DNA from: Streptomyces sp. NBC_00286
GTDB taxonomy: Bacteria; Actinomycetota; Actinomycetes; Streptomycetales; Streptomycetaceae
Assembly (NCBI RefSeq): GCF_036173125.1
Contig: NZ_CP108054.1
Coordinates: 6,663,001-6,727,000, forward strand
Length of the DNA: 64,000 nt
Direction of reading: 5' to 3'
Position numbers and translations under genes: made by a program. This document shows, in pieces, positions 1-64,000 of this stretch (the first letter of the stretch is position 1; each line of letters starts with the position of its first letter). The notes beneath the pieces were generated by a model. The model was not told the DNA's origin and made no database searches. It worked only from the letters and a program-made list of their open reading frames with translations.

Positions 1-3000
1 GTGTCCGGTCGGCCGGCTGATCTTGCGGGTGTCGAGGGCATGGTGGGTCTGTTCATCAACACGCTCCCGGTGCGCGTTCAGACGGGTGACGGTTCGGTGC
101 TGGATCTGGTGGAGCGGGTGCACCGGGATCAGGCGGAGTTGCGGCGGTTCGACTATGCGCCGTTGGCGGATGTGCAGCGGTGGAGTGATGTGGCGGCCGG
201 TGAGCCGTTGTTCGAGTCGTTGTTCGTGTTCGAGAACTATCCGCTGGGCCAGAGCGGTACGGGTTCGTCGGATGGGGTGCGGGTTGTTCCGGCGGGGGTG
301 CGGGAGCACACGAACTATCCGCTGACCGCGGTGGTCATGCCGGGTGAACGGATGGCGTTGCAGCTGTTGTTCGATCCGCGTCGGTTCGATGCCGGGGCGG
401 TCGAGTGGCTGGCGGGTGCGTATGAGCGGCTGCTGGAGCAGTTGGTGGCCGCGCCGGATGTTCCGGTCGATGAGCTGTCGGTGCTTTCTGACGATGAGCG
501 TGCTCGTCTGGTGGTGGGGTGGAACGACACGGCTGTGGAGGTTCGGCCGGGTCTGGTGCATGAGTGGGTGTCCGCTCAGCCCGGGGACGGGGTGGCGGTC
601 CGTTTCGGCGATGTCACGTTGTCGTATGGGGAGTTGGTGGCGCGGGCGGACCGGTTGGCGTGGGTGTTGCGGTCGCGTGGTGTGGGTGCGGGTTCGCTGG
701 TCGGTGTGTGTTTGCGGCGGTCGGTGGATGTGCCGGTGGTGTGGCTGGCGGTGCTGAAGGCGGGTGCGGCTTTCGTGCCGCTGGATCCGGAGTATCCGGC
801 CGGCCGGCTGCGCTTCATGCTGACGGACAGCGGCGCGCAGCTGCTGGTCACCCACGGCGAGTTGGTGGAGCGGCTTCCGGAGCATGACGCGGATGTCCTG
901 CTGGTCGACGGAGCGGACCTGGACCTGTCCGCTCCTGCCGGGCCGGTTGCCGCGGTGGAGGTGGGGTCGTCGGATGTGGCGTATGTGATTTATACGTCGG
1001 GTTCGACGGGGCGGCCGAAGGGTGTGCTGGTCGAGCACGGGGGTCTGGCGAACCTGATCGGTGCGGCGGGTGCCGACTTCAATCTGGGCCCGGATGCGCG
1101 GGTGTTGCAGTTCTCCTCGCCGAGTTTCGACGGTGCGGTGTGGGAGACGTTCATGGCGCTGGCCTGGGGTGGTGCACTGTGTCTGAGCCGGCGCGGGCAT
1201 GGGTTTGCCGCCGATGAGCTGGTGGGTCAGGTCGTGGCGGAGGGGATCTCGCATGTGATGCTGCCGCCGTCGGTGCTGTCGGTGGTCGATGAGCTGCCGG
1301 GTGTGCGGGTGGTGATCGCGGGGGGTGAGAAGTGCTCGCCGCAGCTGGCCGCAAAGTTCCCGCAGGCTCGGTTCGTCAATGCGTACGGGCCGACTGAGGG
1401 CACGGTGTGTGTGTCGGTGATGCCGGTGGACGGGCCGGTGACGGCGGTGAGTGTGCCGATCGGTCGTCCGTTGCCCAATACCCGGCTGTATGTGCTGGAC
1501 GGGCGGATGGAACCGGTTCCGGTCGGTGTCGCCGGTGAGCTGTTCGTGGGTGGTCATGGTGTGACGCGTGGCTATCTGGGCCGGCCGGGTCTGACCGCGC
1601 AACGGTTCGTGGCGGATCCGTTCGGCGGGGTGCCGGGGGGCCGGTTGTATCGGACCGGTGACCTGGTGCGCCGGCTGGCGGATGGCACGTTGGAGTACAT
1701 CGACCGCGCGGACGACCAGGTGAAACTGCGGGGCTTCCGGGTCGAGTTGGGCGAGATCGAGGCCGCCCTCACCCGCCACCCCGGTATCCGGGACGCCGCC
1801 GTCACCGTCCGCGACGGCCGGCTCGTGGCCTATCTGATCGAGTCGGCTGGGGTGGCGGACGAGGAGTTGCGTGCGGGGTTGCAGCGGACGCTGCCCGAGC
1901 ACATGGTCCCGGCGATCTATATGAGGCTCGAGGCGTTCCCCCGGACCCCGGGTGGGAAACTCGACCGCCGCGCACTCCCCGCACCTGCCGCCCCCCACGC
2001 GACGTACGTTGCGGCCCGGACCGAGACCGAGGCGGTCCTGGCCGAGGTGTGGGCCGAGGTGCTGGGTGTCGACCGGGTCGGTGTCCACGACAACTTCTTC
2101 GAGCTGGGCGGCGACTCCATCCTGTCCATCCAGGTCGTGGCGCGTGCCCGCGCGAGGGGTGTCGGCATCACCCCCAAGCTGGTGTTCGACCACCCGAACG
2201 TCGCCGACCTGGCCCTGGTCGCCGGGGTGGAGGCTGTCCAGGCGGAGCAGGGCGTCGTCACCGGTGAGGCGCCTCTTACGCCGATCCAGTCGTGGTTCTA
2301 CGGTCTGGATCTGCCGGAGCGGAACCACTTCAACCAGTCGGTCCTGCTCGATGTGACCGGCGTGGACCGGCAGGCGCTCGACACTGCCGTTCAGACCTTG
2401 CTCGCGCACCACGATGCATTGCGTCTGCGCTCGGACGGCACCCGTCAGTGGTTCGCCGAGCCTGACGGCCAGGGTCTGGAGGATGCGGACGGCCGCACCG
2501 CGGACGATGTCCAGGCGAGCCTGGATCTGGTGACCGGCCCGGTGGCGCGGTTCGTGCTCCTGTCCGGGGACCGGCTGCTGATCGCGGTCCACCACATGGC
2601 CGTGGACGGAGTGTCGTGGCGGATCCTGCTGGAGGACCTGGCCGCCGCTTGCGAAGGTGCCCCGCTGCCGGCGAAGACGACCTCGTTCAAGGAGTGGGCC
2701 ACCCGTCTGCAGACCGTCGGGGACCCCGCCGAGGACACGTACTGGAACACAATCCCGGCCGCTCCCCTGCCCGTTGATCACCCGGGCGGTGAAAACACGG
2801 TCGCCTCCGCCGAGTCGGTGGCGGTCGAGCTGGACGAGGCGGAGACGCAGGCGTTGCTGACGGAGGTGCCGGCGGCGTACCGGACGCAGATCAACGACGT
2901 GCTGCTGACCGCGCTCGCGCAGACGTTGGCCGGCTGGACCGGCCAGGAGACCGTGACCGTCGCGCTGGAGGGTCACGGCCGTGAGGAGTTGTTCGACGAC

Positions 3001-3510
3001 GTCGACGTCTCCCGCACGGTCGGCTGGTTCACCTCCCTGTTCCCGGTCCCGCTCACCCCCGCAGCGGACGGTCCGGGTGCGGCGCTGAAGGCGGTCAAGG
3101 AACAGCTCCGTGCCGTCCCGCGGCGTGGTGTCGGCTACGGCCTGACCCACGATCTGACCGCGCTGCCGGGCGGGTTGTCGTTCAACTATCTGGGCCAGTT
3201 CGACGCGGTGACCTCGGACGGTCCGCTGGGTGTGGTGGCGGAACCGGCCGGTGCGATGACGGCCGAGTCGGGTGTCCGTGCGCACCTGGTCGAGGTGAAC
3301 GGCGCGGTCTCCGGTGGGCGGTTGAGTGTCGGTTGGACGTATTCGTCGAACCTGCATGACCGTGCGACGGTCGCCGGGCTGGCCGAGGAGTTCATGACCC
3401 GGCTTCGCGCGCTGATCGAGCACTGCCTGGCCGGAAACGCCGGTGGTCTGACGCCGTCGGATGTGCCGCTGGCCGGCCTGGACCAGGGCGCTCTGGACGT
3501 GCTCGCCGAC
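1..3510 (+). other. NRPS module 1: (C)-A-T-E, specificity unclear
   Basis: Bases 1 to about 470 are the C-terminal part of a C domain with the GRP and [10 protein letters not shown] motifs. The A domain spans about 500-1970, the carrier about 2000-2220, and the E domain about 2260-3430. By manual alignment to GrsA-Phe the pocket code reads D-G-W-M-I-G-A-V-C-K. I do not recognise this exact code. The W, the A-V-C end and the overall A4-A5 sequence suggest a hydrophobic or aromatic residue, but this is tentative. The E domain motifs look intact. Confidence 0.8.
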
Positions 3511-6500
3511 CGCCAGGTCGAGGACGTGTACCCGTTGTCGCCGCTGCAGCAGGGCATGCTGTTCCACGCCCTGGCCGAACCCGACTCCGGCCTGTACGTC
3601 GAGCAGATCCACTGGCGCGTCCACGGCGAACTCGACGCCGACCGCCTCCGCCACGCCTGGCAGGCCACCGTGGACGCCCACCCCATTCTGCGCAGCTCGT
3701 TCGCATGGGAGCAGGCCGAGCGGCCGCTGCAGGTGGTCCGGGCCGACGTACGCATACCGTTCGAAATGCTCGACCTGCGAGGGGCCGAGAACCCCGAGGC
3801 CGAGGTCGACCGCCTGAACGAGGCCGACCGCCGCCGCGGGTTCGAGCTGGCGACCGCTCCGCTCGTGCGCGTCCGCGTGATGCGCACGGAGGACTCGGGT
3901 CACCATGTCCTCTGCACGTTCCATCACATCCTGCTCGACGGCTGGAGCCTGTCCTCCGTCCTCGGCGAGGTGTTCACCCGGTACGGCTCCGGCAGCGTCG
4001 GCGACGCTGCGGTGCGGCCGTACCGTGACTACATCGCCTGGCTGCAGGATCAGGACCTGCATGCCGCGGAGACGTACTGGCGGGAGAAGTTCGCCGGATT
4101 CTCCTCGGTGACCCAGCTGGGCATCGAGCGATCCGCCGCATCCGAAGGCGGGCACACCGGCCCCGGCATCTTCGGGACGACCCTGCCGACGCGTACCACC
4201 GCGGCCCTGGCCGACCTCGCACGGGCCCGCGGCCTGACCCTCAACACCCTCACCCAGGGCGTGTGGGCCCTGCTGCTGTCCAGGTACAGCCGCAGTCAGG
4301 ACGTGGTCTTCGGTGCCACGGTCTCCGGCCGACCGCCCGCGCTCGCCGGTGTGGAGAGCATGGTGGGCCTGTTCATCAACACGCTTCCCGTGCGGGTCCG
4401 TGTCGACAGCGGAACCTCCGTGGGCGAATGGCTGGAACACCTCCAGCGCGAGCAGCTCGAACTGCGCCAGTACGAATACAGTCCGCTGGCCGACGTACAG
4501 CGATGGAGCGAGATCCCGGCCGGTGAGCCGCTGTTCGAGTCGCTGTTCGTCTTCGAGAACTACCCGCTCGGCAGCGTCGAAGGCGACCCGGCGGACAACG
4601 GCCTCGACATCACCCCGCTGCCCATGACGGAGCAGACCAACTATCCGTTGACGGCCATCGTCATGCCCGGCGACGCCCTGTCGGTCCAGATGTTCTACGA
4701 CCAGGACCGATTCCACGGCGACGACATCGACCGTCTGGGCGCCGCCTACGTCGAACTGCTGGAGCAGATCGCCGCCGCGTCGCTCGAGGCACCGATCGCC
4801 GGACTGTCGCTGCTCGGCGAGGACGAGCGCCGACGGGTGCTGTGGGAGTGGAACGACACGGCCGTCGACTACCCGGGCGATCTCCTGCTGCACGAGGTGA
4901 TCGCGGAACGGGCCCGGCTCGCGGCGGACGCGACCGCAGTGGAGTTCGCGGGTGCCCGGATGTCGTACGCGGAGCTGGACGCACGGGCCAACTCGGTGGC
5001 ACACGCACTCGTCGACGCCGGTGTGGGTGCCGGGTCGCTGGTGGGCGTCTGCCTGGAACGCGGGCTCGACGTGGTGTCGGTCCTGCTGGGCGTATGGAAG
5101 GCCGGCGCCGGCTACGTTCCCCTCGACCCGGATTACCCGGCCGATCGCCTCGAGTTCATCGTGACCGACGCAGGCGTGGACGTGTTGGTGACCGCGTGCT
5201 CGCTGGTGGACCGCATGCCCGCGTTCGACGGCGTCGTCCTCCCGGTGGAGGAGATCGACGGACCGGCCTCCGCCCCGGATGTGACGGTGGCCCCCGACGA
5301 CGTGGCGTACGTGATCTACACCTCGGGCTCGACGGGCAGGCCCAAGGGCGTGGCCGTCGAACACGGGGGCCTGGTGCGGCGTGTGCTGTCCCTGCAGGAC
5401 CGGTACCCGCTGTCGGACGAGGACCGGGTCATGCAGAAGACGCCGCTGACGTTCGACGTCTCGGTACTGGATCTGTTCTGGCCCCTGGCGGCGGGCTCCG
5501 TCGTGGTGATGGCGCGCCCGGGCGGCCACGCCGACGCCGGATACCTCGCGCAGGCGGTCGCCGACGAGCGGATCACGGTGCTTCACTTCGTGCCCTCGAT
5601 GCTGGAGGCACTGCTGGACTACGGCTTCACCCCGCCGACGCGGCTGCGGCTGGTGTTCTGCATGGGCGAGGCACTGACCACCCGGCTCGTGGACCGGTTC
5701 GGCGCGGTGTCCGGCGCGGAACTCCACGACGGCTACGGTCCGACCGAGGCGACGATCGCGATGATCTTCTCGGCCTGCGAACCGGGCACACCGGGGGTGC
5801 TGGTGCCCATCGGGCGGCCGATCGCCAACACCGACATCTACATTCTCGACGACGCGATGGAGCCGGTCCCGCCGGGCGTACCGGGTGAGCTGTTCATCGG
5901 TGGAGTGGGAATCGCGCGGGGCTATGTGGGCCGCCCGGGCCTGACCGCGGAGCGTTTCGTCGCCGACCCGTTCGGCGGCGTTGCGGGAGCGCGGCTCTAC
6001 CGGACCGGTGACCTGGCCCGGTACCGGCCGGACGGAGTGATCGAGTTCCTGGGCCGGCTGGACGACCAGGTCAAGGTACGCGGGTTCCGGGTGGAGCCCG
6101 GCGAGATCGAAGCGTTCCTGGCCTCCCACCCGGCGGTCCGCGACGCGGTCGTCGTGGTCCGCAGGCAGCAGCTGGTGGCCTACCTGACGCCCGCGGGCGA
6201 CACGCTTCCCGGCGTGGCGGAGCTGCGCGAATACGCCGGACAGAGCCTGCCGGAGTACATGGTTCCGGCGGTGTTCGTCGTGCTCGAAGCCCTGCCGCTG
6301 ACTCCGAGCGGGAAGCTGGACCGCCGCGCCCTGCCCGACCCGGACACCGGGCGGCTCGGTCTGGAGACCGGCTTCGTGGCCGCGCGGACCGAGACCGAGG
6401 CGGTGCTGGCCGAGGTGTGGGCCGAGGTGCTGGGTGTCGAACGGGTCGGTGTCCACGACAACTTCTTCGAGTTGGGCGGGGATTCGATCCTGTCCATCCA

Positions 6501-9500
6501 GGTCGTGGCGCGTGCTCGCGCGAGGGGTGTGGGGATCACTCCGAAGCTGGTGTTCGACCACCCCACGGTCGCGGACCTTGCCCTGGTCGCCGGGGTGGAG
6601 GCTGTCCAGGCGGAGCAGGGCGTCGTCACCGGTGAGGCGCCTCTTACGCCGATCCAGTCGTGGTTCTACGGTCTGGATCTGCCGGAGCGGAACCACTTCA
6701 ACCAGTCGGTCCTCCTCGATGTGACCGGCGTGGACCGGCAGGCGCTCGACACTGCCGTCCGGACCCTGTTCACCCACCACGATGCGCTGCGTCTGCGCTC
6801 GGACGGCACCCGTCAGTGGTTCGCCGAGCCTGACGGCCAGGGTCTGGAGGATGCGGACGGCCGCACCGCGGACGATGTCCAGGCGAGCCTGGATCTGGTG
6901 ACCGGCCCGGTGGCGCGGTTCGTGCTCCTGTCCGGGGACCGGCTGCTGATCGCGGTCCACCACATGGCCGTGGACGGAGTGTCGTGGCGGATCCTGCTGG
7001 AGGACCTGGCCGCCGCTTGCGAAGGTGCCCCGCTGCCGGCGAAGACGACCTCGTTCAAGGAGTGGGCCACCCGTCTGCAGACCGTCGGGGACCCCGCCGA
7101 GGACACGTACTGGAACACAATCCCGGCCGCTCCCCTGCCCGTTGATCACCCGGGCGGTGAAAACACGGTCGCCTCCGCCGAGTCGGTGGCGGTCGAGCTG
7201 GACGAGGCGGAGACGCAGGCGTTGCTGACGGAGGTGCCGGCGGCGTACCGGACGCAGATCAACGACGTGCTGCTGACCGCGCTCGCGCAGACGTTGGCCG
7301 GCTGGACCGGCCAGGAGACCGTGACCGTCGCGCTGGAGGGTCACGGCCGTGAGGAGTTGTTCGACGACGTCGACGTCTCCCGCACCGTCGGCTGGTTCAC
7401 TTCTCTCTTCCCGGTCGCGCTCACCCCGGGCGCCGATGGTCCTGGTGCGTCGCTGAAGGCGGTCAAGGAACAGCTCCGCGCCGTCCCGCGTCGTGGTGTC
7501 GGCTACGGCCTGACCCACGACTTGACCGCGCTGCCGGCCGGGTTGTCGTTCAACTATCTGGGCCAGTTCGACGCGGTGACCTCGGATGGTCCGCTGGGTG
7601 TGGTGGCGGAACCGGCCGGTGCGATGACGGCCGAGTCGGGTGTGCGTGCGCATCTGGTCGAGGTGAACGGCGCGGTCTCCGGTGGGCGGTTGAGTGTCGG
7701 TTGGACGTATTCGTCGAATCTGCATGACCGTGCGACGGTGGCCGGGCTGGCGGAGGAGTTCATGACCCGGCTTCGGGCGCTGATCGAGCACTGCCTGGCC
7801 GGAAACGCCGGTGGTCTGACGCCGTCGGATGTGCCGCTGGCCGGCCTGGACCAGGGCGCTCTGGACGTGCTCGCCGACCGCCAGGTCGAGGACGTGTACC
7901 CGTTGTCGCCGCTGCAGCAGGGCATGCTGTTCCACGCGCTGGCCGAACCCGACTCGGGCCTGTACGTCGAGCAGATCCACTGGCGCGTCCACGGCGAACT
8001 CGATGGCGACCGCCTCCGCCACGCCTGGCAGGCCGTGATGGAACGGCACCCGGTGCTGCGGACGACGATCGGCACCGACACCGGCGCACCCCTGCAGTTC
8101 GTGCACCGCCGTTTCGAGGTCCCCTTCGACCTCATCGACTGGAGCGGTCTCGGCGAGGACGAGCGCGACTCCCGGATCGCCGAGCTCGTGACGGCCGACC
8201 GGCTACGCGGCTTCGCCTTCGACACCGGTCCGCTCTTCCGGATCCGTTTGGTCCGTCTCGACGCGTCGACGTATCACCTGGTGTGGAGCTTCCATCACAT
8301 CCTGCTGGACGGCTGGAGCCTCAGTACGGTGCTGCGGGACGTGTTCGCCTGGTACGAGCGGCCGAGTGCCGGCGGCGACGAGCATGTGCGGCCGTTCCGC
8401 GACTACCTCGGCTGGCTCGGCGAGCAGGACCTGGACGCGGCCGAGGAGTTCTGGCGGCGGCGACTCGCGGGCTTCGAGGAAGTCACCCCGTTCGACCCGG
8501 GTACCGCGCCCTGGCCCGACGACGGGCCCGGAAAGGGCCGCGTGGGTATGGGAGAAGTCCGCCTCCCCGCCGAGACGTTGAACGGGCTGGCCCGCCTGGC
8601 GCGTTCGCAGCGCTTGACGCTGAGCACCCTGGCTCAGGGGGCGTGGGGTCTGTTGCTGTCGCGCTACAGCGGTCGCCGGGACGTGGTGTTCGGGACGACG
8701 GTGTCGGGCCGTCCCGCGGGCCTCGACGGCGTCGAAAGCATGGTGGGCCTGTTCATCAACACGCTTCCCGTGCGGGTACAGGTGGACGACCGCGAGCCGG
8801 TCGAAGACTGGTTGCAGCGCCTCCAGGCCGAGCAGGCGGAGCTGCGGCAGTACGAGTACAGCCCGCTGGCCGACGTGCAGCGGTGGAGCGACGTCCCGGC
8901 CGGCGACCCGTTGTTCGAGACACTCTTCGTCTACGAAAACTTCCCGCTCAGCGCCGCGCCGGACGCCGTCCAACGGCAAACCCTGACCTTCGAGGTCGTG
9001 GAGTCCCGAGGGCACACCAACTACCCGCTGACGGTCGTCGCCGTCCCCGGTGACGGCATAACGGTCCACGCCTTCTACGACGAGCGGAGGTTCGACGCCG
9101 CAGCGATCGAACGCGTCCTCAACTCCTACTTCCGCCTGCTCACCGAACTGGCCTCCGCCGATGTGTCGCGCATGCCGGTGGACGAGCTGTCCGTCCTCGC
9201 ACCCCAGGACCGTCTGCAACTGCTCACCTCGTGGAACGACGCGGCTGTGGAGGTGCGTCCGGGGCTGGTTCACGAGCTGGTGGCGGAGCGGGCTCGGCTG
9301 GCTCCGGATGCGGCGGCTGTCTCCTTCGAGGGCCGGGTGTTGTCGTATGGGGAGCTGGATGCGTGGGCGAATCGGCTGGCGCGGGTGTTGCGGTCGCGTG
9401 GTGTGGGTGCGGGTTCGTTGGTGGGCGTGTGTGTGGGGCGTTCGGAGCGGTTGCCGGTGGTGCTGCTGGCGGTGTTGAAGGCGGGTGCGGGTTATGTGCC

Positions 9501-12500
9501 GCTGGATCCGGAGTATCCGGCGGATCGTCTGGCGTTCATGCTGGCCGACTCGGGTGCGGAACTGCTGCTGGTCGAGGACGAGTTCGTGGAGCGTCTGCCG
9601 GAGCTGGCCGGCTTCGGGGGCGAGGTGTTCGTCGTCGACGGTGACGCCGGGGTGGGGGCGGAGTCCGGTGCCCCGTTGGGGGTTGAGGTTGCGCCGGGTG
9701 ATGTGGCGTATGTGATCTACACGTCGGGTTCGACGGGGCGGCCGAAGGGTGTGCTGGTCGAGCACCGGAATGTGGTGAATCTGCTGGCGGGGACGCGGGA
9801 GCGGTTCGGGTTCGGGTCGGATGATGTGTGGTCGTTGTTCCACTCCTACGCCTTTGACTTCTCGGTGTGGGAGTTGTGGGGCGCGTTGGTGTCGGGTGGG
9901 CGTGTGGTGGTGGTGCCGCGTGCGCTGACTCGTTCGCCTGACAGCCTGTGGGGTCTGCTGGTGGGCGAGGGTGTGACGGTGTTGAACCAGACGCCGTCGA
10001 TGTTCGCTCAGGTGGCCCGGGCGGCGGTGCACTCGGGCCGGATGGCGTCCTCGGATCTGCGGTGGATCGTCTTCGGTGGGGAAGCGCTGGAGCTCGGACA
10101 TGTCCGGGAGTGGTTCGCCGAGGCGGGGCCGGACGGGCCCGGTCTGGTGAACATGTTCGGCATCACGGAGACGACGGTGCACGTCACGTGGGCGGACGTA
10201 CCGGACGGTGAGTCGCGGCCGTTGGTGGGCCGGGGTATTCCGAATGTGCGGGTGTATGTGCTGGACGACCGGCTGGAGCCGGTGCCGGTCGGTGTCGCGG
10301 GTGAGATCTGTGTGGGCGGCCTTGGTGTGGCCCGTGGTTATCTGGGTCGGCCGGGTCTGACCGCTGAGCGGTTCGTCGCGGACCCGTTCGGCGCGGGTGC
10401 GGGTGAGCGGTTGTACCGCTCGGGTGACCTGGGACGCTGGCATGCGGACGGGACGCTTGAGTACCTGGGCCGGGCCGACCATCAGGTGAAGGTGCGCGGT
10501 TTCCGTATCGAGCCCGGTGAGATCGAAGCCGCACTGGCCGCTCACCCGGCGATCCGCGACGCGGTGGTCGTGGTCAGGGATGACCGTCTGGTCGCCTATC
10601 TGACCCCGGCCGCGCACAACCCGGTGCCCGGCGTCGCCGAGCTGCGGGAGTTCCTCGTACGGAGCCTGCCGGAGTACATGGTTCCGGCGGTGTTCGTCGT
10701 ACTCGAGGCCCTGCCGCTGACTCCGAGCGGGAAGCTGGACCGCCGCGCCCTGCCCGACCCGGACACCGGGCGGCTCGGTCTGGAGACCGGCTTCGTTGCC
10801 GCGCGGACCGAGACCGAGGCGGTGCTGGCCGAGGTGTGGGCCGAGGTGCTGGGTGTCGACCGGGTCGGCGTCCACGACAACTTCTTCGAGCTGGGCGGCG
10901 ACTCCATCCTGTCGATCCAGGTGGTCGCCCGGGCCCGCGCCAAGGGCGTGGGGATCACTCCGAAGCTGGTGTTCGACCACCCCACGGTGGCGGATCTGGC
11001 GTCGGTTGCCGGGGTGGAGTCCGTCCAGGCGGAGCAGGGCCTCGTCACCGGCGAGGCACCCCTCACGCCCATCCAGTCGTGGTTCTACGGCCTGGACCTG
11101 CCGGAGCGGAACCACTTCAACCAGTCCGTGCTGCTCGATGTGACCGGCGTGGACCGGGAGACATTGGCCGCAGCGGTGGACACGCTGCTCACCCATCACG
11201 ACGCGCTGCGTCTGCGCTCGGACGGCACGCGTCAGTGGTTCGCCGAGCCCGACGGCCAGGGCCTGGAGGACGCGGACGGCCGCACGGCGGACGACGTCCA
11301 GGCGAGCCTGGACCTGGTGAACGGCCCGGTGGCACGGTTCGTGCTCCTGTCCCAGGACCGGCTGCTGATCGCGGTCCATCACATGGCCGTCGACGGCGTC
11401 TCCTGGCGCATCCTGCTCGAAGACCTGGTCGCCGCCTACGAGGGCGCCCCCCTGGCCCCCAAGACCACCTCCTTCAAGGAGTGGGCCGAGCGCCTCCGGC
11501 AGGCGGCCGCCCCGGCCGAGGACGCGTACTGGGACACCGTCCCGACCACTGCCCTGCCCACTGACCACCCGGGCGGCGAGAACACAGTCACATCCGCCGA
11601 GACGCTCGCGGTCGAGCTGGACGAGGACGAGACCCGAGCACTGCTGACCGAGGTGCCGGCGGCGTACCGGACGCAGATCAACGACGCTCTGCTGACCGCG
11701 CTTTCCCAAACCCTGACCGACTGGACCGGCCAGGACACCGTGACCGTCGCCCTGGAGGGCCACGGCCGCGAGGAGTTGTTCGACGACGTCGACGTCTCCC
11801 GCACGGTCGGCTGGTTCACCTCCCTGTTCCCCGTCCCGCTCACCCCCGGAGCCGACGGCCCGGGCCCGGCGCTCAAGGCGGTCAAGGAACAGCTCCGCGC
11901 CGTCCCGCGCCGCGGTGTCGGCTACAGCCTGACCCACGACCTGACCGCCCTGCCCGCCGGACTGTCCTTCAACTACCTCGGCCGAATGGACTCGGGCGGT
12001 ACTGCCGGAGGCCCCTTCGGCATGGCCGACGAGCCGATGGGCGCGCCGGCCGCCCCGACGGGGGAGCGGGCCTTCGCGATCGAGGTGAACGGCTCCGTGG
12101 CAGCCGGACGGCTGACCCTGGCATGGACCTATTCGTCCAACCTGCACGACCGCGCGACGGTCGAGGGTCTGGCCGAGGAGTTCGTCGTCCGGCTGAGGGC
12201 GCTGATCGAGCACTGCCTGACCGAGGAGGCCGGTGGCCTGACGCCGTCGGACGTGCCGCTGGCGGGTCTGGATCAGGCGGCGCTGGACCGGCTGGTGGCC
12301 GGCGACCGTCAGGTCGAGGACGTGTACCCGCTGTCGCCGCTGCAGCAGGGCATGCTGTTCCACGCGCTGGCCGAGCCCGACTCGGGCATGTACGTCGAGC
12401 AGATCCACTGGCGGCTCGACGGACCGCTCGACGCCGACAGGCTCCGGGCCGCCTGGCAGTCGGCCGTCGAGCGCCATCCCATCCTGCGTACCTCGGTGCG

Positions 12501-15500
12501 GCTCGACGACAGCGGCAAGCCTCTGCAGCTCGTGCATACCGGGATCGAGCTCCCGTACGAGCTGATCGATCTTCCCGGCGGAGAGGCCCAGGTCGAAGCA
12601 CTCGTGGCCGCGGACCGCCGACAGGGGTTCGACTTCGCCGACGCGCCGCTGCTGCGGGTCCGGCTGATCCGCGTCGCCGACACGGTGCACCACCTGGTGT
12701 GGAGTTTCCATCACGTCCTGCTGGACGGGTGGAGTGCGACCGCGCTGCTGGGTGAGGTGTTCGCGGAGTACGAGTCCGGTGCGGTGCCCGGACCGGTGCG
12801 TCCGTACCGGGAGTTCATCGGCTGGCTCGGTGAACAGGACCTGGGTGCCGCGCAGGCGTACTGGAGGGAGGCCCTGTCCGGCTTCGAGACACCGACGGAG
12901 CTTCCGGAGGACCGTCCGGCGAACCTGCCGGAGCCCGACGCAGAACCCGGGCGGGTGGGCACGGTGCTGTCCGCCGAGGCCGCTGCCGGTCTCGGAGCGG
13001 TGGCGCGGGCGGCGCGCGTGACGGTGGCCTCGGTGGCGCAGGCCGCATGGGGCCTGGTCCTGGCGCGGTTCGGTGGCGGTTCGGATGTGGTGTTCGGCAC
13101 GACCGTGTCGGGTCGTCCGGCGGGCCTCGACGGCGTCGAAGGCATGGTCGGTCTGTTCATCAACACGCTGCCCGTACGGGTCCGGGTGGACGAGGACGCC
13201 CGCCTCGCGGACCTGCTCCAGGGCATCCAGGACGACCACGCCGCGTTGCGTGAGTTCGAGTTCACCCCGCTGGCCGACGTGCAGCGGTGGAGCGAGATCC
13301 CGGCCGGCGGGTCGTTGTTCGACTCCCTGTTCGTCTTCGAGAACTACCCGCTCGGTCAAGGCGGCGCCGAACCCCTCGGCGACGGTGTGGCCGTGACCTC
13401 ACTCGGACTGCGCGAACACACCAACTATCCCCTCACCGTCGTGGTCATGCCGGGAGACGGCCTGGGCGTGGAGGTGTTCTACGACCGGTCCCGCTTCAGC
13501 GCGGAGCGGGCCGAGCGTCTCACTTCGGCCTTCGTCGGCCTGCTGGAGCAGTTCATCGAGGCTCCGCCGGAAGCCACGGTCACGAGCCTGTCGGTGCTGG
13601 CCGAGGGTGAGCGGGAGCGGCTCCTTACGCAGTGGAATGCGACCGCCGTCGACCTGCCGGGCCGGCCCGTGCATGAGCTGGTGTCCGAACAGGCGCATCT
13701 GCGTCCGGACGCCGTGGCGGTGGAGTTCGGCGAGACGTCCGTCTCCTACGCGGACCTGGACGCCCGTGCGAATCAGGTGGCGCATGCGCTGATCGCGGCG
13801 GGTGTGGAGCCGGGTTCGCTGGTCGGGGTCTGCCTGGACCGCAGTGCCGAAGTACCCGCGGTCCTGCTCGGCGTGTGGAAGGTCGGGGCCGGCTATGTGC
13901 CGCTCGACCCCGGCTACCCGGCGGACCGTGTCGAGTTCATGCTGGCCGACGCCGATGTGCGGCTGGTGGTCACGCAGGCGGCGTACCGGGACCGGTTCAC
14001 CGAGGTGGTGCTGCTGGACGACATCTCCGGCTCCACTGCCGATCCGGCGGTCGCGGTGGCCCCGGACGACATCGCGTATGTGATGTTCACGTCGGGTTCG
14101 ACGGGCAGGCCGAAGGGTGTGGTGGTCGAGCACCGGTCGGTGGTGCGGCTGGTGTGGGGTCAGACCTACGCCGGGTTCGGTCCGGACAGTACGCAAATGC
14201 TGCTGGCGCCCTTGGCGTTCGACGCCTCGACGTTCGAACTGTGGGGTGCGCTGATCAATGGCGGCCGGTTGGTTGTCGCTCCGCCCGGTGTCGTGGGCGT
14301 GTCCGAACTCGCGGGCCTGATCTCCGGCCACGGGGTGCGGAACCTGTGGCTGACTGCCTCCCTGTTCAACGCCGTGGTGGACGAGGATCCCTCGGTGCTG
14401 ACCGGCCTCGATCGGATTCTGGTCGGTGGTGAGGCCCTGTCCGTCCGCCACGTGCGGGCGGCACAGCAGGCGGTACCCGGCCTGCAGGTGGTCAACGGCT
14501 ACGGCCCGACCGAGACGACCACCTTCGCCTGCACCTACGCCGTCCCCGAACTGGAGCAAGGAGCGCAGGGCGTGCCGATCGGCGGGCCCCTCGGCAACAC
14601 CACGGCGTACGTGCTGGACGAGCGCATGGAACCCGTCCCGACAGGTGTCTCCGGCGAACTGTTCATCGGCGGCGCCGGCGTGGCCCGAGGCTATCTGCAC
14701 CGCCCGGGCCAGACCGCCCAGCGGTTCATCGCGGACCCGTTCGGTAGCGGGCCGGGTGACCGGTTGTACCGCACCGGTGATGTGGTGCGGTGGACCGCCG
14801 AGGGTGTGCTCGAATTCGTCGGCCGCGCGGACGACCAGGTGAAACTGCGTGGCTTCCGGATCGAGCTGGGCGAGGTCGAGGCGGCCGTGGCCGGACACCC
14901 CGCGGTGCAGGACGTGGTGGTGCTGGTCCACGACCAGCGACTCGTCGCCTACGTCACCCCGGCCGGCGAGGATCTCGTCGAGCAGGAGGAGTTGCGGGAG
15001 TTCGTGGCCCGCTCCCTGCCGGAGTACATGGTCCCGGCCGTCGTCATGGTGCTGGAGAAGCTGCCGCTCACTCCGAGCGGCAAGCTGGACCGGCGCGCCC
15101 TGCCCGCCCCGGAGGCCGTGCACGCCGAGTACGTGGCTCCCCGGGACCGTACCGAGCTGGTGCTGGCCGAGGTGTGGGCCGAGGTGCTGGGTGTCGACCG
15201 GGTCGGCGTCCACGACAACTTCTTCGAACTGGGCGGCGACTCCATCCTGTCGATCCAGGTCGTGGCGCGTGCCCGTGCGAGGGGGGTCGGAATCACGCCG
15301 AAGCTGGTGTTCGACCACCTCACGATCGCCGACCTTGCCCTGGTCGCCGGGGTGGAGTCCGTCCAGGCCGAGCAGGGCGTCGTGACGGGCGAAGCACCGC
15401 TGATCCCGATCCAGAACTGGTTCTTCGGTCAGGAGCTGCCCGAGCAGGACCACTTCAACCAGTCGGTGCTGCTGAACGTCGCAGGCGCCGACCGGGAGGC

Positions 15501-16668
15501 CCTGGCCGCAGCCGTGGAGACGCTCCTCACCCACCATGACGCATTGCGTCTGCGGTCGGACGGCTCGCGCATGTGGTTCGCCGAGCCCGACGGCCAAGGC
15601 CTGGAGGACGCGGACGGCCGCACCGCGGACGACGTTCAGGCGAGCCTGGACCTGGTGAACGGCCCGGTCGCCCGGTTCGTGCTCCTGCCCGGAAACCGGC
15701 TGCTGATCGTCGTCCACCACATGGCCGTCGACGGAGTCTCCTGGCGCATCCTGCTCGAAGACCTCGCCGCCGCCTACCAGGGTGCGCCGCTCGCGGCGAA
15801 GACCACCTCGTTCAAGGAGTGGGCGAAGCGTCTCCGGCAGGCGGCCGACCCGGCGGAGGACGCGTACTGGGACACCGTCCCGGCCACCGCCCTGCCCGTT
15901 GACCACCCCGGCGGCGAGAACACGCTGGCCTCGGCAGAGTCGCTCGCGGTCGAGCTGGACGAGGCGGAGACGCAGGCGCTGCTGACCGAGGTGCCGGCGG
16001 CCTACCGGACGCAGATCAACGACGTCCTGCTGACCGCCCTCTCCCAGACCCTGGCCGCCTGGACCGGCCAGGACACCGTGACCGTCGCCCTGGAGGGCCA
16101 CGGCCGCGAGGAGTTGTTCGACGACGTCGACGTCTCCCGCACGGTCGGCTGGTTCACCTCCCTGTTCCCCGTCGCCCTGGAACCGGGCGGGCAGGAACCC
16201 GGTCCCGCGCTCAAGTCGGTCAAGGAACAACTCCGCGCCGTCCCCCGCCGTGGCGTCGGCTACGGCCTGACCCACGACCTGACCGCGCTGCCCACCGGGC
16301 TGTCCTTCAACTACCTCGGACAGCTCGCCAGTGGCACCGCCACTGGCGACGGACCGTTCACCCCGGTGGACGAACCCGCGGGCCGGCCGGTGTCGCTTCT
16401 CGGCCACCGCGCGCACACCCTCGACGTGAACGCCGCCGTCCGCGACGGCCGGCTCAACGTCGCCTGGACGTACTCGTCGAACCTGCATGACCGCGCCACC
16501 GTCACCGGCCTCGCCGAGGACTTCATCACCCGGATGCGGGTGCTCATCGACCACTGCCTCAGTCCGGAGGCCGGAGGAGTGACCCCCTCCGACTTCCCGC
16601 TGGCAGGCCTGGAGGCAGGCGAGCTCGATTCGCTGCTCGACGCCCTCGACGACTTGGACAAGGAGTAA
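1..16668 (+). CDS. Nonribosomal peptide synthetase, four epimerizing modules (5' partial)
   Basis: This is a multimodular NRPS subunit that activates and links amino acids as carrier-bound thioesters in the cytoplasm. The frame is open from base 1 and starts in the last third of a condensation (C) domain, so the real start lies left of the window. Domain order is (C)-A-T-E, C-A-T-E, C-A-T-E, C-A-T-E. Each A domain has the [10 protein letters not shown] core, each carrier an LGGDS phosphopantetheine site (Ser706, 2162, 3635, 5081 in window numbering), each complete C domain HHxLLDGW, and each E domain [16 protein letters not shown] and RTVGWFT. The protein ends right after the fourth E domain, so the chain passes in trans to the next gene, whose AAGGAG site overlaps this stop region. 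All four residues are predicted to become D. Modules 1 and 2 share near-identical DNA. The product is unknown. Confidence 0.97.
2421..3017 (+). repeat. Near-identical intragenic repeat, copy 1 (E domain of module 1)
   Basis: By eye this stretch is base-for-base identical to 6789-7385, at a constant offset of 4368 bases (exactly one module). It covers most of the E domain. Similarity, with scattered differences, continues on both sides. Synonymous sites are identical too, which points to recent duplication or gene conversion, not selection on the protein. Confidence 0.85.
3511..7880 (+). other. NRPS module 2: C-A-T-E, unusual A-domain code
   Basis: The C domain (about 3515-4800) has the [13 protein letters not shown] start typical of domains that accept a D-configured donor, which fits the E domain before it. 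The A domain (about 4840-6340) is built like serine-activating EntF-type domains (FDVSV, HFVPSML), but the pocket reads D-V-L-H-F-M-G-I-A-K. Four or five positions depart from the serine code, so a non-proteinogenic or modified residue is plausible. The E domain is at about 6628-7800. Confidence 0.8.
6789..7385 (+). repeat. Near-identical intragenic repeat, copy 2 (E domain of module 2)
   Basis: This is the second copy of the block at 2421-3017. The first mismatch at its right end is the third base of the Thr codon in the SRTVGWFT motif. Confidence 0.85.
7881..12310 (+). other. NRPS module 3: C-A-T-E, predicted threonine
   Basis: The A domain (about 9230-10750) gives the pocket code D-F-W-N-V-G-M-V-H-K, the classic threonine code. 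It follows from [24 protein letters not shown] and [11 protein letters not shown]. With the E domain (about 11050-12230) the incorporated residue should be D-allo-threonine. The donor-side C domain (about 7890-9200) is again of the D-accepting sequence type. Confidence 0.88.
12311..16668 (+). other. NRPS module 4: C-A-T-E, predicted valine
   Basis: The A domain (about 13630-15100) gives D-A-F-W-L-G-G-T-F-K, a well-known valine code. It is read from [23 protein letters not shown] and [11 protein letters not shown]. The E domain (about 15385-16560) should give D-valine. The polypeptide stops about 35 residues after the E domain. Confidence 0.88.
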
Positions 16669-16674
16669 CCACCG

Positions 16675-19600
16675 ATGAAACAGAGTCGGGGCAACGTTGA
16701 GGACATCTACCCGATGTCTCCCCTGCAACAGGGAATGCTCTTCCACGGGCTGCTCGAATCAGGGTCGAGCATGTACTTCCAGCGGGCGCAGTGGCTGCTC
16801 GAAGGCGAGCTGGACCCGCGGGCCCTGGAACGGGCCTGGCAGGAGACCGTAGACCGCCACCCCATCCTGCGTACGGCCTTCCTGTGGGAGAAGACCAAGC
16901 AGCCGGTGCAGGTCGTCCGGGCCAAGGTGAAGGTACCGTTCACCCGGCACGATCTGGCGGGACTGTCCGGGGCCGAGCAGGAGCGGAGACTGCGGGAACT
17001 GCTGGACGCGGACCAGGCCGAGGGCTTCGACTTCGCCCGGGCCCCGCTGCTGCGGGTCACCCTCGTCCGGATGGCACCGCGGGTGCACCGGCTGATCTGG
17101 AGCTTCCACCATGTGCTCCTCGACGGCTGGAGCCTGGTCGCCGTACTCAACGAGGTGTTCGGCCGCTACGGGGACCCGGAGTTCGCGGCACGCCCGGTGC
17201 GGCCCTACCGCGAGTACATCGACTGGCTCGGGAAGCAGGACGCGTCCGCCGCCGAGCGCTTCTGGCGGACCGCTCTGGACGGATTCGAGTCGCCGACGCC
17301 GCTGACGTTCGCCCGGCCCGCAGGCCGGGCGGACAGCGACGGCGACTCCGAACCGGGAACCCACCGGGTCGCGATCGGCCGGGACGTCTCCGACGCCCTC
17401 ACCGCCCTCGCACGCTCGCGCCACCTCACCGTGAACACCATCGCCCAGGCGGCCTGGGGGCTGCTGCTCGCCCGGCACGGCGGCACCCGGGACGTCGTAT
17501 TCGGCACCACCGTGTCCGGCCGGCCGGCCGACCTGTCCGGTGTCGAGGAGATGATCGGTCTCTTCATCAACACGCTGCCCGTGCGCGTGCGGATCGGTGA
17601 CGCGGAACGTGTCGGCGCATGGCTCGACAGGCTCCAGAAGGAGCAGACGGAGCTGCGGCAGTACGAGTACAGCCAGCTCGCACAGATTCAGTCCTGGAGC
17701 GACGTCGATGCGGGAGCGCCGCTGTTCGAGACGCTCTTCGTCTTCGAGAACTACCCCGTCAGCGCCACCGCCGCCGGACCGTCGGACGGCTCCGAGGACG
17801 ACGCCCGGACCCTGCGGATGTCGGGCATCGACAACCGGGAACACACCAACTACCCGCTCTCCGTCGCGGTCGTCGTGGGCGACGGCCTCGCCCTGGACCT
17901 GTCGTACGACCGCCGGCGCATCGACGACGCGACCGTCGAACGGCTGGTCGCGCAGTACCTCCGGCTGCTGGAGCAGATACCCGGGCGGCTCGACGACCTG
18001 GTCGCCGAGCTCTCGCCCCTCACCGAGGACGAGCGGGCCGTCCTGCTGACCGGCGGGAACGAAGACGTCCTGACCGTCCCCGAGCAGATGGTGCCGGAGC
18101 AGTTCGCCCGCACGGCCCGGCGGACGCCCGACGCGGTGGCGGTCGTCGACGGCGCCCGCGAGATCTCCTACGGCGAACTGCATGCCACCACCGAGCGTCT
18201 GGCGCGTCACCTGCGCGCTCTCGGCGCCGGGCCGGGAACGCTCGTCGCGGTCGGTGCCGAGCGCTCCCTCGAGATGGTCGTCGGCCTCCTGGGGACGCTG
18301 GCGGCCGGCGCCGCGTACGTCCCGCTGGATCTGGCGTATCCCGCCGAACGCACCGAGCTGATCCTCGCCGAGACGGGCGCGCAGATCGTCCTGGCCCGGC
18401 GCGACACGTCCGGCGGCCTGCCCGCGGGGGACGCGCGCGTCGTCCTGCTCGACGCACCGGACACCTGGAGCCACGACGAGCACGCACCAGACCCGTCGGA
18501 CCTCTCGGCCGACGACCTCGCCTATGTGATCTACACGTCCGGATCGACCGGGCGGCCCAAGGGCACCCTGATCGAGCACGGCGCCCTCGCGGCCTACGTC
18601 GCCGCCGCACAGCGGCTGTACTCCATCGGCGCGGGCGACCGGGTCGTGCAGTTCTCCTCGCCCGCGTTCGACGCGAGCATTGACGAGCTCATGCCCTGTC
18701 TGACCGGAGGCGCCACCCTGGTGTTCGCGGGTGCCGCGACGCCCACCCCGCCCGACCTGCTGAAGGCCTGCGAGAACCTTTCCGCGAACGTCCTGATGCT
18801 CCCCACGGCCTACTGGCATGAGCTGGTCGCCACGGTCGAGACCGTTCCGGACGCGCTCCGCCTGATGGTCATCGGCGGCGAGCAGGCACAACCGGGCGCG
18901 GTCCGGCGCTGGTTCGAGCTGACCGAAGGCTCCGGCTGCCGGCTGCTCAATGCGTACGGCCCGACGGAGGTCACGGTCGGCTGCACGCTCGCCGAGCTGA
19001 CCGCCGCCGGGACCGCGCTGTCGCCGCACCGCGTCCCGGTCGGCCGCGCGCTGCCCAACAGCCGTGTCCACGTCCTGGACGACCGGCTGCAGCCGGTGCC
19101 GACCGGCGCACCCGGAGAGATCTGCGTGACGGGCCCCTCCCTGGCCCGCGGCTATCTGCGGCAGGCCGGACAGACGGCGAGCCGCTTCGTGGCCGACCCG
19201 TTCGCCGAGGAGCCCGGCGCCCGCCTTTACCGGACCGGAGACCTGGGACGGTATCTGCCGGACGGCACCCTCGAGGTGATCGGCCGCGTCGACAAGCAGG
19301 TCAAGCTCCGCGGCTTCCGCGTCGAGCCCGGCGAGACCGAGGCGGCCCTGGCGGCCCACCCCGAGGTGCGCGACGCGGTCGTCGACGTGATCGGAAGCGG
19401 CACGGACAAGCGGCTCGTGGGCTATGTCGTACCGCGCGGGACACCGCCCGGCCCGAGCGAGCTGAGGGCGTTCCTCCAGCGCTCGCTCCCCGACTTCATG
19501 GTGCCCTCGGCGTTCGTGGTCCTGGACGTCCTGCCGCTCACGCCGAGCGGCAAGGTCGACAGGCGCGCGCTGCCCGCGCCCGAGGGCGCACGGCCCGCCC

Positions 19601-22600
19601 TGGCCACCGCGTTCGTCGCCCCGCGCGGCCCCGTCGAGACCGCCGTCGCCGAGGTGTGGGCCGAGGTGCTGGGCCTGGACCGGGTCGGCGCGCACGACAA
19701 CTTCTTCGAGCTGGGCGGGGACTCCATCCTGTCCATCCAGGTCGTCGCCCGGCTGCGGCGGCGGGGCCTGGGGCTGTCTCCCAAGCAGCTGTTCGACCAC
19801 CCGACGATCGCCGAACTGGCCGAGGCCACCGATGCCACCGGCCTCGGGACCGTTCACGCCGAGCAGGGCACCGTGACCGGCGAGGCGCCGCTCACCCCGA
19901 TCCAGCGCTGGTTCCACGCGCAGGAACTGCCGGACCGGAACCACTACAACCAGTCGGCGCTGCTGGACGTCGAAGGCCTGGACAGGGGTGCCCTCGCCGC
20001 AGCGGTCGGGGCCTTGTTTGCCCACCACGACGCGCTGCGCCTGCGCTCCGACGGGAACCGGCAGTGGTTCGCCGAGCCGGACACGCAGGGACTGGAGGAC
20101 GCCGAGGGCCGCGACGCCGACGACGTCCAGGCGAGCCTGGACCTGGTGAACGGCCCGGTCGCCCGGTTCGTCCTGCTGTCGCCCGGCCGGCTGCTGATCG
20201 CGGTCCACCACATGGCCGTCGACGCGGTCTCCTGGCGCATCCTCCTCGAGGACCTCGGCACCGGCTACGACCAGGCCCTGGCCGGGCGCGACGTCCACCT
20301 CGGCGCGAAGACCACCTCGTTCAGGCAGTGGGCGCACCGGCTGGCGGAGCTGGCCGGAAGCGGCGAGCTGGACGACGAGGGCGCGTACTGGGAGAGCGTG
20401 CCCGTCACCGACGTACCACTGGACTTCCTGGACGGGGAGAACACGATCGACTCCGGCGGCCAGCAGACGGTCCAGCTGGACGCCGAGGAGACCCGGGCCC
20501 TGCTGACCGAGGTCCCGGCGGCCTACCGGACGCAGATCAACGACGTGCTGCTCACCGCGCTGGCGCAGACGCTGTCGAGGTGGACGGGCCAGGAGTCGCT
20601 CTCCGTCGCGCTGGAGGGCCACGGCCGCGAGGACCTCTTCGACGACGTGGACCTCTCGCGCACGGTGGGCTGGTTCACCTCGCTGTTCCCGGTCGCGCTC
20701 ACCCCGGGCGGGGACGAGCCGGGAGCCGCCCTGAAGGCCGTCAAGGAGCAGCTGCGCGCGGTGCCGCGGCGCGGCATCGGCCACGGGCTGAAGCACGCGC
20801 CCGGCGGGGTGCCCAGCGCCGTCAATTTCAACTACCTCGGGCGTATCGACACCTCGGGGACGGGCGAGGCCGCCGGCGCGCGGGGCACCGCCTTCGCCCC
20901 TCTGCCGGAGCCGGCCGGATCCAACACGGCCGCCTCCGGCCGCCGCGCCTGCGCCGTCGAGATCGACGCGGTCGTCAGCGAGGACCGGCTGAGCCTGCTG
21001 TGGACGTACTCGCGGAACCTGCACCGCCCCGAGACGATCGCCGCCGTCGCCGACGAGTTCCTCACCCGGCTGCGGGCTCTGATCCGGCACTGCACCGAGC
21101 CCGGATCGGGCGGACTGACCCCGGCCGACGTTCCACTGGCGGGCCTCGGCCAGGAGGCGCTCGACCGGCTCGTCCTCGGCGACCGCTCGATCGAGGACAT
21201 CTACCCGCTGTCCCCGCTCCAGCAGGGCATGCTCTTCCACAGCCTGGCCGACCCCACTTCGGGCGTCTACGTCGAGCAGACCCACTGGAAGCTGGACGGG
21301 CTCCTGGACCCCGGCCGCCTGCGCGCCGCGTGGCAGGCCACCCTGGACCGCCATCCGGCGCTGCGCACCTCGATCCTCTGGGAGGGAGTGGACCGCCCCC
21401 TTCAGCTCGTGCGCAGGGGAGTGCCGGTTCCGTTCTTCGAGGAGGACCTGCGGGAAGCCACCGCGATCGAGCAGGACGCCCGCGTCCAGGCCGTCAGGGA
21501 GGACGACCGCGTCCAGGGAGGGAACCTCGCCGCCCCGCCGCTGATGCGGATCCGGTTGCTGCGGACGGGCGAGACGACCCACCACCTGCTGTGGACCTTC
21601 CACCACGTCCACCTGGACGGCTGGAGCGTCAACGCGGTGCTCGGCGAGGTGTTCGGCCGCTACTACGCGCCCGGCCCGTTCCCGGAACGTCCGGTGCGCC
21701 CCTACCGCGACTACATCGCATGGCAGGGCGAACAGGACCACGCCGCGGCGGAGTCGTTCTGGCGCGCCAAGCTCCAAGGGGACGACCCCGCCACCTGGTT
21801 CGGCATCGCCCAGGCCGACGAGGACCCGGACGAGGAAACACCCGCCGCACAGCCCGGCCACTGGCAGACCGCCCTCCCCTCCGAGCTGACGGCCGCGCTG
21901 TCCCGCCTGGCACGGGCACAGCGCCTCACGCCGAGCACCGTGCTCCAAGGCGCCTGGGCCCTGCTCCTGGCGCGGTTCAGCGGCAAGGACGACGTGGCCT
22001 TCGGCACCACGGTCTCGGGCCGCCCCGCGGACCTCGCCGGCGTCGAGGACATGGTCGGCATGTTCATCAACACCCTGCCGGTCCGGGTCCGCATCGACGA
22101 CTCCGAGCCGGTCCGGTCCTGGCTCCGGCGGCTCCAGGGGGAACAGGCCGAACTGCGGCAGTACGAGTACAGCGCGCTGGCCGACCTGCAGCGGTGGAGC
22201 GACGCCCCCGCCGGAGAACCCCTCTTCGAGACGCTCTTCGTGTATGAGAACTTCCCCCTCGGAGCGGCGCCGGAGTCCGACCGGACCCAGGAGCTCGCCG
22301 TCACCTCCATGAAGACCGCGGAGCACACCAACTACCCGCTGTCGATGGTCGTGGTCCCCGGCGACGGCATCGGACTGCACGCCTTCCACGACGTCGGGCG
22401 GATCGACACCGCGACGGTCCAGCGGCTCGCCGAGGCATACCTGCGCCTGCTGGACGGCATCGCTCGTTCCGACGAGTCGACGCTGGTGGCCGATCTCTCC
22501 CCGCTGGACGACGCCGAGCACCGTGCGCTGCTTGCCGGGCGCGGCGGGGCGACTCCCGAGCTGCCGGATGTGCCGGTGCATGCTCTGGTCGCCGAGCAGG

Positions 22601-25600
22601 CGCGGCTGCGGCCGGACGCGGTGGCGGTGGAGTACGACGGCGTCGCGCTCACCTACGGCGAGCTGGACGTGCGCGCCAACCGGCTGGCGGGTGAACTGCG
22701 GGCGCGCGGTGTGGACGTGGGCTCCCCCGTCGTGGTCTGCCTGCGGCGGTCGGTGGAGCTGCCGGTGGCGTTGCTGGCCGTGTGGAAGGCCGGTGCGGCG
22801 TACGTGCCGCTGGACCCGGACTACCCGGCCGACCGGCTGGCGTTCATGCTCGACGACTCGGGTGCGACGGCGGTGGTGACGGAGCGGTCGTGCCTGGAGC
22901 GACTGCCCGCTGTGGCCGCCGAGGTGGCCGTGGTGGTGCTGGACGACGAGGCGGACCGCGCGTCCGTCGAGGCCCGTCCGGTGACGGACCCCGAGTCCGG
23001 CGCGGGGCCCGGCGACTTGGCGTATGTGGTGTACACGTCGGGCTCCACGGGCCGGCCCAAGGGCGTGGGAGTCGAACACGCGTCGATCGTCCGACTGGTG
23101 TGGGACGCCGACTATGTGCAGCTCGGCCCGGACGCGGTGGTCGCCCAGGCCGCGGACACGTCGTTCGACGCGCTGACGTTCGAGCTGTGGGGTCCGCTGG
23201 CCACCGGTGGCCGGGTGGTGGGCCTGTCCCGTGAGGTTCTGCTGTCCCCCGGGGACCTGGTGGCGGAGCTGCGTGCCCGGGGTGTGACGACCCTGTTCGT
23301 GACGACGGCCCTGTTCAACCAGGTCGTGGCCGTCGATCCGTCGGCGTTCGGATCCCTGGACAGTCTTCTGTTCGGCGGTGAGGCGGTGGACGCCGGCCGG
23401 GTGGCCGAGGTGCTGGCGGCCGAGTCCCCTGCGCGGCTGGTTCATGTCTACGGCCCGACGGAGGCGACGACGTTCGCGTCGTGGCACGAGGTGACGGACG
23501 TGGAAGGCCGGACGGTGCCGATCGGCCGCCCGATCGTCCATACGGAGTTGCTGGTCCTCGACGCCCGGCAGCGGCTGGTCCCGGTGGGTGTGACCGGTGA
23601 GTTGTACGTGGGCGGGCCCGGTCTCGCGCGGGGCTATCTGGGACGTGCCGGTCTGACCGCCGAGCGGTTCGTGGCGCATCCGTACGCGACCGAACCGGGG
23701 GCTCGTCTCTACCGGACCGGTGATCTGGTGCGCCAGTTGCCGGACGGGGCGATCCAGTTCGTGGGCCGCAGCGACCACCAGGTGAAGCTGCGCGGCTTCC
23801 GGATCGAGCTGGGTGAGATCGAGGCCGCGTTGAGGGCGCACTCCGCGGTGCGTGACGCGGTCGTGGTCGTGACCGGTGAGGGGCGTGAGCGCCGTCTGGC
23901 GGCCTATGTCACCTTCGCCGGGGGCGAGTCGCCGGAGCACGCCGAACTGCGGGCGGCCCTGATGCGGTCGCTGCCGGAGTACATGGTTCCGGCGGTGTTC
24001 GTGGTGCTGGAGCACCTGCCGCTGACCCCGAGTGGAAAGCTCGACCGCCGTGCGCTTCCTGCCCCCGAAGCCGTACAGGCCGAGTATGCGGCGGCGCGGA
24101 CCGACACCGAGGCGATCCTCGCCGAGGTGTGGGCCGAGGCGCTGGGCGTCGAACGGGTCGGCATCCACGACAACTTCTTCGAGCTGGGCGGCGACTCCAT
24201 CCTGTCCATCCAGGTGGTCGCGCGTGCCCGAGCCAGGGGTGTGGGGATCACGCCGAAGCTGGTGTTCGACCACCCCACGGTCGCGGACCTGGCGTCGGTT
24301 GCGGGGGTGGAGTCCGTCCGGGCCGAACAGGGCGTCATCACCGGCGAGGCACCCCTCACGCCCATCCAGTCGTGGTTCTACGGGCTGGACCTGCCGGAGC
24401 GGAACCACTTCAACCAGTCGGTGCTGCTCGATGTGACCGGCGTGGAGCGTGCCGCCCTCGACGCGGCCGTCCGGACGCTGATCACCCACCACGACGCGTT
24501 GCGCCTGCACTCGGACGGCTCGCGCCAGTGGTTCGCCGAGCCCGACGGCCAGGGGCTGGAGGACGCGGACGGCCGCACGGCCGACGATGTCCAGGCGAGC
24601 CTTGATCTGGTGAACGGCCCGGTGGCACGGTTCGTGCGTCTGTCCGAGGACCGGCTGCTGATCGCCATTCACCACATGGCCGTGGACGGAGTGTCGTGGC
24701 GGATCCTCCTGGAGGACCTTGCCGCCGCCTACGAGGGCGCCCCCCTGGCCCCCAAGACCACCTCCTTCAAGGAGTGGGCCGAGCGCCTCCGACAGGCGGC
24801 CGACCCGGCCGAGGACGCCTACTGGGACACCGTCCCCGCCACTGCCCTGCCCGTTGACCATCCCGGCGGCGAGAACACCGTCGCCTCTGCCGAGTCGGTG
24901 GCCGTCGGGCTGGACGAGGCCGAGACCCGAGCACTGCTGACCGAGGTGCCGGCGGCGTACCGGACGCAGATCAACGACGCTCTGCTGACCGCGCTCTCCC
25001 AGACCCTGACCGGCTGGACCGGGCAGGACACCGTGACCGTCGCCCTGGAGGGCCACGGCCGTGAGGAGTTGTTCGACGACGTCGACGTCTCCCGCACGGT
25101 CGGCTGGTTCACCTCCCTGTTCCCCGTCGCCCTCACCCCGGGTGGCGAAGCTCCGGGTTCGGCGCTGAAGGCGGTCAAGGAACAGCTGCGCGCAGTCCCG
25201 CGCCGCGGTGTCGGCTACGGCCTGACCCACGACCTGACCGCCCTGCCCGCCGGAGTGTCCTTCAACTACCTCGGACAACTGGACTCGCTCTCCTCCAGCG
25301 GCCCGTTCGGCGCGGTCGCCGAGCCCGCCGGGGCCGTGGCCGCCGGGACGGGGCGTCGCGCGCACCTCATCGATGTCAGCGGTGCGGTCGACGACGGCCG
25401 GCTGACCATCGACTGGACCTACTCCGCGAACCTGCACGACCGCGCGACCGTCACCGCACTGGCCGAGGAGTTCGTCTCCCGGCTCCGGGCGCTGGTCGAG
25501 CACTGCCTGACCCCGGACGTCGGCGGACTGACGCCGTCCGACGTGCCGCTGGCCGGCCTCGACCAGCACACCCTGGACGCGCTCGCCGACCGCTCGGTCG

Positions 25601-28600
25601 AGGACATCTATCCGCTGGCCCCGCTGCAGCAGGGCATGCTGTTCCATGCGCTGGCAGAACCCGACTCCGGCCTCTACGTCGAGCAGATCCACTGGCGGCT
25701 CGAAGGCGACCTGGACGTCGAACGGCTGCTGGCCGCCTGGCAGGCCACCGTGGAGGACCACGCCATCCTGCGGACCGCGTTCCGGCTCGACGGGGACGGC
25801 AGGGCGCTGCAGATCGTCCGTTCGGACGTGCGCGTGCCGTTGGCCCGGCACGACCTTCGAGGCCTGGACGACGCCGCCCAGGCAGAGCGGATCCAGGAGG
25901 TGCTGCGGGAGGACCGCGAACGCGGATTCGATCTCGCGGCCGCGCCCCTGCTGAGGCTGTGCCTGCTGCGCACGTCCGCGAAGACCCATCACCTCGTCTG
26001 GACGTTCCACCACATTCTGCTGGACGGATGGAGCACCAGCGCGGTCCTGTCGCAGGTCTTCGCACGGTACGGCGACCGGGACCTCCGGCCGACTCCGGCC
26101 ACTCGCCCGTACCGCGACTTCGTCGCATGGCTGGCCGAGCAGAAGGCACCCGAGGACTACTGGCGACGCGCCCTGGCAGGGTTCACCGAGCGTACGTCGC
26201 CGGGCCTTGCGGACCCGCTGTCCGAGCCCGGCCGGCCGGCCGACCACGACGCCGACGACCCGGATCACGCCTCCGAATGGGAGACCCGGCTCGGCGACGA
26301 GGCCACCCAGCGGATCAGCGACTTCGCCAAGTCGCAGGGGCTGACCCTGAACACCCTCGTACAGGGCGCCTGGGCCCTCGTCCTGGCCCGCTACAGCGGG
26401 CGCGACGACGTGCTGTTCGGGACCACGGTCTCCGGACGGCCGGCGCAGCTGCCCGGAGTCGAGGACATGGTCGGGCTGTTCATCAACACGCTGCCGGTGC
26501 GGGTGGGCCTCGATGCCTCGACGCCGGTCGTCGACTGGCTGCGCGAACTCCAGCGGCAGCAGTCCGAACAGCGGCAGTACAGCTACAGCTCGCTGGTCGA
26601 CGTGCAGCGCTGGAGCGAGATCCCGCCGGGCGAGCAGATGTTCGACTCCCTGCTGATCTTCGAGAACTTCCCGGCGGGGGCCGCGCCCGAGCAGGACGAC
26701 AGCCGGGAGCTGGCGATCCTGCCGGTGAGCACGAGGGAACGGACGAACTACCCGCTGACCGCGGTCGTCGTCCCCGGCGCGGAACTCTCGGTGAACCTCA
26801 CCTACGACCGGGACCGTTACGCGGCCGCGGCGGTGGAGCGGCTGGGCCGCCACTATCTGCGGGCGCTGGACCTGATCACCGGGAACCCGGGGGCCGCGCT
26901 CGGAGAGCTGTCCCTGGTGGACCCCGAGGAACGGGAGCGGCTGGTCACCGGCTGGAACGCGACGGCACGGGAGGCGGCCCCGTCCACCCTGCCGGAGCTG
27001 TTCCGGCGTCAGGTGGCCCGCACCCCGTACGCTCCCGCGGTCGTCGCGGGCGACCGGACGCTGACGTACCGCGAGCTCGACGCGCGGGCCGACCGGATCG
27101 CCCGCGGGCTGCGGGCGGAGGGCGTCGCCCCCGGCTCGATCGTCGGCCTGTGCCTGGACCGGGGGATCGACGCCGTGGCCGCAGTGCTCGGTGTGCTGAA
27201 GGCAGGCGGCGCCTATCTGCCGCTCGACCCGGCCCACCCGCGGGCCAGGCTGTCCGCCATGCTGGCGGAGGCCGAGGCGGTCCTCCTCGTGACCACGGCC
27301 TCGATCACCGAGGCCGGCGGTCTCCCCGAGTTCGCCGGGACGACACTGGACCTGGACCGGGACCTGGAAACCGGCGAACCGGACGGGCCCGACGACGGCG
27401 GTGATCCGCCCCTGCCGGCGACGCCCGAGGACGTCGCCTACGTCATCTACACCTCCGGTTCCACCGGACGTCCCAAGGGCGTCATGGTGGAGCACGCGGG
27501 CGCGGTCGAGCTCGCCCGGACGCTCGGGGAGCAGCTCGCCGGCCTGGACGGCCCGCGGGTGAGCCTCATGGCGTCGCTCTCCTTCGACGCCTCCGTCCAG
27601 CAGCTGCTTCTGTTGCTGCACGGTGCGGCGTTGCACATCGTCCCCGACGAGCTCCGGCGGGACGCGGCGGCCTGCGTCGCCCACATCCGGACGGCGGGTC
27701 TCGACCTGATCGACTGCACCCCCACACAGCTCGAGGCGCTGCTGGAGGCCGGGCTCGCGGGTCCGCTCCGGATCTGGGTGGGCGGCGAGCGCGTCGGCGA
27801 GGGGCTGTGGCGCAGGCTCGCCGACGCCCCCGGGCTGTCGGCGGTGAACATGTACGGCCTCACCGAATGCACCGTGGACAGCACCCTGGCCCCGGTGGAC
27901 GGGAGTCGCACACCGTCGATCGGGCGCCCGATGCCCGGTACCCGCGTCTACGTGCTCGACGGACGGCTGGAACCGGTGCCCGTCGGCGTGGTCGGTGAGA
28001 TCTGCATCGGCGGGACCGGTGTGAGCCGCGGCTATCTGCACCGTCCCGGGGCGACGGCCGAGCGCTTCGTCGCGGACCCGTACGGCGGACGGGGCGCCCG
28101 GCTGTACCGCACGGGGGACCTGGGCCGCTGGCGGACCGACGGGACCCTCGAGTACATCGGCCGGGCCGACCAGCAGGTGAAGGTCCGGGGCTTCCGGATC
28201 GAGCCGGCCGAGATCGAGGCGGCGCTGCTCACCCATCCCGCCGTGCGGGAGGCCGTGGTGATGGCCGACGACGACCGTCTGACGGCCTACCTGACGACGG
28301 CGGCGCAGACCGAGGCGCCCGCGGTCGGCGAGCTGCGCGCCCACCTGCGGCAGAGCCTGCCGGACTTCATGCTGCCGGCCGCCTTCGTGGCACTGGAGGA
28401 GCTGCCCCGGACACCGAACGGCAAGCTCGACCGTTCCGCGCTCGTCCCGTCCGGCGAGGCGAGGCTGGGCACGGGCGCCGTCCATGTCGCCCCGCGCACG
28501 CCCACCGAGCGGACCCTGGCCGGCATCTGGGCGGATGTCCTCGGCGTCGAACGTGTCGGCGTCCACGACAACTTCTTCGAACTCGGCGGGGACTCCATCC

Positions 28601-31600
28601 TGTCCCTGCAGGTGGTGACCCGCGCCGGCGGTCAGGGTGTCGTGCTGACCCCCAAGCTCGTCTTCGAGTATCCGACCGTCGCCCTGCTCGCCGAGGCGGC
28701 GGCCGGCGCCACGGCCTCCGCCGAGGCCGGGGCAGGCCCCGCCGATGCGCTGGATCACTACCGGACCGAGTGGGAGCGGCAGGCCGGTCCCCACCCCGAA
28801 GTGACGGACGCCTATCCGCTCTCGCCGCTCCAGCACGGCATGCTCTTCCACGCCCTGGCGGCGCCGGAGGCGGGCATGTACGTCGAGCAGATCCACTGGC
28901 GCCTGGATGGTTCGCTCGACGCGGACCGGATGCGCGACGCCTGGCAGCGGATGCTGGACCGGCACCCGGTGCTGCGCACGGCGATCTGGAACCCCGCCTC
29001 GGGCCAGGCCCTTCAGCTGGTCCACGGCCGGGTCGCGGTCCCGTTCCACGAGCACGACCTGACCGGTGCCGCGGAGCAGGAGCAGCAGCGGCTGATCCGG
29101 GAACTGCTCGACGAGGACCGGCGCCGCGGATTCGACTTCTCGGCGGCGCCGCTGCTGCGCATCCATCTCGTCCGGACCGCGGACGACACCCACCACCTGC
29201 TGTGGAGCTTCCACCACATGCTGCTGGACGGGTGGAGCGTCAACACCGTGCTGGCGGAGGTGTTCGGCGTCTACGCCGCTCCGGAGGGGGCGGCGGGCGA
29301 CGTGCTCCCTCCGGTGCGCCCGTTCCGCGACTACATCGCCTGGCTCGACCGGCAGGACCCCGACGCCGCGCAGACCTACTGGCAGCGGGCGCTGGCCGGC
29401 TTCGACACCGCCACCCCCCTCGGCGTCGACCGTCCGGCCCGGCCCGGCCTGCCGCAGACACCGCCGGGCGAGTGGGAGGTGTCGCTGTCGGAGGCCGACA
29501 CCGTGTCCGTCACCGACGCCGCCCGCTCGGGCCGGTGGACGCTGAACACGCTGGCCCAGGCGGCGTGGGCGGTGCTGCTCGGCCGGTACGGAGGCGAGCG
29601 CGACGTGGTGTTCGGCACCGTCGACGCCGGACGCCCGGCCTCGCTGACCGGGGTCGAGGACATGGTCGGCCTGTTCATGAACACCCTCCCGGTCCGGGTC
29701 CGGCTGGACGACGCCGAGCGGGTGGCGGACTGCCTGGACCGGCTGCAGCGGGACCAGGCGCAGGCCCGGGAGTACGGCCACAGCCCGCTGGTGTCGGTGC
29801 AGCGGTGGAGCGACGTCCCGCCGAACGAGCCGCTCTTCGAATCCCTCCTGGTCTTCGAGAACGTCCCGTTCGGCGCGCTGCCCGAGGAAGCGTCCGAACT
29901 CGACCTCCGTCTGACCTCGATCGACATGCGGGAACACATCAACTACCCGCTGTCGATCGCGCTCGTGGGCGGGGAGCGGTTCACCTGCCACCTCTACTAC
30001 GACCAGCGGCGCTTCACCGCCGAGGCCGTCCGGAAACTGACCGACGACTTCCTGGCCCTGCTGCTGGAGATCGCGCGGCGGCCGGACGCGCAGGTCGCTG
30101 AGCTGTCCCCGCTGTCCCCCCAGGACGTCCGGACGCTGCTGGCCCGCGGACGCGGACCCGACGCCGCGACCCGGCCGACGCTCGTGCCGGCCCGGCTGGC
30201 CGAGATCTCACGCGCCCAGCCGGACGCCGTGGCCCTGGAGACCACGGACGGCACCATGATCAGCCACCGCGAGCTGGACGCCCGGGTGCGCGGGGTGGCC
30301 GCGGCCCTGCGCGCCCGCGGCGTCGGTGCCGAGGAACCCGTCGCGGTCCTGCTGGAGCGCTCGGTGGACTGGGCGGTCGCCGTGCTCGGGGTCCTGCGGG
30401 CCGGGGCCATGTACGTGCCGCTGGATCCGCGGTACCCGGACGACCGGCTCGCCCTGTATCTCCAGGACACCGGGGCCCGTACCGTCCTGACCTCGACTGA
30501 GCTGGCGCCCCGCGTGACCGGCCCGGCGGTGGCCCTCGCGATCGGTGACTGTCCCGCGGTACCCGGCGACGGTCCGCTCGACATCACACCGGACCGGCTG
30601 GCGTACGTCATGTATACGTCGGGCTCGACCGGGCGTCCCAAGGGCGTGCTCGTCGAGCACGGCGGCCTGGCCAACCTCATCTCCGCCGACATCGACGAGT
30701 TCGGCCTGGACGAGAACAGCAGGGTGCTCAGCTTCGCGCCGCTCGGCTTCGACCTGTCGGTCCAGGAGCTGCTGATGACCCTCTGCGCGGGCGGGCGGCT
30801 GATCCTGGCCCCGCAGGACCAGCTGCTGCCCGACCAAGGGCTCGCCGGGATCCTCCGCGAACACCGGGTCACCCATCTGCAGATGCCGCCGCAGGCCTGG
30901 GCGGGCCTGGACCCGCACACCGTGCCCGACCTGCGGACCGTGCTGACCGGTTCCGACCGGGTGCCCGCCGAGCTCACGGCGGCATGGGCGGGCAAGCAGG
31001 TGCTCAACGTGTACGGGTCCACCGAGGCCACCGCCGACAGCACCGTCCATCTGTGCGACCCGGAGGACGGCGACACACCGCCCGTCGGCCGGCCGATCGC
31101 GGGGACCCGCGTCTACCTGCTCGACGACCGCGCGGAGCTGGTGCCGCCCGGCACCGTCGGAGAGATCTGCCTGGGCGGGGTCGGGGTGGCCCGCGGCTAC
31201 CTGGGGCAGCCGGGACTGACGGCCGCGAAGTTCACGGCCGACCCGTTCGGCGATGTCCCGGGCGCCCGGCTGTACCGCACCGGTGACCTCGGCAGGTGGC
31301 GTGCCGACGGCGTCCTGGAGTTCCTCGGCCGCGCCGACCACCAGGTGAAGGTGCGCGGCTTCCGGGTCGAGCTCGGCGAGGTCGAGGCCGCACTCCTGCG
31401 GCGGCCCGAGGTGCGCAACGCGATCGTGGTCGCCCGCGAGCGCAGGCTCGTCGCCTACGTCGTACCGGAGATGGCGCCCCTGGACACCGCCCGGCTCAGG
31501 GACGGGCTGCGCGACGTCCTGCCCGACCACATGGTGCCCTCCGTGATCGTGCCCCTGGAGACCCTGCCGCTCACCACCTCCGGCAAGATCGACCGCCGGG

Positions 31601-34600
31601 CGCTGCCGGACCCCAAGGAGCTGCGGACCGGCCGGGCCGCCACCCTGCCGCGCAACCCGACCGAGGAGATCGTCGCGGCGGTGTGGGCCGACGTCCTGGA
31701 ACTGCCGTACGTCGGGGTCGAGGAGTCCTTCTTCGACCTGGGCGGTGACTCCATCGTCTCCATCCAGCTGGCCGCCCGGCTGTCGGCCGCGCTCGGTGCC
31801 GAGATCGCACTCCGGGACGTCTTCGCCGCGCCGACCGTCGCGGAGCAGGCCGCCCTGGTACGCGGCAGGAAGGGCAGGCGGCTGCCGCCGCTCGTCCCCG
31901 TCGACCGCGACGCGGACCTCGCGCTGTCGTACAACCAGCGGCGGCTGTGGTTCGTGGAGCAGCTCCACCCCGGCACCGCCGGGTACAACACCGGCACGAC
32001 CCTGCGGCTGCGCGGGCGGCTCGACCGGGAGGCCCTGCGCGGCGCGCTCGACACGCTGATCGACCGTCACGAGGTGCTGCGCACCCGCTACGCGACGGTC
32101 GGCGACGAACCCGTCCAGGTGATAGAGCGGCCCTCGCCGGCCGTTCTCAGCGAGTACGAGGTGACGGGCCCGGACGCGGACGAGCAGGCGCGGAGCATCG
32201 TGACCGAGCAACTCGACCGCCCCTACGACCTGGCCGCGGGCCCGCTGCTGCGGTGCTCCCTGGTGCGCCTCGGCGACGACGACCACATCCTGACGCTCGG
32301 CCTGCACCACAGCGTGTGCGACGGCTGGTCGCTGGGCGTCCTCATATCCGAGCTGACCACCGTGTACGCCGCCCTCACGGCGGGCGAGCCCGCGGCACTG
32401 CCGCCGCTGCCGGTGCAGTACGCCGACTACGCGGCCTGGCAGCGGCAGTGGCTGTCCGGCGACGAGCTCGCCGCGCAGCGCGACGCCTGGCTGGCCGAGC
32501 TGTCCGGCATGCCCCCGGTGCTGGAGCTGCCCGTCGACCGGCCCCGGCCCGCGGTGGCCGGAATGGGGGGTGCCACGCACACCTTCACCGTTCCGGAGGA
32601 GCTGTCCCGGCGGCTCACCGCCCTCGGACGGCACCACGACGCGACGCCGTTCATGGTGCTGCTCGCCGCGTACACGGCGCTGCTGGGACGCTGGAGCGGT
32701 CAGGAGGACTTCGCCGTCGGGGTGCCGATCGCCGGTCGCGACCGTCCCGAGACCCAGGACCTGGTGGGCTTCTTCGTCAACACCCTCGTCATGCGCGGCG
32801 ACCTGGGCGGCGACCCCGGTTTCGACGCGCTGCTGGACCGGGTGCGCGCGACCGCGCTGCGGGCCTACGACCACCAGGACATGCCCTTCGAGCTGCTGGT
32901 GGAGGAGCTGGCCCCGACCCGGAGCCTGGACCGCCACCCGCTGTTCCAGACGGTGTTCTCGCTGCAGAACGTGCCCGGCGGCCACATCCGTCCGCCCGGT
33001 CTGGAGCTGGAGCCGTTCGAACTGCCCGTCACCACCACCAACTTCGACCTCAGCCTGCACATGGTGACCTCCGACGAGGGCTTCGCCGGGGTCTTCGAGT
33101 ACGCCACCGAGCTGTTCGACGAGGAGACCGTCGAGCTGCTGTCGCAACGCTTCGTGCGGCTGCTGGAGGCCGTCGCGGACCGCCCCGGGACCGCCCTGTC
33201 CGACCTGCCCCTGCTGTCGGCCGAGGAGCGGGCGGAGGCGGAACGCGGCGCACGCGGGCCCGTCGTGCCGCTGCCTCCCGAGGCGCTGCACGAGCTGGTC
33301 GCGGCGCAGGCGCGGCAGCGTCCGGACGCGGTGGCCGTCGAGTTCGACGGCCGGGAGCTGACCTACGCCGGGCTCGTCGCGGACGCCAACCGGCTGGCCT
33401 GGCGGCTGCGTGCCGCCGGGGTGCGCGACGGCGACCTCGTCGGGGTCTGCGTCGAGCGGTCGCTCGACCTTCCCGTCGTCCTGCTCGCCGTGCTCACGGC
33501 GGGCGCCGCCTATGTTCCGCTCGACCCGCAGTACCCGGGCGCACGGCTGGCGCTGATGACGGAGGACGCCGGGGCGTCGGTGATCGTCACCCAGCGCCGG
33601 CTGCGCGACCGGCTCCCGGGCACGGACGCGACGGTCGTCGTCCTGGAGGACCCGGCGGAGGGGGAGGGTGACGTCCGCGACGACGCGCCCGCCACCGGCG
33701 CGAGTCCCGACTCGGCGGTCTACGCGATGTTCACCTCCGGATCGACGGGCCGCCCCAAGGGCGTGCTGGTCGACCACCGGGCGGTGATCCGCCTGATCAC
33801 CGGTCAGGAGTTCGCTCGGCTCGGTCCGGACGAGACCCTGGTGCAGCTCGCACCCGTCGCCTTCGACGCCTCGACCCTCGAGCTGTGGGGCGCGCTCGCG
33901 CACGGCGCCCGGCTGCTGGTCGCCCCTCCCGGCGCGACGGGCGTCGACGGCTTGCGCGAGCTGCTGGCCGGACGCGAGGTGAGCGTGCTCTGGCTGACCT
34001 CCTCGCTGTTCAACGTCGTCGTCGACGAGGACCCCCAGGTGCTGTCGGGCGTGCGGGAACTGCTCATCGGGGGTGAGGCACTGTCGGCCCACCACGTCCG
34101 GGCCGCCCTCGACGCGCTGCCCGCGATCCGCATCGTCAACGGCTACGGGCCGACGGAGAGCACCACCTTCGCCTGCTGCCACCCGATCTCCCGCGATCTG
34201 GACCCACTGGCCGGACCGATCCCGATCGGACGGCCGATCGCGGGCACCGAGGCGTGGGTCCTCGACGCCGCGATGAACTCCGTGCCCCGGGGCACCACCG
34301 GGGAGCTGTACCTGGGCGGGGCGGGACTGGCCCGCGGGTACCTGGGCAGGCCCGGCCTGACGGCGCGGAGCTTCGTGCCCCACCCGTTCGCGGCCGGACC
34401 CGGCGAGCGGCTCTACCGCACCGGCGACCTGGTGCGCCACCGCCCCGACGGCACGCTGGAGTTCATCGGCAGGGCCGACGAGCAGATCAAGGTGCGAGGC
34501 TTCCGGGTCGAGCCCACCGAGATCGAGACGGTCCTCAAGACCCACCCCGGGGTGCGGGACGCCGCCGTCCTCGCGCACGGCCATGGCGGTGCCCGGCACC

Positions 34601-35766
34601 TCGCCGCGCACCTCGTGCTCGACGAGCGTGCCCCGGGTGTTCCCGAACTCCGTGCCCACCTCGCGGAAGTGCTGCCGGAGCACATGATCCCGGCGGCGTT
34701 CCATGCCCTGCCCGCCCTGCCGCTGACGCCCAGCGGCAAGGTCGATCGGCAGAAACTGGCCGCGCTCGGCGTCCAGGGACCGCTGCAGGCGGAGTACGTG
34801 GCGCCGGGCACCGCCACCGAGGAGCTCGTGGCCGCGCTGTGGGGCGAACAACTGGGCCTGGACCGCGTCGGCGCCGCGGACGACTTCTTCGCGGTGGGCG
34901 GCCACTCGCTGGCCGCGATCCGGCTGCTGACCCGGATCGAAGCGGTCACCGGAGTCCGGCTCCCGGTACGGGAGGTGTTCGCCCGGCCGACCGTCGCCGA
35001 GCTCGCGGCCGAGATCGACCGCCGGGGCACCGGCAGCGGTGAACCCGGGCCCGCGGACCGGATCGTGACGTTCAGCGCCGGCTCCCGGCTGCCCCGGGTG
35101 GTGTTCGTCCACCCGGCCGGTGCCAGTGCCTACCCGTACCTGGAACTGGCCCGGGAGCTCGGCGACGACCGGACGGTCCTCGGCATCCAGGCCCCCGAAC
35201 TGGACGGCGGCCGGACCGAAGGGCGGACCATCGAGGAGATGGCGGCCGCGTACGCCGACCTGCTCCTGGACCTGCCGGGGGAGGAGCCGGGAGCCGTGCC
35301 GCCGACCGTGCTGGCCGGCTGGTCGCTGGGCGGTGTGCTGGCGCTGGAGATGGCCCGCAGGCTGCGGGCCGCCGGGCACGAACCGCCGTTGGTGGCCCTG
35401 CTCGACAGCTCGCTGCCACCCGCCCTGACCTCCTCGGCCGCATCCGAGCTGACCCCCGAGGACCGGGCCCTGCTCGACGACCCCGAGGTCCCCGAGCCGA
35501 TCCGCGTACTGGCCCGCCGCCAGCTCGACGCCTACCACTCCTACCAGCCCGCCCCGTTCGACGGACGCGTGCTGCTGTTCGTCGCGGGCCTGGAGGACGA
35601 CGGCAGCCCGCGGCCGGAGTCCACGGCCACCAAGGCCGCCTGGGCTCCCGTGCTGACGGGGGAGACCGAGGAGGAGAACGTGGCCGCCGGCCACGCATCC
35701 CTGATGTCGGGCGAGGCCGTCCAGGCCGTCGCCCGAGCACTGCGCGAACGGCTGAGGCAGTTGTGA
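16675..35766 (+). CDS. Nonribosomal peptide synthetase, five modules with terminal thioesterase
   Basis: This is the terminal NRPS subunit, 6363 residues. Domain order is C-A-T-E, C-A-T-E, C-A-T, C-A-T, C-A-T-TE. Carrier serines are about residues 1017, 2508, 3974, 5026 and 6078; the last carrier uses GGHS instead of GGDS. The first C domain starts within 15 residues of the N-terminus and receives the chain from the upstream subunit. The last C domain (LSYNQRRLWFVEQL, HHSVCDGWS) is of the L-accepting type, unlike all others here. The thioesterase has GWSLGG (Ser6217) and a final GHASLM histidine, and should release the chain by hydrolysis or cyclization. ATG follows the previous stop by six bases, with AAGGAG at 16660-16665. 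Neighbours downstream supply MbtH, hydroxylase and exporter functions. Confidence 0.97.
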   Translation: MKQSRGNVEDIYPMSPLQQGMLFHGLLESGSSMYFQRAQWLLEGELDPRALERAWQETVDRHPILRTAFLWEKTKQPVQVVRAKVKVPFTRHDLAGLSGAEQERRLRELLDADQAEGFDFARAPLLRVTLVRMAPRVHRLIWSFHHVLLDGWSLVAVLNEVFGRYGDPEFAARPVRPYREYIDWLGKQDASAAERFWRTALDGFESPTPLTFARPAGRADSDGDSEPGTHRVAIGRDVSDALTALARSRHLTVNTIAQAAWGLLLARHGGTRDVVFGTTVSGRPADLSGVEEMIGLFINTLPVRVRIGDAERVGAWLDRLQKEQTELRQYEYSQLAQIQSWSDVDAGAPLFETLFVFENYPVSATAAGPSDGSEDDARTLRMSGIDNREHTNYPLSVAVVVGDGLALDLSYDRRRIDDATVERLVAQYLRLLEQIPGRLDDLVAELSPLTEDERAVLLTGGNEDVLTVPEQMVPEQFARTARRTPDAVAVVDGAREISYGELHATTERLARHLRALGAGPGTLVAVGAERSLEMVVGLLGTLAAGAAYVPLDLAYPAERTELILAETGAQIVLARRDTSGGLPAGDARVVLLDAPDTWSHDEHAPDPSDLSADDLAYVIYTSGSTGRPKGTLIEHGALAAYVAAAQRLYSIGAGDRVVQFSSPAFDASIDELMPCLTGGATLVFAGAATPTPPDLLKACENLSANVLMLPTAYWHELVATVETVPDALRLMVIGGEQAQPGAVRRWFELTEGSGCRLLNAYGPTEVTVGCTLAELTAAGTALSPHRVPVGRALPNSRVHVLDDRLQPVPTGAPGEICVTGPSLARGYLRQAGQTASRFVADPFAEEPGARLYRTGDLGRYLPDGTLEVIGRVDKQVKLRGFRVEPGETEAALAAHPEVRDAVVDVIGSGTDKRLVGYVVPRGTPPGPSELRAFLQRSLPDFMVPSAFVVLDVLPLTPSGKVDRRALPAPEGARPALATAFVAPRGPVETAVAEVWAEVLGLDRVGAHDNFFELGGDSILSIQVVARLRRRGLGLSPKQLFDHPTIAELAEATDATGLGTVHAEQGTVTGEAPLTPIQRWFHAQELPDRNHYNQSALLDVEGLDRGALAAAVGALFAHHDALRLRSDGNRQWFAEPDTQGLEDAEGRDADDVQASLDLVNGPVARFVLLSPGRLLIAVHHMAVDAVSWRILLEDLGTGYDQALAGRDVHLGAKTTSFRQWAHRLAELAGSGELDDEGAYWESVPVTDVPLDFLDGENTIDSGGQQTVQLDAEETRALLTEVPAAYRTQINDVLLTALAQTLSRWTGQESLSVALEGHGREDLFDDVDLSRTVGWFTSLFPVALTPGGDEPGAALKAVKEQLRAVPRRGIGHGLKHAPGGVPSAVNFNYLGRIDTSGTGEAAGARGTAFAPLPEPAGSNTAASGRRACAVEIDAVVSEDRLSLLWTYSRNLHRPETIAAVADEFLTRLRALIRHCTEPGSGGLTPADVPLAGLGQEALDRLVLGDRSIEDIYPLSPLQQGMLFHSLADPTSGVYVEQTHWKLDGLLDPGRLRAAWQATLDRHPALRTSILWEGVDRPLQLVRRGVPVPFFEEDLREATAIEQDARVQAVREDDRVQGGNLAAPPLMRIRLLRTGETTHHLLWTFHHVHLDGWSVNAVLGEVFGRYYAPGPFPERPVRPYRDYIAWQGEQDHAAAESFWRAKLQGDDPATWFGIAQADEDPDEETPAAQPGHWQTALPSELTAALSRLARAQRLTPSTVLQGAWALLLARFSGKDDVAFGTTVSGRPADLAGVEDMVGMFINTLPVRVRIDDSEPVRSWLRRLQGEQAELRQYEYSALADLQRWSDAPAGEPLFETLFVYENFPLGAAPESDRTQELAVTSMKTAEHTNYPLSMVVVPGDGIGLHAFHDVGRIDTATVQRLAEAYLRLLDGIARSDESTLVADLSPLDDAEHRALLAGRGGATPELPDVPVHALVAEQARLRPDAVAVEYDGVALTYGELDVRANRLAGELRARGVDVGSPVVVCLRRSVELPVALLAVWKAGAAYVPLDPDYPADRLAFMLDDSGATAVVTERSCLERLPAVAAEVAVVVLDDEADRASVEARPVTDPESGAGPGDLAYVVYTSGSTGRPKGVGVEHASIVRLVWDADYVQLGPDAVVAQAADTSFDALTFELWGPLATGGRVVGLSREVLLSPGDLVAELRARGVTTLFVTTALFNQVVAVDPSAFGSLDSLLFGGEAVDAGRVAEVLAAESPARLVHVYGPTEATTFASWHEVTDVEGRTVPIGRPIVHTELLVLDARQRLVPVGVTGELYVGGPGLARGYLGRAGLTAERFVAHPYATEPGARLYRTGDLVRQLPDGAIQFVGRSDHQVKLRGFRIELGEIEAALRAHSAVRDAVVVVTGEGRERRLAAYVTFAGGESPEHAELRAALMRSLPEYMVPAVFVVLEHLPLTPSGKLDRRALPAPEAVQAEYAAARTDTEAILAEVWAEALGVERVGIHDNFFELGGDSILSIQVVARARARGVGITPKLVFDHPTVADLASVAGVESVRAEQGVITGEAPLTPIQSWFYGLDLPERNHFNQSVLLDVTGVERAALDAAVRTLITHHDALRLHSDGSRQWFAEPDGQGLEDADGRTADDVQASLDLVNGPVARFVRLSEDRLLIAIHHMAVDGVSWRILLEDLAAAYEGAPLAPKTTSFKEWAERLRQAADPAEDAYWDTVPATALPVDHPGGENTVASAESVAVGLDEAETRALLTEVPAAYRTQINDALLTALSQTLTGWTGQDTVTVALEGHGREELFDDVDVSRTVGWFTSLFPVALTPGGEAPGSALKAVKEQLRAVPRRGVGYGLTHDLTALPAGVSFNYLGQLDSLSSSGPFGAVAEPAGAVAAGTGRRAHLIDVSGAVDDGRLTIDWTYSANLHDRATVTALAEEFVSRLRALVEHCLTPDVGGLTPSDVPLAGLDQHTLDALADRSVEDIYPLAPLQQGMLFHALAEPDSGLYVEQIHWRLEGDLDVERLLAAWQATVEDHAILRTAFRLDGDGRALQIVRSDVRVPLARHDLRGLDDAAQAERIQEVLREDRERGFDLAAAPLLRLCLLRTSAKTHHLVWTFHHILLDGWSTSAVLSQVFARYGDRDLRPTPATRPYRDFVAWLAEQKAPEDYWRRALAGFTERTSPGLADPLSEPGRPADHDADDPDHASEWETRLGDEATQRISDFAKSQGLTLNTLVQGAWALVLARYSGRDDVLFGTTVSGRPAQLPGVEDMVGLFINTLPVRVGLDASTPVVDWLRELQRQQSEQRQYSYSSLVDVQRWSEIPPGEQMFDSLLIFENFPAGAAPEQDDSRELAILPVSTRERTNYPLTAVVVPGAELSVNLTYDRDRYAAAAVERLGRHYLRALDLITGNPGAALGELSLVDPEERERLVTGWNATAREAAPSTLPELFRRQVARTPYAPAVVAGDRTLTYRELDARADRIARGLRAEGVAPGSIVGLCLDRGIDAVAAVLGVLKAGGAYLPLDPAHPRARLSAMLAEAEAVLLVTTASITEAGGLPEFAGTTLDLDRDLETGEPDGPDDGGDPPLPATPEDVAYVIYTSGSTGRPKGVMVEHAGAVELARTLGEQLAGLDGPRVSLMASLSFDASVQQLLLLLHGAALHIVPDELRRDAAACVAHIRTAGLDLIDCTPTQLEALLEAGLAGPLRIWVGGERVGEGLWRRLADAPGLSAVNMYGLTECTVDSTLAPVDGSRTPSIGRPMPGTRVYVLDGRLEPVPVGVVGEICIGGTGVSRGYLHRPGATAERFVADPYGGRGARLYRTGDLGRWRTDGTLEYIGRADQQVKVRGFRIEPAEIEAALLTHPAVREAVVMADDDRLTAYLTTAAQTEAPAVGELRAHLRQSLPDFMLPAAFVALEELPRTPNGKLDRSALVPSGEARLGTGAVHVAPRTPTERTLAGIWADVLGVERVGVHDNFFELGGDSILSLQVVTRAGGQGVVLTPKLVFEYPTVALLAEAAAGATASAEAGAGPADALDHYRTEWERQAGPHPEVTDAYPLSPLQHGMLFHALAAPEAGMYVEQIHWRLDGSLDADRMRDAWQRMLDRHPVLRTAIWNPASGQALQLVHGRVAVPFHEHDLTGAAEQEQQRLIRELLDEDRRRGFDFSAAPLLRIHLVRTADDTHHLLWSFHHMLLDGWSVNTVLAEVFGVYAAPEGAAGDVLPPVRPFRDYIAWLDRQDPDAAQTYWQRALAGFDTATPLGVDRPARPGLPQTPPGEWEVSLSEADTVSVTDAARSGRWTLNTLAQAAWAVLLGRYGGERDVVFGTVDAGRPASLTGVEDMVGLFMNTLPVRVRLDDAERVADCLDRLQRDQAQAREYGHSPLVSVQRWSDVPPNEPLFESLLVFENVPFGALPEEASELDLRLTSIDMREHINYPLSIALVGGERFTCHLYYDQRRFTAEAVRKLTDDFLALLLEIARRPDAQVAELSPLSPQDVRTLLARGRGPDAATRPTLVPARLAEISRAQPDAVALETTDGTMISHRELDARVRGVAAALRARGVGAEEPVAVLLERSVDWAVAVLGVLRAGAMYVPLDPRYPDDRLALYLQDTGARTVLTSTELAPRVTGPAVALAIGDCPAVPGDGPLDITPDRLAYVMYTSGSTGRPKGVLVEHGGLANLISADIDEFGLDENSRVLSFAPLGFDLSVQELLMTLCAGGRLILAPQDQLLPDQGLAGILREHRVTHLQMPPQAWAGLDPHTVPDLRTVLTGSDRVPAELTAAWAGKQVLNVYGSTEATADSTVHLCDPEDGDTPPVGRPIAGTRVYLLDDRAELVPPGTVGEICLGGVGVARGYLGQPGLTAAKFTADPFGDVPGARLYRTGDLGRWRADGVLEFLGRADHQVKVRGFRVELGEVEAALLRRPEVRNAIVVARERRLVAYVVPEMAPLDTARLRDGLRDVLPDHMVPSVIVPLETLPLTTSGKIDRRALPDPKELRTGRAATLPRNPTEEIVAAVWADVLELPYVGVEESFFDLGGDSIVSIQLAARLSAALGAEIALRDVFAAPTVAEQAALVRGRKGRRLPPLVPVDRDADLALSYNQRRLWFVEQLHPGTAGYNTGTTLRLRGRLDREALRGALDTLIDRHEVLRTRYATVGDEPVQVIERPSPAVLSEYEVTGPDADEQARSIVTEQLDRPYDLAAGPLLRCSLVRLGDDDHILTLGLHHSVCDGWSLGVLISELTTVYAALTAGEPAALPPLPVQYADYAAWQRQWLSGDELAAQRDAWLAELSGMPPVLELPVDRPRPAVAGMGGATHTFTVPEELSRRLTALGRHHDATPFMVLLAAYTALLGRWSGQEDFAVGVPIAGRDRPETQDLVGFFVNTLVMRGDLGGDPGFDALLDRVRATALRAYDHQDMPFELLVEELAPTRSLDRHPLFQTVFSLQNVPGGHIRPPGLELEPFELPVTTTNFDLSLHMVTSDEGFAGVFEYATELFDEETVELLSQRFVRLLEAVADRPGTALSDLPLLSAEERAEAERGARGPVVPLPPEALHELVAAQARQRPDAVAVEFDGRELTYAGLVADANRLAWRLRAAGVRDGDLVGVCVERSLDLPVVLLAVLTAGAAYVPLDPQYPGARLALMTEDAGASVIVTQRRLRDRLPGTDATVVVLEDPAEGEGDVRDDAPATGASPDSAVYAMFTSGSTGRPKGVLVDHRAVIRLITGQEFARLGPDETLVQLAPVAFDASTLELWGALAHGARLLVAPPGATGVDGLRELLAGREVSVLWLTSSLFNVVVDEDPQVLSGVRELLIGGEALSAHHVRAALDALPAIRIVNGYGPTESTTFACCHPISRDLDPLAGPIPIGRPIAGTEAWVLDAAMNSVPRGTTGELYLGGAGLARGYLGRPGLTARSFVPHPFAAGPGERLYRTGDLVRHRPDGTLEFIGRADEQIKVRGFRVEPTEIETVLKTHPGVRDAAVLAHGHGGARHLAAHLVLDERAPGVPELRAHLAEVLPEHMIPAAFHALPALPLTPSGKVDRQKLAALGVQGPLQAEYVAPGTATEELVAALWGEQLGLDRVGAADDFFAVGGHSLAAIRLLTRIEAVTGVRLPVREVFARPTVAELAAEIDRRGTGSGEPGPADRIVTFSAGSRLPRVVFVHPAGASAYPYLELARELGDDRTVLGIQAPELDGGRTEGRTIEEMAAAYADLLLDLPGEEPGAVPPTVLAGWSLGGVLALEMARRLRAAGHEPPLVALLDSSLPPALTSSAASELTPEDRALLDDPEVPEPIRVLARRQLDAYHSYQPAPFDGRVLLFVAGLEDDGSPRPESTATKAAWAPVLTGETEEENVAAGHASLMSGEAVQAVARALRERLRQL
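16696..21180 (+). other. NRPS module 5: C-A-T-E, specificity unclear
   Basis: The C domain (about 16700-18020) has HHVLLDGWS. The A domain (about 18060-19580) gives D-A-D-M-V-G-A-V-G-K, from FDASIDE, VLMLPTAYW, LMVIGGEQ and NAYGPTEVTVG. I know of no match for this code. The E domain (about 19880-21100) has HHMAVDAVSW with Ala in place of the usual Gly; its other motifs are intact. Confidence 0.8.
21181..25590 (+). other. NRPS module 6: C-A-T-E, predicted isoleucine
   Basis: The A domain (about 22540-24060) gives D-A-F-F-L-G-V-T-F-K, which fits isoleucine or a close branched residue (FDALTFE, LFVTTALF, LLFGGEAV, HVYGPTEATTF). The C domain has HHVHLDGWS. The E domain at about 24345-25510 closely resembles those of the first subunit and is the last E domain of the assembly line. 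Confidence 0.82.
25591..28800 (+). other. NRPS module 7: C-A-T, predicted glutamine, no E domain
   Basis: The A domain (about 26940-28430) gives D-A-Q-D-W-G-M-V-D-K, eight of ten positions matching the glutamine code. No E domain follows the carrier (Ser about 3974). Instead a linker of about 45 residues leads straight into the next C domain, which still has the D-accepting type of start motif. Confidence 0.82.
28801..31900 (+). other. NRPS module 8: C-A-T, unusual A-domain code
   Basis: The C domain starts YPLSPLQHGMLFH and has HHMLLDGWS. The A domain (about 30150-31600) gives D-L-Q-Q-V-T-V-A-D-K, from FDLSVQE, HLQMPPQAW, VLTGSDRV and NVYGSTEATAD. The usual GGE is replaced by TGSD and GPTE by GSTE. 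I cannot assign a substrate. The carrier uses DLGGDSIVS. Confidence 0.78.
31901..35766 (+). other. NRPS module 9: C-A-T-TE, predicted valine, chain release
   Basis: The C domain (about 31915-33230) is of the L-accepting type, matching the lack of E in module 8. The A domain (about 33260-34760) gives D-A-L-W-L-G-G-T-F-K, a valine-type code. A type I thioesterase (about 35060-35763) with GWSLGG ends the line. Confidence 0.88.
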
Positions 35767-35807
35767 GCCGTCGCGTGTCCGTTGAGAAAACCCTGACGAG
35801 GAGTGAA

Positions 35808-35999
35808 ATGAGCACCAGGAACGACGTCGACACCCGCACCTACACCGTTCTCCGCAACGAGAAGGGCGAACACTCCCTCTGGCTGGAGAACAAGGAGGTT
35901 CCGCTCGGCTGGGAGCGTCTCGACTTCACCGGAACCGTCGAGGAGTGCTCCGCCTACGTCGACAAGGTCTGGTATGTCGGCCCGAAGCGGAAGGGCTGA
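35808..35999 (+). CDS. MbtH-like NRPS accessory protein, divergent
   Basis: MbtH-like proteins bind NRPS adenylation domains and help them fold or work. This one has 63 residues, the usual size. It keeps the core NEKGEHSLW, P-x-GW and the glycine turn. It departs from the family at three points: Glu where the N-x-E-x-Q Gln is expected, Leu instead of Pro after SLW, and WYVGPKRK instead of the C-terminal W-T-D-x-R-P. The ATG at 35808 is chosen because GAGGAG sits just before it and the family begins here; a longer frame overlapping the NRPS stop exists. It lies between the last NRPS gene and the hydroxylase, as expected for the pathway. Confidence 0.9.
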   Translation: MSTRNDVDTRTYTVLRNEKGEHSLWLENKEVPLGWERLDFTGTVEECSAYVDKVWYVGPKRKG

Positions 36000-36000
36000 C

Positions 36001-37071
36001 GTGCAGAACCGCCGTTCGAAGACAGTCCCGCCGGCCCGTGCCGCCACCGGCGCCACGGGTCCGGCGGGCCCGTCCCGCCCGCACGACGTCTACGTCCTCA
36101 GCGAGGACGAGAGCCGCCTGCTCGACGAGATCGCCGCGGAGGTCGCCACGGCGTACGACAACGTGGAGGACCCGCGCTTCATAGCCGACGCGCGGCTGTT
36201 CGCCCAGCGGCTGCCCTTCGGTCTGCGCCGGTGGATCGAACAGGTCCGGCTGAGCGCGGACCTCGGAAGCTTCCGCATCCGCGGGCACCGGTTGCGCGAC
36301 GCCGACCTGCCGCCGACTCCGCCGGAGTTCGAACGGGAGCCGTCGCGGCCGGCGCTGCCGCCGGAGGTGTGCCTGGTGCTGTTCGGTGTCCTGCTCGGCG
36401 ACGTGTTCGGCTGGGAGACCCAGCAGGCGGGGAGACTGGTGCACGACATCGTGCCCAGCGAGCAGGAGCAGAAGTCGCAGACCAGCGCGAGCAGCGCGGT
36501 CGAGCTGGGCTGGCACACCGAGGACGCCTTCCACCCGTACCGGGCCGACTATCTGGGGCTGGCCTGCGTGCGCAACCCCGACCGGGTGCCGACCACGCTG
36601 GCGGAACTGCGCTCGCTGGAACTCTCCGAGCGCACCCGGTCCGTGCTGAGCCAGCCGCGCTTCCACCAGAGGCCGGACACCTCGCACAGCCCCACGGGCT
36701 CCGACGACGTCGGCGCGTGGTCCGACCCGCCGCTCGCCCGGGTGCTGTCGGGAATGGCGGGCAGTCGGTCGCTGTGTGTCGACGCCGATTTCACCGTGGC
36801 CGCGGACGACCAGGACACGGAGGCGGAGTCGGCTCTGGAGGAGCTGAAAAGGGAGATCGAGAGCAAGCTCGGCGACCTCGTTCTGGAGCCCGGGGACTAT
36901 CTGTTCCTGGACAACCAGCGCTGTGTCCACGGCCGGCGCCCGTTCCGGGCTCGTTTCGACGGCACGGACCGTTGGCTCAAGCGGGTGAGCGTGACACGGG
37001 ACCTGCGGCGCATGGCGGAATCGGGAGTGACCGCCACCAAGCGGACCGCCCGCGCTGTCTTGGCGAGCTGA
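36001..37071 (+). CDS. VioC/AsnO-type Fe(II)/2-oxoglutarate amino acid hydroxylase
   Basis: This is a clavaminate-synthase-like non-heme iron dioxygenase, 356 residues from the GTG at 36001. Family members (VioC on arginine, AsnO on asparagine) beta-hydroxylate free amino acids, often NRPS precursors. The iron-binding triad is visible as His172-x-Glu174 (GWHTEDAFHPYRADYLGL) and His310 (CVHGRRPF), with an Arg at about 316-318 that should bind 2-oxoglutarate. The start is one base after the MbtH stop, with GGAAGGG upstream, so the two are likely co-translated. The substrate cannot be fixed from sequence. It may be one of the residues activated by modules 1, 2, 5 or 8. A start at 35974 inside mbtH is possible but less likely. 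Confidence 0.88.
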   Translation: MQNRRSKTVPPARAATGATGPAGPSRPHDVYVLSEDESRLLDEIAAEVATAYDNVEDPRFIADARLFAQRLPFGLRRWIEQVRLSADLGSFRIRGHRLRDADLPPTPPEFEREPSRPALPPEVCLVLFGVLLGDVFGWETQQAGRLVHDIVPSEQEQKSQTSASSAVELGWHTEDAFHPYRADYLGLACVRNPDRVPTTLAELRSLELSERTRSVLSQPRFHQRPDTSHSPTGSDDVGAWSDPPLARVLSGMAGSRSLCVDADFTVAADDQDTEAESALEELKREIESKLGDLVLEPGDYLFLDNQRCVHGRRPFRARFDGTDRWLKRVSVTRDLRRMAESGVTATKRTARAVLAS

Positions 37072-37099
37072 CGAACGAGGGATAGGTGAGGGGAACAGG

Positions 37100-39004
37100 A
37101 TGGGTGACGTGCGAATGGCCGAGGAACTTCCGGCCGGGACGGGAAAGGAGAAGCAGCCGGACACCGCCGAGGAGCAGTTCGATCCCGCGGGCTTAAAGGC
37201 ACTGCTGAGGTTCGCCAGGCCCTACCGGGGGGCACTCCTCGTGGGTATCGGCCTAGGTCTGCTCGGCTCGGGCGCCGCGCTGGCCCAGCCTCTGGCAGCA
37301 CGTGAGGTGCTGGAGCGGGTTGGTCAGGACGGAGGCCTGCTGAGGCCCATCCTGCTTCTCGTCGCTCTGGTGCTGGGCGGCGCCGCGCTGTCCGGTATCC
37401 AGTTGTTCATCCTGGAGCGCTCGGGGGAGCGCATGGTTCTGGGACTGCGACTGACGCTGGTGCGCCGGCTGCTGCGGCTGCGCATGAAGGAGTACGACCG
37501 CCGTTCGGTCGGCGACCTGCTGTCCACCGCCGGAGCCGACACCACCTTGCTGCGGTCGGTCATCACGGCCAACGTGCTGGACGCGGTGTCCTCCGTGGTG
37601 ATGCTCGTCGGCGCGATCGCGTTGATGGCCTACCTGGACTGGGTGCAACTGGTGTCGGTGCTGGCGGTCCTGCTGGTCGTCGGCCTCGGTGTGGTGCCCG
37701 CGCTGAGCCGGATCAAGACCGCCACCGAGAGGGCTCAGGAAGGGCTGGGGCAGATGACCGCCGGCCTGGAGCGGGCCCTGGGCGCCATCCGCACGGTGAA
37801 GGCCAGCGTGTCCGAGGAGCGCGAGTCCGAGCGGATCAGTGAGTGGGCCCGCACCTCGTACACGGCGGGCGTGCGGTCGGTCAAACTGGACGCGGTCGTC
37901 GGCGTCGCCAGCGGCCTCGCCGTGCAACTGTCGTTCCTGATGGTCCTCGGCGTCGGCGGTGTGCGCGTGGCCAACGGGAGCATCTCGGCCGCCGACCTGG
38001 TGGCCTTCCTGCTCTACATCCTGTATCTGGCCTCCCCGATCATGATCATCGTGGGTGCGGTCACCCAGCTGCAGAAGGCCTCGGCCGCCACCGCCCGCAT
38101 CGCGGCGGTGAACGACATGGAGGTCGAGCCGATGCCCGGCAGCGCGGCGCCCGTGGTCGGCGACGCCGTCCCGCTCGCCGGGAGCGGCGGCACCGCCGGG
38201 CCGGCCGCGCTGTCGAGCGGCCCGCCCTCGTCGGTGACGTTCGAGAACGTGAGCTTCGGCTACCGCGAGGACGTCCCCGTACTCAGGGACGTGTCCTTCC
38301 ACATCCCGGCCGGCGCCAAGGCGGCGCTGGTGGGCCCCTCCGGCGTCGGGAAAACCACCGTTCTGGCCATGCTCGAACGCTTCTACGAGCCCGAGACGGG
38401 CCGTGTCCTGCTCGGCGACCGCGATCTGGCGGACATCCCGCTCAACGAGCTGCGCCGCCAGATCGGCTATGTGGAGCAGGAGGCCCCGGCACTGGCGGGC
38501 ACGCTGCGCGAGAACCTGCTCTACACCGCGCCGGCCACCACCGACGACCAGCTGAACGCGGTGGTGGAGGCCAGCCGCCTGGGCGCACTGGTCCGCCGGC
38601 TTCCCGACGGCCTGGACACCGAGATCGGTGATCGCGGCACGCAGCTGTCCGGTGGCGAGCGCCAGCGGCTGGCCATCGGCCGCCTCCTGCTGAGCCGGCC
38701 CCGGCTGGTGCTGCTGGACGAGGCGACCTCGCAGCTCGACTCGGTCAACGAGGCGGCGCTGCGTGAAGCGATCGAGGAGCTCGCCGCGGGCTGCACGATG
38801 ATAGTGATCGCCCACCGGCTGTCCACGGTCGCGGCCTCCGACGTGATCGTGCTGCTGGACCACGGCGGCGTCCGCAGGACCGGCACCCACGACGAGCTCA
38901 TGGCCGAGGACGAGCTCTACCGGGACCTGGCGCGGGGGCAACTGCTCAGCGGCGACCGTGCCGTCACCGCCGGGTCCCCGGTGCCCGCGGAGGTGGACGG
39001 GTGA
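37100..39004 (+). CDS. ABC exporter (fused transmembrane and ATPase domains)
   Basis: This is a half-transporter of the multidrug/peptide exporter class, 634 residues, likely acting as a homodimer in the membrane. Residues about 30-330 hold the six-helix transmembrane region. The nucleotide-binding domain follows, with Walker A GPSGVGKTT (about 411), signature LSGGERQR (about 516), Walker B LVLLDEATS (about 536) and the H-loop IVIAHRLSTV. It sits between the hydroxylase and a hydrolase in the same direction, so it probably exports the peptide or gives self-resistance. The ATG at 37100 has GAGGGGA upstream. Its stop overlaps the next start by four bases. Confidence 0.93.
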   Translation: MGDVRMAEELPAGTGKEKQPDTAEEQFDPAGLKALLRFARPYRGALLVGIGLGLLGSGAALAQPLAAREVLERVGQDGGLLRPILLLVALVLGGAALSGIQLFILERSGERMVLGLRLTLVRRLLRLRMKEYDRRSVGDLLSTAGADTTLLRSVITANVLDAVSSVVMLVGAIALMAYLDWVQLVSVLAVLLVVGLGVVPALSRIKTATERAQEGLGQMTAGLERALGAIRTVKASVSEERESERISEWARTSYTAGVRSVKLDAVVGVASGLAVQLSFLMVLGVGGVRVANGSISAADLVAFLLYILYLASPIMIIVGAVTQLQKASAATARIAAVNDMEVEPMPGSAAPVVGDAVPLAGSGGTAGPAALSSGPPSSVTFENVSFGYREDVPVLRDVSFHIPAGAKAALVGPSGVGKTTVLAMLERFYEPETGRVLLGDRDLADIPLNELRRQIGYVEQEAPALAGTLRENLLYTAPATTDDQLNAVVEASRLGALVRRLPDGLDTEIGDRGTQLSGGERQRLAIGRLLLSRPRLVLLDEATSQLDSVNEAALREAIEELAAGCTMIVIAHRLSTVAASDVIVLLDHGGVRRTGTHDELMAEDELYRDLARGQLLSGDRAVTAGSPVPAEVDG

Positions 39005-39813
39005 GCGGGCGGCGCAGCCAGGTGCGGGTGCCGACGGGCGGCACCACGCTCAAGGCCGAGGTCACCGGTGCCGGCGAGCCGGTCGTGATGGTGATGGGCA
39101 GCGGCGCGGCCGGACGGGTCTGGCACCTCCACCAGGTGCCGGCGCTGGTGGCGGCCGGATACCAGGTCGTGACGTTCGACAGCCGTGGCCTGTCGCCCGA
39201 GGACACCGGTGACTTCACCCTGGCGGACATGGTCGACGACACCATCGCGCTGATCGAGCACTTCGGATTCACCCGCTGCCGGCTGGTGGGGTTCTCGCTC
39301 GGCGCGATGATCGTTCAGGAGCTGCTGGTCAGGCGGCCCGATCTGGTCGGCCGGGCCGTACTGATGGCCACGCGCGGCCGGACCGACGCCATGCGCCTGG
39401 CCCTGTCACGGGCCGAGCGGGACCTGTACGACGCCAAGGTGGAACTGCCCGCCGGGTACCGCGCGACGGTTCAGATGATGCGCTACCTGAGCCATCGCAC
39501 GGTGGACGACGAGGATGCCGCGCGCTTCTGGCTGGAGGTCTTCGAGATCCCCGAGGGGACCATGCCCGGGCTGCGGCGCCAGCTGGAACTCGACGAGCTC
39601 CCGGACCGGTTGCCGGCTTATCGCACCATCTCCACACCCACCCTGGTGATGGGCTTCGCAGACGACCTACTCTGCCCGCCGCACATGGTCCGCGAGGTCG
39701 CCGACGCCATTCCGGGCGCCCGGTACCTGGAGGTCGTCGGCTGCGGGCATCTCGGCTACATGGAGCAGTCCGGGCAGGTGAACCGCCACCTGCTGGAGTT
39801 CCTGGTTTCCTGA
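39001..39813 (+). CDS. Alpha/beta-fold hydrolase
   Basis: This is a 270-residue alpha/beta hydrolase. The nucleophile elbow is GFSLGA (Ser99), an acid lies in FADDLL (Asp221 or 222), and the last histidine is in GCGHLGYME (His250). The GTG start overlaps the stop of the exporter gene (GTGA), so the two are translationally coupled. Possible roles are an editing (type II) thioesterase or a tailoring hydrolase. It lacks the length and motifs that would fix either. It is the last gene that is clearly part of the NRPS operon. Confidence 0.88.
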   Translation: MSGRRSQVRVPTGGTTLKAEVTGAGEPVVMVMGSGAAGRVWHLHQVPALVAAGYQVVTFDSRGLSPEDTGDFTLADMVDDTIALIEHFGFTRCRLVGFSLGAMIVQELLVRRPDLVGRAVLMATRGRTDAMRLALSRAERDLYDAKVELPAGYRATVQMMRYLSHRTVDDEDAARFWLEVFEIPEGTMPGLRRQLELDELPDRLPAYRTISTPTLVMGFADDLLCPPHMVREVADAIPGARYLEVVGCGHLGYMEQSGQVNRHLLEFLVS

Positions 39814-39846
39814 CGCCGCCTCCTCCCCCTCGGGCGTCAACCACGT

Positions 39847-39868
39847 TTGACACCCGAGGGGGTGTCAA
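39847..39868. repeat. Inverted repeat overlapping the promoter (probable operator)
   Basis: TTGACACCC and GGGTGTCAA form perfect nine-base arms around a four-base centre. The left arm includes the -35 box and the right arm fills the spacer. A repressor here would block the promoter. The small HTH protein encoded just downstream is the obvious candidate. A hairpin ending the upstream operon is an alternative, but no T tract follows. Confidence 0.65.
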
Positions 39869-39875
39869 CTAAAGT
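39847..39875 (+). promoter_or_regulatory. Near-consensus promoter giving a leaderless transcript
   Basis: TTGACA (39847-39852), a 17-base spacer and TAAAGT (39870-39875) form a strong housekeeping-type promoter, rare at this quality in such GC-rich DNA. Seven bases after the -10 box lies the A of the ATG at 39883. The transcript should therefore begin at the start codon, and no ribosome binding site is seen. Confidence 0.72.
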
Positions 39876-39882
39876 TGCGTCC

Positions 39883-40119
39883 ATGGACAGCGACGAGCTC
39901 ACCGGGCTTGCACAACGCACCGGAGACGGCGATCCGATCGAGGCTCTGGCCGCGATCGCCGAACTGCGGAAGGTGCTGGAACGTCAGGAGGCGGTGCTGG
40001 TCAGAAGGGCACGCACTCAGGGCAGGAGTTGGGCCCGGATCGCCGAGGTCCTCGGCGTGAGCAGGCAGGCCGTGCACAAGAAGCACGGAGGCCGCAGGCT
40101 CTTCCGCAGCGACGACTGA
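39883..40119 (+). CDS. Small HTH DNA-binding protein
   Basis: This protein has 78 residues. An N-terminal helical part (ALAAIAELRKVLERQEAVLVRRAR) leads to a helix-turn-helix, RSWARIAEVLGVSRQAVHKKHG. Short actinobacterial HTH proteins of this shape are common and often control themselves or the next gene. The ATG at 39883 is preferred over an upstream in-frame codon because that codon lies inside the promoter. The operator-like inverted repeat fits autoregulation. The gene may also influence the MoxR operon that begins 89 bases downstream. Confidence 0.8.
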   Translation: MDSDELTGLAQRTGDGDPIEALAAIAELRKVLERQEAVLVRRARTQGRSWARIAEVLGVSRQAVHKKHGGRRLFRSDD

Positions 40120-40208
40120 ACACTCCCTCATCACCGGCCGCTTCGAGCCGCACGGGCGCGGAGGCGGTTACTCGGCATGCCCGAACACAGACTTCTGGAG
40201 GTTCGTGA

Positions 40209-41297
40209 ATGGCTCACCAGTCAGTCGTCCAGGACGCCGTCGCGATCGCGGTGACGGCGAACCTGCCGGTCATCCTCTGGGGTGCCCCTGGAACCGGAAA
40301 GACCTCATCGGTGATCGCCCTGGCCGAAGCCATGGACCTGCCCGCCGAGGTGGTCATCGGCTCCATTCGAGAACCGAGCGACTTCTCCGGGCTGCCCGTC
40401 ATCCGTGACGGGACCACGTGGTTCGCCCCGCCGCGCTGGGCCGAACGGCTGGCCGCGGGCGGTTCGGGCCTGCTGTTCCTCGACGAGCTGACCACCGCTC
40501 CGCCGGCCGTGCAGGCCGCGATGCTGCGGGTCGTGCTCGAACGCACCGTCGGCGACCTGCGGCTGCCCGATGCCGTGCGGATCGTGGCCGCCGCCAACCC
40601 GCCCGAGCAGGCCGCCGACGGCTGGGACCTGTCCGCCCCGCTGGCCAACCGGCTGATCCACCTGGACTGGCAGGTCGAGGCGGCCGACATCGCCGCAGGA
40701 TTCGCCGGCGGATTCACCGTTCCCGCCTTCGTGCACAAGGACCCGCCGCCGGAGGCTACCGTCGCCCGCGCCAGGTCCCTGGTCGGCGCCTTCCTGCGGG
40801 TCCGTCCCGAACTGGTCGTGGCCGTGCCGGACGGAGCGGACCGGGCGGGGCGCGGATGGCCGAGCCCCAGAACCTGGGAGATGGCCGCCAAGGCCGTCGC
40901 CGCCTGCGAGCATGCCGGCGCCCGTCCGGAGGTGGAGGCCGCGCTCGTCCTGGGCGCCGTCGGTGACGCCGCCGGGTTCGAACTGGTCACCTGGCTGCGC
41001 AGCCTCGACCTGCCCGACCCGGAGACCCTGCTCACCGACCCGTGGGCCCCGCTGCCGGAACGCCTGGACCAGTTGCACGCCCTGCTTGGGGCGCTCGTCG
41101 CGCATGTACGTGCCGACGGCGGCCGGGACACCTGGGAACGGGCCTGGTCGGTCATCGCGCGGGTGGCCAAGTCGGCCCCCGACGTGGCGGCCGGCTCGGC
41201 CAGGGCCCTGGTGGCCGGCAGGCCCGAGGGCGCCGCGCCGCCCGCCGCGATGCTCGAACTGGCGCCCATCCTGCGGGTGGCGGGCCTGCTGCCATGA
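40209..41297 (+). CDS. MoxR-type AAA+ ATPase
   Basis: This is a 362-residue AAA+ ATPase of the MoxR type. Walker A is GAPGTGKT (residues 25-32), Walker B LLFLDE (Asp92-Glu93), and a sensor region reads VRIVAAANPPE. Such ATPases usually remodel or activate a partner with a VWA domain, and here that partner is the next gene, overlapping by four bases (ATGA). A strong GGAGG site lies at 40197-40201. The C-terminal part (about 180-362) is helical and specific to this lineage. The substrate is unknown. The operon is cytoplasmic, as no signal or membrane segment is seen. Confidence 0.9.
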   Translation: MAHQSVVQDAVAIAVTANLPVILWGAPGTGKTSSVIALAEAMDLPAEVVIGSIREPSDFSGLPVIRDGTTWFAPPRWAERLAAGGSGLLFLDELTTAPPAVQAAMLRVVLERTVGDLRLPDAVRIVAAANPPEQAADGWDLSAPLANRLIHLDWQVEAADIAAGFAGGFTVPAFVHKDPPPEATVARARSLVGAFLRVRPELVVAVPDGADRAGRGWPSPRTWEMAAKAVAACEHAGARPEVEAALVLGAVGDAAGFELVTWLRSLDLPDPETLLTDPWAPLPERLDQLHALLGALVAHVRADGGRDTWERAWSVIARVAKSAPDVAAGSARALVAGRPEGAAPPAAMLELAPILRVAGLLP

Positions 41298-42607
41298 ACC
41301 CCGGCACGGCAACGGACGAGGTCATGGCCAAGTTCGCGGGCGCACGCCTGTGGGCCTGCCACCAGGCCCCCTACCTCGCCAATGCGATCTTCGCCCTCAC
41401 ACCTGCCCTCCTCGAACCCGGCACGGACCCCGACACCGGTGCCTGGGTGCCCGACCCCGGGCTGGCCGCCTTCCCGGCCAACACGAACTGGGTCGTGCAC
41501 ATCGACCCGGCGACCGTTCTCGCCAACCCCGTCGAGCGCACGGGGTGGTGGCTGCTGCACCAGGTCGGGCACCTGGTCAGGGGCCACGCCGCCAGGTCCC
41601 CGGTACGTCCCGCCCCCGGAGCCACGGGCCCCACGCACGCCATGGGCCTCGAGGGGCAGCGCGACAGCGCCGCCCACCGCTGGAACCAGGCAGCGGACGC
41701 CGAGATCAACGACGATCTGGAGACGGAGGGGCTCACTGGTCCCGACGGCGTCATCTCACCGCGCGAACTGGGCCTGCCGGGCAACCGGATGGCCGAGGAG
41801 TACCTGAGCCTGCTCGATGTGCTCGACGACGCCCTGGTCCGCGGCGGCACGTCCCTGTCCGACGCCGTGGACTGCGGAAGCGCCGCCGACGGCATCGAAC
41901 GGCCCTGGGACCGGGCGGGCGGCGCGGGACTGTCCGAGCTGGAACGGGAGATGCTGGAACGCTCGCTCGCGGCCGGGATCCAGGAGCGGGCCAGCGCGCG
42001 CAGCGACGTGCCCGGCGGCTGGGTGCGCTGGGCCGAGGCAAGACTCCGGCCCCAGATCGACTGGCGCGCGCAGGTCGGCTCGCTCATCCGCAAGGGGCTG
42101 ACCGAGACATCCGGCCGGGTCGACTTCAGCTACCGCCGCCCGTCACGGCGGGCGGCCGCCTACGGCGACTTCGTGACGCCCGCCATGACCCGTCCGGTGC
42201 CGGAGACGGCTCTGGTGCTCGACACGTCCGGCAGCGTGACCGCACCGGTGCTCGAACGCCTGGTCGGTGAGGTCACGGGCATCATCGACAAGGTCAGCGG
42301 GCCCGGCCGCAGGCTCCGCGTCCTGTGCTGCGACACCAAGGCGCATCCCGTGCAGGAGATCAGGAAGGCCGCGGAACTCCGGCTGGTCGGAGGCGGCGGT
42401 ACCGACATGCGGGCCGGCATCGAGGCGGCCATGGAGCTGCGGCCCGCCCCCGACCTGGTGCTCGTCATGACCGACGGCCAGACGCCCTGGCCCGAGCGCA
42501 GACCGCCCGCGAAGGTGCTGGTCTGTCTGATCGGGGACGACGGCCGGGCCCCCGACTGGGCGGCCCGGGTCCGTATCCCCGCAGACGTGGAGGAGAAAGA
42601 ACGATGA
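41294..42607 (+). CDS. VWA protein with degenerate N-terminal metallopeptidase motif
   Basis: This 437-residue protein resembles the DUF2201-type proteins that pair with MoxR ATPases. The N-terminal half carries His89-Gln-x-x-His93 followed by RGH98 and NQAADAEINDDL, where the family normally has HExxH; the catalytic Glu is Gln here. The C-terminal VWA domain has an intact metal-ion site: D310-T-S312-G-S314, Thr370 in GGGGTDM and Asp394 in MTDGQ. It should bind a divalent metal and a partner ligand. The ATG overlaps the ATPase stop, and its own stop overlaps the next start, so the three genes are made together. Peptidase activity is doubtful. Confidence 0.88.
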   Translation: MNPGTATDEVMAKFAGARLWACHQAPYLANAIFALTPALLEPGTDPDTGAWVPDPGLAAFPANTNWVVHIDPATVLANPVERTGWWLLHQVGHLVRGHAARSPVRPAPGATGPTHAMGLEGQRDSAAHRWNQAADAEINDDLETEGLTGPDGVISPRELGLPGNRMAEEYLSLLDVLDDALVRGGTSLSDAVDCGSAADGIERPWDRAGGAGLSELEREMLERSLAAGIQERASARSDVPGGWVRWAEARLRPQIDWRAQVGSLIRKGLTETSGRVDFSYRRPSRRAAAYGDFVTPAMTRPVPETALVLDTSGSVTAPVLERLVGEVTGIIDKVSGPGRRLRVLCCDTKAHPVQEIRKAAELRLVGGGGTDMRAGIEAAMELRPAPDLVLVMTDGQTPWPERRPPAKVLVCLIGDDGRAPDWAARVRIPADVEEKER

Positions 42608-43401
42608 ACGTCGCCTTCTTCGAGGAAGATCCGGACGAGCCGGAGGAGCCGGGCCGGCGGTCGGACCAGGGGGCGCCCGCTCCCGAACCGCTGCACGCCT
42701 GGCGGGAGCGCGGCTACGCGGTCGGCGAGGCCCGCCGGTGGATCGCCGAGGGGTTCGGGCTCGACGACGCCGACCGCTGGCGCACCTCGGGCGTGTACAA
42801 GCCCGACGAAGCGCGTGAATGGCGCACGGCGGGTGCCACCCCGTACACCGTCGACAGGATGCTGCGCGCCGGGATGACCCCGCGCGACGCCGTCCGCTGG
42901 CGGGAGTTCGGTGTCCCCGCGGCCGAGGCCGCGGAACGGCACCTGGCCGGAGAGGACCCCCGCCCCCAGCGGTGGACCGAGCGGCTGCGCCCGGGCCGGT
43001 CCCGCCGGGGCGTCGGCCGCACCCTGGACGAACAGGAAGCCGCCACGATGCGGGCGATGCTGCGCGCCGGTATCCCGGCGGAGAAGGCCAGGCCGTACAT
43101 CGACCTCGGCTGGCACGGCACCGAAGCCGTCGCCTGGGCCGAACGGTCGCTCGACGCCGGAGAGGCCAAGCTCTTCCACGCCCTCGGGTTCTCCCCGGCG
43201 GAGGCCCAACGTGTGGCCGCGAAGGGCGCGGACGCCATCTCGGTGATGACCGACTGGTGGCGCGCGGGCGTACCCATCGACGAGGTCTCGGCCTGGTGCG
43301 GGGCGGGCTTCACCGCCGAAGAGACAGCGGACCTGCGCCGCCAGGGCGTCGATGTGGAGCAGGCGAGGGTGATGCGTGCCCTCACCGACAGCGACGGGTG
43401 A
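42604..43401 (+). CDS. Protein of short W-x-x-x-G helical repeats, MoxR/VWA partner
   Basis: I do not recognise this 265-residue protein. After an acidic, proline-rich start (1-30) nearly the whole chain is made of units of about 12-15 residues. Each has an aromatic or Leu, a Gly three to four residues later, and then E/D-A-x-x. Examples are AWRERGYAVGEA, WIAEGFGLDDADR, WRTSGVYKPDEARE, WREFGVPAAEA, MLRAGIPAEKA, ALGFSPAEAQ, WWRAGVPIDEV and WCGAGFTAEE. I count about 14. A basic linker at about 118-145 splits two blocks. A helical solenoid that binds protein or nucleic acid is likely. The ATGA overlap with the VWA gene ties it to that system. Confidence 0.82.
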   Translation: MNVAFFEEDPDEPEEPGRRSDQGAPAPEPLHAWRERGYAVGEARRWIAEGFGLDDADRWRTSGVYKPDEAREWRTAGATPYTVDRMLRAGMTPRDAVRWREFGVPAAEAAERHLAGEDPRPQRWTERLRPGRSRRGVGRTLDEQEAATMRAMLRAGIPAEKARPYIDLGWHGTEAVAWAERSLDAGEAKLFHALGFSPAEAQRVAAKGADAISVMTDWWRAGVPIDEVSAWCGAGFTAEETADLRRQGVDVEQARVMRALTDSDG

Positions 43402-43437
43402 GCCACGGCGAACTCGTCCCGTAGGAAAGGAAAATGA

Positions 43438-44376
43438 GTGATCGAGGCGTTACATCTCAGCAAACGGTACGGCGAACGTCTGGCGGTCGACGACCTGTCG
43501 TTCGAAGTGCTCCCCGGCAGGGTGACCGGTTTCCTCGGACCCAACGGCGCGGGGAAGTCCACGACGATGCGCATGATCGTCGGGCTGGACGCCCCGTCCG
43601 GCGGCTCGGTGACGGTCTGCGGGCAGCCCTACACCCGGCACGGCAGCCCGCTGTCTACGGTCGGCGCGTTGCTGGACGCCCGGGCCGTCCACGGCGGCAG
43701 AAGCGCCTACGACCATCTGCTCTCGCTCGCTCACACCCACGGTCTGCGACGACGGCGCGTGCAAGAGGTGCTGGAACTCGTCGGGCTCGCCGAGGTCTCC
43801 CGCAGGCCGGTGCGGGGCTTCTCCCTGGGCATGTCACAGCGCCTGGGCATCGCGGTGGCGCTCCTCGGCGATCCGGAGGTGCTGCTCTTCGACGAACCCG
43901 TCAACGGGCTGGATCCCGAAGGGATCGTGTGGATCCGCGGCCTGATGCGGGAACTGGCGGCGCAGGGCCGCACGGTGCTGGTCTCCAGCCACTTGATGTC
44001 CGAGATGGAGCACACCGCCGACGACCTCGTCGTGATCGGCAAGGGCAGGCTCATCTCGTCCTGCACCGTCGACGAGTTCATCGAGCGCAACTGCCGGACG
44101 GAGGTGCGGGTGACCACCCCGGAGCCGGCCCGGCTCGTCGCGCTTCTCGAGGAGCACGGCGGCACCGTACGGTCCGAGCCCGACGGTTCGCTGGTCGTCG
44201 GCGGGTTGGACGCCGTGCGCGTCGGGGATCTGGCGTTCGACGGTGCGATCCGCATCCACCAGCTCGTCTCGGTGCAGGCCTCGCTCGAAGCGGCGTTCAT
44301 GGAGCTCACCAGGTCGAGCGTCGAGTACCAGGCGAGCACGTCCGTCGGAGCACCGGAAGCGGAGGTGCGGTCATGA
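43438..44376 (+). CDS. ABC transporter ATP-binding protein
   Basis: This is a 312-residue ATPase of the drug/antibiotic-resistance class. Walker A is GPNGAGKST (near residue 35), the signature FSLGMSQRLGIA, and Walker B VLLFDEPVNGLDP, followed by SSHLMSEME. The GTG at 43438 follows AGGAAAGG (43423-43430). An ATG four bases upstream opens only a spurious frame. The stop overlaps the permease start (ATGA). It is separated from the MoxR operon by 36 bases, so read-through transcription is possible. Export of an antibiotic or membrane protection is the usual role. Confidence 0.92.
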   Translation: MIEALHLSKRYGERLAVDDLSFEVLPGRVTGFLGPNGAGKSTTMRMIVGLDAPSGGSVTVCGQPYTRHGSPLSTVGALLDARAVHGGRSAYDHLLSLAHTHGLRRRRVQEVLELVGLAEVSRRPVRGFSLGMSQRLGIAVALLGDPEVLLFDEPVNGLDPEGIVWIRGLMRELAAQGRTVLVSSHLMSEMEHTADDLVVIGKGRLISSCTVDEFIERNCRTEVRVTTPEPARLVALLEEHGGTVRSEPDGSLVVGGLDAVRVGDLAFDGAIRIHQLVSVQASLEAAFMELTRSSVEYQASTSVGAPEAEVRS

Positions 44377-45236
44377 AGCCCGCCGCTGCCGCTGCCCCCG
44401 AAGCACGCGCCGCGACCCTGACGTTCGGCGGCGTGCTCCGGTCGGAGTGGACGAAGATCCGGTCGCTGCGGTCGACCGTGTGGACGCTCGTCGCCACCGT
44501 GGTCCTCACCATCGGGACCAGCGCCCTGCTCGCCTGGGCCGTCTCGGCGCATCTCGAGCCGTCGTTCCTGGCCGACGTCGACCCGGTCCGCGACAGCATG
44601 TCCGGGCTGATGTTCGGTCAGCTGACCGTCGCGGTGATCGGCGCCATGGCCATCACCTCCGAATACTCGACCGGAACGATCCGCACCACCCTCACTGTGG
44701 TCCCGCGGCGCGTCACCGTCCTCACCGCGAAGCTGACCGTCCTGGCGTGCGTGGCGCTCGTCTGCGGACTGCTCTGCAGCTTCGTCTCGTTCTTCATCGG
44801 CCAGAGCTTCTTCGCCAACGCCACGGTCACCGACCGGGACGGCGCCGCCGACACCGTCACCCACCTCGACCTGCACGTCGCGCTGACCGACCCCGGCGTG
44901 CTGCGCGCCGTCGTCGGAGGAGGCCTGTATCTGGCCGCCGGCGGCCTCCTCGCGCTGGCCCTCGGCGCCCTGCTGCGGAACACCGCGGCGGCGATCTCGA
45001 CGGCGATCGGCCTGCTGTTCGTCGTCCCGCTCCTGGCGAACTTCCTGCCGTCCGCGTGGGAGGCCCACGTCGTCAAGTGGCTCCCCACGAACGCCGGATC
45101 CGCCATCTGGAGCCTCCGCCCCACCACCGGCGACAACCCGATGCTCGGCCCCTGGACCGGCTACGGGGTCTTCGTCGCCTACGTCCTGACCGCCCTGCTG
45201 GCAGCCGCGGTGCTGCTCCGCAGGCGAGACACCTGA
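44373..45236 (+). CDS. ABC transporter permease
   Basis: This 287-residue membrane protein is the partner of the ATPase before it. It opens with the SEWTKIRSLRSTVWTL signature of this permease family and has about six hydrophobic segments, including IGAMAITSEYSTGTIRTTL. The start overlaps the ATPase stop. It ends in a short basic tail (LRRRDT). The pair forms a classic two-gene exporter, possibly giving resistance to the peptide made by the upstream cluster, though it is not within the NRPS operon proper. Confidence 0.9.
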   Translation: MKPAAAAAPEARAATLTFGGVLRSEWTKIRSLRSTVWTLVATVVLTIGTSALLAWAVSAHLEPSFLADVDPVRDSMSGLMFGQLTVAVIGAMAITSEYSTGTIRTTLTVVPRRVTVLTAKLTVLACVALVCGLLCSFVSFFIGQSFFANATVTDRDGAADTVTHLDLHVALTDPGVLRAVVGGGLYLAAGGLLALALGALLRNTAAAISTAIGLLFVVPLLANFLPSAWEAHVVKWLPTNAGSAIWSLRPTTGDNPMLGPWTGYGVFVAYVLTALLAAAVLLRRRDT

Positions 45237-45269
45237 CATCCCCCCGGCCGAACCACGCAGGAGCAAGCA

Positions 45270-45767
45270 GTGAGCTTTTCTTCCTACCCCCAGGAACCGC
45301 AGACCCCCACCGGATACCGTGCGGCCCCGCCGTCGGTTCTGACCGCGGCCAAACTCATGTACGCGGGCGCCGTGCTCTCCCTGTGCGAGATCATCGTCGT
45401 GATCAGCACCGCCGACGAGCTCAGCGGCGACCTGTCGGGATCCGGTGACTCGGGCACCGAGGTCTCCAGCGGTCTCGTCATCGGCTCCGGCATCGTCTTC
45501 AGCCTGATCGGCGCGGCCCTCTGGCTGTGGATGGCCTGGGCCGCCAAGGCCGGCCACAACTGGGCCCGCGTCACTTCCGCCGTCCTCTTCGCCATCGCCA
45601 CCGTCATGACCCTCATCAGCCTGGCCGACCCGACCGGCGCCCTCTCCGTGGTCCTCGCCGTCGTCTCCTGGCTGGTCGGCCTGGCCGCGCTGATCCTCCT
45701 CTACAGGCGCGACTCCCGCCCCCACTTCACCCGGCCGGCCACCGGCGCGGACGCGCCCCACATGTAG
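45270..45767 (+). CDS. Small integral membrane protein of unknown function
   Basis: This protein has 165 residues with a proline-rich cytoplasmic start (about 1-22) and four hydrophobic segments (about residues 25-47, 68-92, 97-115 and 120-143), then a basic tail. The GTG at 45270 is supported by AGGAG ten bases upstream. It follows the ABC permease by 33 bases and may be the last gene of that operon. Small four-helix proteins of this type are common in Streptomyces; I cannot give a function. The next gene is convergent, 54 bases away. Confidence 0.78.
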   Translation: MSFSSYPQEPQTPTGYRAAPPSVLTAAKLMYAGAVLSLCEIIVVISTADELSGDLSGSGDSGTEVSSGLVIGSGIVFSLIGAALWLWMAWAAKAGHNWARVTSAVLFAIATVMTLISLADPTGALSVVLAVVSWLVGLAALILLYRRDSRPHFTRPATGADAPHM

Positions 45768-45821
45768 CCGCCGGCGCAAGCCCCGGGCGTCCAGAACTCT
45801 GCCGGAGAGACGCTGGGCGCC

Positions 45822-46478
45822 TCACAGGAGCCCCGCCTTGATGGCCAGGACGACCGCCGAGGTGCGGTTCGGTGTGTTGAGCTTGGTGAGCACGGAACCG
45901 ACCAGCCGTTTGGCGCCATGCTCGGAGATGTCCAGCCGCCTGCCGATCTGCTTGTTGCTCAGACCTTCAGCGAGCAGATGGAGCACACCGGTTTCGCGCG
46001 AAGTGAGCGTGGCCGCCAGGGTGGGGCTCTCCATGGCCCGGCTCATCAGCATGCGGCCCACACTGAGCGGCATGAGCATCTGCCCTGACACGACCTGGGA
46101 CAGGGCCTGGCCCAGAGCCTCCACCGTGAGTCCCGTCCGCATCAGATAGCTGTCGGCGGGATAATCGGAGAAGAGGTCCACCTCCGAGCCCAGCTCGGGT
46201 TCCTCGAGGATCATGAGCACCCGCGGTGCGCTGAAGCCGCCCCAGCCCACATCTTTTGAACCGTGGAATCGATTGGAACTGGTCACTACGAACAAATCAA
46301 GCGAAACTGCGGGCGCCACTGGCTGATGGTTCGAGAAGTCCTCAGGAGGGATTATTTCGACCATGCATGAGATCTGCGACAAGAGCGAGGCCAGGCCCGC
46401 CCGAAGCACATCATCTTCGATGTAGAGGCCAATCTTTAGACCTTCGCCCGATTTATCGACTTTTCCATTCCCCGTCAT
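45822..46478 (-). CDS. LuxR-type transcriptional regulator with atypical receiver
   Basis: This 218-residue protein has a clear C-terminal LuxR helix-turn-helix (about 155-218: LTSRETGVLHLLAEGLSNKQIGRRL). The N-terminal 125 residues are shaped like a response-regulator receiver (KIGLYIEDD at the start), but the strand that should end in the phosphorylated Asp reads LDLFVVTSS, and the switch Lys is Arg (SYLMRTG). It probably does not rely on phosphorylation. It is the only obvious regulator near the NRPS cluster and faces away from a 670-base gap. Direct control of the cluster is an inference. Confidence 0.85.
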   Translation of the reverse strand: MTGNGKVDKSGEGLKIGLYIEDDVLRAGLASLLSQISCMVEIIPPEDFSNHQPVAPAVSLDLFVVTSSNRFHGSKDVGWGGFSAPRVLMILEEPELGSEVDLFSDYPADSYLMRTGLTVEALGQALSQVVSGQMLMPLSVGRMLMSRAMESPTLAATLTSRETGVLHLLAEGLSNKQIGRRLDISEHGAKRLVGSVLTKLNTPNRTSAVVLAIKAGLL

Positions 46479-47147
46479 CGCGTCTCAGTCCCCCGAAGAC
46501 TGTCAAATTTGAGTGATGCATCATGAGAAAATGGTCGGACTTCCCGAGCTCTCCCCGAAATTGCCAAATCGCACTCGAGCGCCTCCCGGATGGTCACTGG
46601 CCCCGTCTGCCTGCTATGTGGCGTTAGTTCAACAGTACGACTCGTTACCCTTCCATCACCAAGGCTTTGCACGTGTGGCGAGCGTCACATGTGACGGAAA
46701 ATCGCCTTGCTAAATGCGCGGGTCAATGTATGGGCGGCTCGATTGACGCCCCGCCGCGGTGAGGTGCGGGGAAGGTGAACCGAATGAGTCGCATAGGGAA
46801 TTGCTGGCTCCGGATTTATCTTGGCTGAAAACTGAGGCCCTCCTCGATGCCGGCCCGGCGCGGCCCGCGGCACGGCCGTGCCTCCTGTCGATCATGTGGT
46901 GGGAAGCGCGGCCGTCGTCGCCGGTGTCGGTCGTTCCGCTCGGTGTCGGCTTTGAGGCTCGCCTGGCGAGCGGCCTCAATGTAGCGCGCGGCGAACTTCA
47001 TCTCTGCTAAATCCGAGTGTGATCACTGGATGTGTGAACTGTTGGCCAGGGGATGCAGTGATCGTTTCGGGATGAGGTCTGTGGTTCGGTGAGGCTGCGG
47101 GCTGGGGCTTTCGTGGTGCTGGGGTCCCCCATGCGCTCGCGGTCGCC
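46479..47147. other. Intergenic region, 669 bases, unusually AT-rich in its left half
   Basis: No gene is supported here. The left part (46480-46740) is less GC-rich than the rest of the window and holds the upstream region of the LuxR-type gene plus a 14-base palindrome. The right part (46740-47147) has short open frames on the minus strand, one starting MKFAARYIEAARQAS, that may be remnants, but none resembles a family I know. Confidence 0.6.
46683..46696. promoter_or_regulatory. Perfect 14-base palindrome, probable operator
   Basis: CGTCACATGTGACG is a perfect palindrome, about 205 bases upstream of the LuxR-type gene and in the AT-richer part of the gap. The form suits a dimeric regulator. 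Which protein binds it is unknown. Confidence 0.5.
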
Positions 47148-48119
47148 TCACCCCTTGTCGGCCTCGTCCTCTTCGTCGGATCCCGTGTGCTGTGGCATCG
47201 AGGTATCCGGCATTACCGAGGGTCTGTCCTCTGACGGCTTCGCAGAGAGGCGCCCATTCCTCGCCATGCCGGGCGGTGAGGGCCGTTGCCTCGGCCTGCT
47301 CGACGTCGGGGGACACCGCTTGACCCAGCTGCGGCCGAACCCCGGCCCCTCGGTGGACCGAGCAGGTTCGAGCATGTGGCGGAGGAAGACAGCGAGGTCA
47401 TCGAGCACGGAGAACACGCCCGCGATGCCGCACGTGCCACCCAATAGGCGCGCCGAGAAGTCATGGGCGGCGCCCTTGAGATGGGCGCCCCTGGTCTCGT
47501 CGAGTTCGGTCGGCGCGCAGCGAGCTGCAGATTCGGCGGGAAGTGGGCCGAAGCGAGTGTCAGTCATGCCGAGTGGCTGCCAGACACGATGGGCGGCGAA
47601 CCGATCGAGCGTGTGGCCGGAGAGGTACTCGACGAGGTAGCCGAGGATGAGGGCAGCGCGGCCCGTGTATTCCACGGCTTCGCCCGGTGGGCGGTGCAGG
47701 GCTTCGTGAAGGACGCCGTCGCGGACGTCTTGCGGGTCGGTGCCGTAGAGGTTCTTGAGGTTGGCCCGTAGTGGGACGCCGACGGTGTGGGTGAGCAACT
47801 GGTGTGCGGTGGACTGGGCGAGGGGGTGGCCTGTGACCTCGGGCCAGAAGTCGCCCAGAGCCCTGTCCAGTTCGAGCTTTCCGTCCTCGACGAGAGTTCC
47901 GATGGTGGACCAGACGGCGAGGATCTTGGTGAGGCTCGCGACGTCGAAGATCGTGTCGAGTCGCGTCGGCTCGGCAGGGTGGTCGGGATCCAGGACGCCA
48001 ACGGTGCCACTGGCCTGCGTGCCATCGCTGTCGCCCACAGCCCAGACGGCGCCCGGGTAGACCTTGTCGCGGACACCGTCGTGGAGGAGCTGGTGAATGC
48101 GGTCGGTGTCGAGGGGCAT
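47148..48119 (-). CDS. Serine hydrolase (beta-lactamase/esterase fold), C-terminus aberrant
   Basis: This 323-residue protein belongs to the class C beta-lactamase-like serine hydrolases. The S-x-x-K catalytic motif is SLTK (Ser62, Lys65), and later landmarks are QLLTHTVGVP, GEAVEYTGRAALILG and WQPLGMTDTRFG. The ATG at 48119 follows GGGAG. After GFGRSWVKR (about residue 263) the family resemblance stops, and a low-complexity, charged tail ending DEEDEADKG follows. That is likely a frameshift or rearrangement that removed the last strand-helix part. It may be inactive. It is the last gene of the minus-strand operon that starts with the two deaminase-like genes. Confidence 0.78.
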   Translation of the reverse strand: MPLDTDRIHQLLHDGVRDKVYPGAVWAVGDSDGTQASGTVGVLDPDHPAEPTRLDTIFDVASLTKILAVWSTIGTLVEDGKLELDRALGDFWPEVTGHPLAQSTAHQLLTHTVGVPLRANLKNLYGTDPQDVRDGVLHEALHRPPGEAVEYTGRAALILGYLVEYLSGHTLDRFAAHRVWQPLGMTDTRFGPLPAESAARCAPTELDETRGAHLKGAAHDFSARLLGGTCGIAGVFSVLDDLAVFLRHMLEPARSTEGPGFGRSWVKRCPPTSSRPRQRPSPPGMARNGRLSAKPSEDRPSVMPDTSMPQHTGSDEEDEADKG

Positions 48120-48205
48120 GGTCTCCCGATCGATGGGTGCCGTGGGTGTCCCGTCGGTCAGAGTAGTGAGGGGACGCAGGCAGGTTCGGTCGCGCCACGG
48201 ACAGG

Positions 48206-49302
48206 TCAACTCAGTCGCTTGCCGAGGTCGGTCAGTGCTGCGGCGGTTGTGCTGAGGGGGTAGCGGGCCGCGTTTGTGCGGCCCGCTGCTTGAAGGGCCG
48301 GGAGCAGGCCGGGCGTGGTGCGGAGCCGGTCGAGGTCTCGGGCAAGGGACGTGGGATTGGTGAAGTCGGTGGCCAGGCCGGTGGCTGCGAGGGTTTCGTT
48401 CAGGCCGGGCACGGGCTGGTAGAGGACGGGCAGGCCGCAGGCTTGGGCTTCGAGGGCGACCAGGCCCATGGCTTCGAGGGTGGTGGAGGGCATCACCAGG
48501 GCGTCGTGGTCGGCGAAGGTTTTCCACAGCTGTGGTCGGCGGAGCCTGCCGAGATAGCGGACGCGGCCTCCAAGGGGGCGCAGCAGTGGGGTCAGTGCGT
48601 GGAACTGGCGGCGTGGGGCGGCGATGCTCAGCTCGACGGCGTGGGTGATGGGGAGCGCGTGCAGCAGGGCCTCGATGCCCTTTCGGCGGTGAGGCGTCCG
48701 GCGTACAGCAGGCGGAGGTGGCTCGTCGGGCGGTGGCCGGGGCGGGGTGGTGGGGCGGTGAGCAGGTGGTCGGGGATGCCCCAGGGGATTTTCTCGATCT
48801 TGCGTCGGTCGGTGGTGGGAGCGAGGTGGAGGAGGCGGTCGGCCATCGCCGCGGTGGGCACGACGATGGCGTCGGCGGCGCGTGCAGTCTCGTGCAGGAC
48901 GCGAAGCTGGTCGCGGTGGGCTTCGGCGAAGAGCAGGTCGGTGCCGTGCACGAGAGCGATGCGAGGGTGGTCGGGCAGGGCCCGGATCAAGGCTGGGGTG
49001 GCGCCGAAGGTGAGGTGCTGCAGGTGGAGCGCGCCGATGTCGGACGGGTCGATCTGGTGGAGCAGGACTCTGCGCAGGCCGTGGACGTATTGGGTGAAGG
49101 GCGGCCCTGAGAGGCACTTGCCGGGGATCGCCAGCAGTCCTAGCCCTGTGGGTACGTGGGGCGGTCGGGCCTGCGGGGCGAGCATGAAGGCACGGGCCGG
49201 GACGAGCGGGTGCTCGCCGGTGTAGAGGTCGAGGAAGAGTTCGACGCTGCCGCCGGCGCTGCCGAAGGGCAGGTCGAGGGCGGTCGCGACCACGTGGCTC
49301 AT
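48206..49302 (-). pseudogene. Family-4 glycosyltransferase split by a one-base frameshift
   Basis: The N-terminal half runs from the ATG at 49302 (MSHVVATALDLPFGSAGGS) to LRLLYAGRLTAE. The C-terminal half, in another frame, runs from KGIEALLHALP to the stop at 48206 and has the E-x7-E motif EAMGLVALE of GT4 enzymes. The switch lies at CCCTTTC (48678-48684); one extra T there would restore LTAEKGIEALL, a normal family sequence, with 365 residues in total. This is either a real mutation or a homopolymer sequencing error. The ATG overlaps the stop of the upstream deaminase-like gene (ATGA). Confidence 0.85.
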
Positions 49303-49835
49303 GCGCTGCCTCCCGGGATTTCCTCGTAGAGGCGGGAGATGTCGATCCCTTTGCTGGCCGTGTACTTCAGGCCGTGGAGTTGGTAGCTGGCCGGGGCGCC
49401 GAGGCAGTGGAGAAAGACGAGCTTGCCGAAGGTCATCCGGGGATAGACGCGTACGGGCCTGGCGACGCGGATCTCCAACGTCCAGCGGATCGCGTGACCT
49501 TGGTGGCCGAGCGGAGCGGAGACGTGGACCCAGATGCCCAGGGCTCCGATGGTGCGGTCGCCATTGAGGAACTGCGCGTACGTCTCCGAGCCGGTCCTCT
49601 CGTACGTGATGCCGAGGTAGAGGACGCCCGGGTGCAGGACCAGTCCACTCGCGGGGATCGTGACTTCGGTGCAGCCGGTCGGGATGGCCGCATCAAGGTC
49701 GCCGTCGCAGATGCGCAGGGTTTCGCCGAGGCGCCAGTCGTAGGCGTTGGGCGAGAGCCCGGCGGGGTCGTACGGCTCGATGATGATCTCGCCTGCGGCT
49801 CGTGCGGCGGCGATTGCCGCTTTGGTGAGGATCAC
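49299..49835 (-). CDS. dCTP-deaminase-fold protein with partial active site
   Basis: This protein has 178 residues from the GTG at 49835, a start that gives the family opening MILTKAAIAAARAAGEI and the PNAYDWRLG motif. The fold is that of trimeric dCTP deaminase/dUTPase. Compared with E. coli Dcd (from memory: Ser111, Arg115, Glu138), the catalytic Glu is kept (Glu121 in TLEIRV), but the GRSSLAR loop reads GDRTIGA, so Arg110, Ser111 and Arg115 are replaced. The GTG overlaps the TGA of a second, complementary homologue upstream, and its own stop overlaps the glycosyltransferase start. It may work only as a hetero-oligomer, or bind nucleotides without deamination. Confidence 0.82.
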   Translation of the reverse strand: MILTKAAIAAARAAGEIIIEPYDPAGLSPNAYDWRLGETLRICDGDLDAAIPTGCTEVTIPASGLVLHPGVLYLGITYERTGSETYAQFLNGDRTIGALGIWVHVSAPLGHQGHAIRWTLEIRVARPVRVYPRMTFGKLVFLHCLGAPASYQLHGLKYTASKGIDISRLYEEIPGGSA

Positions 49836-50356
49836 GAGGCCACCGTCCGGAGCGGGCTTACGTCGCACCAGTACGCAGATGGCTGTGGGCCGGTCGCGGC
49901 CTGGTACTTGCCGCAGTACAGGTCGACGGGACCGGCGGATACGAAGAACATGACCTGCCCGATTTGCATGCTCGGGTAGACCCGCAGTGGGCGGATGGGG
50001 GAGAGCATCAGCGTCCACTGGCCGTGGAAGCCGATGTCGCCGATGGGGGCGGTGATCTCGACGAAGAGTCCGAGGCGTCCGACGGAGGAGCGGCCGAAGA
50101 GGAGCGGTACGAAGGTGTCGGAGCCGACTGCTTCGAGGGTGTGGCCGAGGTAGAGCTCATCGGGCTGGAGCACGTAGCCCTCCGGGCCGATGGTGAACTC
50201 CTGTGTGGGGTTGGGGCGGTGGGCGTCCAGGACGTCGACGGTGTACGTCACCAGGGTGGATCCGAGGCGGACGTTGTAGCTGTTCGGGTTGACCTGCTGT
50301 GCGTCGAAGGGGGCGATGCGCAGGCGACCGTCAGTGGCGGCGGCCGTGATCGCCTT
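49832..50356 (-). pseudogene. Second dCTP-deaminase-fold protein; start codon not found
   Basis: The frame carries KAITAAATDGRLRIAPFD, NPNSYNVRLG and FGRSSVGRLGLFVEI, clear dCTP-deaminase-family landmarks. The GRSS-x-x-R loop is intact, but the catalytic Glu position (TLMLSP) is Met. Homology reaches to about 50356, yet no ATG, GTG, TTG or CTG lies in frame between the stop at 50462-50464 and the start of the domain. The first usable codon, GTG at 50251, would remove the first 35 residues and the NSYN motif. It is either a 5' frameshift or a non-standard start. The stop overlaps the next gene's GTG. Confidence 0.6.
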
Positions 50357-50985
50357 CGCGCACCCCCGCTCTGCTCCCCTTGTCGAGGCACCGATCGAGC
50401 TTGAGTCCGTACCCGGACTGGCGAAGTCGCCTTCGAGTCCGAAGCCGCCGGATGCAGTCGCTCACCGGACTCGCTGGTTTCCAACGGACTCCGACCGACC
50501 TGCCAAATGGGTCGGCTGCAGTTCTCAGGTCGGATTATCCAGGACCACCGGGATCATCGCTGACGTCACGCATAGTCATCGTTGCTGCAGCGATCTGACC
50601 GATCTCCCGAACCATTTAGTGAGTGCGCCCCCCCGTATGGGTGGTCATCGACTCGGCCAGATCGCGTTGGTCGTAGTGCCTGATCAGTCAAATACCGGTC
50701 TGTTCCTGTTCATCCCACCGGCTGCCGGGAGCGTGGGACGCGCAGTGATCAGTGCACGTGTCTTCCATCCGCGTGCTCAACTCCCTTCCTGCCAAGGGTT
50801 GCTGAGCGTCACGCTGGGGCCTCCGCTCCGTCGGCTCGTCTTTGGGGCTGATGCACGACGACTGGTGGCCCTGCCTGGCCGTTCGACCGCGGCCCCAGCC
50901 CCCGCCGTACGCGAATCTGTGCCCCCTGCTCTTGCCTCGATGCGGCAATGGGGCGCAGAGGAATGGCGCGACAGGGCCCGATGCC
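50357..50985. other. Intergenic region, 629 bases, between divergent units
   Basis: This region should hold the promoters of the leftward deaminase-like operon and of the rightward recombinase unit. I see no convincing promoter, RNA gene or conserved ORF. Open frames here have no family resemblance. A disrupted 5' end of the deaminase-like gene may lie at its left edge. Confidence 0.5.
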
Positions 50986-51234
50986 ATGGCTGAGGCCTCA
51001 CCCAAGCGCAGCGACCGATCGACGGGCGGACGGTTCGTCCCGCGCGAGCCGCCCCGGATGGTCTTCGAGATCCAGATCCTGGAAGGCCCGGAGGGAGTTC
51101 GGCTGCGCCGCGAGCAGGCACAGGTGATACGGGAGGTTGTGGAATGGGTGGCCCAGAGGCGATCCGAGCCTGGATCGAGCGGGGCTCCAGCAGCAGAAGA
51201 GGAGGACCGGCAAGCGGGGCGGGATCCCAGCTGA
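50986..51234 (+). CDS. Small protein preceding the serine recombinase
   Basis: This is an 82-residue protein of unknown function. Its centre (PPRMVFEIQILEGPEGVRLRR, then EQAQVIREVVEWV) looks like a real folded segment; the tail is acidic. It overlaps the first 91 bases of the recombinase gene in another frame, which would couple their translation. Small genes in this place can act as directionality or expression factors for large serine recombinases, but nothing in the sequence shows that. The ribosome binding site is weak. Confidence 0.5.
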   Translation: MAEASPKRSDRSTGGRFVPREPPRMVFEIQILEGPEGVRLRREQAQVIREVVEWVAQRRSEPGSSGAPAAEEEDRQAGRDPS

Positions 51235-53072
51235 TCCGGGTCGCGTGGCTGGGCCGGACCTCCACGCGCGACCTGCAGGATCCGACGCTCTCCCTGCCGC
51301 GGCAGCTGCGCAACAGCCGGGCAGCCCTGCCCGAGAACACCGCGATCGTCGCCCACTTCTACGACGTGGAATCCGGCCGCCTGGCCCTGGACGCCCGCGG
51401 CCACGGCACCGCGCACGAGAAGTTCCAGATCCCCATCCCACGGGACGGCAGCATCCAGGACCTCCTGGAGGAAGCGCAGCGACCGGATCGGCGATTCGAC
51501 GCGGTGATCTGCGAGGCGATCGACCGGATCGCACGGACCACCTACTTCAGCACCAGGATCGAATACCAGCTGGAGCAGGCCGGCGTGCCCCTGCTCGCCG
51601 CGGACGAGCCGATCCGACTCGACGTAAGCCCCCGCAGGGCCAAGGCCGCCACCCAGGTCCTCACCCGCCGGATGAAGCAGGGCGTGGCCGAGTGGTACGT
51701 CACCGAGATGCTGGAGAAGTCCTGGTCGGGCTTCGAGACACACACCGAGCAGGGCTACAACATCGGCAAGCCGTGCTACGGCTACCAGGCCAGACCGGTA
51801 CCGCATCCGGTGCCCGCGAAGCGGGCCAAGGGGGTCAAGAAGACCCTGTTGGAGGTCCACCCGGTCGAGGGCCCGGTGGTCCGGAAGATGTTCCACTGGC
51901 GCATCGTGGAGCGCCTCAGCTATCAGGCGATCGCTGACCGGCTGAACGCGGACCTGACGCTCAACCCGCCCCCGTCCCCCATCCTGGCCGACACCGCGGT
52001 CGGCCACTGGACCTACTCGAGCGTCCGCGACGTGCTCACCAACCCGAAGCACACCGGGCACATGGTCGGGAACCGGCGGGCCCGCAAGGGCGTCGGCCGT
52101 AACCGGCCCAACCCGGTGGAGGAGTGGGTGTGGTCCATCGAGCCCACTCATGAGGCGCTGGTGGACCTGGAGACGTTCGTACAAGCCCAGCAGGTCGCTG
52201 AGCACCGCGAGCGCTCCCGCAGCGCCGCCGGGACAAGCAGACACCCGCAGGCACAGCGGACCTACCGGCTACGCAGCTTCATCTTCTGCGCACAATGCGA
52301 GCGCCGCTTCTACGGCAAGCCCAGCAAGGGGATCAACTACTACGTCTGCGCGCCGAAGAAGCCGTACCGAGCTGCGGATCACCCGGCGAGCGTCTGGGTG
52401 CCGGAGGCAGGCATGCTCCAAGGGCTCGGTGATTTCCTGTCCGACCGGGTTTTCGGCGTGTACCGGCGAGAACTGCTGACCGAGACCATGGACCAGATGG
52501 ACGCCGATGCTGAGCGCGAACGAGAAGCACATGCGGCGTCTCTCCGCAGGGCCATCGCCGAGGCAGAGACCAAAACCAAGCGGCTCCTCCACAGCCTGGA
52601 GCTCGTTGACAACCCCGACCGCAACTTCATCCGGGACCTCAACGAGCGCCGCGCCGAGCTCCACGGCCACCAGCTGGATCTTGAGCGGCAGTTGTCGCGG
52701 CTGGAGACCGAGATCCAGGAGACCCCGAATCCGGACCTCCTCACCGGGCTACCGGTCACCGCGGTCGACCTGACCGCCCTGCCGGACGCGCTTTCGCGCC
52801 GTCTGTTCGAGACACTCCGGCTGGAGATCCACTACGACCACAAGACGGAACTGGCCACCTGTCGCGTGACCCTGACCAGTGGCAGCATTGGCGATATCGC
52901 CGACATGGCGGAGGTCCTGCCCGGCCGACCGGGCGGGACGACACTCCGAACGAGCGAGGAGGAAGGAATGGCAGCGGAGAGGAAGACGCCGCCGCCAACC
53001 TTCTGCGGAGCGCCCCCGGCAGGACTCGAACCTGCGGCCAAGCGCTTAGAAGGCGCCTGCTCTATCCACTGA
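51144..53072 (+). CDS. Large serine recombinase (integrase/excisionase of a mobile element)
   Basis: This 642-residue site-specific recombinase has the order resolvase domain, recombinase domain, zinc ribbon, coiled coil. The catalytic Ser is Ser40 in RVAWLGRTSTRD. A putative zinc ribbon begins at FIFCAQCERRFYGK with a later Cys in YYVCAPKK. The coiled coil is at about residues 448-525. The ATG at 51144 is the first plausible start; the catalytic domain begins about 30 residues in. The last 20 residues (PAGLEPAAKRLEGACSIH) are the reverse-strand translation of a tRNA gene. The native C-terminus probably differs in the unintegrated element. Confidence 0.92.
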   Translation: MGGPEAIRAWIERGSSSRRGGPASGAGSQLIRVAWLGRTSTRDLQDPTLSLPRQLRNSRAALPENTAIVAHFYDVESGRLALDARGHGTAHEKFQIPIPRDGSIQDLLEEAQRPDRRFDAVICEAIDRIARTTYFSTRIEYQLEQAGVPLLAADEPIRLDVSPRRAKAATQVLTRRMKQGVAEWYVTEMLEKSWSGFETHTEQGYNIGKPCYGYQARPVPHPVPAKRAKGVKKTLLEVHPVEGPVVRKMFHWRIVERLSYQAIADRLNADLTLNPPPSPILADTAVGHWTYSSVRDVLTNPKHTGHMVGNRRARKGVGRNRPNPVEEWVWSIEPTHEALVDLETFVQAQQVAEHRERSRSAAGTSRHPQAQRTYRLRSFIFCAQCERRFYGKPSKGINYYVCAPKKPYRAADHPASVWVPEAGMLQGLGDFLSDRVFGVYRRELLTETMDQMDADAEREREAHAASLRRAIAEAETKTKRLLHSLELVDNPDRNFIRDLNERRAELHGHQLDLERQLSRLETEIQETPNPDLLTGLPVTAVDLTALPDALSRRLFETLRLEIHYDHKTELATCRVTLTSGSIGDIADMAEVLPGRPGGTTLRTSEEEGMAAERKTPPPTFCGAPPAGLEPAAKRLEGACSIH

Positions 53073-53083
53073 GCTACGGGGGC
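53011..53083 (-). tRNA. tRNA-Arg (anticodon UCU)
   Basis: On the minus strand the sequence folds as a full cloverleaf. The acceptor is GCCCCCG/CGGGGGC, the D arm GCTC-AGTGGATA-GAGC, the anticodon stem GGCGC/GCGCT with loop CTTCTAA (anticodon TCT, reading AGA), and the T arm GCAGG-TTCGAGT-CCTGC. CCA is not encoded. The recombinase gene ends inside it on the opposite strand. The 3' end of the tRNA faces the recombinase, the usual geometry of an attachment site. Confidence 0.93.
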
Positions 53084-53392
53084 CAGGTGTGGTGGCCTGG
53101 GGCACTGATGCCGGTGTGGGCGGATCCGTGACCTTGCCGGGGACAAGGATAGGGCTCCCTTGCCCTGGTCCCCGGTGCTTCGCCTCCGTGGCTCGATGTG
53201 GAGGTTCGGTGAAGCGGTCCTGATAATCGCAGGCAGGTACGAATCGTGCATCGCTTTTGGCGTCTCGCGACCCTGGTGTTGTGTACTCGTTATGCCTGCG
53301 CCCCAGTCGTCCCTTCCGCCCCGTGTGTCCGATCGGCGCGCAGATGTAGTCATATGCTTCAGAAAGCCTCCAAAATTGGGCATTCTTCGCAT
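53084..53392. other. Intergenic region, 309 bases, between tRNA and GTPase genes
   Basis: This region holds the divergent upstream regions of the tRNA (leftward) and the GTPase operon (rightward). The part near 53330-53390 is relatively AT-rich and likely includes the GTPase promoter, but no clear -35/-10 pair was found. Confidence 0.5.
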
Positions 53393-55000
53393 GTGGTGAC
53401 CTTGGACGTACGGCCTCAGCTGCTCGACGCACTTTCCGCCCTGCGCGACCGTGTCGCCGCCGCACGCTTCCCGCTGCCCCTGGCGGGGGCCCCACGCGCG
53501 CGTGCCAATCGCGACGAACTGCTCGCACAACTCGACGACTACTTGGTGCCCCGGTTGAGGGAACCCGAAGCGCCATTGCTGGCCGTCGTGGGGGGATCCA
53601 CCGGAGCCGGAAAGTCGACACTCGTCAACTCCCTTGTGGGCCGTCGCATCAGCGAGGCCGGAGTGCTGCGGCCCACGACCCGCACTCCGGTGCTGGTGTG
53701 CCACCCGGAGGACCACCACTGGTTCAGCGGGATGCGCGTACTGCCCGACCTCACACGCGTATGGAGGCGGCCACCGGACCCCAAGGGCGACCTCCTGCAG
53801 CCGGACGGTCCACGCGCGCGCGTGCTGCGTATCGAAACCGCCGACACCCTCCCGCGGGGTCTCGCCCTCCTCGACGCGCCCGACGTCGACTCCCTGGTGG
53901 CCGACAACCGCGTCCTCGCCGCTGAGCTGATCTGCGCCGCCGACGTATGGATCATGGTCACCACGGCCGCGCGGTACGCCGACGCCGTGCCCTGGCATCT
54001 GCTGCGTACCGCCAAGGAACATGACGCCACGCTCGTCACCGTCCTGGACCGCGTCCCGCACCAGGTGGTCTCCGAGGTGTCGCGGCAGTACGGCGCCCTG
54101 CTCACCAAGGCGGGACTCGGCGACGTGCCCCGCTTCACCGTGCCGGAGCTGCCCGAGTCCGCGTGGGGCGGGGGGCTGCTTCCGGCCACCGCCGTCGCGC
54201 CGCTACGGACCTGGCTCGTCCATCAGGTGCAGGACCCCGGAGCCCGGCACCAGGTGATGGCGCGTACGGCGTACGGAGTGCTCGACTCGCTGAAGGCGCG
54301 GATGCCCGAACTGGCCAGTGCCTCGGCCGCGCAGTACGCCGCCGCGCTGCGGCTCACCGCGGCCGTCGACGGGGCGTACAACAGCGAGCACGCGCGCGTG
54401 CGGGGTCGTTTGCAGGCCGGCGCGGTGCTCGCCGGCGACGCGTTGAAGCGGTGGCGCAGCTACCCACTGGACTGCACCGCCGGCGAACTGCTCGACGCGC
54501 TGGTGGAGAGCCTCGCCGCCCTCCTGCTGTGCGCCGTCGCCGCCGCCGACGAGCGCATCGACGAGGCCTGGCGCCGCGAACCCGCCGCGAAAGCCCCCGG
54601 CCTGATGAACCGGGACCCGGGCCCGGAAGACGCCGAGCACCGGATCGGGCTGGCCGTACGGCGTTGGCGGCGGGTCGTCGAGGAGTACGCCGAGGACGAG
54701 GTACGCCACCTCGGCAAGAGCATCGCGCCCGACGCCGAGGTGGTGGCCGCGCTGGTCGCCACCTCGCTCCTGGGCGGTCGCCGGGCGCGGTCCGCGGGCG
54801 AGAACCTCGCCGAGCGGATCGGCGCGCACGGCGCTCTGCGGCTGCGTGACCGGGCCGGGCGATTGCTCACCGACTACCTCGACAAGACGCTGCACGCCGA
54901 ACGAGAGCGGCGGCTCGCCCCGCTCGACGCCCTCGACGTACGCCCGGAACCCCAGTCCGAACTCATCGCCGCGCTGTCCGTACTGCAGAAGGAGAGGTGA
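53393..55000 (+). CDS. Dynamin/Era-like GTPase, first of a pair
   Basis: This 535-residue GTPase has the G1 loop [10 protein letters not shown] at about residue 67, a switch region [10 protein letters not shown] and a G3-like LLDAPDVDS. The start GTG at 53393 is chosen because the protein then begins [14 protein letters not shown], which matches what I recall of its Streptomyces relatives; an ATG at 53354 is in frame too. The gene overlaps the next GTPase gene by four bases (GTGA). Such pairs are conserved in Streptomyces and thought to act at membranes; the exact role is unknown. Its place right of the tRNA suggests core chromosome. Confidence 0.88.
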
Positions 55001-56967
55001 CCACGGTGACCGCCGCCACGGATCACAGGGATCACTCCGACCACCCCGGAGACGACGAGGGGCACGGGGGCGAAAGGCAAGGGAACGAGGGGCATGGGGA
55101 CGAGGGCCACAGGGACGGTGGCCACAGGGACGGTGGGCACGCGCGCGTGGACGACGCCGAGGAAACCGCCCTCCTGGAGGTCGTGAATTCCACCGACGCG
55201 GACATGGAGGCGGGCAGGGACCCGGGCGTAGACACAGACACCGCCGCAGACTCCGAAGGCTTCTGGGACGACGGGCTGATCGCACGACGCGTGTCGGCGG
55301 CGGACGAGGCGCAGGGACACGGACAGGTCGTACGGGAGCCAGTCGCGGAGCCCTGGACGCCTCCTGTGACTCCTCTCTCGTACGACAGGACGCTACGGTC
55401 CCGTCTCGACGCACTGCGTGAACTGGTCGGCCTGTCCCGGACCCGGCTCGACAGCAAGACGCTCGCCGAAGCGGGGCGGGTCCTCGACGCGGCGGCGGCA
55501 CGGCGCAGGCTCTCCGGACAGCACACCGTCGTCGCCATCGCCGGGGCCACCGGCAGCGGCAAGTCGCAGCTCTTCAACGCGCTCGCCGGAGTGGCCATTT
55601 CAGAGACCGGCGTACGCAGGCCGACCACCGCCGCGCCCATCGCGTGCAGTTGGAGCGACGGAGCCGCGACGCTCATCGACCGGCTCGGCATCCCGGGGCG
55701 GCTGAGGCGGCGCCCGTTGCAGAGCCCCGAGGCCGAGGCGCAACTGCGCGGTCTCGTCCTCGTCGACCTGCCCGACCACGACTCCGCGGCCGTCCAGCAC
55801 CGAGAGCAGGTCGACCGCATCCTGGGGCTCGTCGACGCCGTCATCTGGGTCGTCGACCCGGAGAAGTACGCCGATGCCGTCCTCCATGAGCGTTATCTGC
55901 GGCCCATGGCCGGCCACGCGGAGGTCACCTTCGTAGTGCTCAATCAGATCGACCGGCTCCCCGGGGAGGCCGCCGATCTGGTCCTCGACGACCTCAGGCG
56001 GCTGCTCGACGAGGACGGGATCGCGCTCGGCGAATACGGCGAACCGGGCGCGAACGTGCTCGCCGTGTCCGCCCTCACCGGCAAGGGCATCGGCGAACTC
56101 CGCGAGGCGCTCGGCCACTTCGTGGCGGAGCGGGGCGCCGCGGCCCGCCGGATCTCCGCCGACCTGGACTCGGCGGCGGCTCGGCTGTGGCCCGTCTACG
56201 CGAACGGGCAGTGGGCCGGGCTCAGCGAGGAGGCGCGCGACGAGTTCGCCGACCGGCTCGCGGACGCGGTGGGCGCCACGGCCGCCGGAGAGGCCGCCGA
56301 GCGCGCCTGGAGCCGTCACGCGAACCGCGCCTGCGGTACGCCCTGGCTGCGGCTGTGGCGCTGGTACCAGGACCTGCGTGAACCGCCGACCGGGCGCCAG
56401 GCCGTACGGACGTACGCCGAGGAGGAGGCCGCCGCCCGCCAGCGGGTGGAGCAGGCGGTGCGTACGGTGGCCGAGCAGGCGTCCGGCGGACTGCCGGGGC
56501 CCTGGGCGCAGGCGGTGCGCGAGGCGGCCGTACGTGGGTCGCAGGGGCTGCCCGAGGCGCTGGACGAGCTGGCGGCAGCGGCCGGGAATCCCGCCGGACG
56601 ACCGCCGCGGCCCGGCTGGTGGCCGCTGGCCGTGCTGGCGCAGGCGTCCATGACGATCCTTCAAGTCATCGGTGGACTCTGGCTGTTGGGGCAGGTCATC
56701 GGATTCATGTCACCGAACCTCGGGGTGCCGGTGCTGCTGATGGTGATCGGCATCGTCGGCGGACCGGGCATCGAGTGGGCCTGCAAGCTGGCGGTCCGCG
56801 GGCCGGCGCGACGGTACGGGGACGAGGCGGAACGGCGATTGCGGGAGGCGGCAGCGGCCTGCGGCAGGACGCGGGTGCTGGATCCGGTGGCGGCGGAGCT
56901 GCTGCGATATCGGGAGGTACGGGAGCAATACGTGCGGGTCACGGGGGTCGGAACCACGATCGGGTGA
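54997..56967 (+). CDS. Membrane-anchored dynamin-like GTPase, second of a pair
   Basis: This 656-residue partner of the upstream GTPase opens with an unusual stretch (about 8-50) rich in His, Asp and Gly, with repeats of G-H-R-D-G, which could bind metal. The G domain has G1 GATGSGKS (about 184-191), [14 protein letters not shown]3 LVDLPDHDS and G4 NQID. The C-terminal part has two hydrophobic segments (about 555-578 and 582-602) and then a basic helical tail, so it is anchored in the membrane. The GTG overlaps the previous stop. The two GTPases likely form one complex. Confidence 0.9.
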
Positions 56968-57123
56968 CGGAGTTGTCCACAACCGGGCGGTAGCCCACAG
57001 CTCTCAGCGGGCTCGGGCCGGCGGAGGCAGTCTGGGACCGCGGCGATCACAGCGCGATCGTCGCGACAGACGCAGCCGTACGGGACGGGCCCGTCGGCGT
57101 GTGGACACGGGAGGGTTTCGGCC

Positions 57124-57594
57124 ATGAATGAGATGACGGTTTGTGCGGTGGGGAACGTCGCAACGCAGCCGGTGTACCGGGATACGGCGGCGGGGGCGTC
57201 GGCGCGGTTCCGGCTGGCGGTGACACAGCGGTACTGGGACCGCGAGAAAAACGCGTGGACGGACGGGCACACCAACTTCTTCACGGTATGGGCCAAGCGC
57301 TCGCTCGCGACCAATGTGCAAGCGTCCGTGACGCTGGGCGATCCGGTGGTGGTTCAGGGCAGGTTGAAGGTCCGCACCGATCAACGCGACGGCAAGGCAT
57401 GGACGTACGCCGACATCGAGGCGACCGCGGTCGGCCACGATCTGTCGCGCGGCACCGCGGCGTTCCGGCGGGCGAACAAGGGGGAGTTGGCATCGGCCGC
57501 GCCGCCCCGGCCGGAGCCCAGTTGGGAGACGGAGCCCGGAGGCCGGCCGGGGGTCGCAGCCCAACAGCAGGCGGAGCCAGCCTTGGTGACGTGA
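57124..57594 (+). CDS. Single-stranded DNA-binding protein paralogue
   Basis: This 156-residue protein has an SSB-type OB fold at residues about 1-110: VCAVGNVATQPVYRD, ARFRLAVTQRYWDRE and HTNFFTVWAKRSLATNV. The C-terminal tail is short and lacks the acidic D-D-x-P-F tip of housekeeping SSB, so it probably does not recruit the usual partner proteins. In Streptomyces a second SSB of this kind is linked to DNA handling during sporulation or competence-like processes; here that is inference only. It follows the GTPase pair by 156 bases in the same direction. Confidence 0.88.
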   Translation: MNEMTVCAVGNVATQPVYRDTAAGASARFRLAVTQRYWDREKNAWTDGHTNFFTVWAKRSLATNVQASVTLGDPVVVQGRLKVRTDQRDGKAWTYADIEATAVGHDLSRGTAAFRRANKGELASAAPPRPEPSWETEPGGRPGVAAQQQAEPALVT

Positions 57595-57948
57595 CGTCCG
57601 GCGTCGGTCTCGTCAAGTGGCGCGGGGTGACACGGGGTGAGGCGGGGTGGCATGGGGGTGGGGCAGGCGCTGGCATCGGCCGTCGGCTTCGCCGACTGAC
57701 CTGCGCCGATCGAAGTGCGGCTTATCGGCAATACATCCCGAACAATCCGTCGTAGATTTGTCGACAACCTCGATTCGGATGCGATCTTGGCGATAACAAT
57801 TCCGAGTCGGATCGGTTATCCGATGGGATGCCTGGGGAGCGTGGTGCGCCTCGTACCTAGGATGCCGGGCATAGCTCTCGAGGCTTCTGATTCTGCTGGT
57901 GGGACCGTAACCCCCCACGTCAACGGGTCCTGCTCGAAAGGGAATTCT
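57595..57948. other. Intergenic region, 354 bases, with small palindromes
   Basis: This is the upstream region of the surface-protein gene. It has a perfect 10-base palindrome TTGTCGACAA (57758-57767) and a hairpin-like ATCGG-TTAT-CCGAT near 57811-57824. The stretch 57720-57830 is less GC-rich than its surroundings, as expected for a regulated promoter. I cannot assign a sigma factor. Confidence 0.5.
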
Positions 57949-59358
57949 GTGCTTGCTTCGTTCTCTGCGTTGTCCGTACGCGGGCGAGGTGCTGCCCGCC
58001 TCGCGGCGGCGACGCTGATGTCCGGGCTTGTCGTGGTGAGCGCGATGACCACGGCCGGTACGGCTGTTGCTGCCGCCGACGAGGTCCCGCAGAGCCGGGG
58101 CGGCGCGACCGCCACCATCGGCGGTCTGAAGACGTCCGGGCTCGCCGTCATCCACGACAACGGCGAGGACCGGCACGTGCCCGCGGGGCTGTTCGAGATG
58201 TCCGTCGACAACGGCGGCACTCTGCAGACCTACTGCGTCGACATGGACCACCCGACGCAGATGTCCGCCAAGTACCAGGAGACGCCCTGGAGTGGCACGT
58301 CGCTGAGCGGCAACCCGGACGCGGGCAAGATCCGCTGGATCCTGCAGAACTCCTACCCGCAGGTGAACGACCTCTCGGCGCTGGCCGAGCGGGCCGGCGC
58401 CAGCGGCCTCACCGAAGAGGACGCGGCGGTCGGGACGCAGGTGGCGATCTGGCGGTACTCGGACGGTGCCGACGTGGACGCGGTGAACCCGAAGGCGGCA
58501 AAGCTCGCCGACTACCTGCACAGGAGCGCGCGGAACGTCGCCGAGCCCGAGGCCTCGCTGACTCTGGGGCCGCCGGAGGTCTCCGGACGTGCCGGTGAGC
58601 TGCTCGGCCCCGTCACGGTCCACACCAACGCGGAGAGCGTGCGGGTGACGCCGCCCGCCGACGCGACGAGCGGGGTGAAGGTCGTCGACAAGGAAGGTCG
58701 GGCCGTCACCTCCGCGACCCACGGCAGTCAGCTGTTCTTCGACGTGCCCGAGGGTGCCGCGGACGGCTCGGCCGCGCTGACGGTGCAGGGCTCGACCACG
58801 GTGCCGGTCGGCCGGGCCTTCGCCTCCGAGAACAGAAGCCAGACGCAGATCCTCGCGGGTTCCAGCGAGTCGACGGTCTCCGCGACGGCGACCGCGAACT
58901 GGGCCGAGACGGGCGCGATACCCGCGCTCTCGGCCGAGAAGAACTGCGCGAAGGGAGCCGTGGACATCACGGCGGCCAACGCCGGGGACGAGCCGTTCAC
59001 CTTCGAGCTGATGGGGGCCGAGCACACCATCGAGGCGGGCGCGTCGCAGACCGTGACAATTCCGCTCCAGGAGGACCAGGCGTACGACTTCACGATCAGG
59101 GGGCCGAACGGCTACGAGAAGCGGTTCAAGGGCGTCCTCGACTGTCAGACGCAGAGCAGCAGCGCGGGCGGTGAGACCACACAGACGCTGAGCGAACCGA
59201 GCCCGGCCACGGTGGGCGGCACCTCCACCGGAGGCACCGACCTCGCCGAGACCGGCGGCTCCAGCGCCACCACGATGATGGTCGAGATCGCGATCGGTCT
59301 GCTCGCGATCGGCAGCACCGCGCTGCTCCTCGTCCACAAGAAGAAGCCTCAGGGCTAA
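57949..59358 (+). CDS. Thioester-domain surface protein anchored by sortase (LAETG)
   Basis: This 469-residue cell-wall protein has a signal peptide at about 1-43 (hydrophobic LMSGLVVVSAMTTAGTAVAA). Next comes a TQXA-type domain with TYCVD (Cys96) and GTQVAIW (Gln164), the pair that forms an internal thioester able to bind covalently to other surfaces. Beta-rich domains and a Ser/Thr/Gly-rich stalk follow, then LAETG (432-436), a hydrophobic segment and KKKPQG. LAxTG motifs are used by class E sortases in Streptomyces. The start GTG at 57949 has AAGGGA upstream; a longer frame runs further but adds no signal-like start. Confidence 0.9.
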   Translation: MLASFSALSVRGRGAARLAAATLMSGLVVVSAMTTAGTAVAAADEVPQSRGGATATIGGLKTSGLAVIHDNGEDRHVPAGLFEMSVDNGGTLQTYCVDMDHPTQMSAKYQETPWSGTSLSGNPDAGKIRWILQNSYPQVNDLSALAERAGASGLTEEDAAVGTQVAIWRYSDGADVDAVNPKAAKLADYLHRSARNVAEPEASLTLGPPEVSGRAGELLGPVTVHTNAESVRVTPPADATSGVKVVDKEGRAVTSATHGSQLFFDVPEGAADGSAALTVQGSTTVPVGRAFASENRSQTQILAGSSESTVSATATANWAETGAIPALSAEKNCAKGAVDITAANAGDEPFTFELMGAEHTIEAGASQTVTIPLQEDQAYDFTIRGPNGYEKRFKGVLDCQTQSSSAGGETTQTLSEPSPATVGGTSTGGTDLAETGGSSATTMMVEIAIGLLAIGSTALLLVHKKKPQG

Positions 59359-59447
59359 GTGACGCGTGACTGAATGCCTCCTGGTGCCTCGGGACCGAGC
59401 GATGAATGACCGCACCTTGTCAACTGCACAGTGAGGGGCCGTATGCG

Positions 59448-60008
59448 TCAGCGGCACCGGTTGGGGTGACTGATGTCGACGACGAAGCGCTCCGGGGAGT
59501 GCATTTTGAAGGTCTTGTACGTGGGCTTGGTGTGGAACGCGGCTCCGAACGAGACCGTGCCCTCGAAGTCGCCGGTCAGGGCGAGGCCCTTGAGTTTGGG
59601 CAGGTGGATCTTCAGGAGCTTGGGGCCCCGGTAGACCGACCGGCCGGCCTCGTTGTGCGCGGCGGCGGGGGAGAGCTTGATCTCCAGGAAGTGCTTGCCG
59701 GCGAGCGGGACCTTGGCTCCGGTTCCGTCGTAGCGCAGCTCCCTGACCGGTTTCACGGTGACCGGGGGCATGGTGCCCCGGACGTCGATGACGATCCGGT
59801 CGAACGAACAGTGCCCGCCCCAGCGGGCGTTGACGACGAGTGCCATTGTGGGGGCCTGCTGGGACGCCTCCGCCTCCGCCTGTGCGGAAGCGGAGGCAGG
59901 GGCTGAGGCCGAGCCAGAGGCCGAGGCCGAAGCGGGAATCGTGGTGCCGACTGCGGCGGTGAGAAGGATGCCTGCGGCGATGGCCGCGCGGGATGGATGG
60001 TGTTGCAT
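59448..60008 (-). CDS. Secreted AMIN-like beta protein
   Basis: This 186-residue protein starts with a signal peptide (MQHHPSRAAIAAGILLTAAVG) and a low-complexity Ala/Ser/Glu-rich linker (about 24-50). The rest (CSFDRIVIDVRGTMP, KPVRELRYDG, FVVDISHPNRC) resembles the AMIN-like domains thought to bind cell-wall polymers. Two cysteines near the ends of the domain may form a disulfide. It is convergent with the surface-protein gene, 89 bases away, and no operon partner is seen. The exact role is unknown. Confidence 0.82.
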   Translation of the reverse strand: MQHHPSRAAIAAGILLTAAVGTTIPASASASGSASAPASASAQAEAEASQQAPTMALVVNARWGGHCSFDRIVIDVRGTMPPVTVKPVRELRYDGTGAKVPLAGKHFLEIKLSPAAAHNEAGRSVYRGPKLLKIHLPKLKGLALTGDFEGTVSFGAAFHTKPTYKTFKMHSPERFVVDISHPNRCR

Positions 60009-60160
60009 GACGCCCCCGATTTCTCCTGGTGAGGGGCAGCGATTTCATTATGTGTGACATCCGGACGAGCCGTACGGTTGCATCACTTGTGGTGCGATTC
60101 GCCGGATTTTCCGGGCCTGGATTCCCGGGGCCAGGATTTCCGGACGTAACACCGGACCGA

Positions 60161-61144
60161 TCAGTCCTCCGCGGCCAGCTCCGCCGGTATCGCGATGACG
60201 TCCACGAGGGCGTCGCCGCGCAGGGCGGTCAGGGCGAGTGGCTGTCCGATGGCGTCCTCGAGCATCAGCCGCTGCAGGGTCTGTGCGCTGCTGACCGGCT
60301 CGTCGTGAGCGGTGAGCAGCAGGTCGCCGGTGCGCAGTCCGGCGCGGGCGGCGGGCGAGGCGGGTACGACCTCGATGATGCGCAGGCCGGTGCGCTGGTC
60401 CAACCGCGCTTGAAGCGGGGGCGGCAGCGGTGCGGGCGTACCGGCGAGGCCGAGGTAGGCGCGGCGGACCCGGCCGTCGGCGAGTAGGGCGGCGACGATG
60501 CGCCGGCTGGTGTCGTTCACCGGGATCGCGAGGCCGAGGCCTATCTCGGCGATGGCGGTGTTGATGCCGACGACCTTGCCGTCGGCGGTGGCGAGGGCGC
60601 CGCCCGAGCTGCCGGGATAGAGGGCGGCGTCGGTCTGGACGACATCGTCTATGACGCGCGTCGCGGAGCCGGTGCTCGCCGGCAGCGACCGTCCCAGGGC
60701 GCTGACGACGCCCGCGGTGACGCTGCCGGCCAGACCGAGCGGGTTGCCGACCGCGACCACCAGCTGGCCCACGCGCAGTGCGTTGGCCTCGCCGAGCCGG
60801 GCCGGCGGCGGGGTCGGCCCGTCGGCTCGGACCACCGCGAGGTCGGACAGCGGGTCGGCGCCGATGACATGGAAGGGGGTGGTCGTACCGTCGGCGAAAG
60901 AGGCCGTACCGGCGTCGGAGTGCCCGACGACATGGGCGTTGGTGAGCAGGAAACCGTCGTCCGTGAACACCACCGCGGAGCCGGTGCCCATCACGAACCG
61001 CCCTCTGTAGCGCCGGTGCGCGACGTTCAGGGCCGCCACCTTCGGAGTGAGCTCGGCGGCGACCGAGACGACGACCTGGGAGTACGTGTCGAGCGCGGCC
61101 TGCTCCCCGCGGGAGCGGTCGGGCTCGGAGACTGTCTCGGCCAC
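60161..61144 (-). CDS. HtrA/Deg-like serine protease with PDZ domain
   Basis: This is a 327-residue trypsin-like protease. The triad is His71 (LTNAHVVG), Asp101 (DPLSDLAVV) and Ser180 (YPGSSGGAL). The C-terminal 100 residues form a PDZ domain (YLGLAG, GLRIIEVVPASPAARAGLRTGDLLL). No signal peptide or membrane segment is seen, so it seems cytoplasmic, which is unusual for this family. The GTG at 61144 is preceded by AAAGGG. It is transcribed alone, away from the VOC gene by 207 bases. Confidence 0.9.
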   Translation of the reverse strand: MAETVSEPDRSRGEQAALDTYSQVVVSVAAELTPKVAALNVAHRRYRGRFVMGTGSAVVFTDDGFLLTNAHVVGHSDAGTASFADGTTTPFHVIGADPLSDLAVVRADGPTPPPARLGEANALRVGQLVVAVGNPLGLAGSVTAGVVSALGRSLPASTGSATRVIDDVVQTDAALYPGSSGGALATADGKVVGINTAIAEIGLGLAIPVNDTSRRIVAALLADGRVRRAYLGLAGTPAPLPPPLQARLDQRTGLRIIEVVPASPAARAGLRTGDLLLTAHDEPVSSAQTLQRLMLEDAIGQPLALTALRGDALVDVIAIPAELAAED

Positions 61145-61273
61145 GAGTCGACCCTTTCGGCTTGCCCAAGGTTCGAATTACATGATTACAATCTTGCGCG
61201 TGCTATTGGGCCGGACTTCGCTGTAGGCGGAGCGGACGGCGGTGGTCGGTGGTGTGGCCGTGGGCGTGAGCCT

Positions 61274-61318
61274 GGGGCTGCCCAGCCGCAGCCGCAGCCG
61301 CGAGGAAGCCGCAGCCCC
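61274..61318 (-). terminator. Possible hairpin downstream of the VOC gene
   Basis: GGGGCTGC (61274-61281) and GCAGCCCC (61311-61318) are perfect complements around a loop of 29 bases rich in GCAGCC units. It lies 34 bases past the VOC stop. There is no T tract, so function as a terminator is uncertain. Confidence 0.35.
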
Positions 61319-61351
61319 GACGAAGTCGCGCAGCCGCAGCCGCCCCACCGG

Positions 61352-61756
61352 CTACTCGTCAAGCTCAGTGAAGAGGGTCAGCTGAAGCGCGGCTGGGGCC
61401 TCGAGTCGGGAGTTCAGGGAGTTCCAGGGGGTGCGGGTCGGTTCGGCGAGTACCTGGGCTCCGGCGGCGGCCAGCCGTGACGTGGTGGTGGCGGAGTCGT
61501 CGACCTGGAAGGCGACCCGGATGTGGCCGGCGACCCGCTGCCCGACCTCGACGTCGTCGATGAAGGCGGCGTGGTTCGGATCCGTCAGCTCCAGCGTGGC
61601 CCGGCCGGCGTCGAGGATGGTGACCCTTCCGCCGGGAGAGGAGAACGCGCCGCGCTCGGTCAGGCCGAGGACGTCGCGGTAGAAGTGCAGCGCCGCGTCG
61701 TAGTCGGCTGCCGTGACCACCAGGCGGAGTTCGCGTACGGCGGGTTCGTCGGGCAT
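61352..61756 (-). CDS. VOC (glyoxalase/bleomycin-resistance) family protein
   Basis: This 134-residue protein has two beta-alpha-beta-beta-beta units: RELRLVVTAADYDAALHFYRDVLGL first, then HIRVAFQVDDSATTTSRLAAAGA. Family members bind a metal and catalyse additions or isomerisations on small molecules, or sequester antibiotics. The ATG at 61756 has GAGGAG eight bases upstream; a longer frame to 61975 has no family resemblance. Substrate unknown. It is divergent from the J-domain-like gene. Confidence 0.88.
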   Translation of the reverse strand: MPDEPAVRELRLVVTAADYDAALHFYRDVLGLTERGAFSSPGGRVTILDAGRATLELTDPNHAAFIDDVEVGQRVAGHIRVAFQVDDSATTTSRLAAAGAQVLAEPTRTPWNSLNSRLEAPAALQLTLFTELDE

Positions 61757-61807
61757 TTCGGCTCCTCGGAGTTCTCGAACGTGGCCAGGGGCTGCCTCCA
61801 GCCTGCC

Positions 61808-61829
61808 GCTCCGGGAGGGGTCCCGGAGC
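61808..61829. repeat. Perfect inverted repeat in a divergent promoter region
   Basis: GCTCCGGGA and TCCCGGAGC form nine-base perfect arms around GGGG. It lies between the divergent VOC and J-like genes, about 50 bases upstream of the VOC start, so it could be an operator or an RNA hairpin in the leader. Confidence 0.45.
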
Positions 61830-62007
61830 ACCGGCGGTACAACCGTCCTGTGTCCATCCGGATTCCAACTCCCTTCCATGGTCAGGCGCTTACGCAGTCC
61901 CCAGTACCCGGGAGACGGGCGCGAGAGCCGCGGGAGAGAGCGGAGGTGGCAGGGGCATAGCACCGCACACGACACCGCATATGACCGGCTCGAGGCGGAG
62001 GGGACGT

Positions 62008-63372
62008 ATGGGCGAGGACATGGCAGGCGGCGGGGCGCGGCAGCCGGACGTCGCCGTACGCGGCACCAGCGAGCTGTCCCGCTTCGCGGACCTGGCCGGG
62101 ATGCGGCTCTACCGCAGGAACATCTTCGCCGTCACCGGGCTGCCGGCCGACGCACAGGGCCGTACGGTACGCAGTCACCGGCAGCGTCTGGAGGCCCGCC
62201 TCGCGGTCGAGGAGACCTGGCCGGGGGACGCGGACTCGCCCCTGGTGGGAGGGCACCGTAAGGATGAGGTCCGTACCGCGTTCGAGGAGTTCCAGGACCC
62301 GCGGCGGCGGCTGGTGGACGAGCTGCTGTGGCGGTGGGGGGACACGGACTTCGGATGTGGCTGCCCGGCGGCGGTGCACCAGGGCCATGACACGGCGGTG
62401 CGTTTCCACGCGCTGGTGCTGGAGGCGGAGGCCGGCCGGGTCGAGGCCACCACGGACGAGCGGGACCGGCAGTGGAGTGGCGCCGCGGTGCACTGGGCCG
62501 AGTTGCTGGAGGGCCGGGAGTTCCGGCGGCATATCGCCCACCGGATCAAGGCACTTGACGACCCGAGACTCACCGAGCACTCGGCGTACGACTTCCTGGA
62601 CGGGCTTCCCCGGCTGATCGCGTCCCCCTTCACGGAACTCGCCGATGCCCCTGGCCTCAGGCCACGGCTGGCCCGGGTGTGCGCGGGCTGGGCGGAGCAC
62701 GCACCCTTCGCGGAGCTGCTCCCCGAGGTGTTCGAGGAGAGGGTGGAGGCGGCGATCGCGAAGATCCGCGAGGGCCAGCTGTCCGCGATGGACAAGAAGA
62801 ACGCCCAGATGTACTGGGACGCCGTCGACATCATGAACGAGAAGGTCCTTCCCGAGCTCCAGGGGCTGGAGCCGTTCCGGGCGTTCATCCCGGAGTGGCG
62901 GTACGAGGAGACCGCGCGCGGTGTCGCCCTCGCGCTGAACAATCTGGCGGTCGCGCTCCACAGGCAATTGGAATCACCGAGTGCCGCACAGCGCAAGACG
63001 GTGGTCACGCTCGCGGAGAAGGCGTACGAGATCGCACCGGAGCGCGACGCAGCGGGCTTCAAAGCGAACCGGGACGTGATCCGCGCGCAGTTCGGGCGCT
63101 CCGGGCAGCGGCCGGTCGCCACGTTGTCCCCGCGCTCCAGGCAGCCGGCGGTCGCCAGGTCGTCCCCGCGCTCCAGGCAACCGGCGGTCGCCAAGTCGTC
63201 CCGGCGCTCCAGGCAGCCGGCGGTCGCCAAACCGCTCCGCAAGAAGCGGTTCGCTGTCGCCATCGTCGCGCTCGCCGTGCTCGGCACGCTCTGGATCATC
63301 TGGGGGCCTGCCGCGGCGGTCGCCGCCGTGCCCGCGATCGTGATCCTTTCCGTGAGCCTTTTCCAGGGGTGA
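62008..63372 (+). CDS. J-domain-like protein with C-terminal membrane segment
   Basis: This protein has 454 residues. The N-terminal part (RRNIFAVTGLPADAQGRTVRSH, then VRTAFEEFQDPRRRLVDELLWRWG) resembles actinobacterial J-domain-like proteins, though an HPD motif is not visible. The middle is helical and may hold TPR-like units near ALALNNLAVALHRQL. At about 374-409 lie three near-perfect 12-residue basic repeats (PRSRQPAVA). The end has a membrane segment (VAIVALAVLGTLWIIWG). The ATG at 62008 follows GGAGGGG; an ATG nine codons earlier is less well placed. The next gene is GrpE-like, which supports an Hsp70-related role. Confidence 0.75.
   Translation: MGEDMAGGGARQPDVAVRGTSELSRFADLAGMRLYRRNIFAVTGLPADAQGRTVRSHRQRLEARLAVEETWPGDADSPLVGGHRKDEVRTAFEEFQDPRRRLVDELLWRWGDTDFGCGCPAAVHQGHDTAVRFHALVLEAEAGRVEATTDERDRQWSGAAVHWAELLEGREFRRHIAHRIKALDDPRLTEHSAYDFLDGLPRLIASPFTELADAPGLRPRLARVCAGWAEHAPFAELLPEVFEERVEAAIAKIREGQLSAMDKKNAQMYWDAVDIMNEKVLPELQGLEPFRAFIPEWRYEETARGVALALNNLAVALHRQLESPSAAQRKTVVTLAEKAYEIAPERDAAGFKANRDVIRAQFGRSGQRPVATLSPRSRQPAVARSSPRSRQPAVAKSSRRSRQPAVAKPLRKKRFAVAIVALAVLGTLWIIWGPAAAVAAVPAIVILSVSLFQG
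63127..63234 (+). repeat. Three tandem 36-base repeats
   Basis: Three consecutive 36-base units start at 63127, 63163 and 63199, differing at a few bases. They encode the basic S-P-R-S-R-Q-P-A-V-A-K-S repeat just before the membrane segment. Copy number may vary between strains. Confidence 0.9.
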
Positions 63373-63398
63373 ATCACGTGCCGCAGAAGGAGACAGAG

Positions 63399-64000
63399 AT
63401 GAGCCCTCGCTCCCGCCACCGGGTACGTGAACTGCGCACCGCACTCGGGCAGTTGAAGCACCCGCCCGAGTTCCGCGTACCCCCGCCCTTCCTGGGCCCG
63501 GCCCAGGCCGACTGGGCGGCGACCGTACTCGCCGAGGTCGAAGCCGCCGAGACCCTCGCGGAGCAGGCCGCGCGCACCCAGCCCACCCAGGGCACCCCAA
63601 GCACCCCGGACGGCGCCGGATCCGACGCTCTGCTCGGTGCCGCCCTCGGTATCTGGCGCGCCCTGCGCAAGCTCGACCAGGGGGCGGGACCGCTCTCGGC
63701 GGCCGAACTGCGGCAGGTGCGCCGACAGATCCATGCGAGCCGTCAGGCACTCGCGGACGACGGCCTTGAGATCCAGGACCACGACGGCGCGCCCTTCGAC
63801 TCCGGACTGTCCCTGGAGGTCCTGGTGTTCGAGGAGCAGCCGGGACTGACCCGCGAAGTGGTGCTGGAGACCGTACGGCCGTCCGTGTACTTCCGCGGCG
63901 AACGGATCCAGATGGGCCAGGTCATCGTCGGCAGACCCGCCTCCGAAGACACCGCGTCCCCTGACACCCCGCCCGGAGACGCCCCGCCCGGAGACACCCC
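63399..64000 (+). CDS. GrpE-like nucleotide exchange factor (3' partial)
   Basis: The gene is open to the window end (200 residues seen). The ATG at 63399 has AGAAGGAGA upstream and lies 26 bases after the J-like gene. A helical N-terminal part (about 1-130) is followed by EVLVFEEQPGLTREVVLETV, then RPSVYFRGERIQMGQVIVGRP, which has the pattern of the GrpE beta domain (V-E-V-x-R-P-x-Y, G-x-x-I-x-x-x-x-V-x-V-G). A Pro/Asp/Gly-rich tail follows. With a J-like neighbour, an Hsp70 family gene is expected just beyond the right edge. Confidence 0.65.
   Translation, partial: MSPRSRHRVRELRTALGQLKHPPEFRVPPPFLGPAQADWAATVLAEVEAAETLAEQAARTQPTQGTPSTPDGAGSDALLGAALGIWRALRKLDQGAGPLSAAELRQVRRQIHASRQALADDGLEIQDHDGAPFDSGLSLEVLVFEEQPGLTREVVLETVRPSVYFRGERIQMGQVIVGRPASEDTASPDTPPGDAPPGDT

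Follow-up and report, generated by a model that had tools for sequence, protein, structure and literature searches.

A Streptomyces synthetase with 14 epimerization domains predicted to make a 20-residue, D-rich peptide

The 64,000-nucleotide stretch of Streptomyces DNA analysed here (the window) carries part of a three-subunit NRPS (S1, S2 and S3) of 20 modules in total, which we interpret, with a probability of about 0.8, as one collinear assembly line running from S1 through S2 to S3 and making a 20-residue, D-rich peptide. The architecture was read from a Pfam domain map that includes DNA upstream of the window, and the tally of 20 A, 20 T and 19 C domains with one thioesterase (TE) is that of a modular (type I) NRPS. 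The left edge of the window falls inside S2, whose gene starts ~20.2 kb upstream, and the window opens in module 12 (Table 1). S1 begins with module 1, an A-N-methyltransferase-T (A-MT-T) module without a starter C domain. An NRPS of this type is familiar, but one so rich in epimerization (E) domains is unusual.

Table 1. Features of the NRPS cluster in the window
Feature	Position	Strand	Details and evidence
NRPS subunit S2, C-terminal part	1..16668	+	Modules 13-15 (CATE each), preceded by module 12 from the end of its C domain; ORF, domain search
E domain, module 12	2263..3501	+	PF00668, TIGR01720, motifs
C domain, module 13, D-accepting	3517..4836	+	Domain search, C-subtype profile
E domain, module 13	6631..7869	+	Domain search, motifs, TIGR01720
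C domain, module 14, D-accepting	7885..9222	+	Domain search, C-subtype profile
E domain, module 14	11050..12294	+	Domain search, motifs, TIGR01720
C domain, module 15, D-accepting	12313..13626	+	Domain search, C-subtype profile
E domain, module 15	15388..16635	+	Domain search, motifs, TIGR01720
NRPS subunit S3, modules 16-20	16675..35766	+	CATE-CATE-CAT-CAT-CAT-TE
C domain, module 16, D-accepting, across subunit break	16696..18048	+	Domain search, C-subtype profile
E domain, module 16	19879..21171	+	Domain search, motifs, TIGR01720
C domain, module 17, D-accepting	21193..22533	+	Domain search, C-subtype profile
E domain, module 17, last of run of eight	24343..25584	+	Domain search, motifs, TIGR01720
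C domain, module 18, D-accepting	25597..26943	+	Domain search, C-subtype profile
E-less junction, modules 18/19	28582..30138	+	Module 18 E-type T (LGGDS from 28582), then module 19 C, D-accepting (PF00668 28804-30138)
C domain, module 20, L-accepting	31918..33234	+	Domain search, C-subtype profile
Thioesterase domain, release or cyclisation	35095..35748	+	PF00975 E=5.6e-22
MbtH-like protein	35808..35999	+	PF03621 E=8e-15
Fe(II)/2-oxoglutarate oxygenase, related to arginine/enduracididine 3-hydroxylases (CmnC, VioC, GntD)	35974..37071	+	Profile, sequence comparison
ABC exporter, putatively for the product	37100..39004	+	PF00664/PF00005
Alpha/beta hydrolase	39001..39813	+	PF00561

E domains are present in 14 of the 20 modules (2-6, 8 and 10-17), and the longest run, formed by modules 10-17, numbers eight. 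Six of them lie within positions 1-25590, at the end of S2 and the start of S3, and each of these six, which belong to modules 12-17, carries the motifs HHMAVD[GA]VSW, EGHGRE and RTVGWFT. All three motifs recur in every one of the 14 E domains of the cluster, with the variant HHLAVDGVSW in module 2, and all 14 match TIGR01720. A preliminary description of the window had reported six consecutive E modules with intact motifs, followed by three modules without E domains and probably preceded by others upstream; TIGR01720 confirmed the six, the domain search found no E domain in modules 18-20, and the upstream genes, once recovered, supplied the remaining modules. The D6-L3 ending proposed in that description holds as regards consecutive D residues, but modules 10 and 11 also have E domains and the predicted run is D8. 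Its L3 end is insecure, because the T domain of module 18 is E-type and the C domain of module 19 is D-accepting despite the lack of an E domain.

The order of the E domains is unremarkable in itself, because long runs are common when it is shuffled: a run of at least eight arose in 17% of random shuffles of 14 E domains among 20 modules, and in 24% when the 14 were placed among 19 positions with module 1 fixed without one. What is unusual is their density. The probability of such a run is 0.044 at the background rate of 551 E domains in 1030 modules, a rate taken from 198 related large NRPS proteins that had been picked for their similarity to E modules. In two surveys, one covering 100 Streptomyces genomes and the other 393 from Actinomycetes, with some genomes in both, the longest run among the E-rich genomes fully listed was six; run lengths were read by hand from coordinates (same strand, starts <6 kb apart), and draft contig ends can split runs. 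One survey gave complete listings for the 16 genomes with at least eight E matches, and in its ten genomes with seven matches runs of eight are excluded and runs of six or seven possible; the other scored nine candidates per genome, so that its counts are floors, and 12 genomes with 7-9 matches were followed up. Runs of 5-6 occur in other Streptomyces with glycopeptide-like codes (G014, G036, G049 and G093), up to six E domains standing in a row. Given such runs and the D-rich peptins (PMC10628113), the earlier statement that most known nonribosomal peptides alternate or scatter their D residues was too strong.

Subtypes of the C and T domains were assigned with profiles built on randomly drawn sequences, capped per class at 150 for C and 200 for T. 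In three of five folds the C profile recovered all 283 held-out after-E domains and 200 of the 212 after-T ones; for the T profile the held-out figures were 333 of 333 and 195 of 199. In the cluster, every C domain that follows an E module is of the D-accepting type (14/14, two of them across subunit breaks), and four of the five that follow modules without E are L-type, the exception being that of module 19. Likewise, the T domains preceding E domains are all E-type (14/14); those of modules 1, 7, 9, 19 and 20 are not, and that of module 18 is.

Close homologues of the cluster occur in S. malachitofuscus and S. parvus. Comparison with the S. malachitofuscus orthologue, which covers S3 in full, S1 and S2 in part, and nine of the 14 E domains, gave dN/dS values of 0.19 for E, 0.18 for A, 0.17 for C and 0.11 for T domains and 0.27 for linkers; judging by these ratios, the nine compared E domains are under purifying selection. 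Among the complete A codes found in the S. malachitofuscus pieces, 11 of 12 are identical, that of module 8 being one letter off, as are all five in S3 of S. parvus. Because the E domains are intact, the nine compared are under purifying selection and all 14 C domains behind E modules are D-accepting, the predicted D8 stretch is well supported. The actual D configuration is less certain, because intact E and C signatures do not always lead to D residues: in glycopeptide NRPSs, D-type C domains that follow once-active E domains are reported to have L activity (PMC1894796), and Pseudomonas is described as having idle E/C domains (PMC10531924). The run might accordingly be partly decorative, with some E domains inactive and fewer D residues than predicted, and five of the 14, absent from the S. 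malachitofuscus pieces, lie outside the selection analysis. We regard this as very improbable in view of the three motifs intact throughout, the matching D-type C domains downstream, and dN/dS values for the nine compared E domains that equal those of the A and C domains.

At residue 18 either configuration is possible, with D slightly favoured. The T domain of module 18 scores +13.8 bits as E-type and the C domain of module 19 scores +192 bits as D-accepting. The absence of the E domain is common to S. parvus and S. malachitofuscus, and 94% identity is kept across the junction region in S. parvus. Among after-T junctions, E-less ones of this kind make up 16 of 339 in the 198 related proteins and 149 of 506 in 98 further proteins chosen by similarity to the module 18/19 junction itself. 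The homologous proteins number 298, the best of 844, 942 and 764 scored, and form a biased sample. One reading, to which we give even odds, is that residue 18 becomes D without an E domain of its own, through the E domain of a neighbouring module, a D amino acid supplied by a racemase, or an unrecognised epimerising C domain. In its favour are both subtype assignments, the shared absence of the E domain and the recurrence of such junctions in other NRPSs, and kistamicin offers a precedent: its module 4 is reported to lack an E domain, its residue is taken as D, and the authors inferred an unidentified dual C/E domain (PMC6565677).

Several observations weigh against a D residue made in this way. 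The signature is not uniform, as the T domain is not E-type at 28 of the 149 similar junctions. A stand-alone E domain was rejected, the 15 TIGR01720 matches in the genome being the 14 of the cluster and one in another NRPS frame. No racemase was found among the regions scanned with Pfam for accessory domains (module 1, module 19 from its A domain to module 20, the genes at 35808-41297 and three upstream genes), and seven Ala_racemase_N genes elsewhere in the genome, the one racemase family searched, lie at least ~520 kb away. A dual E/C domain at module 19 was also rejected, since it lacks the N-terminal HH..GD stretch that we take to mark such domains; the motif was found in none of the 19 C domains of the cluster, a set without a positive control for this pattern. 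The L activity reported for D-type glycopeptide C sequences (PMC1894796) likewise tells against a D residue, and is a precedent for the opposite reading, that module 18 lost its E domain and the C domain of module 19 now takes an L donor. Consistent with such a loss, which we rate as a serious contender at just under an even chance, neither an E domain nor a remnant lies in the short linker between T and C; set against it are the C domain of module 19, whose score has not moved in the direction of the L-type profile, and the sequence identity of the junction region in S. parvus. Were residue 18 D, the run would be nine and the D content 15/20.

The proposed assembly would start at module 1, which would load an N-methyl amino acid, probably N-methyl-valine, with no fatty acid. 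In each E-containing module the E domain would epimerise the most recently added residue of the peptide tethered to the carrier, and the subsequent D-accepting C domain would transfer the D form only. Modules 1, 7, 9, 19 and 20 would leave L residues, and module 18 would have lost its E domain, or would do without one, with E-type features retained on either side. The resulting chain is predicted to read L D5 L D L D8 (18?) L L, or ~70% D, with mostly Val, Ile and Thr, one probably aromatic residue and several others. The TE domain may cyclise the peptide, and release would give either a linear acid or a lactone on a Thr.

Among six A codes sought in the literature, DAFFLGVTFK alone was found, in two papers, in one of them at Ile/Val positions in cyanopeptolin; no match was found among the papers searched for the codes of modules 6/7/12, 9/19, 10/13, 16 and 18. 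It is unlikely that the cluster has already been characterised and that its product went unrecognised in the present analysis, as no matching cluster was found among the papers listed when the literature was searched for its codes, species and features.

The oxygenase encoded downstream resembles, over its catalytic core, the arginine 3-hydroxylases (VioC/CmnC/OrfP). It aligns with CmnC at 265 bits and with VioC at 247 bits, including the HTEDAF and VDADF stretches, which presumably hold the Fe ligands and the acidic guanidinium-binding pair. It scores below the cut-off of the VioC-family model TIGR03946 (333.2 vs 418.6) and above that of the GntD (L-enduracididine hydroxylase) model (389.9 vs 345), and may 3-hydroxylate an Arg-like residue. 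Among 93 relatives of this oxygenase, 37 loci carry A domains (56 domains), and the code closest to that of module 18 is DAEDMGLVDK (7/10, locus L060). The ABC transporter probably exports the product, which could act as a membrane-active antibiotic.

If the pattern holds, this Streptomyces would arrive by other enzymatic means at a long peptide similar in D content to the Pseudomonas peptins, and a single assembly line would offer 14 E/C pairs for the study of stereochemical gating. The D block might form a helix and resist proteases, which would make the product a possible antibiotic lead. The junction at module 18, E-less yet E-typed and recurring in other NRPSs, would test genome-based D/L prediction where no E domain is present. 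We tentatively suggest, while thinking it rather doubtful, that this would be the first peptide from an actinomycete in which dedicated E domains bring the D content to peptin-like levels (14-15/20). It would be a 20-mer with an N-methyl cap, in which 8-9 consecutive D residues form a predicted left-handed, membrane-active helix and residue 18 is epimerised at the E-less junction.

Consecutive CATE modules are also found in Streptomyces synthetases of the type V-like glycopeptide kind (complestatin/corbomycin), to which we assign the G014, G036, G049 and G093 loci on an assumed meaning of their Hpg/Bht-type codes; no Hpg/Bht/Dpg-type code occurs among the 20 of the present cluster. Type V systems are further characterised by an X domain and P450 Oxy enzymes. 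Linear gramicidin alternates D and L residues and has an N-terminal formylation domain, whereas the present cluster has D5 and D8 blocks and S1 starts with an A domain. An NRPS from a Micrococcales MAG (P0033, 5339 aa) carries the codes DADMVGSVGK, DVLHFMGIAK, DLQQLGVADK and DALWLGGTFK and a TE domain; in order, these match the module kinds 16, 10/13, 9/19 and 20, but P0033 has no equivalent of module 18, and the module before its DLQQ module has its E domain. Stendomycin is likewise made by a Streptomyces NRPS and has a Val/Thr/Ile-containing tag (PMC4154637); it is described as a heptapeptide chain joined to a heptadepsipeptide ring (PMC4282715), and differs from the predicted product in its 14 residues and N-terminal fatty acid. 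The Pseudomonas peptins and tolaasin are, like the predicted product, long (18-25 residues) and very D-rich, with D counts given as 14/19 for fuscopeptin A, 16/22 for syringopeptin 22, 13/19 for jessenipeptin and 10/18 for tolaasin B (PMC10628113). The peptins reach 68-74% D (PMC10628113) by a mechanism other than that proposed here: Pseudomonas lipopeptide NRPSs of the non-Mycin families are described as having dual C/E domains in place of separate E domains, a starter C domain that acylates, and TE domains in tandem (PMC9948697), whereas the present cluster has 14 separate E domains, an A-MT-T start and one TE domain.

The window spans positions 6663001-6727000 in a genome that consists of one contig of 9.85 Mb. 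An 80 kb stretch (6590001 to 6670000) was joined to it on the upstream side. Three consecutive frames of a nonribosomal peptide synthetase (NRPS) encode the subunits S1, S2 and S3, and S1 and most of S2, including modules 1-11, lie upstream of the window, where further modules had been anticipated. Motif scans and profile calls agree on the domain order. S1 consists of adenylation (A), methyltransferase (Methyltransf_12, Pfam E 5.8e-19) and carrier (T) domains as module 1, followed by five modules with condensation (C), A, T and epimerization (E) domains (CATE, modules 2-6). S2 is arranged as CAT (7), CATE (8), CAT (9) and six CATE modules (10-15), and S3 as two CATE modules (16, 17), three CAT modules (18-20) and a terminal thioesterase (Pfam E 5.6e-22). 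E domains reside in modules 2-6, 8 and 10-17 (14/20), and a genome search with TIGR01720, which models the tail of the E domain, returned the identical 14 domains and one other outside the cluster. The preliminary description reported six consecutive epimerizing modules followed by three without E. Both observations are correct, but the run has eight members (modules 10-17), of which only six were visible because the window edge cuts it. This is an otherwise ordinary modular NRPS with a real E run and an unusual density of E domains; at the module 18/19 junction, the stereochemistry may be D or L.

Features of the cluster and A-domain codes. Positions of S1-S3 are those of the contig; L010 is a stretch that includes genes upstream of S1; other positions are those of the window.
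Feature	Position	Detail
NRPS frame S1	6617648-6642841	8397 residues stop to stop
NRPS frame S2	6642742-6679668	12308 residues stop to stop
NRPS frame S3	6679669-6698766	6365 residues stop to stop
E-less junction	28582-30138	module 18 T (E-type) and module 19 C (D-accepting), by subtype profiles
Oxygenase	35974-37071 (+)	downstream of S3
Alpha/beta hydrolase	39001-39813	after exporter
Histidine kinase (sensor) and LuxR-type response regulator	L010:4300-6122	upstream of S1
IS630-type transposase	L010:6394-7134	
A code, modules 1, 20		DALWLGGTFK
A code, modules 2, 3, 17		DAFFLGVTFK
A code, modules 4, 14		DFWNVGMVHK
A code, modules 5, 11, 15		DAFWLGGTFK
A code, modules 6, 7, 12		DGWMIGAVCK
A code, module 8		DVFWLGGTFK
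A code, modules 9, 19		DLQQLGVADK
A code, modules 10, 13		DVLHFMGIAK
A code, module 16		DADMVGAVGK
A code, module 18		DAQDWGMVDK

The motifs HHxxxDxxSW, EGHGRE and RTVGWFT, previously noted as intact in the window, are present in all 14 E domains. The same cluster occurs, in pieces across several contigs, in Streptomyces malachitofuscus JCM 4493, and codons aligned with these pieces, which include S3 in full, S1 and S2 in part and nine of the 14 E domains, gave dN/dS values of 0.19 for E, 0.18 for A, 0.17 for C, 0.11 for T and 0.27 for linkers. The E value is close to those of A and C; selection maintains these nine E domains as it does the other parts of the assembly line. The oxygenase is 99% identical in S. 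malachitofuscus, and 11 of 12 complete A codes are identical, module 8 reading DAFWLGGTFK there; the module 19 code is cut by the stretch end. A Streptomyces parvus protein (P0001) matches S3 at 93% over residues 1-2900 with all five codes equal, and a second (P0050) corresponds to the start of S1 in both layout and codes. Among the matches listed at E 1e-60 from 294 other Streptomyces genomes, no oxygenase exceeded 48% identity. In a protein from a Micrococcales metagenome-assembled genome, modules of the 16, 10/13, 9/19 and 20 kinds follow one another in this order, and none of the module 18 kind is present.

C-subtype profiles were derived from samples of 491 C domains after E and 339 after T in 198 related NRPS proteins; in three held-out folds of five they classified 283/283 after-E and 200/212 after-T domains correctly, and T-subtype profiles did so for 333/333 and 195/199 held-out domains. 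Each of the 14 C domains that follow an E module is D-accepting, the two that open a subunit (modules 7 and 16) among them. Modules 2, 8, 10 and 20 have L-type C domains, in line with expectation. The exception is the C domain of module 19, which is D-accepting (517 versus 325 bits) although module 18 lacks E. Similarly, every T domain preceding E is E-type (14/14) and those of modules 1, 7, 9, 19 and 20 are not, yet that of module 18 is E-type. Both neighbours of the missing E therefore retain its signature. Only a short linker, with no E remnant, separates the two domains. Judged by the dual-domain motif, for which the set scanned contains no positive control, module 19 C is not a dual E/C domain.

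The proposed all-L end is consequently doubtful at residue 18. This residue may be D, as in kistamicin, where module 4 has no E domain but its residue is reported to be D and an unidentified dual C/E domain is supposed (PMC6565677). Alternatively, it may be L, as glycopeptide C domains combine L activity with D-type sequence (PMC1894796). The same kind of E-less junction occurs at 16 of 339 after-T junctions in the first protein set, always with E-type T, and at 149 of 506 in a second set of 98 proteins, chosen because they resemble this junction; of the 149, 121 have an E-type T and 28 another T. Many of the NRPSs in which the pattern recurs belong to a group of Streptomyces proteins ~7.2-7.5 kaa long that contain methyltransferase domains (among homologues P0236-P0297).

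Ten-residue A codes were read for all 20 modules using a reference fragment. We take the DxxWLGGTFK codes to specify Val, and DGWMIGAVCK presumably an aromatic residue. In cyanopeptolin, DAFFLGVTFK is found at Ile/Val positions and the Thr position carries DFWNIGMVHK, one letter from the code of modules 4 and 14 (PMC2533009, Table 1). The Fe(II)/2-oxoglutarate oxygenase is by sequence comparison kin to arginine 3-hydroxylases, scoring above the cut-off of the model for GntD (an L-enduracididine 3-hydroxylase) and below that for VioC, and a 3-hydroxy Arg-like residue in the product is likely. The cluster genes scanned with Pfam included none for an enduracididine or capreomycidine pathway. MbtH and ABC exporter genes lie downstream of the NRPS, and the alpha/beta hydrolase may act in self-protection or as a second enzyme of release. 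The histidine kinase and response regulator are possible regulators; the transposase gene lies between them and S1.

Several pairs of C domains within the cluster are close in sequence (C5/C11 83%, C6/C12 86%, C8/C10 75% and C5/C15 73% identity), which suggests that the E run was extended through copying of CATE blocks. Module blocks in 1-35766 look copied.

With 14 of 20 modules carrying E, 17% of shuffles, or 24% with module 1 fixed as E-less, give a run of eight or more; the order within the line is not beyond chance. When TIGR01720 was searched in 100 other Streptomyces genomes, with run lengths read by hand, 16 had eight or more E domains, and all of these were listed in full; genomes with seven or fewer matches could hold runs of six or seven, not eight, in that count. 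The longest runs among the 16 were six (G093), five to six (G036, one weak match), five (G014, G049) and four (G069), the other 11 having three or fewer. The loci in G014, G036, G049 and G093 look like glycopeptide lines, because their A codes are of a kind that we take to mean Hpg/Bht. In a second survey of 393 other genomes of the class, some shared with the first and each scored for only nine candidates, no run exceeded three in the 12 richest genomes. Among 298 listed homologous proteins, none had more E modules than P0002 and P0003 (5/5 each).

For 69 tabulated bacterial compounds, the highest D fractions are those of burkholdac A (3/4), fuscopeptin A (14/19) and syringopeptin 22 (16/22), and the Streptomyces rows of that table reach 50% at most (PMC10628113). 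Unlike the present assembly line, Pseudomonas lipopeptide lines of the kind treated in PMC9948697 introduce D residues via dual C/E domains, without separate E domains.
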